From contig NZ_JABEZU010000001.1 in the NCBI RefSeq assembly GCF_013149785.1, positions 558,001-622,000 of the forward strand: 64,000 bases of DNA, read 5' to 3'. Origin of the DNA: Isoptericola halotolerans. Lineage in GTDB: Bacteria; Actinomycetota; Actinomycetes; Actinomycetales; Cellulomonadaceae. Under the pieces are notes generated by a model that was not told the origin of the DNA, did not search any database, and was given only the letters and a program-made list of their open reading frames with translations. Numbering within the stretch: position 1 is the first letter of the stretch; every line of letters begins with the position of its first letter. Made by a program: the position numbers and the translations under genes. Positions 1 to 64,000 of this stretch are shown here, one piece after another.

Positions 1-1
1 C

Positions 2-748
2 GACGCCCCCAGTGCCAACGAGACGTTCAACCACCGCGTCTTCGTCCTGGAGTGCACCGCCGAGGACCCGCTGACCGGCGAGTGGGTCGACCGCGGCCAG
101 GTCGACACCGGCTGGGAGAGCTTCGCGCTCGACGCGACGAGCTTCGTGCACGAGGGTCAGCAGTACCTGGTGTGGGCGCAGGAGGACCTCGAGGTCTACG
201 GCCACTCGAACCTGTACATCGCCCGCATGGCGAACCCGTGGACGCTCGCCACGCCCGCCGTCGAGCTGACGCGACCCGAGTTCGACTGGGAGACCAAGGG
301 GTTCTGGGTCAACGAGGGGCCGTCGGTGCTGATCCGGGACGGTCAGGTCTTCCTGACCTACTCGGGCGCGGCGACCGGCATCGACTATGCGATGGGCCTG
401 CTCACGGCCGACGCCGGCGCCGACCTGCTGGACCCGACGTCCTGGACCAAGAGCGCCGACCCGGTGTTCGTGTCGGACCCGTCCGTCGGGCAGTACGGCC
501 CGGGCCACAACTCGTTCACCCAGACCGACGACGGCGAGACGGTCCTCGTCTACCACGCGCGCACCTACACCGAGATCGTCGGTGACCCGCTGTGGGACCC
601 GAACCGGCACGCCCGGGCCCAGGTGCTGCCCTTCGACGCGGACGGCGACCCGGTGTGGGGCACGCCGGTGCCGGACGCCCGCCCTGTCCCCGACTCCACC
701 GAGGTGCTCGCCCCCGACGGCGGCAGCATGGCGTTTCTCACACGGTGA
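2..748 (+). CDS. GH43-family glycosidase (alpha-L-arabinofuranosidase or beta-xylosidase-like), 5' partial
   Basis: The reading frame is open from the window edge to the stop at 746-748, so only the C-terminal 248 residues are present. The part seen contains a GH43 five-bladed propeller signature: a glutamate in NEGPSVL that fits the general acid, the strand LTYSGAATG, and the GPGHNS motif that supplies a late active-site histidine. GH43 enzymes remove arabinose or xylose from arabinoxylan, arabinan or pectin side chains. No C-terminal carbohydrate-binding module follows, and because the N terminus is missing I cannot say whether it is secreted. It lies 133 bp before a sugar/H+ symporter, which suggests imported short oligosaccharides as substrate. 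Family is firm; substrate is inference. Confidence 0.85.
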   Translation, partial: DAPSANETFNHRVFVLECTAEDPLTGEWVDRGQVDTGWESFALDATSFVHEGQQYLVWAQEDLEVYGHSNLYIARMANPWTLATPAVELTRPEFDWETKGFWVNEGPSVLIRDGQVFLTYSGAATGIDYAMGLLTADAGADLLDPTSWTKSADPVFVSDPSVGQYGPGHNSFTQTDDGETVLVYHARTYTEIVGDPLWDPNRHARAQVLPFDADGDPVWGTPVPDARPVPDSTEVLAPDGGSMAFLTR

Positions 749-804
749 CGTCGGTGCTGGTCAGAGTGCTGGGCTGAGGTTTGATGGGTGCCTGGGGCAC
801 CTAT

Positions 805-860
805 ACATCGTTTACCGTGGCGGGGCACGGGCACCGTGAGGTCGTTGCCGCCCGTGCCCC
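805..860 (+). promoter_or_regulatory. Leader of the symporter gene: possible operator and 11-bp hairpin
   Basis: TACATCGTTTAC at 805-816 resembles the LacI-type boxes found elsewhere in the window. Directly after it, GGGGCACGGGC at 823-833 pairs perfectly with 850-860 around a 16-nt loop, ending a few bases before the Shine-Dalgarno GGAGGG of the symporter. It could terminate the GH43 transcript or act as a structured leader; there is no U-tract, as usual for this GC content. Confidence 0.35.
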
Positions 861-881
861 AGCAGCCCGGAGGGAACGCCG

Positions 882-2240
882 ATGACGGTCCAGCACGAAC
901 CCCACCACCCGCCCTCAGCGCCGACGGGCGCCGTGACGCCGCGCGCCCGCGACTCGCTGCGGAAGCCGGCCTTCTGGAACATCGGCGGGCTGTTCTTCTT
1001 CTACTTCGCCATCTGGCAGCTCGTCTTCACCTTCCTGGGCCCCTGGCTCGAGGACCAGGCGGGCATGACCAGCGGGAACATCGGCCTGCTCAACTCGGTC
1101 ATGGCCCTGACGGCGCTGTGCCTGCAGCCGTTCTACGGGTTCATCCAGGACCGCCTCGGCTTCCGTAAGAATCTCTTCGCGTTCGTCGTGGTGGTCGGTG
1201 CCTTCATGGGACCGTTCTTCGCCTTCGTGTTCGTGCCGATCGTCGAGCTCAACCAGGTCCTCGGCGCGGTGGTCGGCGGCATCTACCTGTCCCTGGTGCT
1301 CAACTCCGGTGTCGGCGTCGTCGAGGCGTTCAACGAGCGCACCTCGCGCGCGAACCGGTTCGAGTACGGGCACGTACGGCTCTTCGGCTCCGTCGCCGGA
1401 GCCACGGCCTCGCTGGTCGGCGGCTTCATCTGGGCCGCGAACCCCGACAACGTGTGGTGGGTCGGCACCTTCTCCGCCGTCGTGCTGGGCGTCCTGCTCT
1501 TCGTCGTCCGGACGCCGAGGCCGGGGGAGAAGGGCAACGCCGCCGCCGGCGACGACGGAGCCTCGGCCGAGGACCGCACCGGCGACGAGGATCGCCCCCG
1601 GGTGACCAAGGAGACCGTCCTGCGGCTGTTCCGCGACCGCTCCTTCGTGGGGTTCATGGTGCTCATGTTCGGCACCGTCGCGCTGTACGACGTGTTCGAC
1701 CAGCAGTACGCCATCTACTTCGGCAACCTGTTCGACGGAGTCGGCGACCCGCAGGTGTTCTTCTCGCGGGTGGTCTTCGTCCAGATCCTGCTCGAGGCGA
1801 TCGTGATGGTGGCGATGCCGTTCGTGATCAACAAGATCGGCGCGAAGCGCGGCCTGCAGCTCTTCGCCGTCGTCCTGGTGGTCCGCGTCGTCGGCTCGGC
1901 GCTGTTCACCTCCACCGAGCTCCTCGTCGTGTGGCGCCTGCTCGCCGCCCTCGAGATGCCGCTCATGCTCGTCTCGGTGTGGAAGTACATCACCCGGATG
2001 TTCGACGTCCGGATCTCGGCGACCGCCTACATGATCGGGTTCAACACGGCCAAGCAGATCGGCATCGTCGTCTTCTCCTGGGTGTTCGGGCTCTCCTACG
2101 ACGCGATCGGGTTCGGCAGCACGTACCTGATCATGGGTGTCGTCGTCGTGGCGGTCACCGCGGTCGCGAGCGTCCTCATGCGGGACGACCGTGGGCGCGT
2201 GGCACCCGGCGCGGGCGACCTCACGCGTGCAGCACCGTGA
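882..2240 (+). CDS. MFS oligosaccharide:H+ symporter (LacY/OHS-like)
   Basis: A 452-residue integral membrane protein with about 12 hydrophobic segments and a hydrophilic acidic central loop near residues 209-243. The loop between helices 2 and 3 carries DRLGFRKN, the classical MFS motif, and the N-terminal FWNIGGLFFFYFAIW stretch is typical of the oligosaccharide:H+ symporter group. It would import a small oligosaccharide with a proton. The ATG at 882 follows GGAGGG at good spacing. Its neighbour is the GH43 gene upstream, so an arabino- or xylo-oligosaccharide is a reasonable cargo (inference). The 3' end overlaps the convergent uspA gene by 20 bp. Confidence 0.82.
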   Translation: MTVQHEPHHPPSAPTGAVTPRARDSLRKPAFWNIGGLFFFYFAIWQLVFTFLGPWLEDQAGMTSGNIGLLNSVMALTALCLQPFYGFIQDRLGFRKNLFAFVVVVGAFMGPFFAFVFVPIVELNQVLGAVVGGIYLSLVLNSGVGVVEAFNERTSRANRFEYGHVRLFGSVAGATASLVGGFIWAANPDNVWWVGTFSAVVLGVLLFVVRTPRPGEKGNAAAGDDGASAEDRTGDEDRPRVTKETVLRLFRDRSFVGFMVLMFGTVALYDVFDQQYAIYFGNLFDGVGDPQVFFSRVVFVQILLEAIVMVAMPFVINKIGAKRGLQLFAVVLVVRVVGSALFTSTELLVVWRLLAALEMPLMLVSVWKYITRMFDVRISATAYMIGFNTAKQIGIVVFSWVFGLSYDAIGFGSTYLIMGVVVVAVTAVASVLMRDDRGRVAPGAGDLTRAAP

Positions 2241-3102
2241 CCGGGCACCCGGCGAAGTCCAGCACCTGACGGCTGGTCGACCCCAGCAGCAGGCGGTCGA
2301 AGCCACCCAGCCCGCGGGCGCCGACCACGAGCCGGTCGGCGCCCACCGAGGCCTCGATGAGAACCTTGGCGGCCTGCCCGTGCACCACGTGGCGACGGAG
2401 CCGGTCCGGCGCCAGGTCCACACCCGCCGCGGTGACCGCAGCGTCCAGGCACTCGCGGGCGAAGTGCTCGTAGTCGCTGATGGGGGGAGCCCAGCCCCAG
2501 GAACCGGGCAGCGGCGCCAGGGTGGTGATCTGCCAGGCGAAGACGGCCTCCAGCACGGCCCCGGTCCGGTCGGCGACCTCGGCCGCGTGCCGCAGCGCCG
2601 TCACCGACGGCGCGGACGTGTCCACCCCCACCACGACCCGCGGCGTGCCCGACGGCGGGGGCGCGGGGGCGTGCGACCCCCCTGCGGCGGGCTCGCCGCG
2701 GTCGTCCGTGCGGCGCACCACGGTCACCGGGACGCGCGCGTGCTCCACGACGGCCGCGGAGACCGATCCGAGGATCCGTCGCCCGATCCGGGCCCGCCGT
2801 CGTCGGCCGAGCACCAGCATCTGGGCCGTCGCGCTCGCCGCGAGCAGCGCCTCCGGCACCGGGCCGGGCAGCACGGCGTACTCGGCGTCGAACCGGTCGT
2901 GCCGCTCTCGTGCCCGGTCCAGGATGGCGGCGGTCTCCGCCCGGACCTCCTCCAGGACGCCCGTCAGATCCGCCTCGTCCACGGCCGGGGCGACCCGGAC
3001 GATCGTCAGTGGGTGCCCGCCCGACGAGGCCTCCGCCACTGCCCAGTCCAGGGCCTCGTCGGCCTCCGTCGTCCCGTTGACGCCCACCACGATGCCTTCC
3101 AT
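2221..3102 (-). CDS. Tandem-domain universal stress protein (UspA family)
   Basis: A 293-residue cytoplasmic protein with two Usp domains, about residues 1-145 and 155-293. Each ends with the nucleotide-binding pattern G-x2-G-x9-G-S/T: GRRRRARIGRRILGS in the first and GARGLGGFDRLLLGS in the second, so both halves probably bind ATP. The ATG at 3102 (MEGIVVGVNG) was chosen because the first beta strand starts there; the frame is open further upstream but that part has no Usp similarity and antisense-like composition. Convergent with the symporter, overlapping it by 20 bp. Actinobacterial tandem Usps are usually linked to dormancy or redox stress, but nothing here shows the trigger. Confidence 0.88.
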   Translation of the reverse strand: MEGIVVGVNGTTEADEALDWAVAEASSGGHPLTIVRVAPAVDEADLTGVLEEVRAETAAILDRARERHDRFDAEYAVLPGPVPEALLAASATAQMLVLGRRRRARIGRRILGSVSAAVVEHARVPVTVVRRTDDRGEPAAGGSHAPAPPPSGTPRVVVGVDTSAPSVTALRHAAEVADRTGAVLEAVFAWQITTLAPLPGSWGWAPPISDYEHFARECLDAAVTAAGVDLAPDRLRRHVVHGQAAKVLIEASVGADRLVVGARGLGGFDRLLLGSTSRQVLDFAGCPVTVLHA

Positions 3103-3146
3103 GGGGTCAGCGTAGGTCTGCCGGCGCACACCGGCAGGGCGGGCCG

Positions 3147-3776
3147 TCAGCGACGCCGGGGTGTGCCGAGCAGGGAGCGGATCGGGCGGGTGACGACGTC
3201 GACCCGCTCCACCAGGTCGGTCGGCCCGGACACGACCAGCCCTCGACCCTCGAGCGAGACGTGCACCGCCGTGAGGTCCCGGACCCGGACCCGGGTCGCC
3301 GGCCGTGCGGTGCCGTCCACGGTGAGCTCCGCCGTCTCCAGGGGAACGGCATCGACCTCGGTCACGATCGCGCGCATCGCGCTGCGGTAGTCCGCGAAGT
3401 CGTCGGCGAAGTCGGTCGTCCCGTGCGACGTCGACTCCCCGTCCGGCTCGACCGGTGCCGAGATGTCGGCGTGCAGCGGGGCGGCGAGCGCCCCGCTCGC
3501 CGCCGCGCGCACCACGTCCTCCACGGCGTCCGGCGCCACGGACGTGCGCAGCGTCTCCACCTCGAAGGACTCGCGGGCGAAGGTGCGGTACGACCGGACG
3601 AAACGGTCCGACGTCGGGTCGGCCTCGTCGTCGTACCCGGTGAGCGCCTCGTCCTCGAGATCGAGGCCCCAGGTCAGCGGGTCCACGACCTCGCCGACGA
3701 CGCCGGAGAACCGCGCCAGGCGCACGTCCACCGCATCGGACCTGCCCTGCCCTGCCTCGTGCCCGACGTCGTCCAT
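3147..3776 (-). CDS. Conserved hypothetical protein, acidic
   Basis: A 209-residue soluble, acidic protein without signal peptide or membrane segment; I do not recognise a family. It starts MDDVGHEAG with GGGAGG eight bases upstream of the ATG at 3776, which decides the start inside a much longer open frame. The C-terminal third is predicted beta-rich and ends in a basic tail (TPRRR). It is divergent from clpC with 210 bp between starts and lies 44 bp upstream of uspA on the same strand, so it may be cotranscribed with uspA as part of a stress unit (inference). Confidence 0.6.
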   Translation of the reverse strand: MDDVGHEAGQGRSDAVDVRLARFSGVVGEVVDPLTWGLDLEDEALTGYDDEADPTSDRFVRSYRTFARESFEVETLRTSVAPDAVEDVVRAAASGALAAPLHADISAPVEPDGESTSHGTTDFADDFADYRSAMRAIVTEVDAVPLETAELTVDGTARPATRVRVRDLTAVHVSLEGRGLVVSGPTDLVERVDVVTRPIRSLLGTPRRR

Positions 3777-3986
3777 GGTGGACCTCCCCCGATCGCGCGA
3801 CCCCTGCTGGTCCCACCATCTCCCTGCCCGGGCGCGATCGGCAACGGGGCGCGCCGTCACGCCCCTGGCGAACACGGGCATCTGGAGGGGGGTCGGGGTG
3901 TTCGGAGCGAATAGAGTCGTAGCGGTCAGGCTGTCGCCGTCGATCCGACGGGGTGCAGGGAAACGCCGCTCGTGAGGGAGCAGCAC
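3777..3986. promoter_or_regulatory. Divergent promoter region, clpC and the 3147 gene
   Basis: 210 bp between two divergent starts. TAGAGT at 3912-3917 could be a -10 element for clpC, leaving a leader of about 65 bases ending in the GAGGGAG Shine-Dalgarno at 3974-3980. I see no clear HspR inverted repeat or CtsR box, so the stress control of clpC cannot be read from this sequence. Confidence 0.35.
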
Positions 3987-6554
<2,568 letters not shown>

Positions 6555-6577
6555 TGCGATGTAGCCCGCCTGCTGCG

Positions 6578-6629
6578 TGACGACGAAGGCCCCGGACCCT
6601 CCTCACAGGGTCCGGGGCCTTCGTCGTCA
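6578..6629. terminator. Strong bidirectional terminator after clpC
   Basis: A perfect 23-bp inverted repeat, 6578-6600 with 6607-6629, around the 6-nt loop CCTCAC. It sits 24 bp after the clpC stop and 15 bp before the end of the opposite-strand gene at 6644, so it can serve both strands. Confidence 0.9.
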
Positions 6630-6643
6630 GGCCACGGCCTCCG

Positions 6644-7024
6644 CTACTGCCGCGTGGCCGCTGCGACGGCGGCCCGCAGCCGGCCGGCGAACCCGTGGGC
6701 GTTCCAGCAGCGCACCGACAGGGCGCTGTCGTCGGTGTGCGCGGTGACGATCCCGGTCAGCACGCCCCACCGGTAGGTCACGCGGGTCACCTCGGCCAGC
6801 TCGACCGCGGCGTCCAGCGGGCCGGAGTGCACCGACCGGTTGAGGGCGTTGGGTGCGAACGCCAGCGTGGTGGTCGTCAGCGTGACGCGTCCGCCGACCC
6901 AGAGGCCGCCGTAGCCCCGGCGGATCATCCACAGCACCGGGCCGAGCCGCCACCAGGGGACGCTGGGGGCGGCGTCGCGCACGAGGGCGTTCGCCACCTT
7001 GGTCTCGAGCAGCGTGCCGCTCAC
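6644..7024 (-). CDS. Small PH/GRAM-like hypothetical protein
   Basis: A 126-residue protein starting with GTG at 7024 that overlaps the stop of the upstream HAD gene (GTGA), so the two are translationally coupled. The sequence alternates short beta strands (WVGGRVTLTTTTLAFAPN, ELAEVTRVTYRWGVLTGIVTAHT) and ends in a helix with FAGRLRAAV, a pattern like a PH/GRAM fold; a helical N terminus precedes it. No catalytic motif is seen. Function unknown; assignment to the fold is by pattern only. Confidence 0.6.
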   Translation of the reverse strand: MSGTLLETKVANALVRDAAPSVPWWRLGPVLWMIRRGYGGLWVGGRVTLTTTTLAFAPNALNRSVHSGPLDAAVELAEVTRVTYRWGVLTGIVTAHTDDSALSVRCWNAHGFAGRLRAAVAAATRQ

Positions 7025-7713
7025 GCGAGACGCCCCGCGGAGGCCCCCAGCCGGGTGAGCACCGCGCCCGCGAGCCCTGCGACGTCGTCGAGGAGCCCGA
7101 CGGCGCCCGCTGCCGCCAGCTCTCCTGGGGCGGCGTAGCCCCACGTCACGCCCAGGCAGTCGATGCCGTGCTCCGCGGCGCCGTGCACGTCGTGCTCCCG
7201 GTCGCCGACCATGAGGACCGGGCCGTCGGCCGGTGTCGCCGGGGACGTGCGCCCGAGCGCGGCGAGGGCCTTCGCGATCACGTCGGCCTTGGTCGAGGTC
7301 GCCTCGTCCAGCGGGGCACCGAACACGCCGTCGAGCAGCTCGGTGAGGCCGAACCGCTCGCAGATCGGCCGGGCGTAGACCTCGGGCTTGGACGTCGCGA
7401 CGGCGAGGGTGCACCCGGCCTCGCGCAGCTCCCGCAGGGCCGCGGGGACGCCGTCGAACACGGCGTTGTCGAACATGCCCCCGGCGGTGAACGCCGCCCG
7501 GTAGGCGGCCAGCGCCTCACCGACCCGTCCCGGCGGCACGCCGTGCGCGGGGAACGAGTCGGTGATCGGCGGGCCGACGAAGGAGCGCAGCGTGGCGGCG
7601 TCGGGCACCTCGAGGTCGAGGGCGCGGTAGGCGTGCGCCGCCGACGCGGTGATGCCTGGCGCCGAGTCCATGAGCGTGCCGTCGAGGTCGAGCAGGACGA
7701 GGGGAGAGTTCAC
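7021..7713 (-). CDS. HAD-superfamily phosphatase (phosphoglycolate phosphatase-like)
   Basis: A 230-residue cytoplasmic hydrolase with HAD motif I DLDGT (nucleophile Asp9, acid/base Asp11), motif II/III region with VATSKPE near residue 107, and motif IV GDREHDV near 177. A helical cap domain sits between motifs I and II, as in Gph/PGP-like enzymes that dephosphorylate 2-phosphoglycolate, pyrophosphate or sugar phosphates. Substrate cannot be read from the sequence. It is the first gene of a two-gene unit with the small PH-like protein and is 31 bp from the stop of the upstream SDR gene. Confidence 0.85.
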   Translation of the reverse strand: MNSPLVLLDLDGTLMDSAPGITASAAHAYRALDLEVPDAATLRSFVGPPITDSFPAHGVPPGRVGEALAAYRAAFTAGGMFDNAVFDGVPAALRELREAGCTLAVATSKPEVYARPICERFGLTELLDGVFGAPLDEATSTKADVIAKALAALGRTSPATPADGPVLMVGDREHDVHGAAEHGIDCLGVTWGYAAPGELAAAGAVGLLDDVAGLAGAVLTRLGASAGRLA

Positions 7714-7744
7714 CGCGCCAGGTTACGCGCGCGGGCCGGCAGTC

Positions 7745-8767
7745 TCAGACCGACCGGGCGTGCTCCACGAGCCGGTCGAAGGCCCGGTCTCGCGTCTCGT
7801 CGACCGCCTGCGCCTCCGGGTGCGCGTCGTACCACGCGATCTGCTCGTGAGCACCCTGGTCGTAGGTGATGGTGGTCCTGAACTCCGGTACGAGCGCCTG
7901 CAGCTTGGCGCAGTCGAAGAGCATCGAGTGCGCCTTGTCGCCGAGCAGGCCGTCGCCGTCGTCGGGCAGCACGCGGGCGATCGTCTCCGACGCCACGTGC
8001 ACGATCTCCGGGTCGGGCACGCCCGCTGCCGCACCGAGCCAGGTGTAGACCTGGTCCCAGGTCGGTGCGTGGGTGCCCATGATCTGGAACGTGTCGCCGA
8101 CGGCCAGGGGGTGGCCGAGCAGGCCGACGAACCCGACGGCGAAGTCCTCGGTGTGCGTCAGCGTCCACAGGCTCGTGCCGTCGCCGTGCACGACGACGGG
8201 CCGGCCGGCGCGCATCCGGGCGACGTCGGTCCACTGCCCGGTGGTGGGGATCAGGGTGCGGTCGTAGGTGTGGCTGGGGCGCACGATCGTGGCCGGGAAG
8301 GCGTCCTCGCGGTGGGCGCGGACGAGGAGGTCCTCGCCGGTGATCTTGTCGCGGGAGTACTGCCAGTACGGGTTGCGCAGCGGGGTCGACTCGGTGACCG
8401 GCAGGCGCGAGGGCGGGGTCTGGTAGGCCGACGCGCTCGAGATGAACACGTACTGGCCGGTGCGCCCCGTGAACCTCTCGACGTCGCGGGCCACGTGGTC
8501 GGGGGAGAAGGCGCGGAACTGGGCGACGACGTCGAAGTCGCGACCGGCCAGCGCGGCGTCGACCGCGGCGTCGTCGGCGACGTCCGCGACGAGGGTCTCG
8601 ACCTCGTCGGGCAGGGGGCGGGTGGCCGAACGGCCGCGGTTGAGGACGGTGACGCGGTGGCCGAGGGCCACGGCGCGGGTGACGGATGCGGCGCTGATGA
8701 TGCCGGAGCCGCCGATGAAGAGCAGGTCGAGCGGGTTGCGGGATCGCGGGGTGGTCATGGCAGCCAT
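7745..8767 (-). CDS. NAD-dependent epimerase/dehydratase (extended SDR)
   Basis: About 340 residues with an N-terminal Rossmann fold, nucleotide-binding motif GGSGIIS close to the start and a YxxxK catalytic pair in WQYSRDK near residue 140. Such proteins act on nucleotide sugars, flavonoids or mRNA-like ligands; the actinobacterial group with the motif ATIVRPSHTYDR is usually annotated as NAD-dependent epimerase. Two adjacent ATGs, 8767 (MAAMTT) and 8758 (MTTPRS), are both plausible; neither has a close Shine-Dalgarno, though GGAGG lies 17 bases before 8767. The frame upstream runs through an intergenic repeat and is not coding. Confidence 0.75.
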   Translation of the reverse strand: MAAMTTPRSRNPLDLLFIGGSGIISAASVTRAVALGHRVTVLNRGRSATRPLPDEVETLVADVADDAAVDAALAGRDFDVVAQFRAFSPDHVARDVERFTGRTGQYVFISSASAYQTPPSRLPVTESTPLRNPYWQYSRDKITGEDLLVRAHREDAFPATIVRPSHTYDRTLIPTTGQWTDVARMRAGRPVVVHGDGTSLWTLTHTEDFAVGFVGLLGHPLAVGDTFQIMGTHAPTWDQVYTWLGAAAGVPDPEIVHVASETIARVLPDDGDGLLGDKAHSMLFDCAKLQALVPEFRTTITYDQGAHEQIAWYDAHPEAQAVDETRDRAFDRLVEHARSV

Positions 8768-8797
8768 GGTGCCCGACGGCGGGGCCTCCGGCTGCGT

Positions 8798-8923
8798 GCG
8801 ACGCTGTGGAACCTCAGCCTTCGCGTGCTGATGCGTGAGCCGGCGTTGCGGCAAGAGTGGGCGACGTCGTGGAACCTCGCACGTCACGACCTGAAGAGTG
8901 AGCCTCCGCTACGGCGCCGGCGG
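8798..8923. repeat. Two imperfect 63-bp tandem repeat units
   Basis: Units 8798-8860 and 8861-8923 align without gaps. Both start GCGACG and share GTGGAACCTC, GTGAGCC and a final CGGC block while the spacers between differ. They fill the gap between the SDR start and the end of the iclR gene, and the second unit runs a few codons into the iclR 3' end. The pattern looks like a short intergenic repeat family rather than coding sequence. Confidence 0.6.
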
Positions 8924-9700
8924 CACGGCGAGGCCGGCGGGCAGCACCGTGGGCAGGAGCTCGCGCAGGGCCGAGATCCGCGCGTCGCGCGCGGGGCCGG
9001 TCATGCGCTCGACGGGCGCCGTGATCGAGACCGCGGCGAGCGGCCGACCGGCCCGGAGCACGGCGACGGCGGCGCAGGCGATGCCGGGTTCGTTCTCCTC
9101 GGTCTCGGTGGCGACGCCGGTCCGTCGAGCCTCGTCCACCGCCGCCCGGAGCCGGTCGGTGGTGGTCCCGGGTGCGGTGTACGCGGCGAGCGCGGCCTCG
9201 GTCTCGGGTGTGCCGCCGTCGGGCCCGGCAGAGAGCGGCCCGGCAGAGAGCGGCCCGGCGGCGAGCAGCGCACGTCCCAGCGCGGTCGTGGCCGCGGGGC
9301 GCCGTCGTCCGACGGCGGACCAGACGCGCACCGCCCGTCGCGGCTCGACCTTCTCCAGGTAGACGACCTCCTGGCCGGCGAGGACGCCGAGATGGACGAG
9401 CTCGTCGACCTCGGCGCTGAGAGCGTCGAGGGCGGGCCGCAGCAGGGCGGGCAGGTTCTCCTCGGCGAGGAACGCGCTGGCGAGGCCGAGCACGGCCGGG
9501 CCGAGGCGGTAGGTGCCGTCGGCGGACTGCTCGGCGTAGCCCCGGTGGCGCAGGGCCGCCAGCGTGCGGTGCAGCGTGGACTTGTTGGCACCGACCTCCG
9601 TGGAGAGGGCCGCGAGGGAGGTCCCGTCGGCGCCGGCGCGGCCGAGTGCGTCGAGGGTGAGCAGCGCCTTGTCGACGCTGCCGAGAGGGCTGGGTTCCAT
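8909..9700 (-). CDS. IclR-family transcriptional regulator (KdgR-like)
   Basis: 263 residues: an N-terminal winged helix (about 6-67, recognition helix in GANKSTLHRTLAALRHRGY) and a C-terminal IclR effector domain (about 80-255). It is divergent from eda-kdgK with 66 bp between starts, and a large inverted repeat lies in that gap, so it very probably controls 2-keto-3-deoxygluconate catabolism in response to KDG or a relative (inference from context and from KdgR precedents). Odd feature: a perfect 15-bp tandem duplication at 9224-9253 encodes a repeated SAGPL in the effector domain. Confidence 0.88.
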   Translation of the reverse strand: MEPSPLGSVDKALLTLDALGRAGADGTSLAALSTEVGANKSTLHRTLAALRHRGYAEQSADGTYRLGPAVLGLASAFLAEENLPALLRPALDALSAEVDELVHLGVLAGQEVVYLEKVEPRRAVRVWSAVGRRRPAATTALGRALLAAGPLSAGPLSAGPDGGTPETEAALAAYTAPGTTTDRLRAAVDEARRTGVATETEENEPGIACAAVAVLRAGRPLAAVSITAPVERMTGPARDARISALRELLPTVLPAGLAVPPAP

Positions 9701-9719
9701 GGCGGCCGTCCGGTAGAGT

Positions 9720-9757
9720 GTTTCGCAGTGAACAACAGACGTTCACCATAGCGAAAC
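9720..9757. promoter_or_regulatory. Probable operator of the IclR regulator, divergent eda/iclR promoter
   Basis: GTTTCGC (9720-9726) and TGAAC (9729-9733) are mirrored by GTTCA (9741-9745) and GCGAAAC (9751-9757). The two arms differ by a 3-base insertion, so the site is an imperfect long inverted repeat. It lies 9 bp before the eda start codon, a position that would block transcription, and 19 bp before the iclR start on the other strand. Confidence 0.65.
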
Positions 9758-9766
9758 GGAGAGCAG

Positions 9767-10408
9767 ATGTCACCCGCCGACACCCTGGCGTCCCTGAAGA
9801 AGCACCGGCTCGTCCCCGTCGTCGTGGTCGACGGCGCGGACCAGGGCGTCCGTCTCGCCGAGGCGCTCGCGGACGGCGGGCTCCCGGTCGCCGAGATCAC
9901 CCTGCGGACCGCCGGCGGCCTCGAGGCGATCCGCGCCGTCGCCCGCGACCGCCCGGACGTCGTCGTGGGCGCGGGGACCGTCACCCACGCGACCCAGGTC
10001 GACGCCGTCGTCGACGCCGGGGCGCGCTACATCGTCTCGCCCGGCCTGTCGCGCCACGTCGTCGAGCGCGCCCAGCACCACGGGGTCCCCGTGCTGCCCG
10101 GCGTCGCCACCCCGACCGAGATCATGGCCGCGCTCGACCTCGGCGTCGAGACCGTCAAGCTCTTCCCGGCCTCCGTCGTCGGCGGACCGGCAGCGCTCAA
10201 GGCGTTCGCCGCACCCTTCCCCGACCTCCGGTTCGTCCCGACCGGTGGCGTGAGCGCCACCAACCTCGGCGAGTACCTGGCGCTGAAGCCGGTCCTGGCC
10301 GTCGGCGGCTCCTGGATGGTCGCCAAGAGCCTCGTCGACGCCGGCGACTGGGCCGAGATCACCCGACTGACCACCGAGGCCGTCGACCTCGTGAAGGAGA
10401 ACTCATGA
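9767..10408 (+). CDS. eda: 2-dehydro-3-deoxy-phosphogluconate (KDPG) aldolase
   Basis: A 213-residue class I aldolase of the KDPG/KHG family, trimeric in known relatives. Catalytic Glu43 lies in VAEITLR and the Schiff-base Lys131 in ETVKLFPAS; GAGTV and the phosphate-binding PTGGV are also present. It splits KDPG into pyruvate and glyceraldehyde 3-phosphate, the last step of glucuronate/galacturonate breakdown. Start ATG 9767 follows GGAGA. It is translationally coupled to kdgK (ATGA overlap) and lies beside the IclR operator. Confidence 0.95.
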   Translation: MSPADTLASLKKHRLVPVVVVDGADQGVRLAEALADGGLPVAEITLRTAGGLEAIRAVARDRPDVVVGAGTVTHATQVDAVVDAGARYIVSPGLSRHVVERAQHHGVPVLPGVATPTEIMAALDLGVETVKLFPASVVGGPAALKAFAAPFPDLRFVPTGGVSATNLGEYLALKPVLAVGGSWMVAKSLVDAGDWAEITRLTTEAVDLVKENS

Positions 10409-11511
10409 GCAACCCGTCCATCACCACCCGCCCCGCCGCCGAGTGCCGCTACGACGCCGTCGCCCTCGGCGAGGTCATGCTGCGCCTCGACCCGGGCGAC
10501 CGACGCATCCGCACCACGCGGAGCTTCGACGTCTGGGAGGGCGGCGGCGAGTACAACGTCGCCCGCGGGCTGCGGCGGTGCTTCGGGCTGCGCGGCGCGA
10601 TCGTCACGGCGCTCGCGGACAACGAGGTCGGACGCCTCGTCGAGGACTGCATGCTCACCGGCGGTCTCGACACGTCCTGGGTGCAGTGGCGCGACTTCGA
10701 CGGCATCGGCCGCGAGGTCCGCAACGGCCTGAACTTCACCGAGCGCGGCTTCGGGGTACGCGGGGCCATCGGGGCCAGCGACCGAGGGCACACCGCGATC
10801 TCGCAGATGCGGCCCGACGACGTCGACTGGGACGCGCTGTTCGGCTCCGGGGTGCGGTGGCTGCACACGGGCGGCATCTTCGCCGCGCTGTCCGAGTCCG
10901 CCGCGGACGTGGCCGAGGCCGCGATGTCCGCCGCGCGACGGCACGGCACGGTGGTGTCCTACGACCTCAACTACCGGCCCTCGCTGTGGAAGGGCATCGG
11001 CGGCGTGGAGCGGGCGCGCGAGGTCAACCGCCGGCTCGCCCACCACGTCGACGTGATGATCGGCAACGAGGAGGACTTCACCGCCTCTCTCGGGTTCGAG
11101 GTCGAGGGGGTCTCCGAGGACCTGACGGACCTGGACACGGGGGCCTTCCGGGCGATGATCGGCACGGCGGCCGAGGCGTACCCGAACTTCCAGGTGATCG
11201 CCACGACGCTGCGCGGCGTCAAGAGCGCGTCGGTGAACGACTGGGGCGCCATCGCGTGGTCGCGCGCCGAGGGCTTCGTCGAGGCGACCCACCGCGCGGA
11301 CCTGGAGATCTTCGACCGCGTCGGCGGCGGCGACTCCTTCGCCTCGGGCCTGGCCTACGGCCTCATGGAGCTCGGCTCGCTGGCCGAGGCGGTCGAGTAC
11401 GGCGCCGCGCACGGCGCGCTGGCGATGACGACCCCGGGCGACACGACGACGGCGACCCTCGCCGAGGTCGCCAAGCTCGCCTCCGGGGGCAGCGCCCGGG
11501 TCCAGCGCTGA
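10405..11511 (+). CDS. kdgK: 2-dehydro-3-deoxygluconate kinase (PfkB family)
   Basis: A 368-residue ribokinase-fold sugar kinase. The N terminus has ALGEVMLRLDPGD and GGGEYNVARGL (substrate-binding glycines), and the C terminus the PfkB signature DRVGGGDSFASG with the catalytic aspartate. The ATG overlaps the eda stop, so the pair makes KDG kinase and KDPG aldolase in step. It phosphorylates KDG to KDPG. At 368 residues it is longer than the common 310-residue KdgK, matching an actinobacterial subgroup with an extra loop (about 230-255). Function rests on fold plus coupling to eda. Confidence 0.9.
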   Translation: MSNPSITTRPAAECRYDAVALGEVMLRLDPGDRRIRTTRSFDVWEGGGEYNVARGLRRCFGLRGAIVTALADNEVGRLVEDCMLTGGLDTSWVQWRDFDGIGREVRNGLNFTERGFGVRGAIGASDRGHTAISQMRPDDVDWDALFGSGVRWLHTGGIFAALSESAADVAEAAMSAARRHGTVVSYDLNYRPSLWKGIGGVERAREVNRRLAHHVDVMIGNEEDFTASLGFEVEGVSEDLTDLDTGAFRAMIGTAAEAYPNFQVIATTLRGVKSASVNDWGAIAWSRAEGFVEATHRADLEIFDRVGGGDSFASGLAYGLMELGSLAEAVEYGAAHGALAMTTPGDTTTATLAEVAKLASGGSARVQR

Positions 11512-11560
11512 CCCACCCCGCCACCCACGACGAGGGGCGCGCGGGCGGCGGCGGGAGCGG

Positions 11561-12622
11561 TCAGGGCGGCGGGGCGGTGGACTCGCGGACGATCAGCTCC
11601 GTGGCGAGGTTGACCCTCGTGACCTCCGGGCGGACGCCGGCGGCGAGGTCGAGGACGATGCGAGTCGCGGCCGACGCCATCTCGGTCAGCGGCTGACGGA
11701 CCGTGGTGAGCGCCGGTGAGGTCCAGCGGGCGATCGGCAGGTCGTCGTAGCCGACCACGGACAGGTCCGCCGGGACGCGCAGCCCGAGCTCCTGCGCGGC
11801 CCGCAGCACGCCCATCGCCTGCATGTCCGACCCGGCGAAGATGGCCGTCGGGCGGTCGGCACGGTCGAGGAGCCGTCGGGTGGCCGCATAGCCCGCCTCC
11901 ACGTAGAAGTTGCCCGCGTCCACGAGGCCGGGGTCGACGTCGATCCCGGCGGTCTCCAGCGCGCTGCGGTAGCCGTCGAGCCGGGCGCGGCTGCACAGCA
12001 TGTCCGAGGGGCCGCCGATCGCGGCGATCCGCCGGTGGCCGAGCTCGACGAGGTGCCGGGTGGCTGCCAGGCCGCCGTTCCAGTTGTCCGATCCCACGGT
12101 GGGCACGTCGGCCGGTGTGTCGCCGTCGGTGTCGATGACGACGAACGGGATCGCGCGGCTCACCAGGCGTCTCTGCTGAGTCTCGGTGAGCTGGGAGGCG
12201 ACGAGCAGGACACCGACCGGTGGACGGGCGAGAGTCGTCTCGAGCCAGGTGCGCGGTGGGCGGTGCTCGCCTCCCAGCTCGGAGAGGATCACGCTGGTGC
12301 GGGCCGCGGCAGCAGCGCGCTCGACGCCGCGGATGATCTCCATGGACCAGGTCGAGCCGAGCTGGTGGAAGACCAGGTCGACCAGTCCGGCGCCGTCGGG
12401 CGGGGCACCGGGGCGCCGTCGCCGGTACTGGTGCCGTTCCAGCGCCTCCTCGACTCGTCGTCGAGTGGCCGGTGCGACGTCGGCCCGCCCGTTGAGCACC
12501 TTCGAGACGGTCGGGACGGACACCCCGATCTCCCGCGCAACCTGCGCGATCGTCGGTGGTGGTCCGGACCTCGCGGGCGAGGGTGTGCCCGGCGGGGACG
12601 GTGAGGTAGTGCCCTGGGTCAT
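11561..12622 (-). CDS. LacI-family transcriptional regulator of the first sugar-importer operon
   Basis: 353 residues with the LacI helix-turn-helix (TIAQVAREIGVSVPTVSKVLNGRADV, about 24-50) after a proline-rich N-terminal extension, and a periplasmic-binding-protein-like effector domain from about 80. ATG 12622 has GGAAG six bases upstream and was preferred to an upstream in-frame start at 12676. It is divergent from the LplB/LplC-type importer operon, and the shared 280-bp region holds AACGTT-centred boxes, so it probably represses that operon. The inducer is likely a xylose- or glucuronate-containing oligosaccharide (inference from GH39 and GH67 nearby). Confidence 0.9.
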   Translation of the reverse strand: MTQGTTSPSPPGTPSPARSGPPPTIAQVAREIGVSVPTVSKVLNGRADVAPATRRRVEEALERHQYRRRRPGAPPDGAGLVDLVFHQLGSTWSMEIIRGVERAAAAARTSVILSELGGEHRPPRTWLETTLARPPVGVLLVASQLTETQQRRLVSRAIPFVVIDTDGDTPADVPTVGSDNWNGGLAATRHLVELGHRRIAAIGGPSDMLCSRARLDGYRSALETAGIDVDPGLVDAGNFYVEAGYAATRRLLDRADRPTAIFAGSDMQAMGVLRAAQELGLRVPADLSVVGYDDLPIARWTSPALTTVRQPLTEMASAATRIVLDLAAGVRPEVTRVNLATELIVRESTAPPP

Positions 12623-12695
12623 CCGGTCTTCCGTCGTTCGGGGTGTGTCGCAGTCGCTCGCAACTTTCGGCCACACAGTACTCCAGGTGGGACGG

Positions 12696-12848
12696 CGAAA
12701 ACGTTGTCATGGCATCGTTCTCACCCGCTCGGCCCCGATTCGCCAGCCGAGATCGAGACAGGACCGTGATGGAGGCAGCGCTTGACCGGATGTGATCTAC
12801 GCCCTAGTCTCCCGATTGCGGAAACGTTTTCTATGACGAAACTTTCGT
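12696..12848. promoter_or_regulatory. Divergent LacI-type operator region with three boxes
   Basis: CGAAAACGTTGTCA (12696-12709) and GGAAACGTTTTC (12820-12831, one mismatch from a palindrome) share the core AAACGTT, and ACGAAACTTTCGT (12836-12848) is a 13-base palindrome with an odd centre. The first is near the regulator start, the other two are upstream of the permease gene. The 124-bp spacing of the two AACGTT boxes would allow looping (inference). Confidence 0.65.
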
Positions 12849-12902
12849 TCGCGGCATCGCTGCCGCGCCGAAGCACGACGACGTGACGGACCAGGAGCGC
12901 GC

Positions 12903-13934
12903 ATGGCACGAGGAACAGGCACGGTGGTCACCGCGCCCGTGGAGGTGAGTGCGACCGACGCCTCGCTCGCCGGCACCGGCGGGCGTGGTCGTGGGGCGGG
13001 GCGTCGGCGCACACGTCCCCGGAGGCCGGGACAGCAGACGTGGGCCGCGGCGATCCGCAAGGACTGGCGGCTGTACTCGTTCGTCGTGCTGCCGCTGCTC
13101 TTCTTCGCCGTCTTCAAGTACGCACCGATGCTGGGCAACGTCATCGCCTTCCGGCGGTTCCGGCCCGGTGGCAGCGTCCTCGGGGACGAGTGGGTGGGCT
13201 TCTACTACTTCGAGATGTTCATCCACAACCAGCAGTTCTGGCAGGTCTTCTGGAACACGGTCATCCTCGGCCTGCTCACCCTGCTGATCTGCTTCCCGCT
13301 GCCGATCGTGCTCGCGCTGCTGCTCAACGAGCTGCGCTCGCGCCGCTTCAAGAAGATCATCCAGACGATCTCCTACCTGCCGCACTTCATGTCGATCGTC
13401 ATCGTCGCCGGGCTGGTGCTCCAGCTCACCGCGGTGACGGGGACCGTCAACCAGATCATCGGCGCGTTCGGCGGCGACGCGGTCGCCTTCATGCAGCAAC
13501 CCGAGTGGTTCCGCACGATCTACGTCAGCTCCGAGGTCTGGCAGACGGTGGGGTGGGGGACGATCCTCTACCTCGCGGCGCTGACCACGATCGACGACCA
13601 GCTCTACGAGGCGTCTCGCATCGACGGCGCCAACCGATGGAAGCAGACGTGGCACATCACGCTGCCCGGTATCCGCCCCACGATGATGGTCCTGCTCATC
13701 CTCAACATCGGTTCGTTCATGGCGGTCGGCTTCGAGAAGGTGCTGCTGCTGCAGAACCCGCTCATCTACTCCACCGCGGACGTCATCTCCACCTATCTGT
13801 ACCGGGTGGGCATCCAGTCGGCCCAGTTCTCCTACGGCACGGCGATCGGCCTCTTCGAGGCGCTCATCGGGCTCGTCCTCGTCTTCTCCGCGAACTACGC
13901 CTCGCGCCGCATGGTTGGAGCCTCGCTGTGGTGA
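12903..13934 (+). CDS. ABC sugar importer permease, LplB type (CUT1)
   Basis: A 343-residue inner-membrane protein with a basic, disordered N-terminal 45 residues and six hydrophobic segments. The cytoplasmic EAA loop EASRIDGANRWKQTWHITLPG (about 238-260) contacts the ATPase. Best match by pattern is the LplB/YtcP group of oligosaccharide permeases associated with very large binding proteins. It forms an operon with the next permease (GTGA overlap) and lipoprotein. No ATPase gene is in the operon, so a shared MsiK-type ATPase elsewhere is expected (known in actinobacteria). Confidence 0.9.
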   Translation: MARGTGTVVTAPVEVSATDASLAGTGGRGRGAGRRRTRPRRPGQQTWAAAIRKDWRLYSFVVLPLLFFAVFKYAPMLGNVIAFRRFRPGGSVLGDEWVGFYYFEMFIHNQQFWQVFWNTVILGLLTLLICFPLPIVLALLLNELRSRRFKKIIQTISYLPHFMSIVIVAGLVLQLTAVTGTVNQIIGAFGGDAVAFMQQPEWFRTIYVSSEVWQTVGWGTILYLAALTTIDDQLYEASRIDGANRWKQTWHITLPGIRPTMMVLLILNIGSFMAVGFEKVLLLQNPLIYSTADVISTYLYRVGIQSAQFSYGTAIGLFEALIGLVLVFSANYASRRMVGASLW

Positions 13935-14848
13935 TCAACACGTCCACCCCCGATCTCGCCGCCGTCCGCAGCGAGCCGACGACGGTCAAGGACACCCGGG
14001 GCTACCGGGCGTTCCGTGTCGCGAACGTCATCATCCTGCTGAGCGTCTGCGCGGTGACCCTCTACCCGTTCGTCAACCTCGTCGCCAAGGCCTTCTCGTC
14101 CGAGGGCTTCATCGCCGCCGGAGAGGTCAACCTCTGGCCACGCGGGTTCAACATCGACACGTTCCGGTACGTCATGGGCGACCAGATGTTCTGGCTCAAC
14201 TACCGCAACACGGTGCTCTACACGGTCGTCGGGACCTTCATCTCGATGGTGCTGACCTCGACGTTCGCGTACGCCATCAGCAAGCCGCACCTCAAGGGGC
14301 GGACGTTCTTCATCTGGGTCGCCGTCTTCACGATGTTCTTCAGCGGCGGGCTCATCCCCAACTACATCCTGGTCGCGAACGTGCTCGGGATGCGGAACAC
14401 GATGTGGGCGATCGTCGTGCCGACCGCGATCTCGGTGTTCAACCTGCTGGTGATGAAGTCCTTCTTCGAGAACTTCCCCGCCGACCTCGAGGAGGCCGCG
14501 GCGATCGACGGCCTGACCACCTACGGGATCTTCCTCCGGGTGGTGCTCCCGCTCTCGAAGGCCGTGCTCGCCACGATGACGCTCTTCTACGCCGTCGGGA
14601 TGTGGAACTCGTGGTTCAGCGCGTTCCTCTATCTCGACCAGCGTGAGCTCTTCCCGGTGACGGTCTACCTGCGCAACATGATCGCCGCCGCCGGTCCCGC
14701 GGTCGACCCGAGTCAGGACGCCGTCCAGATCGGGGCCAACATCCAGTCGGTGACGATGCTGCTCACCGTGCTGCCCATCATCTGTTTCTACCCGTTCATC
14801 CAGAGGTACTTCGTCTCCGGGATCATGCTCGGCTCGGTCAAGGGTTGA
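13931..14848 (+). CDS. ABC sugar importer permease, LplC/YtcP type (CUT1)
   Basis: About 305 residues, six hydrophobic segments, EAA loop EEAAAIDGLTTYGIFLRVVLPL in the C-terminal half. The start is GTG: 13931 overlaps the upstream stop by four bases and is preferred, but GTG 13928 directly before it is equally possible. The C terminus QRYFVSGIMLGSVKG is the typical ending of this permease class. Pairs with the upstream LplB-type protein in one heterodimeric channel. Confidence 0.9.
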   Translation: MINTSTPDLAAVRSEPTTVKDTRGYRAFRVANVIILLSVCAVTLYPFVNLVAKAFSSEGFIAAGEVNLWPRGFNIDTFRYVMGDQMFWLNYRNTVLYTVVGTFISMVLTSTFAYAISKPHLKGRTFFIWVAVFTMFFSGGLIPNYILVANVLGMRNTMWAIVVPTAISVFNLLVMKSFFENFPADLEEAAAIDGLTTYGIFLRVVLPLSKAVLATMTLFYAVGMWNSWFSAFLYLDQRELFPVTVYLRNMIAAAGPAVDPSQDAVQIGANIQSVTMLLTVLPIICFYPFIQRYFVSGIMLGSVKG

Positions 14849-14916
14849 CCGTGCGGGCCGTCCCGGGAAAGCCGGTCGATGTCGAGAGCGACGACGCTCA
14901 TCACACGAGGAGAGAT

Positions 14917-16587
14917 ATGAACACCAACAGGATGCGTACGGCCACCGCCGTCGTGTCGGCCACGGCCCTGGCCCTCGGCCTGGCGGCCTGCGGCAGCAGC
15001 GACGACGACGCGGGCACGGGCGAGGAGAGCCCCGACGGCGGCGTCGCCATCGGGGCGGACCAGTCCGTCGGAGCGATGGAGGACTTCGGTGTCGGGACCA
15101 CGTTCCAGGCCACCGAGCCCGTCACGTTCTCGCTGATGTACCGGGACCACCCGAACTACGAGGTGACCGACGACTGGTCGATCTTCGAGCACCTCGAGCA
15201 GGACCACGGGGTGACGTTCTCACGGACCGACATCCCGCTGGCCGACTGGGAGCAGAAGCGGTCGCTGCTGATCGGTTCCGGCGAGGCCGCCGACCTCATG
15301 CCGGTGACCTATCCCGGCCAGGAGACGCAGTTCGTGTCCGGCGGGTCGCTCCTGCCGGTCTCCGACTACCTGGAGTACCTGCCCAACTTCCGGCAGAAGG
15401 TCGAGGAGTGGGGTCTGCAGGAGGAGATCGACAACCTCCGTCAGGACGACGACAAGTACTACATGCTGCCCGGCATCCGGGAGATCCCCGACGTCCAGTA
15501 CTCGGTCGTGATCCGTGACGACCTGTGGCGTGAGGCCGGCATCACCGAGGACCCTCAGACCTGGGAGGAGTTCGCCGAGGATCTCCAGACGGTCCAGGAC
15601 GCCCACCCCGAGCTCGACTACGCGTTCTCCGACCGGTGGACCGACGGTCAGCCGCTCGGCGCACTGCTCAACGTCATGGGACCGAACTTCGGCGCTGCCG
15701 GCGGCTGGGGCTACGCCAACACCTGGTACGACGAGCAGGCCGACGAGTTCGTCTTCAACGGGGCCAGCGACCAGTACCGCGCGATGCTCGAGACCGTGCG
15801 CGGCATGGTCGAGGCCGGCGTCATGGACCCGGAGATCACCCAGAGCGACGACCAGGCGGAGCAGAAGTTCATCTCGGGCCGCTCGGCTGCGCTGTCGAGC
15901 AACACCCAGGAGATCACCGCCCACCGGACCAAGTTCGCCGACGCAGGGGTCGACGCCGAGCTGCGTCTGCTCGTCATCCCGGGCGGACCGTTCGGGGACA
16001 ACCTCGCGGCGAGCCGACTGTCCTCGGGGCTGATGATCGCCAGCGCGGCCGCGGAGAAGCCTCACTTCGAGGCGTTGCTGCAGTACATCGACTGGCAGTA
16101 CTACTCGGACGAGGGCATCGAGTTCGCGCAGTGGGGCGTCGAGGGCGAGACGTTCGACCGGGAGGCCGACGGTACCCGGACGATGAAGGAGGACATCGGC
16201 TGGAACGCCATCAACCCGGACGCGTCGGAGCAGCTCAATGCCGACTACGGCTACAGCAACGGTGTGTTCCTGCTCGCCAACGGCACCACCCAGGATCTGC
16301 TCGAGTCGGTGATGTCCGACGAGATCAAGGAGTGGACCCGCGCCGTGCTGGAGCGCAAGGAGACCCTCCCCATCGCGCCGGCCGCGCGCCTCGACGAGCT
16401 CGAGCTGGAACAGACCTCCCTGCTGGACAGCCAGCTGAACGACGCCGTCCAGGCGGCGACGGCGGCCTTCATCACCGGCCAACGGTCGCTGGACGACTGG
16501 GACGCCTTCGCCGCCGAGATGGAAGGTCTGGGAGCCTCCCAGATCGTCGAGACGTACAACGCCGCCTACGCACGCCAGAGCGACTGA
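14917..16587 (+). CDS. Extracellular sugar-binding lipoprotein (LplA-like)
   Basis: A 556-residue lipoprotein: basic n-region, hydrophobic core and lipobox LAAC with acylated Cys25, then an acidic linker and a large two-lobed binding fold. Its length (about 150 residues more than usual CUT1 binding proteins) matches LplA-type receptors for complex oligosaccharides. ATG 14917 follows CGAGGAGA; the open frame upstream is not conserved. It is third in the importer operon, 68 bp after the second permease, and is followed by a stem-loop that may raise its mRNA level. Ligand unknown; GH39 and GH67 neighbours suggest a decorated xylo-oligosaccharide. Confidence 0.9.
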   Translation: MNTNRMRTATAVVSATALALGLAACGSSDDDAGTGEESPDGGVAIGADQSVGAMEDFGVGTTFQATEPVTFSLMYRDHPNYEVTDDWSIFEHLEQDHGVTFSRTDIPLADWEQKRSLLIGSGEAADLMPVTYPGQETQFVSGGSLLPVSDYLEYLPNFRQKVEEWGLQEEIDNLRQDDDKYYMLPGIREIPDVQYSVVIRDDLWREAGITEDPQTWEEFAEDLQTVQDAHPELDYAFSDRWTDGQPLGALLNVMGPNFGAAGGWGYANTWYDEQADEFVFNGASDQYRAMLETVRGMVEAGVMDPEITQSDDQAEQKFISGRSAALSSNTQEITAHRTKFADAGVDAELRLLVIPGGPFGDNLAASRLSSGLMIASAAAEKPHFEALLQYIDWQYYSDEGIEFAQWGVEGETFDREADGTRTMKEDIGWNAINPDASEQLNADYGYSNGVFLLANGTTQDLLESVMSDEIKEWTRAVLERKETLPIAPAARLDELELEQTSLLDSQLNDAVQAATAAFITGQRSLDDWDAFAAEMEGLGASQIVETYNAAYARQSD

Positions 16588-16595
16588 CCAGCCAC

Positions 16596-16629
16596 GGGGC
16601 GCCTCCGGACCACGGTCCGGGGGCGCCCC
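16596..16629 (+). terminator. GC-rich stem-loop between lipoprotein and GH39 genes
   Basis: 16596-16611 pairs with 16614-16629: 15 Watson-Crick pairs and one G-T pair, with almost no loop. Lying inside the operon, it is more likely a partial terminator or 3' stabiliser that keeps the binding-protein message above that of GH39. Confidence 0.55.
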
Positions 16630-16672
16630 GCGCCGCCTGCTGAAGACCGCCACAGCACAGGAGAGCATCACC

Positions 16673-18208
16673 GTGACATCCCTCGTCGTGCCGTCCGAGC
16701 CCACCGGCGTCCTCTCGGACGCCTGGCGGACCTGTGTCGGCACCGGTCGGCTCAACCTCGCGCTGCGACGCGACCACCACGAGTCGCTCGCCCTGGCCCA
16801 GTCCGAGATCGGGTTCCGCCACGTACGGGGGCACGGGCTGCTCTCCGACGACATGGGCGTCCATCGCCCCTACGACGCCGCCGGGCACACGGGCACCCGG
16901 TACGGGTTCTCCTACGTCGACCAGGTCTTCGACGCCTGGCTGAGCCTCGGCATCCGGCCCTTCCTCGAGCTGGGGTTCATGCCGTCGGGCCTGGCGTCCG
17001 GGAGCCAGACCGTGTTCTGGTGGCAGGGGAACGTGACCCCGCCTCGCGACTACCGCGAGTGGGCGGACCTCGTCCAGCACCTGGTGCGCCACGCCGTCGA
17101 TCGCTACGGGCTCGACGAGGTGCGCCGGTGGCCGATCGAGGTCTGGAACGAGCCGAACCTCACGCAGTTCTGGCAGGGCGCCTCGCAGGAGGAGTACTTC
17201 CGCCTGTACGAGGTCACGGCGGCAGCGGTCAAGGACGTCGACCCTGCCCTGCAGGTCGGAGGGCCAGCCGTCTCGCCGGGGGCGGACGACTGGTGGCAGC
17301 CGTTCGCGGACTTCGTCACGGACCGTGACGTGCCCGTGGACTTCCTGTCGTTCCACGCCTACACCGCCGGTCCGGCGCAGCACGTCCCGTTCGGGACCTA
17401 CCAGTCGTTGCGTCCCCCGGAGGTGCTGCTGGAGCAGTTCGCCCGGCCCGCGCAGCTGCTCGCCGGGAGCCGGTTGGCGGGGCTGCCCGCCCACGTCACC
17501 GAGTTCAGCACGAGCTACCGACCGGACAACCCGGTGCACGACACGGCGTACCAGGCTGCCGCGTTGGCCCCGGTGCTCGCGCGGGGTGGCGACCTGGTGG
17601 ACTCCTTCTCCTACTGGACGTTCTGCGACGTCTTCGAGGAGGAGGGGGTCCCCACCACGATGTTCCACGGCGGGTTCGGCATGCTCGGGCACCGGCAGGT
17701 CCGCAAGCCGGTGTTCCACCTGTACGCCTTCATGGCCCGGATGGGGCGCGACGTGCTGCAACGTGGCGCGGACCACCTGGTCACGCGAGGTGCCGGCGGG
17801 CGGCTCACGGTGCTCGCGTGGCAGCCCGTGGGGGGAAGTGAGGCGCCACCGGAGACGGATCGTCACGCGCTGCGCCTGACCCTGCCGGTGGGCCCGACGG
17901 CGTCGCGCGTCTCGGTCCACAGGTCGCGGGTGGACGAGCAGCGGGGCAACGCCTTCACCGCCTGGCGTCATCTCGGCCGGCCGGCCTCACCGACCAGCCG
18001 CCAGCTCGCCGTCCTGGAGGAGGCAGCACAGCCCGAGCGCTCGACGACCTCGCTGCCCGTGGCCGACGGGAGGGTCGAGCTGCGGATCGAGCTCGAACGC
18101 CACGAGGTCACGCTCGTCGAGATCGACGTCGTGGACGACGAGACCCCGCCGTGGCTCGACGACGCCCGCATCCTCGGCCGTGCCGGCGATCCCGGTCAGG
18201 GCGCCTGA
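16673..18208 (+). CDS. GH39-family glycosidase (beta-xylosidase-like)
   Basis: 511 residues, no signal peptide, so intracellular. A (beta/alpha)8 barrel fills about residues 1-390 and a beta-sandwich the rest, as in GH39. Acid/base Glu160 is in EVWNEPN and the nucleophile Glu277 in VTEFSTSY; GFMPSGL and SFHAYTAG are further family motifs. GH39 members are mainly beta-xylosidases, some alpha-L-iduronidases or arabinosidases. GTG 16673 is supported by AGGAGAG at 16659-16665. Position after the importer genes implies hydrolysis of the imported oligosaccharide. Confidence 0.88.
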   Translation: MTSLVVPSEPTGVLSDAWRTCVGTGRLNLALRRDHHESLALAQSEIGFRHVRGHGLLSDDMGVHRPYDAAGHTGTRYGFSYVDQVFDAWLSLGIRPFLELGFMPSGLASGSQTVFWWQGNVTPPRDYREWADLVQHLVRHAVDRYGLDEVRRWPIEVWNEPNLTQFWQGASQEEYFRLYEVTAAAVKDVDPALQVGGPAVSPGADDWWQPFADFVTDRDVPVDFLSFHAYTAGPAQHVPFGTYQSLRPPEVLLEQFARPAQLLAGSRLAGLPAHVTEFSTSYRPDNPVHDTAYQAAALAPVLARGGDLVDSFSYWTFCDVFEEEGVPTTMFHGGFGMLGHRQVRKPVFHLYAFMARMGRDVLQRGADHLVTRGAGGRLTVLAWQPVGGSEAPPETDRHALRLTLPVGPTASRVSVHRSRVDEQRGNAFTAWRHLGRPASPTSRQLAVLEEAAQPERSTTSLPVADGRVELRIELERHEVTLVEIDVVDDETPPWLDDARILGRAGDPGQGA

Positions 18209-18210
18209 CG

Positions 18211-18894
18211 ATGGCGGCGACCACGAGCAGCCGGGACTTCGGGGACGGCACGCTGAGCCGGGTGACCCGGGCCGTCTACTGGTACCTGGTGGTGGGGGTG
18301 CTCACCGCTCTCGGGTGCGCACCCACCCTGGTGCTGACGGCGCTGCTCGACCGGTCCAGCGGCAACGTCCTGCTCGTCCCGCTGTGCCTCGTGCCTGCCG
18401 TCCCGGTGTGGTCGGCGGCACTCTTCGCGATCGGACGCCGGCACGAGGCCGACGAGGCCGGACCGGCGCGGACGTTCGCCCGCGGGCTGCGGCTCACCGC
18501 CCGCGACGTGCTGGTCCTGGCCGCCCCCGCGCTCGCGTTGCTCGGGGTGATCGCCACGTCGGTGGTGCACCACGAGGCGGCGGGGGTGTCGGTGGGCTAC
18601 GCGGCGGTCCTCGTGGTCGTGGGCGTCGGTGTGGTCCTGTGGCTGCTGCAGGTGCTGCTGCTCTGCTCGGCGTTCACCTTCCGCACCCGGGACGCTGCAC
18701 GGCTCGCTCTCGAGCTCATGGGTCGGCACCTCCTGCCGACGGCGGGGCTTCTCGCGCTGCTCGTCGTGGCAGGGGCCGTGGTGTTCTGGTTCGGCGAGGC
18801 GGTCCTGACCTTGTTCGTCGTGGTGTGGCTGTGGTTCCTCCTGCGCACCGCCCAGCCCGTCCTGGAGGACGTCCGGCGGCGGTTCGTCGCCTGA
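18211..18894 (+). CDS. DUF624 (YesL-like) membrane protein, copy 1
   Basis: 227 residues with five or six membrane segments and a short conserved loop RTFARGLRLTARDVL. YesL/DUF624 proteins accompany LplABC-type importers of pectin- and xylan-derived oligosaccharides in Bacillus and actinobacteria; their biochemical role is not established. The ATG follows the GH39 stop by two bases, so it belongs to the importer operon. Two paralogues occur in the window (21073 and 32314). Confidence 0.8.
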   Translation: MAATTSSRDFGDGTLSRVTRAVYWYLVVGVLTALGCAPTLVLTALLDRSSGNVLLVPLCLVPAVPVWSAALFAIGRRHEADEAGPARTFARGLRLTARDVLVLAAPALALLGVIATSVVHHEAAGVSVGYAAVLVVVGVGVVLWLLQVLLLCSAFTFRTRDAARLALELMGRHLLPTAGLLALLVVAGAVVFWFGEAVLTLFVVVWLWFLLRTAQPVLEDVRRRFVA

Positions 18895-18958
18895 GCCGGT
18901 GTCCGTTCCACCTACCGACCACGTCTGCCGTGTCCGCCCGACCGGAGGAGACCTGACC

Positions 18959-21037
18959 ATGACCGCTGAGTACGACCTGTCGCGCAAGATCCGGTACGGC
19001 GGCGACTACAACCCCGAGCAGTGGCCCCGGGAGATCTGGGAGGAGGACTATGCCGCCTTCGACCAGGCGTCGATCGACACGGTCACCCTCAACGTCTTCT
19101 CGTGGGCCACGCTGCAACCCGCCGAGGACGTCTACGACTTCGACCTGCTCGACGCCGTCGTCGGCCGGGCCGTCGAGGGCGGCCGAGACATCGTGCTCGC
19201 GACGTCGACCGGTGCCCTCCCGCCGTGGCTCGCTCATCGGCACCCGGAGGTGAACCGCACCGACTTCCAGGGCCGCCGGCACGTCTACGGCCAGCGCCAC
19301 AACGCCTGCCCGAGCTCGCCCGTCTACCGTCGGCTGTCGGCCGAGCTCGCGGGGCGCCTCGCCGAGCGGTATGCCGGTACGCCGGGGCTGGTCGCGTGGC
19401 ACGTCGGCAACGAGTACGGAGGGTACGACGGCGGCTGCTGGTGCGACCTGTGCGCCGCAGCCTTCCGCGTGTGGCTGCGCCGGCGCCACGGCACCCTCGA
19501 CCGTCTCAACGAGGCGTGGAACACGACGTTCTGGTCGCACACCTACTCCGACTGGGAGCAGGTCGTGCCGCCCAACATGCTCAGCGAGCACTGGCGAGGC
19601 CCCGACCACACCGCCTTCCAGGGCACCACGTTGGACTACCGACGCTTCCAGTCCGACGCGATGCTCCAGAACTTCCGTGACGAGAAGGAGCGGATCCGCG
19701 AGCACGACGTGGTGACACCCGTCACCACCAACCTCATGGGGATGTTCCGGCCCCTCGACTACCACCGGTGGGCCCCCGATCTCGACCTCGCCTCGTGGGA
19801 CAACTACCCGCCGGGCCAGCGCGAGCACGTCCGGATGGCGCTCGCGCACGACCTGATGCGTGGTCTCAAGGGCGGTGCCCCCTTCTGGGTCATGGAGCAG
19901 ACGCCGACCATCACCGCGTCGCGCGACGTGAACCCGGTGAAGCGGCCGGGCGTCCTGCGGCTGTGGTCGTGGCAGTCGGTCGCCCACGGGGCGGACGCCG
20001 TCCTGTACTTCCAGATGCGGCAGTCGCGGGGTGCGTGCGAGAAGTACCACGGGGCGGTGCTCGACCATGCGGGGCGGACAGACACCCGGTCGTTCCGCGA
20101 GGTGGCCGCGCTCGGCGCCGAGCTGCGCGACCTGGGTGACGCCGTCGTCGGCGCGCGCACGCCCGCCCGCGTGGCGATGCTGTTCGACTGGGACTCCTGG
20201 TGGGCGGCGGAGATGACCGACGGCTTCAACCGTCACGCCCGGTACGTGCCGACGGTGCTGGCCTACTACCGGGCGCTGTGGCAGGCAGGAGCCCAGGTCG
20301 ACGTCGTGCCGACGTCGGCGGACCTCTCGCGTTACGACGTCGTCGTGGCGCCGATGCTGCACCTGCTCAAGGGAGACATCGCCGACCGGCTCGAGGCCGT
20401 GGTGGCTCGCGGCGGGTCGGTGCTCTCGTCCTTCTGGGCCGGGCGGGTCGACGAGGACGACAACGCGTTCCTCCGGGACGCTCCCGGACCGCTCGGCCGG
20501 CTGTTCGGGCTGCGGGTCGAGGAGACGGACTCGGCCGAGCCTGGTGACGCCTGCCCGGTGCGGCTGACGGACCCCGGGACGGGGGAGGAGACCACGTGCG
20601 CGGCCGAGCTCGTCTTCGAGGTCGTCGTGCCGCAGGGCGCCGACGTCGTCGGCACCTACGGCGCCGAGTTCTATGCGGGCACGCCCGCGGTGACGCGCCA
20701 CCGGCACCCCGGCACCCCCGGGGAGTCGGCCGAGGCCATGACCGGCGAGGCGTGGTACGTCGCGACAGGGCTCGACGACGCCGGCACCGCCTGGGTGGTG
20801 CGTCAGGTGCTCGACCGGCACGGGCTGGTCGGACCGTACGCGGACGCCGCCGACGTCGAGCTCGCCGTGCGCGAGCGGGCCGGGCAGCGATACTCGTTCG
20901 TCCTCAACCACTCCGGCGAGGCGGTGGACGTCCCCGCGCACGCTGCGGGCACCGATCTGCTGACCCACCGGCGCATCGAGCGCGGAGAGGAGCTGCACCT
21001 GGCACCGACCGACGTGGTGGTCCTGCGCGAGGAGTGA
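18959..21037 (+). CDS. GH42 beta-galactosidase, zinc-cluster type
   Basis: 692 residues, cytoplasmic. Family GH42 layout: catalytic barrel (about 1-390), trimerisation domain (about 395-610) and small beta domain. Acid/base Glu152 in WHVGNEYGG and nucleophile Glu313 in WVMEQTPT. The four cysteines of the structural zinc site are present (one in NACPSS, three in CWCDLC near 163-168). ATG 18959 follows GGAGGAG at 18944-18950; the upstream open frame is discarded. It would release galactose from beta-galactosides such as short galactan or galactosylated oligosaccharides. Likely last enzyme of the importer operon. Confidence 0.93.
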   Translation: MTAEYDLSRKIRYGGDYNPEQWPREIWEEDYAAFDQASIDTVTLNVFSWATLQPAEDVYDFDLLDAVVGRAVEGGRDIVLATSTGALPPWLAHRHPEVNRTDFQGRRHVYGQRHNACPSSPVYRRLSAELAGRLAERYAGTPGLVAWHVGNEYGGYDGGCWCDLCAAAFRVWLRRRHGTLDRLNEAWNTTFWSHTYSDWEQVVPPNMLSEHWRGPDHTAFQGTTLDYRRFQSDAMLQNFRDEKERIREHDVVTPVTTNLMGMFRPLDYHRWAPDLDLASWDNYPPGQREHVRMALAHDLMRGLKGGAPFWVMEQTPTITASRDVNPVKRPGVLRLWSWQSVAHGADAVLYFQMRQSRGACEKYHGAVLDHAGRTDTRSFREVAALGAELRDLGDAVVGARTPARVAMLFDWDSWWAAEMTDGFNRHARYVPTVLAYYRALWQAGAQVDVVPTSADLSRYDVVVAPMLHLLKGDIADRLEAVVARGGSVLSSFWAGRVDEDDNAFLRDAPGPLGRLFGLRVEETDSAEPGDACPVRLTDPGTGEETTCAAELVFEVVVPQGADVVGTYGAEFYAGTPAVTRHRHPGTPGESAEAMTGEAWYVATGLDDAGTAWVVRQVLDRHGLVGPYADAADVELAVRERAGQRYSFVLNHSGEAVDVPAHAAGTDLLTHRRIERGEELHLAPTDVVVLREE

Positions 21038-21072
21038 CGCCGCCCGGTGGGCGAGTCAGTACGGTGAGCCCT

Positions 21073-21753
21073 GTGAACTCGACCGACGAAGGAAACCCGG
21101 CCGGCGCGGCACGAGAGACCCCGGTGGTCATCAGGCTGCTGGTGGTCGGGGTGCTGCTGGCTCTCGCCGTCTCTCCGACCGCGGTGCTGGTGACCCTGCT
21201 CGGGTTCGGGCCGGTCCCGGCCGCCGTCGGGACTCTCAGCGCGGTGTTCGTGGGGCCGGCGGTCTCGGCGGCGCTGTTCGCGCTGGGGGAGAAGGCCAGG
21301 GACGACGGCCTGTCGCCCGCCGCCGCCTTCGGTCGCGGCTACCGGCTCAACGCCGTGGACGTGCTGAAGCTCTGGTTGCCGACGCTGCTGGTGCTCGGCG
21401 TGCTGGCGTTCATGGTGGCGGACGCGCTGGCGCAGGGCGCCCCCGCGTGGGTCGTCGGGCTCGGTGTGGGCCTCTTCCTGCTGATCGTCCTGTGGCTCGT
21501 CCAGGCGACGGTGATCTCGTCCTACTTCGCGTTCCGCGGACGGGACGTGGCCCGGCTGGCCGTGTACTTCCTGGGGCGGTTGCCCAAGGTGACTCTCGTC
21601 GTCCTGGTCGTGGTCGTGCTCGCGACCCTCTTCGCCTGGCTGACGTCGGTGGCGCTGCTGGCCCTCCTCGGCGTGCTGTGGGTCGCCGTCCTGCTGCGCA
21701 GCGACAAGCCGCTGCTCGCCGAGGTACGGCTGCGGTTCGTGGAGGACGAGTGA
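21073..21753 (+). CDS. DUF624 (YesL-like) membrane protein, copy 2
   Basis: 226 residues, five or six membrane segments, with the loop AAFGRGYRLNAVDVLKLW matching the corresponding loop of copy 1 ([12 protein letters not shown]). Start uncertain: GTG 21073 (NSTDEG) or GTG 21064, neither with a clear Shine-Dalgarno. It sits 35 bp after the GH42 gene on the same strand, so a function with oligosaccharide uptake is likely but unknown. Confidence 0.7.
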   Translation: MNSTDEGNPAGAARETPVVIRLLVVGVLLALAVSPTAVLVTLLGFGPVPAAVGTLSAVFVGPAVSAALFALGEKARDDGLSPAAAFGRGYRLNAVDVLKLWLPTLLVLGVLAFMVADALAQGAPAWVVGLGVGLFLLIVLWLVQATVISSYFAFRGRDVARLAVYFLGRLPKVTLVVLVVVVLATLFAWLTSVALLALLGVLWVAVLLRSDKPLLAEVRLRFVEDE

Positions 21754-21786
21754 CCGGACCGCGCGGGACGTTGCTAGCGTGACGGC

Positions 21787-22329
21787 ATGACGTCACCCGA
21801 GGGTTCACGGTTCTGGCAGCTGATGGGCGAGCAGGTCGGCCACGAGCTGGCGGCGCACCAGCAGTACGTCGCCATCGCGGTCTGGTTCGACGGGCACGAC
21901 CTGCCACAGCTCGCCGCGCACTTCTACCGCCAGGCGCTCGAGGAGCGCAACCACGCGATGATGATCGTCCAGTACCACCTGGACCGGTCGCTGCCGGCGA
22001 GAATCCCCGGGACTCCCGAGGTCGTCAACGACTTCGCGGACGTGCTCGAACCGCTGCAGCTCGCGCTCGACCAGGAGGAGCAGGTGACCCGGCAGGTCGA
22101 GGCGATCTTCCGGGCGGCGCGCGACGAGGGCGACGTCCTCGGCGAGCAGTTCATGCTCTGGTTCCTCGAGGAGCAGGTCGAGGAGGTGGCCTCGGCCAAC
22201 ACGCTGCTCACGGTGGCGCGGCGGGCCGGGGACAACCTGTTCGACCTGGAGAACTACGTCGCCCGTGAGGCGATCGGTGATGCCGGTGAGTCCGCCGACG
22301 CCCCGAAGGCCGCCGGCGGGGCGCTCTGA
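21787..22329 (+). CDS. bfrB: Ferritin, BfrB type
   Basis: 180 residues, a non-haem ferritin forming 24-mer iron cages in relatives. The sequence follows mycobacterial BfrB throughout: QQYVAIAVWFD in helix A, the ferroxidase pair Glu-His in EERNHAMM in helix B, GEQFMLWFLEEQVEE in helix D, and the short C-terminal AAGGAL tail. It stores iron as ferric mineral and protects from Fenton chemistry. TAGCGT ending 8 bases before the ATG resembles a -10 box and suggests a leaderless message. It has no functional link to the sugar genes around it. Confidence 0.94.
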   Translation: MTSPEGSRFWQLMGEQVGHELAAHQQYVAIAVWFDGHDLPQLAAHFYRQALEERNHAMMIVQYHLDRSLPARIPGTPEVVNDFADVLEPLQLALDQEEQVTRQVEAIFRAARDEGDVLGEQFMLWFLEEQVEEVASANTLLTVARRAGDNLFDLENYVAREAIGDAGESADAPKAAGGAL

Positions 22330-22333
22330 CCTC

Positions 22334-22364
22334 GACCCCACCCACAGCGAAGAGGGGTGGGGTC
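22334..22364. terminator. Bidirectional terminator between bfrB and the GH67 gene
   Basis: GACCCCACCC (22334-22343) pairs perfectly with 22355-22364 around an 11-nt loop. It lies between two convergent genes and overlaps the GH67 stop codon. Confidence 0.75.
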
Positions 22365-24504
22365 AGTAGATCGTCCGGCCCTGCTCGTCGGGGATGCCTG
22401 ACTTCCGCCAGAAGTACGTGGTGACCTGGTCGCGCCACTCGACGGCCGAGCGACGCTGCTCGGTGAGCCGGTCGCTCACCCGCCGCGCGACGTCGTCGGG
22501 CACGAGACCGGCGACGTCCTCCCAGCGTTCCACCATGCGCTCCACCCGCTCGACGCCCTCGAAGTGGGTGTCGTAGACGTGCTGGACCACCGTCTTCCCG
22601 CTGTGCAGCACGTGGGTGTACGGCACGTGGTGGAAGAACAGCAGCAGCTCGTCGGGGCACGAGTCGAGGGACTCGTAGACCTCGCGCCACGGCGCCGGGT
22701 ACTGGCCGGTGTATCCCGTGCCGGTCGCGCGGGTGCGGTCCACGCCGATCCCGTCCCGGTCGGCGAAGTGGTAGGTGCCCCAGGGCGTGTACTCGTAGCC
22801 GTCCACGTCCGGCCCGTAGTGGTGGCCCGGCCGCACCATGAACCCGATGCCCAGCGGGGCGGTGTACAGCTCGTACGTGTGCCAGGACTCGTCGAGGATC
22901 GCGTGCACCGCCGCCCGCAGCTCGGCGGGCGCCCCGGGGAACGTCAGGTCGATCCACTCGTCCAGCACCGCTGGCGGGTCCAGGGCCGGGTCCCAGGCGA
23001 GCCGCCCGAACGCATAGAGGTTCGCCTGGGCCAGCGGGTGCCCGGTCCAGAAGCGGTCGTCCCCGACGTTGGAGACCGCCGCGATCCCACCGCCCTGCCC
23101 GCCCGGGCCACGGCCGGAGGCGAGGTCGGCCACGGTGACCGGGGCGCCGCCGTCGGGCGCGTCGTCGGGGCCCGCGGCATCGCCCCACGGCTGCCAGCGC
23201 AGGATCTCGCTCCACGCCGGCCCCAGGTAGACGGCGTGACGCTGCTGACCCGTGTACTCCTGCGTCACCTGCAGCTCGAGCGCCACCCGAGTGCGCGGCA
23301 TCGCGGCGAGCACGGGGGAGACGGGCTCGCGCACCTGGAAGTCGACCGGCCCGTGCTTGACCTGGACGACCACGTTGCCGGCGAACCTGCCGTCGAGCGG
23401 TGCGAAGTGGTCGTGGGCGGCGCGGGCACGGTCGGTGGTGCGGTCCCGCCAGTCCTGGGTGTGGTTGTAGACGAAGGCCCGCCAGTGGACGAGGCCACCG
23501 TGCGGGGCGACGGCCTCGGCGAGCATGTTCGCGCCGTCGGCGTGATCGCGTCCGTGCGCGAAAGGACCGGGCTGGCCCTCGGAGTCGGCCTTGACCACGA
23601 ACCCTCCGAAGTCGGGGACGGCGCGCCAGACGACGTCCGCGGCGTCGCGCCACCAGGTGCGCACCGCGGGGTCGAGCGGGTCCGACGTCGGCAGCCCGCC
23701 GAGGGTGACCGGTGAGGCGAAGCTCACCGACAGGTGGGTGCGTACCCCGTAGGGGCGCAGCGCGGCGGCGATGCGCGCGACCTCGGGCAGGTCGTCGGTG
23801 AGCAGGCGGGCCTCGCGGGCGGCGACGTTGACGTTGTTGATCGCGACGCGGTCGATCCCGACGGCGGCGAGCAGACGTGCGTACGTGGTGACCCGGCTCA
23901 GGTCGGCGCGGACGTGGCCGGCGTCGTAGAAGATCGACCCGCCCGCGTATCCCCGCTCGACCTGCCCCATGACGGGGTGCACGTCCACGTTGTCCCAGTG
24001 GTCGAGCATCCGCAGCGCGCTCACCGGGGCGTGGTGCTCGTCGGTGTCCGGGCCGTCGAACGCGACGGCGCCGAGACGGACCACGTGGAACCACCCGTGC
24101 AGCAGGCTCGTGGGGTGGTCCGCGGTGACGGTGACGCGGCCGGCGGCGCGAAGCAGCCGGTAGCCGGCGGGCTCGGCGGGCTCGGCGGGTGCCGGGTCCG
24201 CGGGGTCGAGGGCGAGGAGCAGGTCGGGCTCGTCGTCGTGCCCGACGACGGCGCCGCCGTGGGCGCGGGTGGCGCGGTCCAGCTCGGCCGACAGGGTGGC
24301 GAGCACGGCGCGGTCGGTGCGCCGGGAACTGCTGCGGTCGGTATGTTCGGTCGCGATCGGTCCCTCGAGCTGCCGATCGCGGCTGGAACTGCCGACCGGA
24401 ACGCCGGCTTCGTCGTCGGGCGACCGGAGCGCGAGACGGCGGCTGCCGACGGTCTGCAGCGCGGCGTCAGGCAGCCAGGCCGGGTGGAAATCGTTGTCGA
24501 GCAT
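22363..24504 (-). CDS. aguA: GH67 alpha-glucuronidase with an N-terminal insertion
   Basis: 713 residues, no signal peptide, so it acts on imported aldouronic acids, releasing (4-O-methyl)glucuronate from the non-reducing xylose. Key residues by comparison with known GH67 enzymes: general acid Glu309 in ADSEGQPGP, and Asp388 (GPVDFQ) and Glu416 (VTQEYTGQ) as the paired bases. The N-terminal domain (about 66-150) precedes the barrel. Residues about 34-58 are low-complexity and Ser/Arg-rich and correspond exactly to a dispersed repeat element at 24331-24404, which keeps the frame open. The ATG at 24504 has AAGGAGA upstream. Downstream of uxaC in the same direction. Confidence 0.93.
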   Translation of the reverse strand: MLDNDFHPAWLPDAALQTVGSRRLALRSPDDEAGVPVGSSSRDRQLEGPIATEHTDRSSSRRTDRAVLATLSAELDRATRAHGGAVVGHDDEPDLLLALDPADPAPAEPAEPAGYRLLRAAGRVTVTADHPTSLLHGWFHVVRLGAVAFDGPDTDEHHAPVSALRMLDHWDNVDVHPVMGQVERGYAGGSIFYDAGHVRADLSRVTTYARLLAAVGIDRVAINNVNVAAREARLLTDDLPEVARIAAALRPYGVRTHLSVSFASPVTLGGLPTSDPLDPAVRTWWRDAADVVWRAVPDFGGFVVKADSEGQPGPFAHGRDHADGANMLAEAVAPHGGLVHWRAFVYNHTQDWRDRTTDRARAAHDHFAPLDGRFAGNVVVQVKHGPVDFQVREPVSPVLAAMPRTRVALELQVTQEYTGQQRHAVYLGPAWSEILRWQPWGDAAGPDDAPDGGAPVTVADLASGRGPGGQGGGIAAVSNVGDDRFWTGHPLAQANLYAFGRLAWDPALDPPAVLDEWIDLTFPGAPAELRAAVHAILDESWHTYELYTAPLGIGFMVRPGHHYGPDVDGYEYTPWGTYHFADRDGIGVDRTRATGTGYTGQYPAPWREVYESLDSCPDELLLFFHHVPYTHVLHSGKTVVQHVYDTHFEGVERVERMVERWEDVAGLVPDDVARRVSDRLTEQRRSAVEWRDQVTTYFWRKSGIPDEQGRTIY
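24331..24404. repeat. Dispersed 74-bp palindromic element, copy inside the GH67 gene
   Basis: Ungapped alignment with 41586-41659 gives 57 identities in 74. Element positions 5-11 pair with 62-68 (CGGTCGG/CCGACCG) and 21-32 with 41-52, with a perfect 8-bp core GCGATCGG/CCGATCGC around a loop containing CTCGAG. Stem changes between the copies are partly compensatory (see findings). It codes for about 25 residues of the GH67 protein in the opposite direction. Confidence 0.7.
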
Positions 24505-24540
24505 GAGGCGGCTCTCCTTCGAGCGGCAGCCGCTGATCGT

Positions 24541-24608
24541 TGTGGGCGCGATTTCTGTGGGTAGATATCTCGTAGAACGGTCATATCGGGCCAGAAATCG
24601 CGCCCACA
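24541..24608. repeat. 68-bp element with perfect 17-bp terminal inverted repeats
   Basis: TGTGGGCGCGATTTCTG (24541-24557) is perfectly mirrored at 24592-24608; an inner GATAT/ATATC pair lies in the 34-bp centre, which is AT-richer than its surroundings. It fills most of the gap between uxaC and the GH67 gene, both on the minus strand. It could be a mobile palindromic unit or an intercistronic stem. Confidence 0.65.
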
Positions 24609-24611
24609 GCC

Positions 24612-26033
24612 TCAGCGGGGGGCGGGGTAGGCGGCCAGGGGGAGTCGGTAGGCGAGGTCGACGGCGGTCTCGGTCGCCTCGTCGAGGTCGAGACGGTGCT
24701 CCGCGACCAGTCGCGCCAGGTAGCCGGCGTCCACCCGGCGGGCCAGGTCGTGGCGCGCAGGGATCGAGCAGAAAGCCCGGGTGTCGTCCACGAACCCGCT
24801 CATGTTGCTGAAGCCCGCCGTCTCGGTCGCGGACTCACGGAACCGGCGCATCGCGTCCGGGGCGTCGAGGAACCACCACGGGGCACCCAGCCTCAACGCC
24901 GGGTAGACGCCGGCCAGCGGTGCGAGCTCGCGCGAGTAGACGTCCTCGTCCACCGTGAAGGCGATCATCCGGAAGGCCGGGTGGTGCCCGAAGGCGTCGA
25001 GGATCGGACGCAGGGACCGCGTGAACTCCGTGACGACCGGGATGTCGTACCCCTTGTCCGGTCCGAACGCCGCGAACGGCGCGGTGGCGTGGTTCCGCAG
25101 CACGCCCGGGTGCAGCTGCATGACCAGGCCGTCCTCGGTGGACATCGCGGCCATCTGGAAGAGCATGTGCCCGCTGAACGCCTCCGCCTCCGCCGCGGTG
25201 ACGGCGCCGGCCAGGGCGGCGTCGAACACCCGGCGAGCCTCGAGATCGTCCAACGGCGTGGTGTCGGCCGCGAGGTGGCCGTGGTCGGTGGCACGGGCGC
25301 CGGCCTCCACGAACCGCTGGCGCTGGACCCGCAGCGCAGCGAGGTAGGTCTCGTACGACCCGATCTCGACGTCGGCGGCCCGGCCGAGCAGGTCGATCTC
25401 CTCGCGCCACGTGGTCCGGTCGACGTGCAGCAACGGGTCGGGACGGAAGGTCGGCAGCACGCGGTCGCCGTAGCCGTCCTTGGCGAGCCGGGTGTGGTCC
25501 TCCAAGGATGCCCAGGCCGGGTCGGTGGTGGCGATGACCTCGATGCGGAAGGTGTCGAGCAGCGCGCGGGGGCGGAACTCCGGTGACTCGATCCGGGCGG
25601 CGACCTGGTCGTAGATCGCGTCCGCGGTCGCGGCCGACGGGCGTTGTGTGACGCCGAAGATCTCGACGAACGCGTGCTCGAGCCAGTACCGCGTCGGGGT
25701 CCCGCGGAAGTGCTGCCAGCCGGCGCAGAACCGCCGCCAGATCTCGCGGGGGTCCTGCTCGACGGCCTCGGTCTCGGTGGATCCGACGCCGAGCCGGGGC
25801 AGGGTCTCGCCCTGCGAGACCAGCATCCGGGTCAGGTAGTGGTCGGGCACCACGAAGAGCTGGGCCGGGTCGCCGAACGACGAGTCCTGCGCGAACCACT
25901 CGACCGGCACGTGACCGTGCATGGACACGATCGACAGGTCCCTCGTCGCCGCGTAGACCTCGCGGGCGATACCGCGGACGGTCGGGTCGGCGGGCAGGGC
26001 CCGGTCGGGGTGCAGGGTCCAGGGCTCGCTCAC
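24612..26033 (-). CDS. uxaC: Glucuronate/galacturonate isomerase
   Basis: 473 residues, the normal length for UxaC, an amidohydrolase-fold enzyme converting D-glucuronate to D-fructuronate (and galacturonate to tagaturonate). The metal-site motif MHGHVP lies near residues 38-43, EHAFVEIFGV and RWP-like aromatic region follow, and GAPWWFLDAPDAMRRF with SGFVDDTRAF is the conserved C-terminal block. Divergent from the LacI gene at 26161 with AACGTT boxes in between. Together with the GH67 gene downstream it takes glucuronate side chains into the cell's hexuronate pathway. Confidence 0.95.
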   Translation of the reverse strand: MSEPWTLHPDRALPADPTVRGIAREVYAATRDLSIVSMHGHVPVEWFAQDSSFGDPAQLFVVPDHYLTRMLVSQGETLPRLGVGSTETEAVEQDPREIWRRFCAGWQHFRGTPTRYWLEHAFVEIFGVTQRPSAATADAIYDQVAARIESPEFRPRALLDTFRIEVIATTDPAWASLEDHTRLAKDGYGDRVLPTFRPDPLLHVDRTTWREEIDLLGRAADVEIGSYETYLAALRVQRQRFVEAGARATDHGHLAADTTPLDDLEARRVFDAALAGAVTAAEAEAFSGHMLFQMAAMSTEDGLVMQLHPGVLRNHATAPFAAFGPDKGYDIPVVTEFTRSLRPILDAFGHHPAFRMIAFTVDEDVYSRELAPLAGVYPALRLGAPWWFLDAPDAMRRFRESATETAGFSNMSGFVDDTRAFCSIPARHDLARRVDAGYLARLVAEHRLDLDEATETAVDLAYRLPLAAYPAPR

Positions 26034-26055
26034 GGGCGCCTCCTCGTCGAGTGGG

Positions 26056-26147
26056 TGACAACGTTTGCATCATACGGACTTCGATCCTCGGTGTCACGAT
26101 GAAGGCGTTAGGCTGTCCCCGGGACAGTCAACCTGTAAACGTTCGCA
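26056..26147. promoter_or_regulatory. Divergent operator pair, uxaC and the LacI-uxuB operon
   Basis: TGACAACGTTTGCA at 26056-26069 lies 23 bp before uxaC, and TGTAAACGTTCGCA at 26134-26147 lies 14 bp before the regulator gene. Both fit TGnnAACGTTnnCA and are 78 bp apart centre to centre. They are the probable targets of the LacI protein encoded at 26161, which would then repress both directions. Confidence 0.8.
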
Positions 26148-26160
26148 GCCGGAGGGGCTC

Positions 26161-27180
26161 ATGGTCACGGTGCACGACGTCGCCCGGTCGGCCGGGGTGT
26201 CCATCTCTACCGTCTCGCGCGCGCTCGCCGCACCCGAGAAGGTCGCCTCCGCGACCCGCGAGCGCGTCCGGCGGGCCGCCGCGGAGCTCGGCTACCGCCC
26301 CAACCGTGCCGCTGCCGTGCTGCGGGCCGGCCGGTCGGGCGCCTACGGGCTCGTGGTGCCAGACCTCGCGAACCCCTACTTCGCGGCCGTCGCCAAGGGC
26401 GCTCAGGAACGGGCCCGCGAGCACGGCGCAGGACTGTTCATCGTGGACACCGACGAGGACCCGGACCTCGAGGCCGAGGCGATCCGTGCCCTCGCCCCCC
26501 AGACGGACGGCGTGGTGCTCTGCTCGCCCCGAGCCGCCGACCGTGCGTTGGGTGCCCTGGACGGGCGACCTGTCGTCCTCGTCAACCACGACGTCGCCGG
26601 TGTCCCCGCGGTCGAGGCCGACCATCGCGGCGGCATGCAGCGTGCGCTGGAGCACCTGCGCGCCCTCGGTCACCACCGGGTGGCCTACGTCGGCGGACCC
26701 GAACGCTCGTGGAGCGATCGCCGTCGTCGGGCCGGCCTCGTCGAGGCGTCGGCCCGGTACGACGACGTCGAGGTCGTCGAGCTGGGAGCGTTCCGTCCCC
26801 GGGTGGAGGGTGGCCAGGCGGCGGCCGACCTCGTCGTCGCGTCCGGCGCCACGGCCGTCGTCACGTTCAACGACCTGGTCGCCGTCGGTCTCGTCGACCG
26901 GCTGCGGGCACGAGGCCTCGACGTCCCGCACGACCTGTCGGTCGTCGGCTGTGACGACTCCTACGTCGCCTCGCTCGTCACCCCGCCCCTGACCACCCTG
27001 CGTGTCGACCTGCGCCGGCTCGGGCGCCACGCCGTCGACCGCCTCGTCGCCTCGGCGTCCGGGGGCCGATCGACCGGCGCGGAGACTCCTGTCCCGGACG
27101 CGCCCCCGCTCGACGTCGAGCTCGTCGTGCGGTCGTCGACCGCACCTCCCGTCCGTCACTCGTCCGGAGGAACCTTGTGA
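26161..27180 (+). CDS. LacI-family regulator of glucuronate catabolism
   Basis: 339 residues; helix-turn-helix at the very N terminus (TVHDVARSAGVSISTVSRALAAPEKV, with the hinge LGYRPNRAA) and a ligand-binding domain from about 60. ATG 26161 follows GAGGGG. The stop overlaps the GTG of uxuB, so regulator and enzyme are made together, and the operators upstream also face uxaC. Functionally it plays the part of UxuR/ExuR but from a different family. Probable inducer: glucuronate, fructuronate or an aldouronic acid (inference). Confidence 0.92.
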   Translation: MVTVHDVARSAGVSISTVSRALAAPEKVASATRERVRRAAAELGYRPNRAAAVLRAGRSGAYGLVVPDLANPYFAAVAKGAQERAREHGAGLFIVDTDEDPDLEAEAIRALAPQTDGVVLCSPRAADRALGALDGRPVVLVNHDVAGVPAVEADHRGGMQRALEHLRALGHHRVAYVGGPERSWSDRRRRAGLVEASARYDDVEVVELGAFRPRVEGGQAAADLVVASGATAVVTFNDLVAVGLVDRLRARGLDVPHDLSVVGCDDSYVASLVTPPLTTLRVDLRRLGRHAVDRLVASASGGRSTGAETPVPDAPPLDVELVVRSSTAPPVRHSSGGTL

Positions 27181-28721
27181 ACGACCGTCTGCACCGTCGC
27201 GCCGTCCCTGCCGACCTCGAGCCGCCGGTCCACCCGGAGTCGGTGGGCATCGTCCACCTCGGCATCGGCGCTTTCCATCGCGCGCACCAGGCCGTCTTCA
27301 CCGAGCTCGCGGCCCGCTCGAGGGGTGACCTGCGCTGGGGGATCCTGGGCGTGACGCAGCGGTCGGCCACGGTGCGCGACCAGCTCCGGCCGCAGGGCGG
27401 GGTCTACTCGGTGCTCACGGCCGGGCGTGAGGAGTCCTCCGTCGATCTCGTCGGGTCGGTGCTCGACGTCGCCTGGCCCGCGGAGGAGACTGCGCGGGTC
27501 CTGGGCACGATCGCCGCACCGACCACGCACCTGGTCACGCTCACGGTGACGGAGAAGGGCTACTGCCGCGACGCCGGGGGAGCGCTCGACCTGGGGCTGG
27601 TGCGAAGCGACCTGGACGCCCTCGGCGCCGAGCAGGAAGCTGCGCCCGGTATGCCGGCGCACAGCGGGACCAACCTCCTGGTCGGCGGGGCGGTGCCGGC
27701 GTCGACGGCGGTCGGCCTGCTGGTCCGCGGGCTGGCCGCGCGGTACCGGGCCGCCCGGGCCGCCGGCGAGCTGCGGCCGCTGACGGTGCTGACCTGCGAC
27801 AACATGGTCGACAACGGTCGAGTGCTGGAGGGCCTCGTGCGTGCGGCGCTCGAGGCCGCCGTGCCCGGCGACACCGCTCTGCGGGCCTGGCTGGACGAGC
27901 ACGTGACGTTCCCCTGCTCGATGGTGGACCGCATCGTGCCGGCCACGACCGCCGCGCAGCGTGACGCCGTCGAGCAGCGGCTCGGTGTGCGCGACGAGGG
28001 CCTGGTGGTCGGTGAGCCCTACCGCCAGTGGGTCATCGAGGACCGGTTCGCCGGGCCGCGCCCCGCCTGGGAGGACGCCGGCGCGACGATCACCGACGAC
28101 GTCGCCGTCTGGGAGCGCGCCAAGCTGCGGCTGCTCAACGGCACGCACTCGTTGCTCGCGTACGCGGGCCGGCTCGCGGGCCACGCCACGATCGCAGAGG
28201 CGATCGACGACCCGGCGATCGAGGCCCGGGCGCGGCAGCTCCTCTTCGACGACGCGCTGCCCACGCTCACCCCGCCCCGGGGGGCGGACCTCGCGGCCTA
28301 CGGCGAGTCGCTGCTGGAGCGCTTCGCGAACCCGGCGACCGGGCACACCACGGTGCAGGTGTCGATGGACGGCACCCAGAAGATCCCGTACCGCTGGGGC
28401 GACACGGTCGCCGAGCGGCTGGCGGCCGGAGAGATCCCGCACGGCGCGGCCTACGCGCTGGCGGCATGGTCGGAGGTCGTACGGCACGAGGCGCTGGCCG
28501 GCCGGCTCGTCGACGACCCCCGCGCGGCGCAGCTGCGCGACGTCGTCCGCGCGGTGGGTCGGGGGTCGGTCGAGGCAGCGCGACCTGAGGACGTGGCGCG
28601 GGCGCTCACCGCGCTGCCCGGCCTGCTGCCCGGCGGCTCCGGGACGGACCCGGCGCTGCTCGACGCGGTCGTGGACGAGGCCGAGAGGCTTGTCGGCGCG
28701 GAGGCTGTCGCGACGAGGTAG
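27177..28721 (+). CDS. uxuB: D-fructuronate reductase (mannitol dehydrogenase family)
   Basis: 514 residues in the long-chain mannitol/fructuronate dehydrogenase family: NAD-binding motif HLGIGAFHRAHQA near 28-40, C-terminal catalytic block with Lys in WERAKLRLLNGTHS near 318-331, and IPYRWGDTVAE. It reduces D-fructuronate to D-mannonate. GTG start 27177 overlaps the regulator stop (GTGA). A mannonate dehydratase gene, the next step, is not in this window. The family also contains mannitol and tagaturonate enzymes; the uxaC context favours fructuronate. Confidence 0.88.
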   Translation: MNDRLHRRAVPADLEPPVHPESVGIVHLGIGAFHRAHQAVFTELAARSRGDLRWGILGVTQRSATVRDQLRPQGGVYSVLTAGREESSVDLVGSVLDVAWPAEETARVLGTIAAPTTHLVTLTVTEKGYCRDAGGALDLGLVRSDLDALGAEQEAAPGMPAHSGTNLLVGGAVPASTAVGLLVRGLAARYRAARAAGELRPLTVLTCDNMVDNGRVLEGLVRAALEAAVPGDTALRAWLDEHVTFPCSMVDRIVPATTAAQRDAVEQRLGVRDEGLVVGEPYRQWVIEDRFAGPRPAWEDAGATITDDVAVWERAKLRLLNGTHSLLAYAGRLAGHATIAEAIDDPAIEARARQLLFDDALPTLTPPRGADLAAYGESLLERFANPATGHTTVQVSMDGTQKIPYRWGDTVAERLAAGEIPHGAAYALAAWSEVVRHEALAGRLVDDPRAAQLRDVVRAVGRGSVEAARPEDVARALTALPGLLPGGSGTDPALLDAVVDEAERLVGAEAVATR

Positions 28722-28757
28722 CGCGCGGCCGCGACGTCGGAGCCGTCGCGGCGCGCG
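28721..28757 (+). terminator. Probable terminator after uxuB
   Basis: A GC-only stem: 28721-28736 pairs with about 28744-28757 with a single bulged base and a loop TCGGAGC, starting at the last base of the uxuB stop. Confidence 0.5.
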
Positions 28758-29043
28758 CCGTGGCCGAAACCGTGCGAGCCGGTTCGCGAATCCGCGCGGC
28801 CCGGTTCGCCCGCTGAGACATGGATCACCTACGCTCGGCGGGATGTGAGCGCTCACATCACCGCCGGTGAGGACCCCGTCGTCGCTGCCGATGGGGTCCG
28901 GCTCGTTGCCGGATCGTGATGAAGCGCTTTCCCGAAGGGCTGGACACCGACGCTCAGACCTGTATTGTATCGTTTCAAGTCGACGGGACAGAGGGGCCAC
29001 AGGGGGCTTCCTCGGCGTCGACGTCCTGAGCAAGGAGGCTCCG
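28722..29043. promoter_or_regulatory. 322-bp intergenic control region of the second importer operon
   Basis: Three different LacI-type boxes lie here: GATGTGAGCGCTCACATC (28842-28859), a perfect 18-bp palindrome; AAGCGCTT in GAAGCGCTTTCC (28921-28932); and TTGTATCGTTTCAA (28965-28978), close to the TGAATCGATTCA rhamnose-type box. The region 28937-28980 is AT-richer and is the likely promoter. The binding-protein gene starts at 29044 after AAGGAGG. Confidence 0.7.
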
Positions 29044-30339
29044 ATGAGGATCTCGCGCAACGCCGCCGGCGCAGTCGCCGCGACCGCCGCACTCACTCTC
29101 GTCCTGACCGCGTGCAGCGGTGACGACTCGAACGGCTCCGGGGGCGGCGAGGGCGGCGACGTCACGCTGACCGTCGCCTGGTGGGGCAACGACGACCGTG
29201 CCGACAAGTACGAGGAGTCGATCGACCTCTTCGAGGCGGCCAACCCCAACATCACCGTCCAGACGCAGTTCCAGGCCTGGGACGACTACTGGACCGCGCG
29301 CAACACCGAGGCGGCCGGCCAGGCGCTGCCCGACGTGTTCCAGATGGACCTGTCCTACCTGCGCCAGTACGGCAGCACCGGCCAGCTCGCCGACCTCTCG
29401 GGCAGCTCCATCGACACCGCGGGCTTCGAGGAGGCGCTCCTCGAGGCCGGTCAGATCGAGGGAGCCCAGTACGGCATCCCGACCTCGCAGAACACGCTCG
29501 CACTGTTCTACAACGGCGACGTCCTCGACGAGGTCGGCGTCGAGCCCCTCGAGGAGGGCTACACCTGGGAGGACTTCAACGCGTTCATCGCCGAGGTCTC
29601 CGAGGCCGGCACCGACGAGGAGCCCGCGATCTACGGCTCCGGCGACTACACCGGCACCTTCTGGTTCTTCGCCCAGTGGCTGATCCAGCAGGGCGTCCAG
29701 CCCTTCACCGAGGACGGCCAGCTCAACTTCGACGAGTCGCACGCCACCGAGTTCCTCAACCTGGCGAGCGGCCTGCGCGAGGCCGGCCAGCTCTTCCCGA
29801 CGGACCGCGCGACGCAGCTCGCCCCGCTGAGCGGCTTCACCTCGAACGAGGTCGGCGCCGAGGCCAGCTGGGACAACTTCCTCGCCGGCTACGTCTCGGA
29901 CGCCGGCACGGAGAACATCCACATGCTCCCGATGCCGTCGGGCGACAACGGCCCGCAGCAGTTCTGGAAGCCGTCGATGCTGCTCTCGTCGAGCGCCAGC
30001 TCCGAGCACCCCGAGGAGGCCGCCGCGCTCATCAGCTTCCTCGTGAACGACCCCGAGGTCGGCGAGATCTTCGGCACCTCGAAGGGCGTCCCCGCCGTGG
30101 CCGCCCAGCGTGACGCCATGAACATCGAGGAGGGCTCGGTCGACGCGACCGTCCTCGAGTACGAGGAGGCGGTGGCCGCGGACGTCACCGAGACCGCCCC
30201 CCTGCCCGTCGAGGGCTTCGGCTCCATCGAGGCCGAGTGGATGCGCCTGGCCGAGGAGCTGGGCTACGGCAACATCACGGTCGACCAGTTCGTCGAGCAG
30301 TGGTTCATGTTCGCCGCCGACGCCGTCGGCCAGTCCTGA
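29044..30339 (+). CDS. Extracellular sugar-binding lipoprotein (CUT1)
   Basis: 431 residues: basic start MRISRN, hydrophobic core and lipobox LTAC with Cys24, a Gly/Ser/Asp linker, then a type-1 solute-binding fold with the usual LTVAWWGNDDR first strand and LPMPSGDNGPQQFWKPS hinge region. It delivers an oligosaccharide to the permeases at 30406 and 31398. Rhamnogalacturonan-derived sugars are likely because PL11 and the rha genes follow. ATG 29044 with AAGGAGG; longer open frame upstream is the promoter region. Confidence 0.92.
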   Translation: MRISRNAAGAVAATAALTLVLTACSGDDSNGSGGGEGGDVTLTVAWWGNDDRADKYEESIDLFEAANPNITVQTQFQAWDDYWTARNTEAAGQALPDVFQMDLSYLRQYGSTGQLADLSGSSIDTAGFEEALLEAGQIEGAQYGIPTSQNTLALFYNGDVLDEVGVEPLEEGYTWEDFNAFIAEVSEAGTDEEPAIYGSGDYTGTFWFFAQWLIQQGVQPFTEDGQLNFDESHATEFLNLASGLREAGQLFPTDRATQLAPLSGFTSNEVGAEASWDNFLAGYVSDAGTENIHMLPMPSGDNGPQQFWKPSMLLSSSASSEHPEEAAALISFLVNDPEVGEIFGTSKGVPAVAAQRDAMNIEEGSVDATVLEYEEAVAADVTETAPLPVEGFGSIEAEWMRLAEELGYGNITVDQFVEQWFMFAADAVGQS

Positions 30340-30352
30340 CGCTCTCTACGTA

Positions 30353-30390
30353 GCGTGCGGTCCCGCGCCTCGCGGCGCGGGACCGCACGC
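30353..30390 (+). terminator. Intercistronic stem-loop after the binding-protein gene
   Basis: A perfect 17-bp stem (30353-30369 with 30374-30390) with the 4-nt loop TCGC, placed between the lipoprotein gene and the permease Shine-Dalgarno GGAGG. Typical position for partial termination or 3' protection giving more binding protein than permease. Confidence 0.75.
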
Positions 30391-30405
30391 ACCGGAGGTA
30401 CCACC

Positions 30406-31401
30406 ATGTCTTCCATCGAACCGGGCGCGGTCGCTGCCCCGGGGCAGCCGCTCCCCGCGCAGCACCTGCTGCGCACCGACGCCGAGACGCCGCTGAAGCA
30501 GAAGCCCCAGCGCAAGTACAGCCGTGCTGACACCCGCGCGGGGTATGCGTTCCTGTCGCCGTGGATCATCGGGTTCGTCGGTCTGACGGCCTTCCCGATG
30601 CTGGCCTCGTTGTACCTGGCGTTCACGGACTACAACCTGTTCACCCCGCCGCAGTGGGTGGGCTTCGACAACTTCGTGAACCTGTTCAACGACCCGCGAT
30701 ACCTGCAGTCGGCCCAGGTGACGGCCGGCTACGTGCTGCTCGGCACGCCGATCAAGCTGGCCTCGGCGCTGGCCGTCGCGATGCTGCTCAACATGAAGCA
30801 CCGCGGCCAGGGCGCGTACCGGTCGATCTTCTACGCGCCGTCGCTCATCGGCGCGTCGGTCTCGATCGCGATCGTGTGGAAGGTGATGTTCACCAACGAC
30901 GGGATCGTGGACCGCATCCAGCGGCTCGTCGGGATCGACATCGGAGGGTGGGTCGGCAACCCGGCCATGTCGCTGCCGATGCTGATCCTGTTGGGCGTGT
31001 GGGGCTTCGGCGCCCCGATGGTGATCTTCCTGGCGGGCCTCAAGCAGATCCCGCAGGAGCTCTACGAGGCCGCGGAGTGCGACGGCGCCGGCCCGGTGCG
31101 CAAGTTCGTCAACATCACGATGCCCATGCTGTCCCCGGTGCTGTTCTTCAACCTGCTGCTCGAGACGATCGCGGCGTTCCAGGTCTTCAGCTCGGCGTTC
31201 ATCATCTCCGGCGGGACCGGCGGGCCGGCCGGCTCGACGATGTTCTACACGCTGTACCTGTACCTGCGCGGGTTCCAGGACTTCAAGATGGGCTACGCCT
31301 CGGCGATGGCCTGGGTGCTGGTCATCGTGGTCGCGCTGATCACCCTGCTGATGTTCCGCACCTCCAAGGGCTGGGTCCACTACACGGGAGACGAACGATG
31401 A
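30406..31401 (+). CDS. ABC sugar importer permease, MalF type (CUT1)
   Basis: 331 residues; a cytoplasmic N-terminal stretch of about 45 residues, six membrane segments, and the EAA loop YEAAECDGAGPVRKFVNITMP near 217-237. ATG 30406 follows CCGGAGG. Coupled to the next permease by an ATGA overlap. No ATPase gene is adjacent. Confidence 0.92.
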   Translation: MSSIEPGAVAAPGQPLPAQHLLRTDAETPLKQKPQRKYSRADTRAGYAFLSPWIIGFVGLTAFPMLASLYLAFTDYNLFTPPQWVGFDNFVNLFNDPRYLQSAQVTAGYVLLGTPIKLASALAVAMLLNMKHRGQGAYRSIFYAPSLIGASVSIAIVWKVMFTNDGIVDRIQRLVGIDIGGWVGNPAMSLPMLILLGVWGFGAPMVIFLAGLKQIPQELYEAAECDGAGPVRKFVNITMPMLSPVLFFNLLLETIAAFQVFSSAFIISGGTGGPAGSTMFYTLYLYLRGFQDFKMGYASAMAWVLVIVVALITLLMFRTSKGWVHYTGDER

Positions 31402-32309
31402 CCATCACCGACGCCCCCGCAACCTCCCGAGAAGTCGACCACGCGGCCGTCGCGCGCCGCGCCGCGGCGAAGAACCGCCGTCGCGTGAAGTCCGTCATCT
31501 TCCACACCATCGCCATCGCGGCCACGATCGTGGTGCTCTACCCCGCGGCGTGGATGCTGTTCGCCTCGATGAAGCCGAACTCGGACATCATCGGCAACGT
31601 CCAGCTGTTGCCGGACATCTGGACCCTCGAGCACTACGCCTCGGCGCTGTCCGGCATCGGCGGGGTGAGCTTCTGGACGTTCTTCGGCAACTCGCTGCTG
31701 CTGGCCTCGCTCAGCGTGGTCGGGACCGTGCTGTCCTCGACGGTGGCCGCCTATGCGTTCGCCCGGATCAGCTTCCCGGGGCGCAACGCGATGTTCGCGA
31801 TCATGATCGGCACGCTGCTGCTGCCGTTCCACGTCACGATCATCCCGCAGTACATCCTGTTCAACAATCTCGGGATGGTGAACACCTACATCCCGCTGCT
31901 GGCCCCGAAGTTCCTGGCTGCCGAGGCGTTCTTCATCTTCCTCATGGTCCAGTTCATCCGTGGCATCCCGCGGTCCCTGGACGAGGCGGCGCGGATCGAC
32001 GGTTGCGGGCACGGGCGCACCTTCTGGCGGATCATCCTGCCGCTGATGCGCCCGGCGATCGTGACGAGCTCCATCTTCACGTTCATCTGGTCGTGGAACG
32101 ACTTCCTCGGCCCGCTGCTCTACCTGAAGAACCCGAGCCTGTACACGATGCCGATCGCGCTGCGGCAGTACGTCGACCAGACCTCCGTGTCCGACTACGG
32201 CGCCCAGATGGCGATGGCCGTCCTCGCGCTGCTGCCCGTGATGATCTTCTTCGTGGTGTTCCAGCGGTTCCTCATCAACGGCGTGGCCACGCAGGGCCTG
32301 AAGGGCTGA
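31398..32309 (+). CDS. ABC sugar importer permease, MalG type (CUT1)
   Basis: 303 residues, six membrane segments, EAA loop LDEAARIDGCGHGRTFWRIIL near 194-214, and the C-terminal GVATQGLKG typical of MalG-type partners. It forms the channel with the 30406 protein. The downstream DUF624 gene starts four bases after its stop. Confidence 0.93.
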   Translation: MTITDAPATSREVDHAAVARRAAAKNRRRVKSVIFHTIAIAATIVVLYPAAWMLFASMKPNSDIIGNVQLLPDIWTLEHYASALSGIGGVSFWTFFGNSLLLASLSVVGTVLSSTVAAYAFARISFPGRNAMFAIMIGTLLLPFHVTIIPQYILFNNLGMVNTYIPLLAPKFLAAEAFFIFLMVQFIRGIPRSLDEAARIDGCGHGRTFWRIILPLMRPAIVTSSIFTFIWSWNDFLGPLLYLKNPSLYTMPIALRQYVDQTSVSDYGAQMAMAVLALLPVMIFFVVFQRFLINGVATQGLKG

Positions 32310-32313
32310 CCGC

Positions 32314-32967
32314 GTGAGCCCGGCTCGCCACGACGGCCCGACACCACCCCGGCGACCTCGTCGTCGGGGTGGTGACGGGCGCCTGCTGGGCAGCCTGCAC
32401 CTGTTCGCCGAGGTGATGATCACGGGCCTGATGGTCGCCGTCGGCTCCCTCGCCCTGGTGACCCTGGTGCCCTCCCTCGCGGCCGGCGTCGCGCACCTGC
32501 GACGCGACCTCGGCGGCCGCGAGACGTCCGTGCGGCGCTTCGCCGCCGAGTGGTGGGCGGCCGTGCGAGCCCTCTGGCTCCTCGGGCTGGCCACCCTGGC
32601 CCTGGCCGTCCTGCTGGTCGGTGACTGGCAGCTCGCCACCTCCGGAGTGATCCCCGGCGCGAGCGTGGTGGCCGTCGTGGTCGCGCTGTTCGCCGCCGGT
32701 GCCGTCGCCGTCGTCCTGCGCGCCGTCGGCGCCTGGTCCGACGACGACGGCGAACCCGTGCCGGGCGCGACCACGCGCGCCACGCTGTCGGTCGCCACGC
32801 AGCGTGCCGTCGACGACCTCACCGGGTCGGCGCTCCTGGGCGCCGCCGTGCTCATGGCCGTCGTGCTGGTGTGGATGCTCGTGCCGCTGGTGCTCGTGGT
32901 GGGCGGGCTGCTGGCGATGGCGGTCGTCGGCGTGGAGATCCGCCGCCGGACCCCCGGTCTTTCCTGA
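32314..32967 (+). CDS. DUF624 (YesL-like) membrane protein, copy 3
   Basis: 217 residues with about five membrane segments after a basic proline/arginine-rich N-terminal 23 residues; the loop RRFAAEWWAAVRALW is the counterpart of the conserved loop in the other two copies. GTG 32314 is four bases after the permease stop, so it is the fourth gene of this importer operon. Role unknown; association with oligosaccharide importers is a known pattern. Confidence 0.75.
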   Translation: MSPARHDGPTPPRRPRRRGGDGRLLGSLHLFAEVMITGLMVAVGSLALVTLVPSLAAGVAHLRRDLGGRETSVRRFAAEWWAAVRALWLLGLATLALAVLLVGDWQLATSGVIPGASVVAVVVALFAAGAVAVVLRAVGAWSDDDGEPVPGATTRATLSVATQRAVDDLTGSALLGAAVLMAVVLVWMLVPLVLVVGGLLAMAVVGVEIRRRTPGLS

Positions 32968-33023
32968 CCGCCCCAGAGCTCCCCTCGTCACCACGGTGGG
33001 GAGGGTGATCGCAAGTGCACTGA

Positions 33024-33037
33024 TTGCAACGATGCAA
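33024..33037. promoter_or_regulatory. LacI-type box before the PL11 gene
   Basis: TTGCAACGATGCAA is an inverted repeat TTGCA/TGCAA with the central ACGA off by one base from a palindrome. It shares the spacing TTGnnnCGnnnCAA with the rhamnose-type boxes and lies 15 bp before the PL11 start, overlapping nothing but the Shine-Dalgarno edge. Confidence 0.55.
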
Positions 33038-33052
33038 GGAGGAGACAGAGCG

Positions 33053-35410
33053 ATGAGACTCCACCGCACGACGGCCTGTGCCGTCGCCGCCGCGACCGTC
33101 GGGGCCCTGGCCCTGGGGTCGACGGCCACGGCCGCCCCGGGAGGCCACCCCGGCCAGCCCGGCCACGGTCAGGACGACGGGATCGTCCTGGAGGACCTGG
33201 ACCGCGGTCTGGTGGCGGCCAGCACCAGCGAGGGTGTGTTCCTCAGCTGGCGGCTGCTCGGCCACGAGGTCACCGGTGCCACCGAGACCGGCATGGACGG
33301 CGTCGGGTTCGCCGTCTTCCGCGACGGCCGGCAGATCGGCACCGTCACCGACTCGACCAACTACGTCGACCCCGACGGCGGGGCCGCCTCGCGCTACGTC
33401 GTCGCGCCGTTGCGCGACGGCCACCCGGGCAAGGGGCACGTCAAGGGCAACGGCAAGAACCACGTGCACTGGGGCCAGCGGAGCGAGACCGTCGTGCCGC
33501 TGGCCGACGACCACCTCGACATCCCGCTGAACAAGCCGGCCGACGGTGTCACCCCGGTCGGGGAGGCGTACACGTACTCCGCCAACGACGCCTCCGTCGC
33601 GGACCTGACCGGCGACGGCACCTACGAGGTGATCGTCAAGTGGGACCCGTCGAACTCCAAGGACGTCTCGCAGAAGGGGTACACGGGCAACCAGTACCTC
33701 GACGCGTACACGCTCGACGGCGAGCAGCTCTGGCGGATCGACCTCGGCGTCAACATCCGGGCCGGGGCGCACTACACGCAGTTCCCGGTGTACGACTTCG
33801 ACGGGGACGGCCGTGCCGAGGTGATGGTCAAGACGGCCCCGGGCACGAAGGTCACCACCTACCGGAACGGCGAGCCGAGGCGCGACGCGTACGTCACGAT
33901 CCCGAAGGACGACCGGAAGGCCGGCGTCACGCACGCCGACGACTACCGGTACAGCGCGGACGACTACTACGAGCACGTCGTGGAGATGTTCCGCGACTGG
34001 GCGGACTACCCCGAGGTGACCAGCGGTGAGTGGCCGGCCACGCTCGAGGAGGCGTTCGGCATCGACCCGCAGCACGACTACCCGTTGTCCGACGCGGACG
34101 CGCGCGAGCTGGCCGACCACTTCATGGACGTCTACGCCCCGGAGCGTTCGGGCCGCAACGACCTGCGCACCTTCGAAGGGTTCGTGATCTCCGGCCCCGA
34201 GTACCTGTCGGTGTTCGACGGCCGCAGCGGGCGTCCGCTGGAGACGGTCGACTACGAGCCGGAGCGGTACGACGACGGTCTGCGCTGGGGCGACTACGCG
34301 ATGAGCCGCATCGAACCGGGCAACCGCGTCGACCGGTTCCTGGCCGGTGTGGCCTACCTCGACGGCGAGACACCGTCGGCCGTGTTCGCCCGTGGGTACT
34401 ACACCCGCTCGACCATCGCCACGTACGACTGGGACGGCAAGCGCCTGACCCAGCGCTGGATGGTGGACTCCGGCTGGACGCCGATGTCGAACCCGTTCAA
34501 CGACGGGCCCCACGGGACGCTGGGTACCGACCCGGAGTTCGGGTCCATCACGACGCAGGGCTTCCACTCGCTGTCGGTGGCCGACGTGGACGGTGACGGC
34601 AACCAGGAGATCGTCTACGGCTCGGCGACGATCGACCACGACGGCTCGCTGCTGTACTCGTCGTTCGACACCCTGCCCGAGGGCTCGGCGGACCCCGGTG
34701 CCTGGGCAGGGCTCGGGCACGGCGACGCCATGCACGTGACGGACATCGACCCGTCACGTCCCGGCCTCGAGATCTGGACGTGCCACGAGGGCGGGGCCTG
34801 GGCCCCGTACGGGACCGCGATGCGCGACGCCGCCACCGGGGAGGTCCTCTTCGGGGCGTACTCCGGGCGGGACACCGGCCGGTGCATGATCGGCGACGTC
34901 GACACCGAGGTGCCGGGCATCGAGGTGTGGGGCTCGATGCCGGGTGGTTCCGACGGCTCGGGGACGCTGAGCGCGACGGGCGAGCTGGTCGCCACCTCGA
35001 CCCCGGGGACGAACGCCTCGGTGCGCTGGGCGGCCGACGGCAGCACGCAGCTCATCGAGGGTGCGATCACAGAGACCCCGCGGATCGTGGCCGGTGACGG
35101 CACGGTGCTGCGGACCCTCGACGGCACCCTGACCAACAACCACACCAAGGGCAACCCGTCGCTCGTGGCGGACGTCCTGGGTGACTGGCGCGAGGAGGTG
35201 CTCGTGCGCACCGAGGACTCCTCGGCGCTGCGGGTGTACTTCGCGACCGAGGTCACGGACATCAAGATGTACACGCTGATGCACGACCCGCAGTACCGGG
35301 TCGAGGTGGCGCGGCAGCAGACCTCGTACAACCAGCCGTCCTACCCCGGGTTCTACCTGGCGTCGGACACCGACTGGTCGCAGGTGCCGGTTCCCGGTGC
35401 CCGTCAGTGA
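33053..35410 (+). CDS. Secreted rhamnogalacturonan lyase, family PL11
   Basis: 785 residues. A signal peptide covers about residues 1-27 (basic MRLHR, hydrophobic core, Ala-x-Ala near the cleavage). A FnIII-like beta domain (about 45-145) precedes an eight-bladed propeller with repeated calcium sites such as DLTGDGTYEV, DFDGDGRAEV and DVDGDGNQEI. PL11 enzymes cleave the rhamnose-galacturonate backbone of rhamnogalacturonan I by beta-elimination, leaving unsaturated galacturonyl ends. There is no dockerin or sorting signal, so it is probably released into the medium. ATG 33053 follows GGAGGAG. A GH105-type enzyme that would open the unsaturated product is not in this window. Confidence 0.95.
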   Translation: MRLHRTTACAVAAATVGALALGSTATAAPGGHPGQPGHGQDDGIVLEDLDRGLVAASTSEGVFLSWRLLGHEVTGATETGMDGVGFAVFRDGRQIGTVTDSTNYVDPDGGAASRYVVAPLRDGHPGKGHVKGNGKNHVHWGQRSETVVPLADDHLDIPLNKPADGVTPVGEAYTYSANDASVADLTGDGTYEVIVKWDPSNSKDVSQKGYTGNQYLDAYTLDGEQLWRIDLGVNIRAGAHYTQFPVYDFDGDGRAEVMVKTAPGTKVTTYRNGEPRRDAYVTIPKDDRKAGVTHADDYRYSADDYYEHVVEMFRDWADYPEVTSGEWPATLEEAFGIDPQHDYPLSDADARELADHFMDVYAPERSGRNDLRTFEGFVISGPEYLSVFDGRSGRPLETVDYEPERYDDGLRWGDYAMSRIEPGNRVDRFLAGVAYLDGETPSAVFARGYYTRSTIATYDWDGKRLTQRWMVDSGWTPMSNPFNDGPHGTLGTDPEFGSITTQGFHSLSVADVDGDGNQEIVYGSATIDHDGSLLYSSFDTLPEGSADPGAWAGLGHGDAMHVTDIDPSRPGLEIWTCHEGGAWAPYGTAMRDAATGEVLFGAYSGRDTGRCMIGDVDTEVPGIEVWGSMPGGSDGSGTLSATGELVATSTPGTNASVRWAADGSTQLIEGAITETPRIVAGDGTVLRTLDGTLTNNHTKGNPSLVADVLGDWREEVLVRTEDSSALRVYFATEVTDIKMYTLMHDPQYRVEVARQQTSYNQPSYPGFYLASDTDWSQVPVPGARQ

Positions 35411-35482
35411 CCTGACCGGCGGTCACTGACCAGGTGCCGCCGGGGCGGGTGCGGGGGAGACCTGCACCCGCCCCGGCGGCAC
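35403..35482 (+). terminator. Two stem-loops after the PL11 gene
   Basis: GTCAGTGA (35403-35410, overlapping the stop codon) mirrors 35423-35430, and a perfect 19-bp stem pairs 35434-35452 with 35464-35482 around an 11-nt loop. The second is a convincing terminator and separates PL11 from the oxidoreductase operon 29 bp downstream. Confidence 0.8.
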
Positions 35483-35511
35483 GTCATCGACGACTTGAGA
35501 GAGTAGGACCC

Positions 35512-36657
35512 ATGAAGGTCAGCATCCTGGGGGCCGGCGCGATCGCCCACGCCCACGCCGACGCCGTCCGTGCACTGGCAGCCCTGGAAGGGCTGGGGGA
35601 CGTCGAGCTGACCGGGGTGGTGGACGTCGACGCCGCACGCGCCGAGCAGTTCGCGGCGCAGCACGGCATCGCCCACCACGGCACCGACCTGGCGGCGCTG
35701 CTCGCCGCGGGGGAGGTCGACGTGCTGCACATCTGCACGCCGCCGTCGCTGCACCTCGAGCAGGCCCGCGCCGCCCTGGCCGCGGGGGCGCACGTCGTCG
35801 TCGAGAAGCCGGCCGTGCTGTCCCTGGCCGAGATCGACGCCCTGGCCGAGGCGGAGCGCGCCGGGGCCGACGGTGCCCGGTTCACCCAGATCGTGCAGCA
35901 CCGGTTCGGTGCCGGGGCGCTGCGGCTGCGGCGGTTGCTCGCCGACGGCACGCTGGGCCGTCCGCTCGTCGCGACCTGCGACACGATGTGGTTCCGGCCG
36001 CCGGAGTACTTCGAGGTGCCGTGGCGCGGCCGGTTCGACACCGAGGGCGGCGGTCCCACGATGGGCCACGGCATCCACCAGTTCGACCTGCTGGTCTCGG
36101 TCCTGGGGGAGTGGACCGAGGTGCGGGCCATGGCCGGCCGGCTCGCCCGCCACGTGGACACGGAGGACGTCTCGATGGCGATGGTGCGCTTCTCCTCGGG
36201 CGCCATGGCCAGCATCACCAACTCGCTGCTCTCCCCGCGCCAGACCTCCTCGCTCCGGTTCGACACCGAGCGCGCGACCGTCGAGCTCGAGCACCTCTAC
36301 GGTTACGACGACGACTCCTGGCGCGTCACGCCAGCCCCCGGCGCCGACGACGTCGTCACCGCCTGGACCGCGGACGTCGCGGCGGGGGAGCGGGTCGACG
36401 ACGGCCGCTCCGGGCACCTGGCCCAGCTCGTGCCGACCTACCGTGCGCTGGTCGCCGGCGAGGCCCCGCCGATCACGGTCGACGACGCCCGGGGGACGCT
36501 CGAGCTGGCGGCCGCGATCTACCGGTCGGCCTTCACCGGCGAGACCGTGTCCCGTGGGCAGATCAGCACCGACGACTCCTTCTACGCCAGCATGGGCGGC
36601 ACGGGGGCACCGTGGCCCCCGGTCAAGGACGTCCCGGCACAGGAGGCCACCCCATGA
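35512..36657 (+). CDS. Gfo/Idh/MocA-family oxidoreductase
   Basis: 381 residues: Rossmann fold with GAGAIAHAHADA near 8-19, the family lysine in VVEKPAVLS near 104-112 and HGIHQFDLL near 186 in the C-terminal substrate domain. Such enzymes oxidise a sugar or inositol hydroxyl with NAD(P). ATG 35512. The stop overlaps the ATG of the DUF6807 gene. Oxidoreductase plus DUF6807 plus cupin-like gene is a recurrent actinobacterial arrangement without known pathway, as far as I can recall; substrate here is presumably a pectin-derived sugar. Confidence 0.88.
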   Translation: MKVSILGAGAIAHAHADAVRALAALEGLGDVELTGVVDVDAARAEQFAAQHGIAHHGTDLAALLAAGEVDVLHICTPPSLHLEQARAALAAGAHVVVEKPAVLSLAEIDALAEAERAGADGARFTQIVQHRFGAGALRLRRLLADGTLGRPLVATCDTMWFRPPEYFEVPWRGRFDTEGGGPTMGHGIHQFDLLVSVLGEWTEVRAMAGRLARHVDTEDVSMAMVRFSSGAMASITNSLLSPRQTSSLRFDTERATVELEHLYGYDDDSWRVTPAPGADDVVTAWTADVAAGERVDDGRSGHLAQLVPTYRALVAGEAPPITVDDARGTLELAAAIYRSAFTGETVSRGQISTDDSFYASMGGTGAPWPPVKDVPAQEATP

Positions 36658-37709
36658 GCGTCACCCTGGACTGCGGCGACGGCGCGATGACGGGGTCGCG
36701 CGACGGCGTCGACCTGTTCGAGTACGTCTACCGCCCGACCGACGTCCCGTACGAGAGCCCGCGACCCTACCTGCACCCGCTGCGCACCCGCGGCGGCGCG
36801 GTGGTCTCCGAGTACCGGCCGTGGGACCACGTGTGGCACAAGGGCATCGCCTGGTCGTTGCCGCACGTGGGGCCGTGGAACTTCTGGGGCGGGCCCAACT
36901 ACGTCCACGCCGAGCGCGGCTACGTCGACCTGCACAACGACGGTTCGATGGATCACGAGCAGTTCACCGCCGTGGGTCCGTGCGGGTTCGTCGAGCGGCT
37001 GTCCTGGCGCACGCCGCCCACCACCGGCCCGTACGGTGACGTGCCGGGCGACGTCGTCGTCCGCGAGGAGCGCACCGTGCAGGTGCTGCTGCCCGACGCC
37101 TCGCCGGACGTCTGGGCGCTCACGTTCACCTCCGAGATGACGAACGTCTCCGACGGTCCGCTCGACATCGGCAGCCCGACTACCAACGGGCGCGAGAACG
37201 CCGGGTACGGCGGGCTCTTCTGGCGGGGGCCGCGCTCGTTCACCGAGGGTCGGGTGCTGCTGCCCGGTGCGGACGGCACGGGCGTGGTGGCGGACGCCGA
37301 GGACGCCCGCGGGCTGCGGGCCGAGTGGCTCGGGTTCGTCGGTCGGCACGACGGCGCCGCACCCCCGACCACGAGCGGCCGGCACGGCGGCTCGCGCAGC
37401 TCGACCGTCCTCATGGTCGATCCCGGCACGAACCCTGGAGGGACCCCGCAGTGGTTCGTGCGGTCGGTTCCCTTCGCCTGCGTGTGCCCCGCGCCGTTCT
37501 TCAGCGAGGAGGTGCCGTTCGGCGCCGGCGAGACCCTGCGGTTCACCTATGCGGTGATGATCGCCGACGGCGAGTCCGACGGTGCGCGGGGAGCCGGGCT
37601 CGCCGCGCTGGGCCGGCAGGTGCTCGCCGGCGAGGGTGGCCGGCTCGAGCCGGGGCACGTCGCGCCCGCCGCGCATGCCGCGCCGGCCGGCGGGCGCCTG
37701 CCCGCATGA
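36654..37709 (+). CDS. DUF6807 (PmoA-like) protein
   Basis: 351 residues, cytoplasmic. Characteristic blocks: YLHPLRTRGGAVVSEYRPWDH, the histidine-rich HVWHKGIAWSLPHVG, NFWGG and HEQFTAVG, then GRENAGYGGLFWRGPRSF. This family is annotated 'methane oxygenase PmoA' after an old misannotation; it has no relation to methane monooxygenase. The fold looks like a galactose-mutarotase-type beta-sandwich, and the conserved histidines suggest a sugar-binding or metal site (inference). Coupled to both neighbours by 4-base overlaps. Confidence 0.82.
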   Translation: MSVTLDCGDGAMTGSRDGVDLFEYVYRPTDVPYESPRPYLHPLRTRGGAVVSEYRPWDHVWHKGIAWSLPHVGPWNFWGGPNYVHAERGYVDLHNDGSMDHEQFTAVGPCGFVERLSWRTPPTTGPYGDVPGDVVVREERTVQVLLPDASPDVWALTFTSEMTNVSDGPLDIGSPTTNGRENAGYGGLFWRGPRSFTEGRVLLPGADGTGVVADAEDARGLRAEWLGFVGRHDGAAPPTTSGRHGGSRSSTVLMVDPGTNPGGTPQWFVRSVPFACVCPAPFFSEEVPFGAGETLRFTYAVMIADGESDGARGAGLAALGRQVLAGEGGRLEPGHVAPAAHAAPAGGRLPA

Positions 37710-38245
37710 CGGCTGTCTTCCCCGGCGGCACGTCCGTCAGCCACCTGCAGGTCTACGACTGGCCCACGCAGGACGCTCCGCAGGGCAGCGGGTCGCCCCA
37801 CCTGCACACCACCTCGACCGAGGCCTACGTGACCCTGGCCGACGTGCTCGCCGACCCGGAGCGGTACGCCGCGGCCGCCGCCCTGCCGCGCCTCGACGAC
37901 GGTGCCACCGACGCCGATCTGGCCGCGGCTGCCCGGGCCCGCCGGGACCTGGCGCTGGAGGGCTACGCGGCGCTGCGCTCCGCCGTCGACCAGCACGGGC
38001 CGGACGCTCTGGCGCCCCTGTACGACGCCGCGGCCCGGCTGGTGGCCCCGCGCACGGGGACCTGGCGAGAGATCTGGGAGGGCTCGGTCCAGCAGGCCGC
38101 GGGCCAGACCGACGCCGCCCTCGAGGCCCTCGCCGACGCCTCACCGGTCACCCTGGACGAGGGGAGCGTGGCGGCCGCCGACGCGGCCGAGGGTCCGCGT
38201 CGCTACGGCATGTGCGGTCGCCTGCGCACCTGGCCGCTGGCCTGA
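37706..38245 (+). pseudogene. Cupin-like protein with apparent internal deletion
   Basis: 179 residues, ATG overlapping the DUF6807 stop (ATGA). The N-terminal 43 residues (GGTSVSHLQVYDW, PHLHTTSTEAYVT) look like the beginning of a cupin with its PHLHTxSTE metal motif, and residue 46 onwards (ADVLADPERYAAAAALP to GMCGRLRTWPLA) like the helical C-terminal part of the same family. The stretch that should hold the rest of the barrel and the second histidine motif, about 60 residues, is absent, and the join is in frame. I recall full-length relatives of about 240 residues; this rests on memory, not a search. Possibly a broken but still translated gene. Confidence 0.5.
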
Positions 38246-38249
38246 GCAC

Positions 38250-38293
38250 CGCCCTGCTCCGTCCTGCCGACGTCGGCAGGACGGAGCAGGGCG
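38250..38293. terminator. Bidirectional terminator, perfect 44-bp palindrome
   Basis: 38250-38271 is the exact reverse complement of 38272-38293. It sits between the convergent cupin-like gene and GH42 gene, directly against the GH42 stop codon. Confidence 0.88.
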
Positions 38294-40363
38294 TCAACGG
38301 GCAGGCGTCTCGCGCAGCACGCGGACGGCGCCGGCAGGCACGGGCAACGAGCCGCCGACGGCGCTGTCGCCGACCAGCTCGACGCCCGTCACCCCGTCGA
38401 TCGTGACGTCGTCCTCGGTGTGGTTGATGGCGAAGAGCCAGGTGGTGGCACCGTCGTCCGAGCGCCGCCGCACCAGCTCGACGCCGGCCGGGGCCTCGAG
38501 GTCGGGCCGTACCCCGGACTCCTCCACGAGGGTCCTCGCCAGGGCGTCCAGCCCTTCGCGGTCGAGCCGGGTACCCACGTACCAGGCGGTCCCGGCGCCG
38601 ACGTCGCGACGGGTCACGGCCGGACGCCCTGCGAGCGGCCCGCCGTCGTACGTCGCCACGACCTCGGTGCCGTCCAGCACGTGGGTCTTCTCGCTCCACA
38701 GGTCCGCCGTGGCGTCCCCGCCCACGGCCTTGCCGACGACCTCGACCCGCTCGTCGACCTGCAGGGGGACGAACTCCTCGGTGCGGACGCCGAGCAGGTC
38801 ACGGAACGCGCCCGGGTAGCCGCCGAGGCGGACCTGGTCGTGCTCGTCGACGATGCCCGAGAAGAACGTGATCGCCACGGTGGCGCCGCGCTCGGCGGCC
38901 GCGGCGACGTTCGCGGCCGCCTCGTCCTCCACCAGGTAGAGCGTGGGGGCGACGACGAGGTCGTAGCCGTCGAGATCGGCGCGCGGGGGCACGACGTCCA
39001 CGGACACCCCGAGGCGCCACAGCGCCGAGTACCAGGAGCGCACCTCGTCCATGTAGCGCAGGTCCTGCGTGGGGTGGGAGTCGAGCTCGGCGGCCCACCA
39101 GGCCGGGTAGTCCACCAGCAGCGCGGCCCGGGCCTCGACCCGCGAGCCGCGGACCTCGCCGAGACTCTGCAGCACGCCACCGAGCTCGACGGTGCCTCGC
39201 CACACGTCGGTGTCCGTCCCGGCGTGCGGCAGCATCGCCGAGTGGAACTTCTCGGCGCCCGCCCGGGACTGGCGCCACTGGAAGAACATGACCGAGTCCG
39301 CGCCGCGGGCCACGTGCTGCAACGAGTTGCGCAGCATCTCGGCGGGCGTCTTGGCGCGGTTGCGCGGCTGCCAGTTGACGGCCGACGTCGAGTGCTCCAT
39401 GAGGATCCACGGCTCGCCGCCTGCGACGCCGCGCGCGAGGTCGGCCGACAGGGCGAGCTCGACGTGCCGCTCGGGGTCCGCGGCGATCGTGTAGTGGTCG
39501 TTGGCGACGACGTCGAGGTCGTCGGCCCACGAGAAGTAGTCCATCCCCTTGGTGGTCGACGTCGTCATGAGGTTCGTCGTCGTGGGGACCTGCGGGGTGA
39601 TCTCGCGCAGGGTGTCGCGCAGGTCGCGGTAGTAGTCGAGCAGCGCGTCGGAGCTGAACCTGTCGAAGTCCAGCTGCTGCGTCGGGTTGGCGAACATCGG
39701 GGCGACCAGCGGCGGCAGCACGTCGTCGAAGGTGGCGTACCGCTGCGACCAGAACGCGGTGCCCCAGGCGTCGTTGAGCCGGTCGATCGTGCCGTACCGC
39801 TCGTTCAGCCACGTGCGGAACGCGGTGGCAGCGGCGTCGGAGTAGTCGCGCGGGACGTGGCAGCCGATCTCGTTGTCGACGTGCCACAGGGCCAGGGCGG
39901 GGTGGTCGCCGTAGCGCTCGGCCATGCGGGCGGTCATGCGCAGGGCGTAGTCGCGGTGCACCGGGTGGGTCACGGCGTACGACTGGCGGGCGCCCTGGTG
40001 GAGCACGGTGCCGTCGGCGCGCTGCGGCAGGATCTCCGGGTGCCGGCGGGTCAGCCACGGCGGCGGGGACGCCGTGGCCGTGGCGAGCGCGACCTGGATG
40101 CCTGCTGCGTGCAGCTGATCCATCGTGTCGTCCAGCCATCCCCACTCGAGCTCGCCCTCGCGCGGCTCGATCGTGGCCCAGGCGAAGATCGCGACGCTCA
40201 GGAGGTTGACGCCGGCCTCGCGCATGAGGTGGAGGTCCTCGGCGCGGACGTCGGCGGGCCACTGCTCGGGGTTGTAGTCGCCACCGAAACCGAGACCGTC
40301 GATCCGTGCGTTCCAGGGGGTGACGGCGGCGGGGTCGAAGGTGGGGGAGGTGCGTCGTCGCAT
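38294..40363 (-). CDS. GH42 beta-galactosidase, second paralogue
   Basis: 689 residues, intracellular. Acid/base Glu165 in WHVDNEIGCH and nucleophile Glu323 in ILMEHSTSAVNWQ; the AVNWQPRNRAK stretch is typical of the large actinobacterial GH42 group. Unlike the copy at 18959 it lacks the CxCxxC zinc cluster, so the two are distant paralogues. It probably removes galactose from pectic galactan side chains: a TGAATCGATTCA-type box lies 16-27 bp upstream of its start and the rhamnose regulator gene is next to it. Confidence 0.93.
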   Translation of the reverse strand: MRRRTSPTFDPAAVTPWNARIDGLGFGGDYNPEQWPADVRAEDLHLMREAGVNLLSVAIFAWATIEPREGELEWGWLDDTMDQLHAAGIQVALATATASPPPWLTRRHPEILPQRADGTVLHQGARQSYAVTHPVHRDYALRMTARMAERYGDHPALALWHVDNEIGCHVPRDYSDAAATAFRTWLNERYGTIDRLNDAWGTAFWSQRYATFDDVLPPLVAPMFANPTQQLDFDRFSSDALLDYYRDLRDTLREITPQVPTTTNLMTTSTTKGMDYFSWADDLDVVANDHYTIAADPERHVELALSADLARGVAGGEPWILMEHSTSAVNWQPRNRAKTPAEMLRNSLQHVARGADSVMFFQWRQSRAGAEKFHSAMLPHAGTDTDVWRGTVELGGVLQSLGEVRGSRVEARAALLVDYPAWWAAELDSHPTQDLRYMDEVRSWYSALWRLGVSVDVVPPRADLDGYDLVVAPTLYLVEDEAAANVAAAAERGATVAITFFSGIVDEHDQVRLGGYPGAFRDLLGVRTEEFVPLQVDERVEVVGKAVGGDATADLWSEKTHVLDGTEVVATYDGGPLAGRPAVTRRDVGAGTAWYVGTRLDREGLDALARTLVEESGVRPDLEAPAGVELVRRRSDDGATTWLFAINHTEDDVTIDGVTGVELVGDSAVGGSLPVPAGAVRVLRETPAR

Positions 40364-40378
40364 GGCCGAAGTCTGCCA

Positions 40379-40390
40379 TAAATCGATTCA
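40379..40390. promoter_or_regulatory. Rhamnose-type operator before GH42
   Basis: TAAATCGATTCA, one base off the palindrome TGAATCGATTCA, 16 bp upstream of the GH42 start. Same box as at 41717-41728. Confidence 0.75.
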
Positions 40391-40423
40391 AACTCCGAGC
40401 CCGGGGCGACGAACCGGGCGGCC

Positions 40424-41440
40424 CTACGGCGCTCGGGTGGTGGAGGACTCGCGGACGACCAGCTCCGGCTTGAACACCACGTGCTCGGCCGGCGCGTCGG
40501 TGCCGCGCAGCATCATGTCAGCAGCGCGGGCGCCGAGCTCGTGACGCGGCTGGCGCACCGAGGTGAGCGGGGTGGCGAGCTCCGCCGCGAAGGTGACGTC
40601 GTCGTACCCGACCAGCGCGACGTCGTCGGGCACCGAGACGCCCGCCCGCCGCAGCGTCCGCAACGCACCGAGGGCGACCAGGTCGTTCACGCAGAAGACG
40701 GCGGTCGGGCGGTCGTCGGCCTCGAGCAGGGCGCGGATGCCGGTCTCGCCACCGTTCGCGTCGAGCGGGACGGTGACCTCGACGAGCGCCGCGTCCGGGT
40801 CGCGACCTGCGTCGGCGAGCGCCCGACGGGCGCCCTCGAGGCGATCGGCGCACTGGCGTATGGAGTGCGTGCCGTTGAGGAACGCGATGCGGGTGTGCCC
40901 CTGGTCGAGCAGGTGGCGGGTCGCCAGCGCCCCGCCGAGCACGTCGTCGACGGCCACGGAGGACACCGAGTCCACCGGTGAGGGGTGGTCCAGCAGGACG
41001 ACGCCGATCCCGCGCTCGCGGACGGCGAGCAGATGGTCGATCGACTCGCCCGTGGGGACCACCATGACCCCGCGCACGCCGTGCTCCTCGAAGAGTCGCA
41101 GGTACCGGGCCTCGCGCTCGGGCTCGCGGTCAGAGCTGGCCACCATGAGCGTGTAGTCGTCGGCCGTGAGCCGTTCCTCGATGCCGCGGGTCACGTCGGT
41201 GAAGAACGGGTTCGAGATGTCGAGCACGATCGCCCCGACGGTCGTGATGCGCCCGGCCCGGAGCTGGCGGGCCGAGCCGTTGCGGACGAACGACAGCTCG
41301 GCGATCGCGGCCTCGACGCGCTCGCGGGTGGTGGGGGAGACCCGGTCGGGCCGGTTGAGGACGTTGGAGACCGTGCCGACGGACACGCCGGCACGACGCG
41401 CGACATCGGCGATCGACGTGCGCCGGGTGCGGGGCGACAT
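40424..41440 (-). CDS. LacI-family regulator of the rhamnose regulon
   Basis: 338 residues with N-terminal helix-turn-helix (SIADVARRAGVSVGTVSNVLNRPDRV, about 9-34) and effector domain from about 62. ATG 41440 follows GGAGAGGG. It is divergent from rhaM and upstream of the second GH42 gene, and both carry the TGAATCGATTCA box, so it is the likely repressor of rhamnose and rhamnogalacturonan genes. E. coli uses AraC-type RhaS/RhaR instead; LacI-type rhamnose regulators are known from other phyla. The inducer is probably L-rhamnose or L-rhamnulose (inference). Confidence 0.9.
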   Translation of the reverse strand: MSPRTRRTSIADVARRAGVSVGTVSNVLNRPDRVSPTTRERVEAAIAELSFVRNGSARQLRAGRITTVGAIVLDISNPFFTDVTRGIEERLTADDYTLMVASSDREPEREARYLRLFEEHGVRGVMVVPTGESIDHLLAVRERGIGVVLLDHPSPVDSVSSVAVDDVLGGALATRHLLDQGHTRIAFLNGTHSIRQCADRLEGARRALADAGRDPDAALVEVTVPLDANGGETGIRALLEADDRPTAVFCVNDLVALGALRTLRRAGVSVPDDVALVGYDDVTFAAELATPLTSVRQPRHELGARAADMMLRGTDAPAEHVVFKPELVVRESSTTRAP

Positions 41441-41585
41441 GGGGGTCCCTCTCCTCGTCGACAGGGGCTGGTCGGGTCGTGGGGCGCGGTCGGTGACCGC
41501 ACCCAGGGATGGTAGCCGTTCGCCACGCCGTGGGGGGCGCGGACGCGCAGGTAGGGTGGAAACCGGTTACCACCCCGGGCCGTGC

Positions 41586-41659
41586 GCTGCGATCGGTCCG
41601 TTCGGCAGCGCTCGGCATCTCGAGCTGCCGAGTGCTGCTCGATGTGCCGACCGGAGGGC
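41586..41659. repeat. Dispersed 74-bp palindromic element, intergenic copy
   Basis: 57 of 74 positions match the copy inside the GH67 gene. Inner stem GCGCTCGGCA pairs with TGCCGAGTGC (one G-T pair) around a CTCGAG-containing loop; outer stem CGATCGG with CCGACCG has one mismatch. Confidence 0.7.
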
Positions 41660-41716
41660 GAACGGCGCGGGGCCGGATCTTGCATCTGCCGGGGGCGCCA
41701 GGTACCTTGACCACAT

Positions 41717-41728
41717 TGAATCGATTCA
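41717..41728. promoter_or_regulatory. Rhamnose-type operator before rhaM
   Basis: TGAATCGATTCA, a perfect 12-bp palindrome within TTGAATCGATTCAT, 32 bp before the rhaM start. This is the best copy of the box in the window. Confidence 0.85.
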
Positions 41729-41759
41729 TAACGCGTCGACGACGATGCGAGGAGGAGCA

Positions 41760-42143
41760 ATGGAGGACGACGGCACCCGCCGCGTCATGTTCCGGTTCCG
41801 GGTTCGACCGGACCGGCTCGAGGAGTACTCGCGACGACACGCCGAGGTCTGGCCGGAGATGCTGCGCGCCCTGCACGCCACGGGCTGGCGCAACTACTCG
41901 ATCTTCACCAGCCCGGAGGGAGACGTCGTCGGCTACTTCGAGAGCAAGGACCCGGACGCCGCCCGCGCGGACATGGGCCTGTACGACGTCAACGCGCGCT
42001 GGCAGGCCGAGATGGCGGAGTTCTTCGACGGCGCCGGTCCGGACGAGTCCATGACCGAGCTCACCCCGATCTTCCACCTCGAGACACAGCTCTCCGCCGC
42101 CGAGCCGGCCCGGGACGCCGGCACGAACGCCACCCAGGACTGA
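41760..42143 (+). CDS. rhaM: L-rhamnose mutarotase
   Basis: 127 residues, the small dimeric ferredoxin-like fold of RhaM: FRFRVRPDRLEEYSRRHAEVWPEM contains the catalytic histidine, then NYSIFTSPEGDVVGYFE and WQAEMAEFF. It interconverts alpha and beta anomers of L-rhamnose before isomerisation. ATG 41760 follows AGGAGG; an internal ATG (MFRFRV) is less likely. First gene of the rha operon. Confidence 0.92.
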   Translation: MEDDGTRRVMFRFRVRPDRLEEYSRRHAEVWPEMLRALHATGWRNYSIFTSPEGDVVGYFESKDPDAARADMGLYDVNARWQAEMAEFFDGAGPDESMTELTPIFHLETQLSAAEPARDAGTNATQD

Positions 42144-42155
42144 AAGAGGACGACC

Positions 42156-43322
42156 ATGCCCCGCTTCGACGACATCACCCCGGTCCTGGACCGACTCGCC
42201 ATCGAGGTCCCCTCGTGGGCCTACGGCAACTCCGGCACCCGTTTCAAGGTCTTCTCCACGCCGGGCACCCCCCGCACCCCCGAGGAGAAGATCGCCGACG
42301 CCGCCCAGGTCCACCGGCTCACCGGCCTCGCGCCGACGGTGGCGCTGCACATCCCGTGGGACAAGGTCGACGACTACGCGGCGCTGCAGCGCTACGCGAA
42401 CGACCAGGGCGTCACCCTGGGCACCATCAACTCCAACACGTTCCAGGACGACGCCTACAAGCTCGGTTCGTTGACCCACACGGACGCGGCCGTGCGTCGC
42501 CAGGCCATCGACCACCACCTCGAGTGCCTCGAGATCATGGACGCCACGGGGTCGCAGGACCTGAAGATCTGGCTGGCCGACGGCTCGAACTACCCCGGCC
42601 AGGCCGACATCCGCACCCGCCAGGACCTGCTGCACGAGGCGCTCGCCGAGATCTACGCCCAGCTCGGCGCCGAGCAGCGCCTGGTGCTCGAGTACAAGTT
42701 CTTCGAGCCGGCCTTCTACCACACGGACGTGCCGGACTGGGGCACCTCGTACGCCCAGGTCGCCGCGCTCGGCGACCAGGCGTTCGTCTGCCTCGACACG
42801 GGCCACCACGCCCCCGGTACCAACATCGAGTTCATCGTCGCCCAGCTGCTGCGGCTCGGGAAGCTCGGGTCGTTCGACTTCAACTCGCGGTTCTACGCCG
42901 ACGACGACCTCATCGTGGGCGCCGCCGACCCGTTCCAGCTCTTCCGGATCATGGCCGAGGTCATCCGCGGCGGCGGCCTCGACGAGGGGTCCCAGGTGGC
43001 GCTCATGCTCGACCAGTGCCACAACATCGAGGACAAGGTCCCCGGTCAGATCCGCTCCGTCCTCAACGTCCAGGAGATGACGGCGCGCGCCCTGCTCCTC
43101 GACCGAGAGGCCCTGGGCAAGGCGCAGGAGTCCGGCGACGTGCTCGCCGCCAACGCGATCTACATGGACGCGTTCTACACCGACGTCCGCCCGATGCTCG
43201 CCGGGTACCGTGCCGCCCGCGGCCTCCCCGAGGACCCGATGGCGGCCTTCGCCGAGTCGGGCTACCTGCCGAAGATCGCCGCGGAGCGCGTCGGCGGGCA
43301 GCAGGCCGGCTGGGGTGCATGA
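42156..43322 (+). CDS. rhaI: L-rhamnose isomerase (Pseudomonas RhaI type)
   Basis: 388 residues, TIM-barrel enzyme converting L-rhamnose to L-rhamnulose. It belongs to the P. stutzeri/Bacillus type rather than E. coli RhaA. Metal-site segments: LEYKFFEPAFY, CLDTGHHAPG and FDFNSRFYADDD. Start ATG 42156 follows AAAGAGG, 12 bp after rhaM. Its stop overlaps the start of the esterase gene (ATGA). Confidence 0.93.
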   Translation: MPRFDDITPVLDRLAIEVPSWAYGNSGTRFKVFSTPGTPRTPEEKIADAAQVHRLTGLAPTVALHIPWDKVDDYAALQRYANDQGVTLGTINSNTFQDDAYKLGSLTHTDAAVRRQAIDHHLECLEIMDATGSQDLKIWLADGSNYPGQADIRTRQDLLHEALAEIYAQLGAEQRLVLEYKFFEPAFYHTDVPDWGTSYAQVAALGDQAFVCLDTGHHAPGTNIEFIVAQLLRLGKLGSFDFNSRFYADDDLIVGAADPFQLFRIMAEVIRGGGLDEGSQVALMLDQCHNIEDKVPGQIRSVLNVQEMTARALLLDREALGKAQESGDVLAANAIYMDAFYTDVRPMLAGYRAARGLPEDPMAAFAESGYLPKIAAERVGGQQAGWGA

Positions 43323-44314
43323 TCGCGGCCATGACCATCACCGACCGGGTCCTCGACGGCCCTCACGGAAACCTCCCCGTCCGCCTCTACGGGCCAGAGA
43401 CCGAGGACCCGCCGGTCGCCGGCCTGGTCTGGGCGCACGGAGGCGGATTCATGCACGGCGACCTCGACATGGCCGAGGCCGACCACGTCGCCCGCACGCT
43501 TGCGCAGCGCGGCATCGTCGTCGTGAGCGTCGACTACCGCCTGTGCCCCGAGATCGACTGGTCCGACCCGGAGGCGTCGATCGCCGCCGGAGGCGTGCGG
43601 TTCCCCGTCGCGCACGACGAGCTCGTCTTCGTGTTCCGCTGGTCCGTCGCCGCCGGGCTCGGCGCACCGGCCGGCACCTGGTCGCTGGGCGGTGCCAGCG
43701 CGGGCGGCAACCTCGCGGCAGGTGCGTCGCTGCGCCTGCGCGACGACGCCGTCCGCGAGCACCCGGAGGCGTACGGCAGGACCGCGGTCACGCCGTCGGG
43801 CACCCCCGTGGCGGACGCACCGACGTCGGGCACGGTGCAGGTGACGCCGCGCAGCGTGCTGCTCGCCTACCCGGTCGCGCACGAGCGGCTCCCGGAGCCG
43901 ACGGCGGAGCTCGCCGCGAAGATCGCGGGCCTGCCCGCGGACCGCAACTTCCCGCCCGAGGTCGTGCGCGTGATGAACGCCAACTACCTGGGGCACCGCG
44001 AGGGATCGCACTCGCCGTACGCGTTCCCCGGCGGGAGCGACCTGAGCGGGCTGCCGCCGACTCTGGTCGTCAACTCGGATCACGACGCGCTGCGGTCGTC
44101 GGGTGAGGCGTACGCCGCCGAGCTCGCCGCCGCCGGCACCGACGTGCTGGTCGCCCGCGAGGACGGCACCCTGCACGGCCACCTCAACGACCCCGAGCAC
44201 CCCGGCTGCGCCCGCAGCCTCGACCGCATGACCACCTGGCTGACCAGCCCGCTCGTGGGCACCACCCACGAGCCGCTGCTCGCCGTCCTGGACGAACCAC
44301 TACGGAGCAACTGA
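43319..44314 (+). CDS. Alpha/beta hydrolase, HSL-type acetyl esterase in the rha operon
   Basis: 331 residues with the hormone-sensitive-lipase signature: oxyanion motif HGGGF (40-44), nucleophile Ser127 in GGASAGG, acid in NSDHDALRSSG, and a C-terminal histidine in LHGHLN. No signal peptide, so it acts inside the cell. Overlaps rhaI by four bases and rhaEW by one, so it is a fixed part of the operon. An attractive role is removal of acetyl groups from acetylated rhamnose or galacturonate that enters with pectin fragments (inference). Start could also be the ATG at 43331. Confidence 0.85.
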   Translation: MIAAMTITDRVLDGPHGNLPVRLYGPETEDPPVAGLVWAHGGGFMHGDLDMAEADHVARTLAQRGIVVVSVDYRLCPEIDWSDPEASIAAGGVRFPVAHDELVFVFRWSVAAGLGAPAGTWSLGGASAGGNLAAGASLRLRDDAVREHPEAYGRTAVTPSGTPVADAPTSGTVQVTPRSVLLAYPVAHERLPEPTAELAAKIAGLPADRNFPPEVVRVMNANYLGHREGSHSPYAFPGGSDLSGLPPTLVVNSDHDALRSSGEAYAAELAAAGTDVLVAREDGTLHGHLNDPEHPGCARSLDRMTTWLTSPLVGTTHEPLLAVLDEPLRSN

Positions 44315-46368
44315 TGACGAACGACACCGTCGCCTCCCTCGTCGAGCGGTCCAACCGCCTGGGCGCCGACCCGAAGAACACCAACTACGCCGGGGGCAAC
44401 ACCTCCGCCAAGGGCGTGGCGACCGACCCCGTGACGGGGCAGGACGTCGAGCTGCTGTGGGTCAAGGGCTCCGGCGGGGACCTCGGTACCCTCACCGAGA
44501 AGGGCCTCGCGGTGCTGCGCCTCGACCGCATGCGGGCCCTGGTGGACGTCTACCCGGGCCTCGAGCGCGAGGACGAGATGGTCGCGGCGTTCGACTACTG
44601 CCTGCACGGCAAGGGTGGCGCGGCGCCGAGCATCGACACCGCCATGCACGGGCTGGTCGACGCCGCGCACGTGGACCACCTGCACCCCGACTCCGGCATC
44701 GCGATCGCCACGGCGGCGGACGGCCCGGAGCTCACGCAGAAGATCTTCGGCGGCAAGGTCGTGTGGGTGCCGTGGCGCCGTCCCGGGTTCCAGCTCGGGC
44801 TCGACATCGCGAAGATCAAGGCGGAGCACCCCGACGCGATCGGCACCGTCCTGGGCGGGCACGGCATCACCGCGTGGGGCGACACGGCCGAGGAGGCCGA
44901 GGCGAACTCCCTGTGGATCATCGACACCGCGGCGGCCTACATCGCCGAGCACGGCCAGGAGGAGCCGTTCGGGCCTGCCCTCGACGGCTACGGAGCCCTG
45001 CCCGCGGACGAGCGCCGTGCCAAGGCCGCCGCGCTCGCCCCCCACCTGCGCGCGATCGCCTCCCAGGACAAGCCGCAGGTCGGGCACTTCACCGACTCCG
45101 ACGTCGTCCTGGACTTCCTCGCCTCCGCGCGGCACGCGGAGCTGGCCGCGCTGGGCACGTCCTGCCCGGACCACTTCCTGCGCACCAAGGTCAAGCCGCT
45201 GGTCGTCGACCTGCCGGGCACGGCGAGCGTCGAGGAGATCGTCGAGCGCCTCCCCGCGCTGCACGAGGCCTACCGCGCCGACTACACCGCCTACTACGAG
45301 CGCGGCGCCGCCGAGGCGCGGGCGAAGGGCGAGGAGCCGCCGGCCATCCGCGGCGCGGACCCGCTGATCGTCCTCGTCCCGGGCGTCGGGATGTTCTCCT
45401 ACGGCGGCGACAAGCAGACCGCGCGCGTGGCCGGCGAGTTCTACGTCAACGCCATCAACGTCATGCGCGGCGCGGAGGCCCTGTCCACCTACGCCCCGAT
45501 CGACGAGTCCGAGAAGTTCCGCATCGAGTACTGGGCGCTGGAGGAGGCCAAGCTGCAGCGCAAGCCGAAGCCGAAGCCCCTGGCCACCCGCGTCGCGTTC
45601 GTCACGGGCGCGGCGTCGGGCATCGGCAGGGCCATCGCCGAGCGCCTGGCCGCCGAGGGCGCCTGCGTCGTCGTCGCGGACCTGGACCTGGAGAAGGCCC
45701 GCGCGGTCGCAGCCGAGATCGGGAACGCCGACGTCGCGATCGGCGTCGCGGCGAACGTGGCCGACGAGGCCGCGGTGCAAGCCGCCCTGAACGAGGCCGT
45801 GCTGGCGTTCGGCGGCGTCGACATCGTGGTGAACAACGCCGGGCTGTCCCTGAGCAAGTCGCTGTTCGAGACCACCGAGGCCGACTGGGACCTGCAGCAC
45901 GACGTCATGGCCAAGGGCTCGTTCCTCGTCGCGAAGAACGCCGCGCGCATCCTCGTGGACCAGAAGCTCGGGGGCGACGTCATCTACATCTCGTCGAAGA
46001 ACTCGGTGTTCGCCGGACCGAACAACATCGCGTACTCCGCCACCAAGGCCGACCAGGCCCACCAGGTGCGGCTGCTGGCCGCCGAGCTCGGCGAGCACGG
46101 CATCAAGGTGAACGGCATCAACCCCGACGGCGTCGTGCGCGGTTCCGGGATCTTCGCCTCCGGCTGGGGCGCCAACCGCGCCAAGACCTACGGCATCGAC
46201 GAGCAGGACCTGGGCGCCTTCTACGCCCAGCGCACCCTGCTCAAGCGTGAGGTGCTGCCGGAGAACATCGCCAACGCGGCGTTCGCCCTGTGCACGGCCG
46301 ACTTCTCGCACACCACCGGTCTGCACGTGCCCGTCGACGCGGGTGTGGCGCAGGCGTTCCTGCGATGA
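44314..46368 (+). CDS. rhaEW: Bifunctional rhamnulose-1-phosphate aldolase / lactaldehyde dehydrogenase
   Basis: 684 residues. N-terminal class II aldolase domain (about 1-415) with metal-binding HLHPDSG and GGHGITAWG; C-terminal SDR domain (about 425-684) with TGAASGIGR, NNAGLS and the YSATK catalytic pair. The aldolase splits L-rhamnulose 1-phosphate into dihydroxyacetone phosphate and L-lactaldehyde, and the SDR part oxidises or reduces lactaldehyde. The fused form is the RhaEW type known from Bacillus and actinobacteria. Start overlaps the esterase stop (TGATG). Confidence 0.94.
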   Translation: MTNDTVASLVERSNRLGADPKNTNYAGGNTSAKGVATDPVTGQDVELLWVKGSGGDLGTLTEKGLAVLRLDRMRALVDVYPGLEREDEMVAAFDYCLHGKGGAAPSIDTAMHGLVDAAHVDHLHPDSGIAIATAADGPELTQKIFGGKVVWVPWRRPGFQLGLDIAKIKAEHPDAIGTVLGGHGITAWGDTAEEAEANSLWIIDTAAAYIAEHGQEEPFGPALDGYGALPADERRAKAAALAPHLRAIASQDKPQVGHFTDSDVVLDFLASARHAELAALGTSCPDHFLRTKVKPLVVDLPGTASVEEIVERLPALHEAYRADYTAYYERGAAEARAKGEEPPAIRGADPLIVLVPGVGMFSYGGDKQTARVAGEFYVNAINVMRGAEALSTYAPIDESEKFRIEYWALEEAKLQRKPKPKPLATRVAFVTGAASGIGRAIAERLAAEGACVVVADLDLEKARAVAAEIGNADVAIGVAANVADEAAVQAALNEAVLAFGGVDIVVNNAGLSLSKSLFETTEADWDLQHDVMAKGSFLVAKNAARILVDQKLGGDVIYISSKNSVFAGPNNIAYSATKADQAHQVRLLAAELGEHGIKVNGINPDGVVRGSGIFASGWGANRAKTYGIDEQDLGAFYAQRTLLKREVLPENIANAAFALCTADFSHTTGLHVPVDAGVAQAFLR

Positions 46369-47831
46369 GCGGCTTCGTCGCGGTCGACCTCGGGGCCACC
46401 AGCGGGCGGGTGATGCTCGGCGTGGTCGCCGGCGAGGCCGGTGGCGAACGCGTCGACCTCACCGAGGTGGCGCGGTTCGGCAACGGGCCGCTCGAGGTGC
46501 CGGCCGGCGCGACGACGGCGCTGCACTGGGACGTGCTGCACCTGTGGCGGGGGATCCTCGACGGCCTGCGCGCCGCCGGGGCCCTCGCCCGGGAGCAGGG
46601 AGTGGAGATCGCCGGGATCGGGATCGACTCCTGGGCCGTGGACCACGGGCTCTTCGCGGCCGACGGCTCCCTGCTGGGGAACCCGCGCCACCACCGCGAC
46701 CCCCGGCTCGCCGGGGTCGCGGAGGAGGTGCTCGGCAGGCTCGGTCCGGGTGAGCACTACGCGGTCAACGGGTTGCAGACGTTGCCCTTCAACACGGAGT
46801 TCCAGCTCGTGGCCGCCCGCCACGACGCGGTGTGGCCGTTGACGGAGTCGATCCGGCTGATCCCGGACCTGCTCGGCTCCTGGCTCACCGGAGTCACCGT
46901 CGCGGAGGTCACCAACGCCTCGACCACCGGGCTGCTGGACGCGACCACGCGCCGGTGGTCGCAGCCTGTCCTGGACGCCCTGGCGCGCGAGTACCCCGAG
47001 CTCGGTGACGTGCGCGCCCGGCTGGCCGACGTCGTCGAGCCGGGGACCGTGGTCGGCCACCTCACCGACGCCGTGCAGACCGCCACCGGGCTCGGGGCGG
47101 TGCCGGTCGTCGCGGTGGGGTCGCACGACACGGCCTCGGCCGTCGTGGGTGTCCCCGCCGCGGACGAGCGGTTCGCCTACGTGTCCTCGGGGACGTGGTC
47201 GCTGGTCGGTGTCGAGCTCGACGCCCCGGTGCTGACCGAGGAGAGCCGCCGCGCGAACGTCACGAACGAGCTCGGCGTCGACGGCACGGTGCGGTACCTG
47301 AAGAACGTCATGGGGCTGTGGGTGCTCTCCGAGACGCTGCGGACCTGGCGCGAGGCCGGCACCGAGGTCTCGCTCGCCGACGCGCTGGCCGCGGCCGAGG
47401 CGGCGGAGCCGGGCCGCACCGTCGTCGACGTCGACGCTGCGGAGTTCCTGCCACCCGGCGACATGCCTGCGCGCCTCGCGGCCGCGGCACGGGCGGCCGG
47501 GCAACCGGTGCCCGACGGCGTCGGGCAGGTCGTGCGGTGCATCCTCGACTCGCTCGCCGACGCCTACCGCCGGGTGCTGGCGGAGGTCACGCGCCTGTCC
47601 GGGCGCGAGGTCGACGTGCTGCACGTCGTGGGCGGCGGGTCGCAGAACGAGCTCCTGTGCCGCCTCACGGCGCAGGCGACGGGGCTGCCCGTCGTCGCCG
47701 GGCCCGTGGAGGGCGCGGCGCTCGGCAACGTCGTCGTCCAGGCGCGGGCCGCCGGGACGCTCGCGGGTGACCTGACCGCGCTGCGCGCCGTCGTGCGGCG
47801 TTCCTCCCACCTGCGCCGCTACGACCCCTGA
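46365..47831 (+). CDS. rhaB: Rhamnulokinase
   Basis: 488 residues of the FGGY kinase family: AVDLGATSGRVMLG at the N terminus (phosphate loop), GIGIDSWAVDHGL, YVSSGTWSLVGVEL (phosphate 2) and VVGGGSQNELLC (adenosine). Phosphorylates L-rhamnulose at O-1. ATG 46365 overlaps the rhaEW stop. It closes the operon rhaM-rhaI-esterase-rhaEW-rhaB, which lacks a rhamnose-specific transporter; the importers to the left may serve. Confidence 0.95.
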   Translation: MSGFVAVDLGATSGRVMLGVVAGEAGGERVDLTEVARFGNGPLEVPAGATTALHWDVLHLWRGILDGLRAAGALAREQGVEIAGIGIDSWAVDHGLFAADGSLLGNPRHHRDPRLAGVAEEVLGRLGPGEHYAVNGLQTLPFNTEFQLVAARHDAVWPLTESIRLIPDLLGSWLTGVTVAEVTNASTTGLLDATTRRWSQPVLDALAREYPELGDVRARLADVVEPGTVVGHLTDAVQTATGLGAVPVVAVGSHDTASAVVGVPAADERFAYVSSGTWSLVGVELDAPVLTEESRRANVTNELGVDGTVRYLKNVMGLWVLSETLRTWREAGTEVSLADALAAAEAAEPGRTVVDVDAAEFLPPGDMPARLAAAARAAGQPVPDGVGQVVRCILDSLADAYRRVLAEVTRLSGREVDVLHVVGGGSQNELLCRLTAQATGLPVVAGPVEGAALGNVVVQARAAGTLAGDLTALRAVVRRSSHLRRYDP

Positions 47832-47837
47832 CCCGCG

Positions 47838-47851
47838 CGTGAGCGCTCACA
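47838..47851. promoter_or_regulatory. GTGAGCGCTCAC palindrome at the end of rhaB
   Basis: CGTGAGCGCTCACA matches the 28842-28859 palindrome over 13 of 14 bases, but lies just after the rhaB stop and overlaps the 3' end of the opposite gene. It may be a chance match or a short stem ending transcription. Confidence 0.3.
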
Positions 47852-48296
47852 CGGCGTCGTCAGAAGGAGCGACGACGAACCGCGCCCAGACGTGCTTGGC
47901 GCCGTCGGGGGTCCGGTACCAGCCGACGTCGTCGGCGACCTTCAGGGTGAGCTGGAGGCCGAACCCGCCCGCGCCGAGCGCGCGGTCGAACGTGAGCACA
48001 GGAGGGTCGTCGGGCGCCCGGTCCCGCACCGAGATGGTGACGGCGGCGCCGTCACGGACCACGTCCAGGCGGGCCGGGCCGCCGGCGTGCTCCAGCGCGT
48101 TGGCGGTCAGCTCGCTGGCGATCAGGATGATGTTCTGCGACGAGGCCCGGGTGAGCCCCGGTGCCACCCCCGGCGGGTCGCACGCGCAGAGGGCGTCCTC
48201 CAGGCGCGAGCGCACCGCGGCCAGCTCGTCGACGTGCGCGACGGTCCAGCTGTCGATGAGGGTGGCGGCGATCGAGGTGACGGCGTCCTCGGTCAT
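47847..48296 (-). CDS. RsbW-like serine kinase / anti-sigma-type ATP-binding protein
   Basis: 149 residues, a lone HATPase_c_2 (GHKL) domain: N box ELTANALEHA near 69, G1-like DRAPDDPP and G2 GAGGFGLQLTLKVAD. Such single-domain kinases bind sigma factors or anti-sigma antagonists (RsbW/SpoIIAB style). No partner antagonist or sigma gene is adjacent, so it is an orphan. It is convergent with rhaB (15 bp between ends). Confidence 0.85.
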   Translation of the reverse strand: MTEDAVTSIAATLIDSWTVAHVDELAAVRSRLEDALCACDPPGVAPGLTRASSQNIILIASELTANALEHAGGPARLDVVRDGAAVTISVRDRAPDDPPVLTFDRALGAGGFGLQLTLKVADDVGWYRTPDGAKHVWARFVVAPSDDAV

Positions 48297-48384
48297 GACG
48301 TCGCCGTCGTCGTGCCGTCTGGGGTGAGCATCGCTACTCCTCGTCGTGGGCCGCCTCGGCCCCGGTCCGCGACGACACTACCTC

Positions 48385-48412
48385 CGTCCCGACGGGACTG
48401 CCCGTCGTGACG
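48385..48412 (-). terminator. Terminator after the orphan ABC ATPase
   Basis: CGTCCCGACGGG (48385-48396) pairs with 48401-48412 around ACTG with one mismatch, 20 bp downstream of the ATPase stop on the minus strand. Confidence 0.6.
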
Positions 48413-48431
48413 GGGCGGTGTGACGAACGGA

Positions 48432-49217
48432 TCAGAGGAAGCGTTGGACCGCCTGCGGAGCCGCCTCGGCGAGCTCGCGGACGGACGGGTGCGTCGACTC
48501 GGCGAGCACCGTCGACAGGGGGCCGGAGGCCACGAACGTGCCCTCCGCCAGCACGTGCACCGTGGGGCAGAGCCGCTCGACGAGCTCGAGGTCGTGGGTG
48601 ACCAGCAGCACCGCGGTGCCCAGCGACGCCGCGGCGTCACCCAGGCGGCGGACGACCTCGCCGCGCATGGCGGGGTCGACGGCGGTGAGCGGCTCGTCCA
48701 GGAGCAGGGCGTCCGGCCGGGTCGCCAGCGCCATCGCGAGTGCGACCCGCTGCTTCTCCCCGCCCGAGAGGGTGCCGACCTGGCGGGGGGCGAAACGCGG
48801 TTCGAGCGCGACGTCCTCGAGCAGCTCCTCCACCGTGCTGCCGCTGGGGCGGCCTGCCTTGCGGGCGTCGGAGAGAGCCTTGGCGACGACACGGTCGACG
48901 GTGGTCCGCGGTTCGACGCCGCCGATCCCCTCCTGCGCGACCCGGCGGACCTGGGTGCGGAACGCCTTCTTGTCCCGCAGCCCGATCCGGGTGACGGTGC
49001 GCCCGTTCCAGGTGACGCGACCGGCGGTGGGCTTCACGGCACCGGTCAGCGCCCGCACGATGGTGGACTTGCCCGCGCCGGAGGGGCCGATGATCCCCAC
49101 GGGGGCGTCACCGGTGGCCAGGGCGAGATCGATGCCGTGCACGACGTCGGCGCCGCCGTAGCCGGCAGCCAGGCCGTCGGCGCGGAGGATCGGGGTGGTG
49201 TCGGCGTGCGTGCTCAT
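48432..49217 (-). CDS. Orphan ABC transporter ATP-binding protein (DppF/NikE-like)
   Basis: 261 residues with all ABC motifs: Walker A GPSGAGKST near 46, signature LSGGEKQRV near 151, Walker B ALLLDEPLTAVDP and the H-loop THD. Its ending and RPxLLLDEP spacing resemble the peptide/nickel ATPases, here without permease or binding-protein genes beside it. It lacks the C-terminal TOBE-type regulatory domain of MsiK/MalK, so it is unlikely to drive the two sugar importers of this window. Confidence 0.82.
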   Translation of the reverse strand: MSTHADTTPILRADGLAAGYGGADVVHGIDLALATGDAPVGIIGPSGAGKSTIVRALTGAVKPTAGRVTWNGRTVTRIGLRDKKAFRTQVRRVAQEGIGGVEPRTTVDRVVAKALSDARKAGRPSGSTVEELLEDVALEPRFAPRQVGTLSGGEKQRVALAMALATRPDALLLDEPLTAVDPAMRGEVVRRLGDAAASLGTAVLLVTHDLELVERLCPTVHVLAEGTFVASGPLSTVLAESTHPSVRELAEAAPQAVQRFL

Positions 49218-49244
49218 GAGGAACCTCGGTGCTGTGGACGAGTG

Positions 49245-49279
49245 GTGGCCCGCCGACGGAAAGGGTGTCGGCGGGCCAC
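49245..49279 (-). terminator. Terminator of the Gfo/DUF993/isomerase operon
   Basis: GTGGCCCGCCGAC (49245-49257) pairs perfectly with 49267-49279, 41 bp downstream of the operon's last stop codon. Confidence 0.75.
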
Positions 49280-49319
49280 ACCGTATGACGAACGGCGCCC
49301 GGGGCGAGTTCCCCCGCGC

Positions 49320-50189
49320 TCAGAGGTGCGGCAGGACGTGCTGCGCGAACCGTGCGCCCACGGTCGCGGCGGTCTCGGCGGGAGGTGCCGCCCAGATCTC
49401 CTCGTTGAAGATCTCCGTCTCCACGTCCCCGGTGTACCCGGCCTCGGCGACCCACCGCGAGACGGTGGCGAAGTCGATGTAGCCGTCGCCGACGTGACCG
49501 CGAGAGTTCAGCGCGGCGGGCGCGAACGGCAGGTTCCAGTCGCACACCTGGTAGCCGGCGATCCGGCCCTCGCGGCCGGCCCGCTGGATCGCCGCCTCCA
49601 GCGCCGGGTCCCACCACACGTGGTACGTGTCCACGACGACGCCCACGGTGCGGGCGTCGAACGGCGCGGCGAGGTCGAGCGCCTGGCCGAGCGTGGACAC
49701 GACCGCGCGGTCGGCCGCGAACATCGGGTGCAGCGGTTCGAGGACGATCCGCACGCCGTGCTTCTCGGCGACCGGTGCGAGGTCGGCCAGCCGGTCCGCG
49801 ACCCGACGGCGCGTGGCCACCAGGTCCCGGTCCGTGCCGGGCGACGGGGGAGCCTCGGGCGCGGAGCCCGGCAGGCCGCCGACGACGAACACGAGCTCGG
49901 ACGTACCGACCTCGGCCGCCTCGATGAGCGCCCGCTCGTTGTCGGCCACCGCCTCCCGGATGCCCTCGGCGGACGTCGCGGTGAGGAAGCCGCCGCGGCA
50001 CAGGGACGACACGCGCAGCCCGGCGTCCTCGACGATCTTGCGGGCGGTCCCGGCCCCGGACTCCTGCACCTGGTGGCGCCAGAGCCCGACAGCACCCATC
50101 CCGGCGGAGGCCGCCGCCTCGACGGCCTCCGTCAGGGTGGCGTGCTTGACCGTCGCGGTGTTGAGCGAGCAGCGGGACAGGTCGCTCAT
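49320..50189 (-). CDS. Sugar phosphate isomerase/epimerase (AP endonuclease-2 fold)
   Basis: 289 residues, TIM barrel of the xylose-isomerase-like/IolE/Hyi superfamily: metal-binding glutamate in VLEPLHPMF, DTYHVWWDP, and a late glutamate in VETEIFNEEIW. No signal peptide. Third gene of an operon, its ATG overlapping the DUF993 stop (ATGA). Substrate unknown; it should isomerise, epimerise or dehydrate a (keto-)sugar made by the upstream oxidoreductase (inference). Confidence 0.82.
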   Translation of the reverse strand: MSDLSRCSLNTATVKHATLTEAVEAAASAGMGAVGLWRHQVQESGAGTARKIVEDAGLRVSSLCRGGFLTATSAEGIREAVADNERALIEAAEVGTSELVFVVGGLPGSAPEAPPSPGTDRDLVATRRRVADRLADLAPVAEKHGVRIVLEPLHPMFAADRAVVSTLGQALDLAAPFDARTVGVVVDTYHVWWDPALEAAIQRAGREGRIAGYQVCDWNLPFAPAALNSRGHVGDGYIDFATVSRWVAEAGYTGDVETEIFNEEIWAAPPAETAATVGARFAQHVLPHL

Positions 50190-51454
50190 GAGTCCGCCCC
50201 GTTCACGGTCAGCAGTGCCTGCAGGCGGGCCGCGGCGGTGTCGGGCGCGAGCAGCATCCCGCAGTCGTCGGCGAGGCGGGCGAGCTCGACGAGGTGCGCC
50301 ACCGAGCGCCCGGAGTGCAGCCCGCCCACGAGCTGGAAGCCGGGCTGGAACCCGTTCAGCCAGGACAGGAACGCCACACCCGTCTTGTAGTAGTAGGTCG
50401 GCGCCGCGAAGATGTGCCGGCCCAGCTTCTCGGTCGAGGCGAGGATCGCGTGACCTCGTGCTGCCGCCCCCTGCTCACCGTCGAGCGCGGCGTCGAACGC
50501 CTGCAGCGCCGTCGACGCCGCGGGGTAGACCGCCGCGAAGATCCCGAGCAGGGCGTCGGAGTACCCCTGCTCGTCACCGGCGATGAGCTCCGGGTAGTTG
50601 AAGTCGTCGCCGGTGTAGAGCCGCACGGGTGATCCCTCGAGCGCGGCCAGCGCCCGGCGCAGGCCGATCTCGTGCTGGGCGTCCAGCAGCGACACCTTGA
50701 CGCCGTCGACCTTGTCCTGGTGGGCCGTGATGAGGTCCAGGAACGTGGCGGTCGCCGTGTCCACCGAGTCCGAGCCCCAGTACCCGGCCAGGGCCGGGTC
50801 GAACATGGTCCCCAGCCAGTGCAGGATCACCGGGCTGTCGGCCTCGGCGAGGACGGCGTCGTAGACGCGGGCGTAGTCCTCGGCCGAGCGGGCGACCTTC
50901 GCCAGGGCGCGCGAGGCCATGACGATGACGCGGGCGCCGGACTCCTGGACCACGCGCACCTGCTCGCGGTAGGCGTCGACGACGGCGGCGAGACCCTCCT
51001 CACCCGGCTGGACGGCGGCCGGGTCGAGCTGGTCGGTGCCCGCCCCGCAGGCGATCGAACCGCCCACGGAGGCGGCCTCGGCGGCCGAGCGACGGACGAG
51101 CTCCTGCGTGGCGGCCCAGTCGAGCCCCATGCCGCGCTGGGCGGTGTCCATGGCGTCGGCGACGCCCAGACCGTGCGACCAGATGCTGTGCCGGTAGGCG
51201 AGGGTCGAGTCCCAGTCGACGACGGCGGGCGCGCCGGGCACGTTCTCGGCCCCGACCTGGGGCACGACGTGCGCCGCGGCGAAGGCGACCCGGGACCGCA
51301 GCGGCCCGTCCGGCCTCCGCCACGGGCCGGGCGCGTTGAGCTCGCGCACCTCGGTGCCGACGAGCCGGCCGCCGTCGTCGAACCGCGGCAGGCGGACGGT
51401 GACGCCGGACCCGGTGAGCGTCGGTGCCCCGGGAGGGGCGGTCACGGCGCTCAC
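50186..51454 (-). CDS. DUF993 protein (dihydrodipicolinate-synthase-like barrel)
   Basis: 422 residues. The family is a TIM-barrel related to class I aldolases; conserved blocks include VDWDSTLAYRHSIWSHGLGVADAMDTAQRG, GAGTDQL, LHWLGTMFDP, DGVKVSLLD with a candidate Schiff-base lysine, and LYTGDDFNYPELI. GTG 51454 overlaps the upstream Gfo stop (GTGA) and sets the start. The reaction is not known to me; an aldol cleavage of a sugar acid would fit the fold and operon. Confidence 0.8.
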   Translation of the reverse strand: MSAVTAPPGAPTLTGSGVTVRLPRFDDGGRLVGTEVRELNAPGPWRRPDGPLRSRVAFAAAHVVPQVGAENVPGAPAVVDWDSTLAYRHSIWSHGLGVADAMDTAQRGMGLDWAATQELVRRSAAEAASVGGSIACGAGTDQLDPAAVQPGEEGLAAVVDAYREQVRVVQESGARVIVMASRALAKVARSAEDYARVYDAVLAEADSPVILHWLGTMFDPALAGYWGSDSVDTATATFLDLITAHQDKVDGVKVSLLDAQHEIGLRRALAALEGSPVRLYTGDDFNYPELIAGDEQGYSDALLGIFAAVYPAASTALQAFDAALDGEQGAAARGHAILASTEKLGRHIFAAPTYYYKTGVAFLSWLNGFQPGFQLVGGLHSGRSVAHLVELARLADDCGMLLAPDTAAARLQALLTVNGADS

Positions 51455-52617
51455 AGCGAGATCTCCGGCACGTCGAGACGGCGACCCTCGGCGGACGAGC
51501 GCAGGCCGAGCTCGGCGAGCTGCACACCCCGCGCGGCGGACAGCAGGTCGAAGCGGTGCTCGCGCCCGGCGACGACGTCGCGCAGGAACTCCTCCCACTG
51601 CGCCTTGAAGCCGTTCTCGACCTCGGCGTTGGCGGGGACGTCGGCCCACTGCTCGCGGAACTTCTCGGTGGTGGGCAGGTCGGGGTTCCAGACCGGCTTG
51701 GGGGTGTGGGCGCGCTGCTGGGCGACGCAGGAGAAGAGCCCGGCGACGGCGGAGCCGTGGGTGCCGTCGACCTGGAACTCGACGAGCTCGTCGCGGTGGA
51801 CGCGCACCGCCCAGGAGGAGTTGATCTGCGCCACGACGGGGTCGCCGCCGGGCGTCTCGATCTCGAAGATGCCGTACGCGGCGTCGTCGGCGGTGGCGTC
51901 GTAGGGCTTGCCCTGCTCGTCCCAGCGGGTGGGGATGTGCGTGACGGTCTGGGCGTTGACGGTCTTGACCGAACCGAGGATGCCCTCGAGGACGTAGTTC
52001 CAGTGGCAGAACATGTCGGTGGTCATGCCACCGCCGTCCTCCTTGCGGTAGTTCCACGAGGGCCGCTGGGCGGGCTGGTGCTCGCCCTCGAAGACCCAGT
52101 AGCCGAACTCGCCGCGCAGGGACAGGATGCGGCCGAAGAAGCCCTCGTCGACGAGCCGGCGCAGCTTGACCAGGCCGGGCAGGTAGAGCTTGTCGTGGAC
52201 GACGCCGGCGGTCACGCCGGTCTCGTCGCGCAGCTGGGCGAGCTCGATCGCCTCGGCGAGGGTCTCCGCGGTGGGCTTCTCGGTGTAGATGTGCTTGCCG
52301 GCCTTCATGGCCTTGGCGAGGGTGGCGGGGCGCAGGTTGGTCATCGCGGCGTCGAACACGATGTCGGTGTCGTCGGCGTGGACGAGGCCGTCGAGGTCGG
52401 TCGTGTACTCGGTGATGTCGTGCTGCTTCGCGAGGTCGGCGAGCTTGGACTCGTTGCGGCCCACGAGGATCGGCTCGACCTGGACGCGGGAGCCGTCGGG
52501 GAGCGTGACGCCGCCCTGCTCGCGGATCGGCAGGATCGAGCGCAGGAGGTGCTGGCGGTAGCCCATGCGGCCGGTCACGCCGTTCATGGCGATGCGCAGG
52601 GTGCGGGTGGTGCTCAC
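51451..52617 (-). CDS. Gfo/Idh/MocA-family oxidoreductase
   Basis: 388 residues: N-terminal Rossmann fold (RIAMNGVTGRMGYRQHL, an unusual nucleotide loop), family motif YTEKPTAET near 113, then a long substrate domain with KEDGGGMTTDMFCHW providing the catalytic histidine. First gene of the three-gene operon, facing the LacI gene at 52791 across a 173-bp gap with a GGAATGCGCTTTCC box. Probably oxidises a free sugar or glycoside with NAD(P). Confidence 0.88.
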   Translation of the reverse strand: MSTTRTLRIAMNGVTGRMGYRQHLLRSILPIREQGGVTLPDGSRVQVEPILVGRNESKLADLAKQHDITEYTTDLDGLVHADDTDIVFDAAMTNLRPATLAKAMKAGKHIYTEKPTAETLAEAIELAQLRDETGVTAGVVHDKLYLPGLVKLRRLVDEGFFGRILSLRGEFGYWVFEGEHQPAQRPSWNYRKEDGGGMTTDMFCHWNYVLEGILGSVKTVNAQTVTHIPTRWDEQGKPYDATADDAAYGIFEIETPGGDPVVAQINSSWAVRVHRDELVEFQVDGTHGSAVAGLFSCVAQQRAHTPKPVWNPDLPTTEKFREQWADVPANAEVENGFKAQWEEFLRDVVAGREHRFDLLSAARGVQLAELGLRSSAEGRRLDVPEISL

Positions 52618-52678
52618 TGGCGGGGACTCCTTCGTCGGGGCACCGGGGGCGGTGCTCGTCGCTGAGCGCGCTCCAGAG

Positions 52679-52692
52679 GGAATGCGCTTTCC
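52679..52692. promoter_or_regulatory. LacI-type operator between the Gfo operon and its regulator
   Basis: GGAATGCGCTTTCC is one base from the palindrome GGAAAGCGCTTTCC. It is 61 bp before the Gfo start on the minus strand and about 98 bp before the regulator start. Confidence 0.75.
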
Positions 52693-52790
52693 GGTCTCAC
52701 GGTAAGGTGTCTGCGGCGGTGCGTCAAGCAGCCGCCGCCCGGCGGGAGGAGTGCCGCCCGCCCGGGGCCCCAGCGGACCAGGAGGTGCCC

Positions 52791-53822
52791 GTGGCCAGAC
52801 CGCGGCTGCAGGACGTCGCCAACCATGCCGGGGTGTCCCTCGCGACGGCCTCCCGGGTGCTCAACGGCTCCTCACGTCAGCCAGGACCCGAGCTCGTCGA
52901 GCGCGTCCGGGCCGCCGCCGCCGACCTCGGCTACGTCGTCAACGCCCAGGCGCAGGCGCTGGCGAGGTCACGGACCGGGCTGCTCGGGCTCGTCGTCCAG
53001 GACATCTCCGACCCGTACTTCTCCTCCATCGCCGCCGGCGCCCAGGCCGCCGCCCGCGAGCACGGGCGCATGGTGCTCCTCGCCTCGACCGAGCGGGACC
53101 CCGATGCCGAACGAGACGCCGTCGCAGCCTTCGCCGCGCACCGCGTCGACGCCATCGTCGTCGTCGGTACCCGGTGGTCGCCCGAGGAGGACGCCCCGGT
53201 CGCCGCCGAGCTGGAGACGTTCGAGGCCGGGGGCGGGCGCTCCGTGGTCGTGGGGCAGCCGCTCGGCTCGGCCCGCGTCGTGCGGCCCCCCAACGCCGAG
53301 GGCGCCGCCGACCTCGCCGCCGCGCTGCGCGACCAGGGCCACCATCGGTTCGTGCTCCTCAGCGCCCCCGACCGCGTCGTCACCGCCCAGGAGCGGGCCG
53401 GGGCGTTCACCGCGGCGGTCACGGCCGGCGGAGGAGAGGTGATCGAGGTCGTCGAGCAGCAGTTCTCCCGCGACGGCGGGTACGCCGCCGGCGACCGGGT
53501 CGCCGAGATCGCCCGCGAGTCCGCCGACGCCGGCCTCGATGCGCCCTGCGTCTTCGCCGTCACCGACGTCATGGCCATCGGCCTCATCGCCCGGCTGCGA
53601 GAGCTCGCGGTCACCGTGCCCGACGACGTCCGGGTCGCGGGCTTCGACGACATCCCCACGCTGCGCGACCACGTCCCCTCGGTCACCACCGTGACCATCC
53701 CGCTGGAGGAGATGGGGCGCCTGGCCGTCGCCGCGGCGGTGGCGGAGCAGGGAGCCGAGCCGGGTGCCGCCGTCGGGCACGAGGTCGTGCTGCGCCGGTC
53801 GACGGCGCGTCCGCCCCGCTGA
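52791..53822 (+). CDS. LacI-family regulator of the Gfo/DUF993 operon
   Basis: 343 residues; helix-turn-helix right at the N terminus (RLQDVANHAGVSLATASRVLNGSS) and effector domain from about 60 (GLVVQDISDPYFSSIAAGAQ). GTG 52791 is preferred to an upstream in-frame start because AGGAGG lies 5 bases before it and the HTH begins there. Divergent from the Gfo operon and with a GCGC-centred operator between, it probably represses that operon. Confidence 0.9.
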   Translation: MARPRLQDVANHAGVSLATASRVLNGSSRQPGPELVERVRAAAADLGYVVNAQAQALARSRTGLLGLVVQDISDPYFSSIAAGAQAAAREHGRMVLLASTERDPDAERDAVAAFAAHRVDAIVVVGTRWSPEEDAPVAAELETFEAGGGRSVVVGQPLGSARVVRPPNAEGAADLAAALRDQGHHRFVLLSAPDRVVTAQERAGAFTAAVTAGGGEVIEVVEQQFSRDGGYAAGDRVAEIARESADAGLDAPCVFAVTDVMAIGLIARLRELAVTVPDDVRVAGFDDIPTLRDHVPSVTTVTIPLEEMGRLAVAAAVAEQGAEPGAAVGHEVVLRRSTARPPR

Positions 53823-53829
53823 CCCTGCG

Positions 53830-53916
53830 CCGAACATGCCGTGACGACCGCCGAACATGTCGTGACGGCCCGTCCGGACGTCCGGACAGGCCGTCACGAC
53901 ATGTTCGGCGGTCGTA
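53830..53916. repeat. Palindromic repeat unit, 36-bp stem plus direct repeat
   Basis: 53845-53880 pairs with 53881-53916 with a single mismatch (35 of 36 pairs), centred on GTCCGGACGTCCGGAC. The motif GCCGAACATGnCGTGACG occurs at 53830-53847 and again 21 bp later at 53851-53868, and a third time inverted in the right arm. It lies between convergent genes and can terminate both, but the extra direct repeat suggests a repeat family. Confidence 0.75.
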
Positions 53917-53933
53917 CGGCCGCGGGGCCGCGG

Positions 53934-55136
53934 TCAGACGGCGATGCGCAGCCCCGTGCCGCGGACGGCCTGCTCGAGCACCTGGGCGTACCCGGACAGC
54001 ATCCGCACGTGGCTGAACCGTTGCCGGGCCGCTGTCAGGGCCCCGCGCAGCTCGCCCCGGCGCGCTGCCGCCTCGATCCACGTCTCCGCGATCTCCACGG
54101 CGTCGAACCCGGTGACGAAGCCGATGCCGGCCACGAGTCGGGCGCTGTCCCCGACGGGCGTGGTCACCGGGACGGCCCCGCACATCGCGCCCTCGATGAG
54201 GCACAGGGGTGCGGCCTCGCCGAACGCCGAGGTGAGGGCCACGACGTCCGCGATCGCGTAGACGTGCTCCATGTCGCGCCGCACGCCCCACGCGTGCACC
54301 CGGCCCAGCAGGTCCGGCCGGTCGGCGAAGGTCTCGTCGAGGTCGGCGACGAGGCCGGGGTTGTCCAGGGTCATCCCCGCGCCGCACATCACGACGTGCC
54401 CGGCGTCGTCACGTCCCAGGAACTCCCGGGCGGCGGCGAGGAACAGCCGAGGGTTCTTCATGGCGTCGTAGCGGGCCGCGTAGGCGACGAGCGTGGCATC
54501 AGCGGGGATCCCCGCTGCCCCGCGCAGGGCGAGGCGCCGCACACGACGCAGGGGGTGGAACCGGGTCAGGTCGATCCCGTTGGGCACGACCCGCAGCAGG
54601 TGCTCCGGGACGCCGGCCGCGGCGTAGGCGTCGCGGGTGGACTCGGCGCAGCACACGGCCGCGGCGAGCAGGCCGCTGTCGGCCGCGGCGCGCAGGTCGT
54701 CCAGGGCGGCGCCCGAGTGCTCCGGGTCGGAGCGGTGCAGGCATGCGACGACCGGCCGCTGGGGGAACCCCGCCTCGTTGACCAGCCGTAGCGGCTGCTC
54801 CTTGAGCGACATCACGACGTCGACCCCGGTGGCCTCTCGTGCCGCGATCTCCATCTCGGCGTCGGTGAACCGGCGGGGGTCGTGGTCGTCGTCGGTGGAC
54901 CTGCCCAACGTGGCGACCCGGACCCCGGCGGCGCGCAGCGTGCGGAACCGGGGGTCGTCCTCCATGTGCTGCAGCATCGTCTCGCGGCGCACCGCGCTGT
55001 ACAGGCTGAGCGCCGAGTGCTGCTGGTGGCCGTGGGCGTGCAGCCCGGCCACCACCGTCGAGTGCAGCACCCGGGCGCCGCCGGAGAAGAAGCCCTCGTA
55101 GAGGGACAGGACACGCAGCGAACTGTGCTCGAACAT
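53934..55136 (-). CDS. Glycosyltransferase family 4 protein
   Basis: 400 residues, GT-B fold without membrane segments. N-terminal acceptor domain (SLYEGFFSGGARVLHSTVV) and C-terminal donor domain with NGIDLTRFHPL, YAARYDAMKNP and the EX7E-like block EAAPLCLIEGAMCG. ATG 55136 has AGGAGG at ideal spacing; a GTG three codons upstream is less likely. Donor and acceptor are unknown; no other polysaccharide or glycolipid genes are near. Confidence 0.85.
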   Translation of the reverse strand: MFEHSSLRVLSLYEGFFSGGARVLHSTVVAGLHAHGHQQHSALSLYSAVRRETMLQHMEDDPRFRTLRAAGVRVATLGRSTDDDHDPRRFTDAEMEIAAREATGVDVVMSLKEQPLRLVNEAGFPQRPVVACLHRSDPEHSGAALDDLRAAADSGLLAAAVCCAESTRDAYAAAGVPEHLLRVVPNGIDLTRFHPLRRVRRLALRGAAGIPADATLVAYAARYDAMKNPRLFLAAAREFLGRDDAGHVVMCGAGMTLDNPGLVADLDETFADRPDLLGRVHAWGVRRDMEHVYAIADVVALTSAFGEAAPLCLIEGAMCGAVPVTTPVGDSARLVAGIGFVTGFDAVEIAETWIEAAARRGELRGALTAARQRFSHVRMLSGYAQVLEQAVRGTGLRIAV

Positions 55137-55236
55137 GGCGACCACCTCCTGTCACCAGAGTGAGGTGGGGTGATGTGGGGTGGGTGACCTGCGTGTTACG
55201 TCTTCATGACACTTTCGCGGGTGTTGCGGGCCGGAC

Positions 55237-55905
55237 TCATGCTCCGCCGGCCGTGCGCAGCGACCGGATGTCTCGCTCGGCCTGCGCGGGCGTCGCGGCG
55301 CGGCACCCGAGTCCCGTCCACCGCCGCACCAGCGCGGGCTCCGCGCGCAGCAGGCCCCAGCCGCGGCGCAGGAGCGTCGGCAGCGGCTTGCGCGCCTCGG
55401 CCACGTCCCGCAGGAGACGGAACCAGAAGGTCACGAGGCGGGGTCGCGAGAGGCAGAGGGCGTCGGCGAGGAACCCCTCGGCACGGCAGTCAGCGACGAG
55501 CTCGGCAGCGAAGACGCCCTCGGCGAGGACCACCGGCTCGCCCCGGGCCTCGACGACCGCGGTTCCCGTGCGGCGCGAGGTGGGGATGTCGTAGACGGGC
55601 AGCTCGGCGCGTCCCGTGGTGGCGAGCGTGCGCAGCGCCTCGAGCGCGCCGTCGTGGTCCCAGCTGGCCGGGTCGTCCCAGTCGACGATCCCGTAGGCGT
55701 GCGGCATGCCGGGGTGGTCGGCGTCGCGGTAGAAGTCGTCGAGCATCACCACGGGCAGTCCCAGGCGCCGGGTGAGCGCCGACTTGCCGCTGCCCGACGC
55801 ACCGGTCAGAAGCACGATCCGCGTGGCCGGGCGGCGTGCCTCCGGGGGGACGTCGAAGAGCGCGTCGGACACCGGTGCGGGTTCGGGCAGATCGCTGTCG
55901 GTCAC
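55237..55905 (-). CDS. Uridine kinase-like P-loop NTPase
   Basis: 222 residues with Walker A TGASGSGKSALTRRL near 34-43, DDFYRDADHPGMP (substrate aspartate) and YDIPTSRRTG, the uridine-kinase/phosphoribulokinase pattern. It would phosphorylate a nucleoside or similar small molecule. The C-terminal 40 residues are basic and helical. Monocistronic between the GT4 gene and lutC. Confidence 0.8.
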   Translation of the reverse strand: MTDSDLPEPAPVSDALFDVPPEARRPATRIVLLTGASGSGKSALTRRLGLPVVMLDDFYRDADHPGMPHAYGIVDWDDPASWDHDGALEALRTLATTGRAELPVYDIPTSRRTGTAVVEARGEPVVLAEGVFAAELVADCRAEGFLADALCLSRPRLVTFWFRLLRDVAEARKPLPTLLRRGWGLLRAEPALVRRWTGLGCRAATPAQAERDIRSLRTAGGA

Positions 55906-55944
55906 GGGAGCCCATTGTGAGGCACCCGCAGCGCGAAGGCTGGG

Positions 55945-56631
55945 TCAGGTGACCAGGAGCACGTGGAGGGTGCGGGGGCCGTGCACGCCCTCGACCCGGT
56001 CGAGCTCGATGTCGCTGGTGGCGCTCGGTCCGGAGATCCACGTCTGCGGGCGCTCGGGGTGCGCCGCCAGGATCCGGACGGCCTCGGGGATGGTCTCCAC
56101 GACCTGGTCGGCGCGCACCACGCACAGGTGAACGTCCGGGACCAGCGAGATCGCCCGCCGTCCCTGGTCGGGCCCGCCGTCCAGGACGATCGTGCCGGTC
56201 TCCGAGCACGCCACCCGCGCAGCGGTCAGCACGGCGCCGATCGCGTCGAGGTCGGTCGCGCCCAGCGGCGAGTCCGGGCCGGCGTGCGTGTCTCTGTGCA
56301 CGACGACGTCGCCCGGCAGCGGGGCGAGCCACGCCTCCTCCAGCCCGGACGGCACGACGACGGAGCCCGCCCCGCCGAGGACCTCGGCGACCGCGTCCGG
56401 GAGCTCGTCCTCGGACACGACCTGGACGTGCGCCTGGTAGTCCTCGAGCCGGTCCACGAGCTGGGTGAGCACCTCCGGCGATCCGGGCTCGTGCTCGCCG
56501 GCCGCCCGGTAGGCCCGGGGCACCTCCACGACGCCCGGCGTCGTGCCGATCTTGCCGGCCGCCGTCGTGCCCACGCCGGAGCCGCCCAGCGCGGCCCGCA
56601 CCCGGTTCAGCACGTCCTCGCGCGCGCTCAT
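55945..56631 (-). CDS. lutC: L-lactate utilisation protein LutC (LUD domain)
   Basis: 228 residues, single LUD domain: VVPSGLEEAWL, ATDLDAIGAVLTAARVACSETGTIVLDGG and the C-terminal GPSATSDIELDRVEGVHGPR. Third subunit of the LutABC L-lactate dehydrogenase. ATG overlaps the lutB stop. The frame upstream is open but belongs to lutB antisense composition. Confidence 0.92.
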   Translation of the reverse strand: MSAREDVLNRVRAALGGSGVGTTAAGKIGTTPGVVEVPRAYRAAGEHEPGSPEVLTQLVDRLEDYQAHVQVVSEDELPDAVAEVLGGAGSVVVPSGLEEAWLAPLPGDVVVHRDTHAGPDSPLGATDLDAIGAVLTAARVACSETGTIVLDGGPDQGRRAISLVPDVHLCVVRADQVVETIPEAVRILAAHPERPQTWISGPSATSDIELDRVEGVHGPRTLHVLLVT

Positions 56632-58199
56632 CGCTCGCCCCCGTCCTGCTCGCCGTGCTCGTGCTCGGCCATCCACTGCCGGAACGTCTCGTCGGGCGGT
56701 GCCGGCAGGTCCCGGTCCCGCGTCCAGGCCGACGCCGGTGGTGGGGCCTTCGAGATGACGCCGTCGCGCCCGCCCAGACCGTGCCCGAGCGTGGCCGCGC
56801 GGCCGGCGAGACCGAACCGGCCGCCGTCGGACATGACCCAGGACGCCGCCTTCATGGCGGCCCGCCACGGGTCGACCTTGTGCTTGCCGCGGTCGGCGTC
56901 GACCTCGCGGGCGCGCAGGTCCACCAGGATGGACGGGATGTCGATCTTCACGGGGCACACGTCGTAGCAGGCGCCGCACAGCGTCGAGGCGTAGGGGAGC
57001 GAGGCGTTGACGTCGTCGGCGCCGGAGACCCCTCCGGAGGCAGCGGTGAGCTGCGGGGTGAGGATCGCGCCGATGGGGCCGGGGTAGACCGACCCGTAGG
57101 CGTGGCCGCCGACCCGCTCGTACACCGGGCACACGTTGAGGCACGCCGAGCAGCGGATGCAGTGCAGCGCGCTGCGGCCGACCTCGTCGGCGAGGACGTC
57201 GGTGCGCCCGTTGTCGAGCAGCACGAGGTGGAACTCCTGCGGGCCGTCCCCAGGGGTGACGCCCGTCCACAGCGAGGTGTACGGGTTCATGCGCTCGCCG
57301 GTGGAGGATCGCGGCAGGAGCTGCAGGAACACCTCGAGGTCGGTGTAGGTGGGGATGAGCTTCTCGATGCCCATCACCGTCACGAGGGTCTCGGGGAGGG
57401 TCAGGCACATGCGGCCGTTGCCCTCGGACTCCACCACGGCCAGGGTCCCGGTGTCTGCGACCCCGAAGTTCGCGCCGGACACCGCGACCTTCGCCGAGAG
57501 GAACTTGCGCCGCAGGTGTGCGCGGGCGGCCATGGCGAGCTCGCGGGGGACGTCGGACAGGTCCGGCGGGGCGTCACCCATCCGCGCGAGGAAGATGTCC
57601 CGGATCTCGGCGCGGTTGCGGTGGATGGCGGGCACGAGGATGTGCGAGGGCATGTCGTCGGCGAGCTGGACGATCAGCTCGGCCAGGTCGGTCTCGATCG
57701 CGGCGATGCCCTCGTCGGCCAGGTGCTCGTTGAGGCCGATCTCCTGGGTGGCCATCGACTTGACCTTGACGACCTCGTCGGCGCCCTTGGCCTGCGCGAT
57801 CTCGGTGACGATGCGATTGGCCTCGGCGGCGTCCCGGGCCCAGTGCACGACGCCGCCGCGCGCGGTGACGTTCTCCTCGAGCTGAGCCAGGAGGTCCGGC
57901 AGCTGCGCCATGACCTGCTCCTTGACCGCCGATCCGGTGTCGCGCAGCGCCTCCCAGTCCGGCACCTCGTCGACGACGGCGGCCCGCTTGCCGCGGATGG
58001 TGCGGGTGGCGTGGCCCAGGTTCTTGCGGAGCTGTTCGTTCTTCAGGGTGTGCTTCGCCGCGGCCGGGAAGGACTCGCCCCAGCGCAACGGCTCGTCGGG
58101 GTGGGGGACGGCGCCCCAGGGCTCGGCGGCGCTCGCGGCCGTCGCGCCGTCGTCGGGCACGCGCCGCCGCAGGCCGGGGAGGCCGAGGAACGTGCTCAT
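56628..58199 (-). CDS. lutB: L-lactate utilisation protein LutB (iron-sulfur)
   Basis: 523 residues: LUD domain (about 70-300) followed by a two-cluster ferredoxin segment CIRCSACLNVCP and CGACYDVCP (about 355-420), which bind two [4Fe-4S] clusters, and a C-terminal lipid-like helical part. Oxidises L-lactate to pyruvate together with LutA and LutC. ATG 58199 overlaps the lutA stop. The rhaEW product lactaldehyde/lactate gives a metabolic link to rhamnose catabolism (inference). Confidence 0.94.
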   Translation of the reverse strand: MSTFLGLPGLRRRVPDDGATAASAAEPWGAVPHPDEPLRWGESFPAAAKHTLKNEQLRKNLGHATRTIRGKRAAVVDEVPDWEALRDTGSAVKEQVMAQLPDLLAQLEENVTARGGVVHWARDAAEANRIVTEIAQAKGADEVVKVKSMATQEIGLNEHLADEGIAAIETDLAELIVQLADDMPSHILVPAIHRNRAEIRDIFLARMGDAPPDLSDVPRELAMAARAHLRRKFLSAKVAVSGANFGVADTGTLAVVESEGNGRMCLTLPETLVTVMGIEKLIPTYTDLEVFLQLLPRSSTGERMNPYTSLWTGVTPGDGPQEFHLVLLDNGRTDVLADEVGRSALHCIRCSACLNVCPVYERVGGHAYGSVYPGPIGAILTPQLTAASGGVSGADDVNASLPYASTLCGACYDVCPVKIDIPSILVDLRAREVDADRGKHKVDPWRAAMKAASWVMSDGGRFGLAGRAATLGHGLGGRDGVISKAPPPASAWTRDRDLPAPPDETFRQWMAEHEHGEQDGGER

Positions 58200-58987
58200 C
58201 GGGCCACCTCCGGCGTGCGGGTACGGGGCAGGGGTGTCGGCTCCTCGCGGGTCGAGGCGAGGATCTCCGCGAGATGCATGGTGCCGACCCCTGCCCGCTG
58301 CCGGGAGAGCCCGCCGCCGATGTGCATGAGGCAGGAGTAGTCGCCGGCGGTGACCACCTGTGCCTCGGTGGAGCGGACGTTCGCCGTCTTGTCCGCGAGC
58401 ATCGCGGCCGAGGTGTCCGCGTTCTTCAGGGCGAACGTCCCGCCGAACCCGCAGCAGGACTCGGCCTCCGGCAGCTCGACCAGGTCGATGTCCGTCACCG
58501 CGCGCAGCAGCTGCAGCGGCTTGTCGCCCACGCGCAGCATCCGCAGCGAGTGGCAGGTGGGGTGGTAGGTGACGCGGTGGGGGAACCAGGCGCCGACGTC
58601 GCGCAGGCCGAGCACGTCGACGAGCAGCTCGCTCAGCTCGTAGGTCTTCGCGGAGACGGCCTCGGCGGTGCTGGCGAGGTCGTCGAGTCCGGCGCGGCGG
58701 CACACCATGGCCTGCTGGTGGCGGATCGACCCGGTGCACGAGCCGGAGGGGACGACGACGGCGTCCCACTCGCCGTCGGCCGCGGGGGCGAACGTCTCGA
58801 CGTGGTTGCGGATGACGGGCACGGCCTCGTCGAGGTAGCCGGTGTTGACGTGCATCTGCCCGCAGCACGCCTGGCCGCGGGGGAAGACGACGTCGTGGCC
58901 GAGCCGTTCGAGCAGGCGGACGGTGGCGCGCGGCGCGCCGGGGAACAGGGTGTCCGCGATGCAGGTCGCGGCGAGGGCGATGCGCAA
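58196..58987 (-). CDS. lutA: L-lactate utilisation protein LutA (CCG-domain)
   Basis: 263 residues with two cysteine-rich CCG motifs, GQACCGQMHV near 42 and SCCGFGGTFA near 191, that bind iron-sulfur or haem-disulfide-type clusters in the family. The start is most likely TTG 58987: GGAG lies 7 bases upstream and the conserved RIALAATC follows immediately; an ATG further up at 59041 would run through the operator. First gene of lutABC. Confidence 0.9.
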   Translation of the reverse strand: MRIALAATCIADTLFPGAPRATVRLLERLGHDVVFPRGQACCGQMHVNTGYLDEAVPVIRNHVETFAPAADGEWDAVVVPSGSCTGSIRHQQAMVCRRAGLDDLASTAEAVSAKTYELSELLVDVLGLRDVGAWFPHRVTYHPTCHSLRMLRVGDKPLQLLRAVTDIDLVELPEAESCCGFGGTFALKNADTSAAMLADKTANVRSTEAQVVTAGDYSCLMHIGGGLSRQRAGVGTMHLAEILASTREEPTPLPRTRTPEVAR

Positions 58988-59029
58988 CGTCCGGCTCCTT
59001 CGGCGGGGTGGCAGGGCTGATCCGTGCTG

Positions 59030-59072
59030 TGGTCCGACCACTGTAGCCCACTCGCCGGCTGTGGTCAGACCA
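59030..59072. promoter_or_regulatory. Two GntR/FadR-type operators, lutA/lutR divergent promoter
   Basis: TGGTCCGACCA (59030-59040) and TGGTCAGACCA (59062-59072) are palindromes of the FadR-subfamily type TGGTnnnACCA, 32 bp apart (three helical turns). TAGGAT at 59077-59082 is a likely -10 for the regulator gene. Confidence 0.85.
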
Positions 59073-59088
59073 CGGCTAGGATCGTGGC

Positions 59089-59838
59089 GTGCGCACCCAC
59101 GAGAAGGTCCTGGCCCGCATCGAGTCCGAGCTCGCCGCGGGCCGTTGGGCGCTCGGCGAGCGTCTCCCGGCCGAGCGGGCGCTCGCCGAGGAGCTGGGCG
59201 TCTCCCGGCCGTCCGTGCGCGAGGCCCTGCGCATCCTGGAGGCGATGGGGATCATCCGCACCGCCGTGGGCTCGGGGCCCGACGCCGGCGCCACCGTCAT
59301 CGACCGGCCCGCCGCAGGCCTCGGCGCCGCGGTCCGGCTGCACGTGGCCTCCGGGACCCTGCCCGTGCACGACGTCGTGAGCACGCGCGTCGCGCTCGAG
59401 ACCTGGGCCGTGCGGCAGGCGGCGCTCGCGGCCGGTGCCGACGATGCAGCGCCCGACGCCGACGACGGGACGGAGGCCCACCGGCTCGTGCGGGCGATGG
59501 CGGTGCCCGGCCTCGCCGTGGAGGAGTTCGTGCGGCTGGACCAGGACTTCCACCTGGCCATCGCGCGCCGGGCGGGCAACCAGCTCGTCGAGGCGATCCT
59601 CACCGGCCTGCGCAGCGCCGTGCGCGACTACGTGGCCCGGGGGATGGCGGGGCTGCCCTCGTGGCCGGACACCGCGCGACGGCTGTGCGCCGAGCACGAG
59701 GAGATCCTCGACGCCGTGACCGCCGGGGACGCGGACCGCGCCGAGCGGGCCGTGCGCGACCACATCGTCGGCTTCTCCCGCGAGGCCGGGCTCGCCGGGG
59801 CCGGGACGACGGGCCATCCGGAAGGAGGGAACCGATGA
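59089..59838 (+). CDS. FadR-subfamily GntR regulator of the lut operon
   Basis: 249 residues: winged helix (about 5-70, LPAERALAEELGVSRPSVREALRILEAMGII) and an all-helical FCD effector domain (about 90-235) with the metal histidines in DFHLAIAR, AEHEEIL and DHIVGFS. GTG 59089 is 6 bases from the -10 box, so the message is probably leaderless. By analogy with LldR/LutR it releases two operators upstream when L-lactate binds. Confidence 0.9.
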   Translation: MRTHEKVLARIESELAAGRWALGERLPAERALAEELGVSRPSVREALRILEAMGIIRTAVGSGPDAGATVIDRPAAGLGAAVRLHVASGTLPVHDVVSTRVALETWAVRQAALAAGADDAAPDADDGTEAHRLVRAMAVPGLAVEEFVRLDQDFHLAIARRAGNQLVEAILTGLRSAVRDYVARGMAGLPSWPDTARRLCAEHEEILDAVTAGDADRAERAVRDHIVGFSREAGLAGAGTTGHPEGGNR

Positions 59839-60065
59839 GTGCCGAAGCTGTTCCTCTTCGGCTCGACCATGACCGAGAGGTGGACGCTGCCTACATCAAC
59901 CTCACCGGGCGGGATCTGGTCGACGGAGAGGCCATCACCCAGATCCAGGTCGAGGACCCCCGGCTGCACGGCACGATCGTCATCGACCTCGACGGGGACG
60001 AGCGGGTGCTGGGCATCGAGCTCGTCGGGTTCGAGGAGATGAAGGCCGGGATCGTCCCCCGATGA
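59835..60065 (+). CDS. DUF2283 small protein
   Basis: 76 residues. DUF2283 pattern DREVDAAYINLTG ... DLDGDERVLGIELVGFEEM, a small all-beta protein of unknown role. ATG 59835 overlaps the regulator stop (ATGA) and GGAGGGA precedes it, so it is cotranscribed with the lactate regulator. Its own stop overlaps the next small gene. Confidence 0.75.
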   Translation: MSAEAVPLRLDHDREVDAAYINLTGRDLVDGEAITQIQVEDPRLHGTIVIDLDGDERVLGIELVGFEEMKAGIVPR

Positions 60066-60334
60066 CCTCCGGTGACGACATCGCAGCGGACCTTCGCCAG
60101 TTCGCCGAGCTGGCGCGCTCGTCGCGGGCATGGAGCGTGGATGTCGACGAGCCGACATCCGCGTGGCGCACCGTGAGGGTGACGGTGTCCCGCGGCGATG
60201 GATTCGTGACCCTCTTCGAGGACAACGAGCAGGTCTGCTGGATGTCGAGCGCGGTGCCGCACTCGACGCCGGCTCGGAGCAGGGAGCCCGGAGAGCTGAT
60301 CGGTCTCGTCGAGGAGCTCTGGGACGGGGCCTGA
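60062..60334 (+). CDS. Hypothetical protein, 90 residues
   Basis: Acidic soluble protein starting ATG 60062 inside the last codons of the DUF2283 gene (ATGA). The middle is beta-rich (TVRVTVSRGDGFVTLFEDNEQVCWMSS) and the end helical (GELIGLVEELWD). No family recognised. Coupled translation with DUF2283 argues that it is a real gene. Confidence 0.6.
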   Translation: MTSGDDIAADLRQFAELARSSRAWSVDVDEPTSAWRTVRVTVSRGDGFVTLFEDNEQVCWMSSAVPHSTPARSREPGELIGLVEELWDGA

Positions 60335-60344
60335 GGAGTGCGCG

Positions 60345-61085
60345 TCAGCGCACCCCGAGGACGCAGAAGTCGTTGCCCTCCGGGTCCGCGAGGCAGACCC
60401 AGGGGACGTCGTCGCCCTGGCCGACGTCCGCGTCGGTGGCACCCAGCGAGCGCAGCCGTGCCAGCTCGGCCGCCGGGTCACCGTCGCGGTGCGACAGCAC
60501 GTCGAGGTGCACCCGGTGGTGCACCGTTCCCGGGTCGGGGTGCCGGACGAGCTCGAGGTACGGGCCGACGCCCTGCGGCGCCCGGAGCCGCACGAGGTCG
60601 TCGGAGGCCTCGTGCCGGGTCCAGCCGGTGACCTCGCGCCAGAACGCCCCCAGTGCGCGCGGGTCCGTGCAGTGGACGACGACGGCGGCGATCGGCCCGG
60701 TGTCCCGGTAGACGTCCCGGGGCTCCAGCACGCAGAAGACGTTGCCCTCCGGGTCGGCGAGCACCGTCCAGGGGACGTCTCCCTGGCCGATGTCCGCCGG
60801 TGTCGCGCCGAGCCCGACCAGGCGGGCGACCAGCTCTGTGTGGTGCTCGGCCGAGGAGGTCGCGAGGTCGAGGTGCGCGCGGTAGCGGACCGACTCGGGG
60901 TCCGGGACGGCGACGACGTCCACGCAGAGCGCGGTGGGGTCCGGCCAGTCGAAACCGGGCGGCTCGACGTTCGCCACTCCCGGTGCCTCGCTGGACAGGT
61001 CCCAACCCAGGGCATCGGCCCAGAACCGGCCGATCGCCGTCTCGTCGCGGGCCTTGATGTTCACCTGGACCAGCTGCAGCACCAT
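60345..61085 (-). CDS. Double-domain VOC (glyoxalase-like) protein
   Basis: 246 residues with two vicinal-oxygen-chelate units, about 1-118 and 128-246. Each carries the pattern FWADALGWD / FWREVTGWT, a histidine in RAHLDLA / RVHLDVL, and ends DPEGNVFCVLEP / DPEGNDFCVLGV. Relatives include glyoxalases, fosfomycin-type and bleomycin-type resistance proteins; substrate cannot be told. ATG 61085. Convergent with the small genes at 60062. Confidence 0.85.
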   Translation of the reverse strand: MVLQLVQVNIKARDETAIGRFWADALGWDLSSEAPGVANVEPPGFDWPDPTALCVDVVAVPDPESVRYRAHLDLATSSAEHHTELVARLVGLGATPADIGQGDVPWTVLADPEGNVFCVLEPRDVYRDTGPIAAVVVHCTDPRALGAFWREVTGWTRHEASDDLVRLRAPQGVGPYLELVRHPDPGTVHHRVHLDVLSHRDGDPAAELARLRSLGATDADVGQGDDVPWVCLADPEGNDFCVLGVR

Positions 61086-61101
61086 CGTGCGCCAGCGCCG
61101 G

Positions 61102-62322
61102 TCAGATGGCGCCCGAGCCGGCCCGGCCGGCGGACTCGGCGAAGGAGCCGGCCAGGGGAAGGTCCGGGACGAGGAGGGCCTGGACCGCGTGGTAGATGTC
61201 CGGCTTGCCGGCCCACACCTCACCGGCCGGCTGGTCCGCGGCGTCGAGCTCGTGGTGCCAGGAGCCGCGCTCGGGGTCGACGAACCGGTCGCGGACCAGC
61301 TCCCACCAGGCGGCTGCCTGCTCCGCGTAGCGAGCGGAGCCGGTGACTCGGGCGAGGACCTCGGCCGCGGCGACGGCCTCGGCCGCCACCCAGTGGAAGC
61401 GTCGGCGTTCCACGGGTTCGCCGGACCAGTCGACCGTGTACACGAACCCGGTGCCGTCGAACCCGTCGGACAGCGCACGGTCGAACAGGTTGACGGCCGC
61501 CTCGGTGCGGCGGCCCACCTGCTCGGACGCGACGTCGAGCTGGAGCAGCAGGCGGGCCCACTCGAAGCCGTGCCCGGGGGTGGAGCCGTAGGGCTTGAAC
61601 TGGTCGTGCGGGCGGTCGGCGTTGAACTCGAGGTCCGGTGCCCACTCGGCCGTGAAGTGCTCGGGGATGCGCCAGCCGTTGTCCTGCGCCCAGGCCGCCG
61701 TCCGGTCGACGACGCGGGCGGCCCGGTCCCGCCACCGGGCGTCGCCGGTGGCGTCGGAGGCCGCGAGCAGGGCCTCGACGCCGTGCATGTTCGCGTTGAT
61801 GCCCCGGTAGGTCGAGAGCTCGAGCCAGGGGCGGTCCCACTCGTCGGCGAGCAGGTCGGACTCGGTCTCCCAGAACCGCTCGTCGAGCACGTCGAGCGCC
61901 TCGCCGAGCAGGGCCTCGGCACCCGGTCGTCCCGCCTGGGACGCCGAGGAGGCGGCCAGCACCACGAACGCGTGGGCGTAGGCGGCCTTGGTGCCGTCGA
62001 CGGCGTCGCCCGGGCCGGACGACGCGAACCAGCCGCCGTGCTCGTGGTCGTGCAGCGTGCCGGTCAGCCCGGCGAGCGCCCGGTCGACCCGCTCGCCGCA
62101 GTGCGGCACGCCGAGCAGGTGACCGAGGGCGTAGGTGTGCGCCATGCGCGAGGTGATCCAGGTGTGGACGGGCTGACCCGTGTCCGGGCGACCGTCGTCG
62201 TCGAGCCACGTGGCGCCGTCTGATCCCTCGACCGACGGCGCGCCGAACTCCAGGAGCTCTCGGACCTGCTCGGCACGCCAGGCGGCGTCGGGCTGGCGGG
62301 GGGTGCTGGCCTCGTGAGGCAT
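61102..62322 (-). CDS. AGE-family sugar epimerase/isomerase (YihS or mannose-isomerase-like)
   Basis: 406 residues forming an (alpha/alpha)6 barrel of the N-acylglucosamine 2-epimerase superfamily: HTWITSRMAHTYALGHL, GTKAAYAHAFVVLA, NANMHGVEALLAA, PGHGFEWARLLLQ and RFHWVAAEAVAAA contain the conserved catalytic histidines. Members isomerise aldoses and ketoses (mannose/fructose, sulfoquinovose) or epimerise at C2. Divergent from the secreted modular protein with rhamnose-type boxes between, so a plant-sugar role is likely. Confidence 0.85.
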   Translation of the reverse strand: MPHEASTPRQPDAAWRAEQVRELLEFGAPSVEGSDGATWLDDDGRPDTGQPVHTWITSRMAHTYALGHLLGVPHCGERVDRALAGLTGTLHDHEHGGWFASSGPGDAVDGTKAAYAHAFVVLAASSASQAGRPGAEALLGEALDVLDERFWETESDLLADEWDRPWLELSTYRGINANMHGVEALLAASDATGDARWRDRAARVVDRTAAWAQDNGWRIPEHFTAEWAPDLEFNADRPHDQFKPYGSTPGHGFEWARLLLQLDVASEQVGRRTEAAVNLFDRALSDGFDGTGFVYTVDWSGEPVERRRFHWVAAEAVAAAEVLARVTGSARYAEQAAAWWELVRDRFVDPERGSWHHELDAADQPAGEVWAGKPDIYHAVQALLVPDLPLAGSFAESAGRAGSGAI

Positions 62323-62630
62323 CGGGGTCCTCTCCGGCGGGGCCGGTCGTCCCGGTGCCTCCGCTGTGGTGGTCCTGCTCCCTGACGGCGGTGCCAGGTG
62401 CGCGGGGCCAATCTCTCATGCGGGCTGCCCGGCCTCAACCGTCGCCGGCGGGATCGACCGCGACGCGGTGCGCCGGGTGCTGACCTGGTGTGGACAACGC
62501 CGTGACGAGCGGGCATGATGACGACGACGCGCGGATTGAATCCATTCATTAAATCCGTTGAACCAACCTCACCGACGAGGGCGCGTCACCGGCCGAGGCC
62601 GGACTCAACGACGAGACGACGAGGTGAACC
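62323..62630. promoter_or_regulatory. 308-bp divergent region, AGE gene and right-edge gene
   Basis: Two adjacent LacI-type half-palindromes lie near the right gene: TGAATCCATTCA (62537-62548) and TAAATCCGTTGA (62550-62561), 13 bp apart, both variants of TGAATCGATTCA. A third LacI-like core GAAAGCGCTTAC (62667-62678) is already inside the coding sequence. I see nothing else in 62323-62530. Confidence 0.65.
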
Positions 62631-64000
62631 GTGCAGCAGCCCGACAGGCTCTCACGTGCCGAGCGTGAAAGCGCTTACCGGCACCGTTCGACCACACCAC
62701 CCCCGAGCCGCCGCCCAGCCCGAGGCCTGGTGGCCGGCGCTGCCGCCGCGGCCCTCGTGCTGCCGCTCCTGCCCGCCACGGCGGTCGCGGCCGACGACGA
62801 CGCCGTCTGGCTCTTCGACTTCGGCACCCCCGACAGCCCCGTCGCCGAGGGGTACGAGCGCGTGGACCCCACCACCGCCTACGACGAGGACGCAGGCTTC
62901 GGCATCACCTCCGGTGACGTCGCCGCCCGCGACCGGTCGACGGACGTCGACCCGCTGACCGGCGACTTCGTGCTCGGTGCCGAGTGGGAGTTCGCCGTCG
63001 ACGTGCCGGACGGGACCTACGACGTCGAGGTGTGGGTCGGGGACACCCTCGCCGGCACCTCCAGCGTGCGCACCACCGTCGCCCCCGAGGGCGGGGCCGG
63101 CACCAACATCACCGCCGACGCCGAGCAGACGAGCAGCGGCACGCTGACGGCCGAGGTCTCCGACGGGCAGCTCAACCTCGGCATCACCGGCAAGGGGTAC
63201 GGCTACGTCAACGGCCTGCGGATCACCCAGGTCGCCGACGACTCCGAGGAACCGGGCGACGGCGGCGCTGAGCCCGGCGAGGAGCCCGACGACGGCGACG
63301 GCGCGCCCGGCCCGGCGAACCTGCGCGTCGCGGCAGCGAGCGACGGCGAGGTCGTCCTGCGCTGGAACGAGGTCTCCGGCGCCACCGGGTACACGCTGAC
63401 CCGCAGCGACGCCGTCGACGGCGACTACACCGAGATCGCCGCCACCGGCGCCCGCGAGGTCTTCTTCGCCGACACCGACGTCGACACCTCGGCGGTGAGC
63501 TACTACCGCGTGCACGCGGTCACCGGCGACGGCACCACGGCGGCCTCCGCGCCCGCGGTCGGCACCCTGTCGAGCGAGCCGAACTTCCCCGAGGGCGGCA
63601 CGCTGCACATCGACCTGGGCTCCGGCGCGGTCGACGGTGACGCCGTCGTCGTCGACGCCGACACCGCCTACGACGCCGAGAACCGTCTCGGGTTCGTCGA
63701 CATCTCCGTGGTGACGGCCACCGACCGCGGCGGGGACGACGCGCTGCGCGGCGACTTCGTGACCGCCGACGGCGCCGAGCTCGTCATCGACCTGCCGAAC
63801 GGTGACTACACGGTCGCCGTCGTCGCCGGCGATGCCGAGGCGGCCACCGACGTCGCGATCACCGCCGAGCAGATGGCCAAGGTGCAGCCCACCGAGAAGC
63901 CCGCGGGCGAGTTCCTGGAGATGGAGTTCGACCTCGCGCTCGTGGACGGCCAGCTCAACCTGCAGCTCGCCGGCAGCGCCGCGAACCTCAACGGTCTGAC
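62631..64000 (+). CDS. Secreted modular protein with FnIII domain, probable pectin-active enzyme, 3' partial
   Basis: At least 456 residues; the frame is open to the window end. GTG 62631 gives a long basic N terminus with a twin-arginine-like PPPSRRPARGLV, then a hydrophobic core and Ala-rich cleavage region ATAVAA near residue 52. Domain 1 (about 56-200, VWLFDFGTPDSPVAEGY ... YVNGLRI) is a galactose-binding-like beta-sandwich; a Pro/Glu/Asp linker and an FnIII domain (about 222-315, VVLRWNEVSGATGYTL) follow; a second copy of domain 1 (from about 328, TLHIDLGSGAV) continues to the edge. The domain-1 type often precedes rhamnogalacturonan acetylesterases or pectate lyases (inference). Catalytic part lies outside the window. 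Confidence 0.75.
   Translation, partial: MQQPDRLSRAERESAYRHRSTTPPPSRRPARGLVAGAAAAALVLPLLPATAVAADDDAVWLFDFGTPDSPVAEGYERVDPTTAYDEDAGFGITSGDVAARDRSTDVDPLTGDFVLGAEWEFAVDVPDGTYDVEVWVGDTLAGTSSVRTTVAPEGGAGTNITADAEQTSSGTLTAEVSDGQLNLGITGKGYGYVNGLRITQVADDSEEPGDGGAEPGEEPDDGDGAPGPANLRVAAASDGEVVLRWNEVSGATGYTLTRSDAVDGDYTEIAATGAREVFFADTDVDTSAVSYYRVHAVTGDGTTAASAPAVGTLSSEPNFPEGGTLHIDLGSGAVDGDAVVVDADTAYDAENRLGFVDISVVTATDRGGDDALRGDFVTADGAELVIDLPNGDYTVAVVAGDAEAATDVAITAEQMAKVQPTEKPAGEFLEMEFDLALVDGQLNLQLAGSAANLNGL

Follow-up and report, generated by a model that had tools for sequence, protein, structure and literature searches.

Two short palindromes in the window, the 64,000-nucleotide stretch of DNA analysed here from the soil actinobacterium Isoptericola halotolerans, are members of a dispersed family (family A) that probably forms, together with a protein-coding gene, X, a two-part system like that of REP sequences and RAYTs, with an unrelated enzyme as the protein partner. 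X is a single gene with a product of about 310 amino acids, bracketed by palindromes like the window pair. The cognate pairing of palindromes with X is well supported by sequence comparison, and we infer that X spreads or homogenises the palindromes. Short palindromic repeats for which no enzyme is apparent have long been a puzzle; X is a concrete candidate in a genus that yielded no RAYT in 18 genomes, and its pairing with the palindromes offers a source for those located inside reading frames in these bacteria. This looks like a new route for short bacterial repeats to spread or stay uniform, and a literature search, which took in no bioRxiv preprints and only a minority of subscription journals, found no report that pairs palindromes with a gene of the AbiEi/DUF559 type. 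The features first needed are as follows.

22363..24504, minus strand: alpha-glucuronidase (GH67) gene, host of an insertion (Pfam PF07488 and PF07477, the GH67 middle and C-terminal domains)
24334..24399, no strand assigned: family-A solo palindrome in the GH67 gene (66-nt core; 24331-24404 in the first reading), adding about 26 residues in frame
41589..41654, no strand assigned: family-A solo palindrome, intergenic (66-nt core; 41586-41659 in the first reading), with a LacI-type regulator on one side and rhamnose genes on the other

The description of this pair in the original prediction proved accurate. Ungapped identity between 24331-24404 and 41586-41659 is exactly 57/74, stem pairs 22-51 (C-G in one copy, A-T in the other) and 26-47 (A-T, C-G) are altered on both sides, pairs 25-48 and 21-52 are altered to G-T or G-C, and the loop CTCGAGC is the same in both copies. 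The insert falls at about residues 34-58 of the product of the minus-strand frame 22363-24504, and the other copy is flanked by the LacI-type regulator and a RhaA-like gene, intergenic and beside the rhamnose genes as proposed. In each copy, 25 of the 36 symmetric pairs are Watson-Crick pairs. Of 200 dinucleotide shuffles, none folds as well as either copy when the plus strand is used (z -3.9 and -5.1). With the minus strand, the 41586-41659 copy is again better than all 200 (z -4.3), and the 24331-24404 copy is weaker (z -2.0, with 6 of 200 shuffles equally good). Rfam families gave no match in positions 23000-43000 of the window, and a known RNA family was thus rejected as the identity of the palindromes.

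The claim that these palindromes belong to a dispersed family is borne out throughout the genome and the genus. A BLAST search with the 24331-24404 copy recovers such a family (best non-self E 1e-11), and a covariance model locates 25 or more sites in this genome, each matched on both strands. Among the matches listed, the family is present in 17 of the 18 genus genomes. The count of sites is a lower bound with rough E-values, 150 of 9582 first-look candidates having been scored. A chance or GC-rich artefact is ruled out by the shuffle-tested folding, the BLAST family, the pair-preserving changes present among the copies and the covariance-model matches. Family A has an internal 19-bp period (identity 0.73, versus 0.13-0.35 at the other shifts printed), and each arm contains its motif two times at that spacing, giving four copies per palindrome. 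An alignment of 13 copies contains neither a conserved GTAG tetranucleotide beside the hairpin nor a T-run after the stem. Some solo copies are located beyond the 3' ends of genes. Several (L005, L015 and L122) take up the narrow interval between two open frames that converge, the frames being called by composition only. The element is, by nature, a near-perfect DNA palindrome.

Comparison with related genomes shows that some of the solos are insertions missing from relatives, two of them in frame within genes. The alignment of GH67 orthologues suggested in the original prediction bears out the insertion there as in frame and missing from relatives (orthologues L031-L034 are 72-78% identical). 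Neither of the two findings that could have overturned the prediction, a lack of further copies or a shared GH67 insert, was obtained. In G009, a different inverted repeat (23/33 pairs) occurs near the same point, and it may be that this spot attracts insertions. The second in-frame copy occupies the linker encoded by a gene fusion of PxpB/PxpC type; these two are the clear cases among the 13 copies examined, with L020 a doubtful third. At the linker site a palindrome is present in five of eight genomes, a pattern that may reflect either one old insertion rewritten in place or repeated insertion. The 41589..41654 site lacks a palindrome in G007 and G001 and has an enlarged, degraded form in G012. 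Such empty sites are too diverged to fix insertion boundaries or target-site duplications, and movement is a proposal based on one genome per species, with no target-site duplication resolved.

X itself, as comparison of loci shows, is bracketed at a near-fixed distance by two like palindromes. The 18 genus genomes contain 22 close X matches (at least 288 bits), and in the 21 that could be read on either side each end has, without exception, a palindrome scoring 24/33 pairs or more, a score that 26 of 2176 control 400-bp windows reach. The 22nd, L188, lies at a contig end; on the one flank that can be read, a degraded palindrome (20/33) occupies the expected position. Centre to centre, the palindromes are 1.09-1.16 kb apart, which leaves room for X only; one of the two follows the X stop codon, at the far end of the gene. 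The two ends of a locus are alike, at a mean of 56/66 within loci (19 loci, without L178, the ends of which were picked off-register) versus 34/66 between loci. At the family level, 16 of 23 loci with full flanks are bracketed, two of these being genus loci found again; flanks were too short at 2 of 25 family-level and 4 of 29 class-level loci. The gap-free 33-pair score misses interrupted and short palindromes, detecting 0 of 10 distant homologues versus 5 of 10 by an arm-based test. When like-armed inverted repeats are demanded on both sides, the test is passed by 12 of 19 close loci (L181, L188 and L364 left out), 5 of 10 distant, 9 of 15 remote (on partial match coordinates, which blur the gene ends) and 5 of 25 class-level homologues, and by 1 of 240 control pseudo-genes; half of the distant and most of the class-level homologues fail it.

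Solos of the same type are, by the same kind of comparison, scattered through the genome of the X that they resemble. Among 54 solos, 36 match an X end of their own genome best or tied-best (mean 11.2 and maximum 20 in 5000 permutations), and 18 do not, G012 scoring 0 of 6. These solos are a biased sample, being the highest-scoring matches to a family-A model of this genome, and the test excludes L251 (an X flank), L228 and L237 (score 19, without a centred palindrome) and the four remaining solos of G014, for which the set contains no X end. Among the matches listed, G014 and G004 have palindromes and no close X, as do G031, G035 and G082 at the cut-offs used.

Alignments at conserved X positions further demonstrate that X and its palindromes diverge jointly. 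At the seven loci in the pepP position, flanking DNA is 79-88% identical and X protein 51-67%, and the palindromes are 33-72% identical between orthologues and 74-97% between the two ends of a locus. Over 17 loci (without L170, a near copy of L167, and without L178, L181 and L364), X and palindrome divergence are correlated (Mantel r 0.54, 0 of 9999 permutations). At one X position, the palindromes of G000 and G007 have barely diverged. Shared flanks place X in four groups of 6, 8, 3 and 2 genomes plus one single, and the seven pepP-position proteins form one clade (support 99/99). X is inherited vertically at stable, old positions, with no sign of X itself moving.

The N-terminal part of X resembles AbiEi antitoxins and is predicted to bind DNA, and its C-terminal part is probably a PD-(D/E)xK nuclease. 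AbiEi profiles match the N-terminal and middle parts: PADLOC AbiEi models match all 18 X proteins, and 13 of the 18 give Pfam AbiEi_4 matches, which in those shown fall short of its cut-off. Residues E, D and ExDG..K are invariant in the 18 sequences of alignment A4, which omits L181 (frameshift), L170 and L188. For X proper, these motif residues and weak Pfam hits (MTES_1575/DUF559) suggest the nuclease assignment; the homologue paired with palindrome family E exceeds the DUF559 cut-off (30 vs 20.6 bits). A PDB sequence search with A4 gave no match, and one with the more distant homologues (A5) gave four weak hits only (E 0.18 or worse), two of them RAP-domain proteins. The interval between the two X palindromes contains no nucleotidyltransferase toxin gene. 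A phage-borne X was considered and rejected: 20 pattern matches in viral contigs yielded none that was confirmed, and there was no PHROG match.

Two further families, unrelated to each other, have solos in the same window as the family-A pair; the original prediction included neither these nor the cognate gene.

53847..53912, no strand assigned: family-D solo palindrome, 32/33 pairs
53806..53846, plus strand: additional, incomplete copy of a family-D arm, next to the palindrome above
24542..24607, no strand assigned: family-E solo, an interrupted palindrome upstream of GH67, with 16-bp arms GTGGGCGCGATTTCTG / CAGAAATCGCGCCCAC

Family D brackets its own remote X homologue (G000:C1:868392-869324) and family E another, a DUF559 protein (G000:C2:371428-372318); family E also has scattered matches in G007, G012 and G001 among those listed. 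Comparison within one genome thus reveals unrelated families each bracketing their own X homologue, and three palindrome families in all are paired with X or a homologue.

The original prediction took the paired stem changes as evidence of selection on base pairing, which is not established. In a near-perfect DNA palindrome, symmetric changes are also expected from template-switch correction of a quasi-palindrome or from four inverted protein-binding sites. In a rival model, X is a DNA-binding protein that regulates its own gene through the palindromes as operators, and the solos are regulon or chance-spread binding sites, with no mobility involved. Proteins of the AbiEi type bind inverted repeats in the promoters of their own genes, and Rv2827c binds four inverted repeats and not the AbiEi site (PMC7319586); the four motifs at 19-bp spacing in each family-A palindrome would suit such a role. 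However, this model does not account for the palindrome beyond the X stop codon, for solos inside coding frames and past gene 3' ends, or for insertions missing from relatives, and it is unlikely. A purely mutational origin, in which template switching equalises the arms without selection, is less probable still. The process is known to homogenise inverted-repeat arms (PMC8604942), and between the G007 and G012 copies at one orthologous site within a gene six pairs are altered on both sides and two otherwise. It would explain symmetry within a copy, but neither the similarity between copies in a genome nor the bracketing of X, and the G017 copy at that same site differs mostly asymmetrically. 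Template switching can nevertheless operate together with the two-part system.

Bidirectional terminators, or RNA hairpins under base-pairing selection, are only marginally more credible than the mutational origin. Strong folding, the pair-preserving changes and the copies between convergent frames are as such a model would have them, but the lack of a T-run in the 13-copy alignment and of an Rfam match in 23000-43000, the copies within reading frames, the bracketing of X and the matching of ends to X types are not. Least probable of all is a model in which X is a bystander and the palindromes were left behind by an ordinary insertion sequence or are REPs driven by a RAYT. Dispersed short palindromes are RAYT-driven in other bacteria (PMC3733652, PMC8049555), but the RAYT profile (PF01797, Y1_Tnp, the Y1 HUH transposase) matches 0 of 18 genus genomes, whereas the control gave a signal in 5 of 14, and a RAYT origin was rejected on that count. 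The bracketing of close X in 21 of 21 cases, and of two other homologues by two unrelated families, also counts against the model.

Under the favoured two-part model, X would bind the family-A motif at its four sites per palindrome and cut or nick DNA at palindromes or at new sites, and repair of the break would copy the palindrome to new places or overwrite old copies. Symmetry within a copy could be maintained by X binding, by template-switch correction or by both. More tentatively, and with the balance leaning somewhat against it, these may be a widespread and previously undescribed actinobacterial class of selfish or domesticated palindromic elements, several unrelated ones per genome, each with an AbiEi-fused PD-(D/E)xK nuclease that reads the repeated motifs and spreads and rewrites the palindromes genome-wide by cleavage-coupled copying, a homing-like conversion. 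If so, REP-like repeats could arise by two enzymatic routes, that of the HUH RAYTs and this one, in which protein and palindrome diverge rapidly together.

The proposed system shares with REP/REPIN sequences and their RAYTs (REPtrons) the short dispersed palindromes, a gene bracketed by those same palindromes, a stable gene position with vertical inheritance and occasional copies in genes. It differs in the AbiEi-like and probable PD-(D/E)xK character of X, in place of a Y1 HUH transposase, in the lack of a GTAG tag, in family-A palindromes of about 66 nt that are nearly perfect and have a 19-bp internal period, and in copy number, tens having been found versus over 100. Rickettsial palindromic elements are comparable in their insertion in frame within genes, a habit shared with CGTC-tagged REPs, and not beyond that: the present families are actinobacterial and GC-rich. 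The CGTC class, including two rickettsial families, is reported to lack a dedicated transposase (PMC3733652), whereas the present palindromes bracket a gene cognate to them. Profiles of AbiEi, the antitoxin of type IV toxin-antitoxin systems, match the N-terminal and middle parts of X, and AbiEi proteins bind inverted repeats. X differs in standing alone between its palindromes with an extra nuclease-like C-terminal part. Its pairing with palindromes suggests that AbiEi-like proteins without a partner can do a job other than that of an antitoxin.

The two copies of the palindrome agree at 57 of 74 positions, as originally described; all four named stem-pair changes between them are present, and the loop is the same in both. 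Copy 1 does lie within an open reading frame with GH67 middle and C-terminal domains, and copy 2 has a LacI-type regulator on one side and a RhaA-like gene on the other. On the plus strand, both copies fold better than 200 of 200 dinucleotide shuffles; on the minus strand copy 1 is less clear, with 6 of 200 shuffles as good. The window holds four solitary palindromes (solos):

24331-24404, family A, copy 1, within the GH67 gene
41586-41659, family A, copy 2, on the rhamnose side
53847-53912 (region 53806-53932), family D, solo palindrome with 32 of 33 pairs (loci L351-L363)
24542-24607, family E, interrupted palindrome upstream of GH67 (loci L353, L365 and L366)

A BLAST search with copy 1 finds further family A copies throughout the genome (G000). 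Thirteen full-length copies were aligned, and the element is a single symmetric palindrome of about 66 nt, in which all pairs are of the form (i, 99-i) in alignment columns and 84% of cells are paired. Both-side changes occur in 16 of 32 pairs, a number reached by 6 of 500 shuffles; the covariation score is higher than in any of the 500. The original prediction had called for a covariance-model search of this genome and its relatives, and further copies were indeed found in both: a model built from the 13 copies, with rough E-values from a short calibration, matches at least 25 places in G000, each on both strands, and is matched in at least 17 of 18 genus genomes and at least 65 of 150 family genomes, from at least 13 of 25 genera. 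Copy numbers are lower bounds, since scoring covered just a part of the first-look candidates. Palindromes of this type have a 19-bp internal period (identity 0.73), so that a TCGG-type motif occurs four times in each. Selection on base pairing, to which the paired changes had been attributed, is not required, since a near-perfect DNA palindrome can acquire such changes through template-switch homogenisation of its arms, or through four binding sites being kept alike. Homogenisation of inverted-repeat arms by template switching is described in PMC8604942.

Among the matches listed, palindrome pairs about 1.1 kb apart are frequent in the genus, and one gene of about 310 codons, here called X, sits between them. 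A profile of four X proteins gave 22 close matches at 288 bits or more in the 18 genus genomes, plus weaker ones. Palindromes with 24 to 33 of 33 pairs occur at both ends of all 21 close loci other than L188, and 26 of 2176 control windows of equal size reach 24/33. L188, cut by a contig end, has a degraded palindrome (20/33) at the expected place on its readable flank. Some X-end palindromes go unrecognised by the covariance model despite their 24-33 pairs. At the family level, 23 X loci had full flanks: 16 of them carry a palindrome at both ends, two of the 16 being genus loci recovered a second time, and 7 carry one at a single end; at the class level, both ends reach at least 24/33 in 3 of 25. 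At locus L181 (G011:C10:282296-283226), X was matched as two pieces in different frames with both end palindromes kept, possibly a decaying unit.

No brackets (palindromes at both ends of one gene) were found by the gap-free score at 10 distant genus homologues of X, but this score overlooks interrupted or short palindromes. An arm-based test requires an inverted repeat (13 of 14 arm pairs, spacer of at most 44) at either side of the gene and agreement of the arms at 12 of 14. It detected brackets at 12/19 close, 5/10 distant, 9/15 remote and 5/25 class-level loci; of 240 pseudo-genes in control DNA, 1 was bracketed. At L191 and L195, for example, the palindromes of the two ends are the same; L370 is bracketed too, by eye on a longer-arm scan, and at L372 the long-arm brackets differ from the pair that scored. 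Neither scan found brackets at L368 or L373-L376. The arm-based counts strengthen the pairing of X with palindromes, not the inferred mechanism. Homologues in other actinobacterial families (L301, L310, L315, L318, L294, L298 and L320) have brackets whose palindromes are unrelated in sequence; at L310, L315 and L318 these show up with the gap-free score alone. Given the brackets at class-level homologues, the system may reach far outside this family.

The palindromes also track the particular X that they accompany. End-to-end identity averages 56/66 within a locus (19 loci) and 34 between loci. Solos match the ends of an X from their own genome best or tied-best in 36 of 54 cases, against at most 20 in 5000 label permutations, in a sample biased toward the G000 family type, as the solos are the top-scoring hits of a model derived from that type. 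G000 has three close X genes. Assigning each of its 20 solos to the nearest of these gives three classes, and for 18 of the 20 no other genome offers a better match. The matching fails in G012 (0/6), G006 (0/2), G005 (0/1) and G002 (0/1). Close X was not found in G014 and G004, which do hold palindromes, nor, at the cut-offs used and among the matches listed, in the family genomes G031, G035 and G082, despite their palindromes.

Judged by its flanks, X occupies a few shared positions (in 6, 8, 3, 2 and 1 genomes), beside genes that we take from their translations to be rplI, dinF, pepP and acpS. The seven X proteins at the pepP position form one clade in the tree (support 99/99). Across these loci, flanking DNA is 79-88% identical and X protein 51-67%; the palindromes are 33-72% identical between species versus 74-97% between the ends within a locus. 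Similarity of X correlates with that of the palindromes (Mantel r 0.54, 17 loci, 0 of 9999 permutations), also among the pepP loci alone (r 0.64, 23 of 5040). There are exceptions to this divergence: the palindromes at C2:195099 in G007 are nearly the same as those of a copy in G000, and the close pair L167/L170 has 87%.

Family D occupies at least 15 places in G000 (40 of 83 candidates scored) and was not detected at E 0.001 in eight other genus genomes. At L351, two copies 1.17 kb apart enclose a gene of 310 aa that is remotely homologous to X (tblastn 9e-12 against a database of four loci; PADLOC AbiEi 3e-16; Pfam weak). Family D copies match the L351 ends at 44-56/66, and those of 20 other X loci at 34 or less. 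In G007 and G012, too, a family E palindrome precedes GH67; among the matches listed, the family also occurs at scattered places in G007, G012 and G001. It brackets a remote, DUF559-type X homologue at L353 (G000) and L366 (G012), and an X homologue at L365 (G007), where one end has diverged. From these family D and E loci, the four solos of the window are members of three unrelated families, each bracketing its own predicted AbiEi/nuclease-like gene.

All 18 X proteins tested hit AbiEi models of PADLOC, and 13 of the 18 weakly match Pfam AbiEi_4. The C-terminal half has invariant E216, D247, E258-x-D260-G and K264, and the order E, D, ExDG, K is usual for PD-(D/E)xK nucleases. Pfam matches here are weak: DUF559 in one member of X proper (0.003) and, among 7 distant homologues, MTES_1575 REase in 6, at best 6e-4. 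The family E homologue exceeds the DUF559 cut-off (30 bits vs 20.6). The alignments of 18 close X proteins and of distant homologues are homologous across 287 columns; the former had no PDB match. An AbiEi relative studied elsewhere binds four inverted repeats and not a non-cognate site, according to part of PMC7319586, and a DNA-binding role for X would fit this.

X and its palindromes are arranged as are RAYT genes and REP repeats. RAYTs are described in a section of PMC8049555 as single-copy, vertically inherited genes that duplicate REPINs, and part of PMC3733652 describes repeats flanking RAYT genes. However, the X enzyme is not of the Y1 type. Y1_Tnp, the one transposase family searched, was found in 0 of 18 genus genomes, and the alignment of 13 family A copies contains no GTAG tag. 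With the same arrangement, a different enzyme and no such tag, the system appears to act like a REPtron without being a member. X would spread or rewrite palindromes in a manner inferred from sequence comparison of one genome per species.

The GH67 insert of about 26 residues, predicted to be missing from most relatives, is absent from all 19 proteins aligned across the site; a twentieth, L035, does not reach it. The closest GH67 relatives are from Isoptericola. The DNA of G007 and G012 also lacks it at the orthologous site. With tblastn, these two show a clean gap, most of the insert is missing in G009, and a short G017 alignment passes the place without it; no N-terminal alignment was obtained in G001. 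In G009 (L331, G009:C1:546200-547000, position 265), an unrelated 23/33 inverted repeat lies near the G000 insertion point, and a palindrome with 27/33 pairs (L330, G001:C5:57200-58200) occurs in the G001 region adjoining the GH67 cluster. The rhamnose-side palindrome is absent from G007 and G001, and no palindrome above 21/33 was found in the unaligned regions of G017 and G009. At the orthologous site, G012 (L333, G012:C1:349800-350500) carries an enlarged and degraded version whose arm units are repeated in tandem, which suggests local arm amplification.

A check of 13 copies for open frames places two clearly within genes. One is the GH67 copy; the other falls in the gene of a fused protein, presumably of the PxpB/PxpC type, at the linker that joins its carboxyltransferase C/D and A/B domains. 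A third copy, L020, sits on the upstream edge of an open frame and is not among the clear cases. Five of eight genomes have a palindrome in the carboxyltransferase linker and three have none, and the linker palindromes differ in sequence between genomes, often with both sides of a pair changed.
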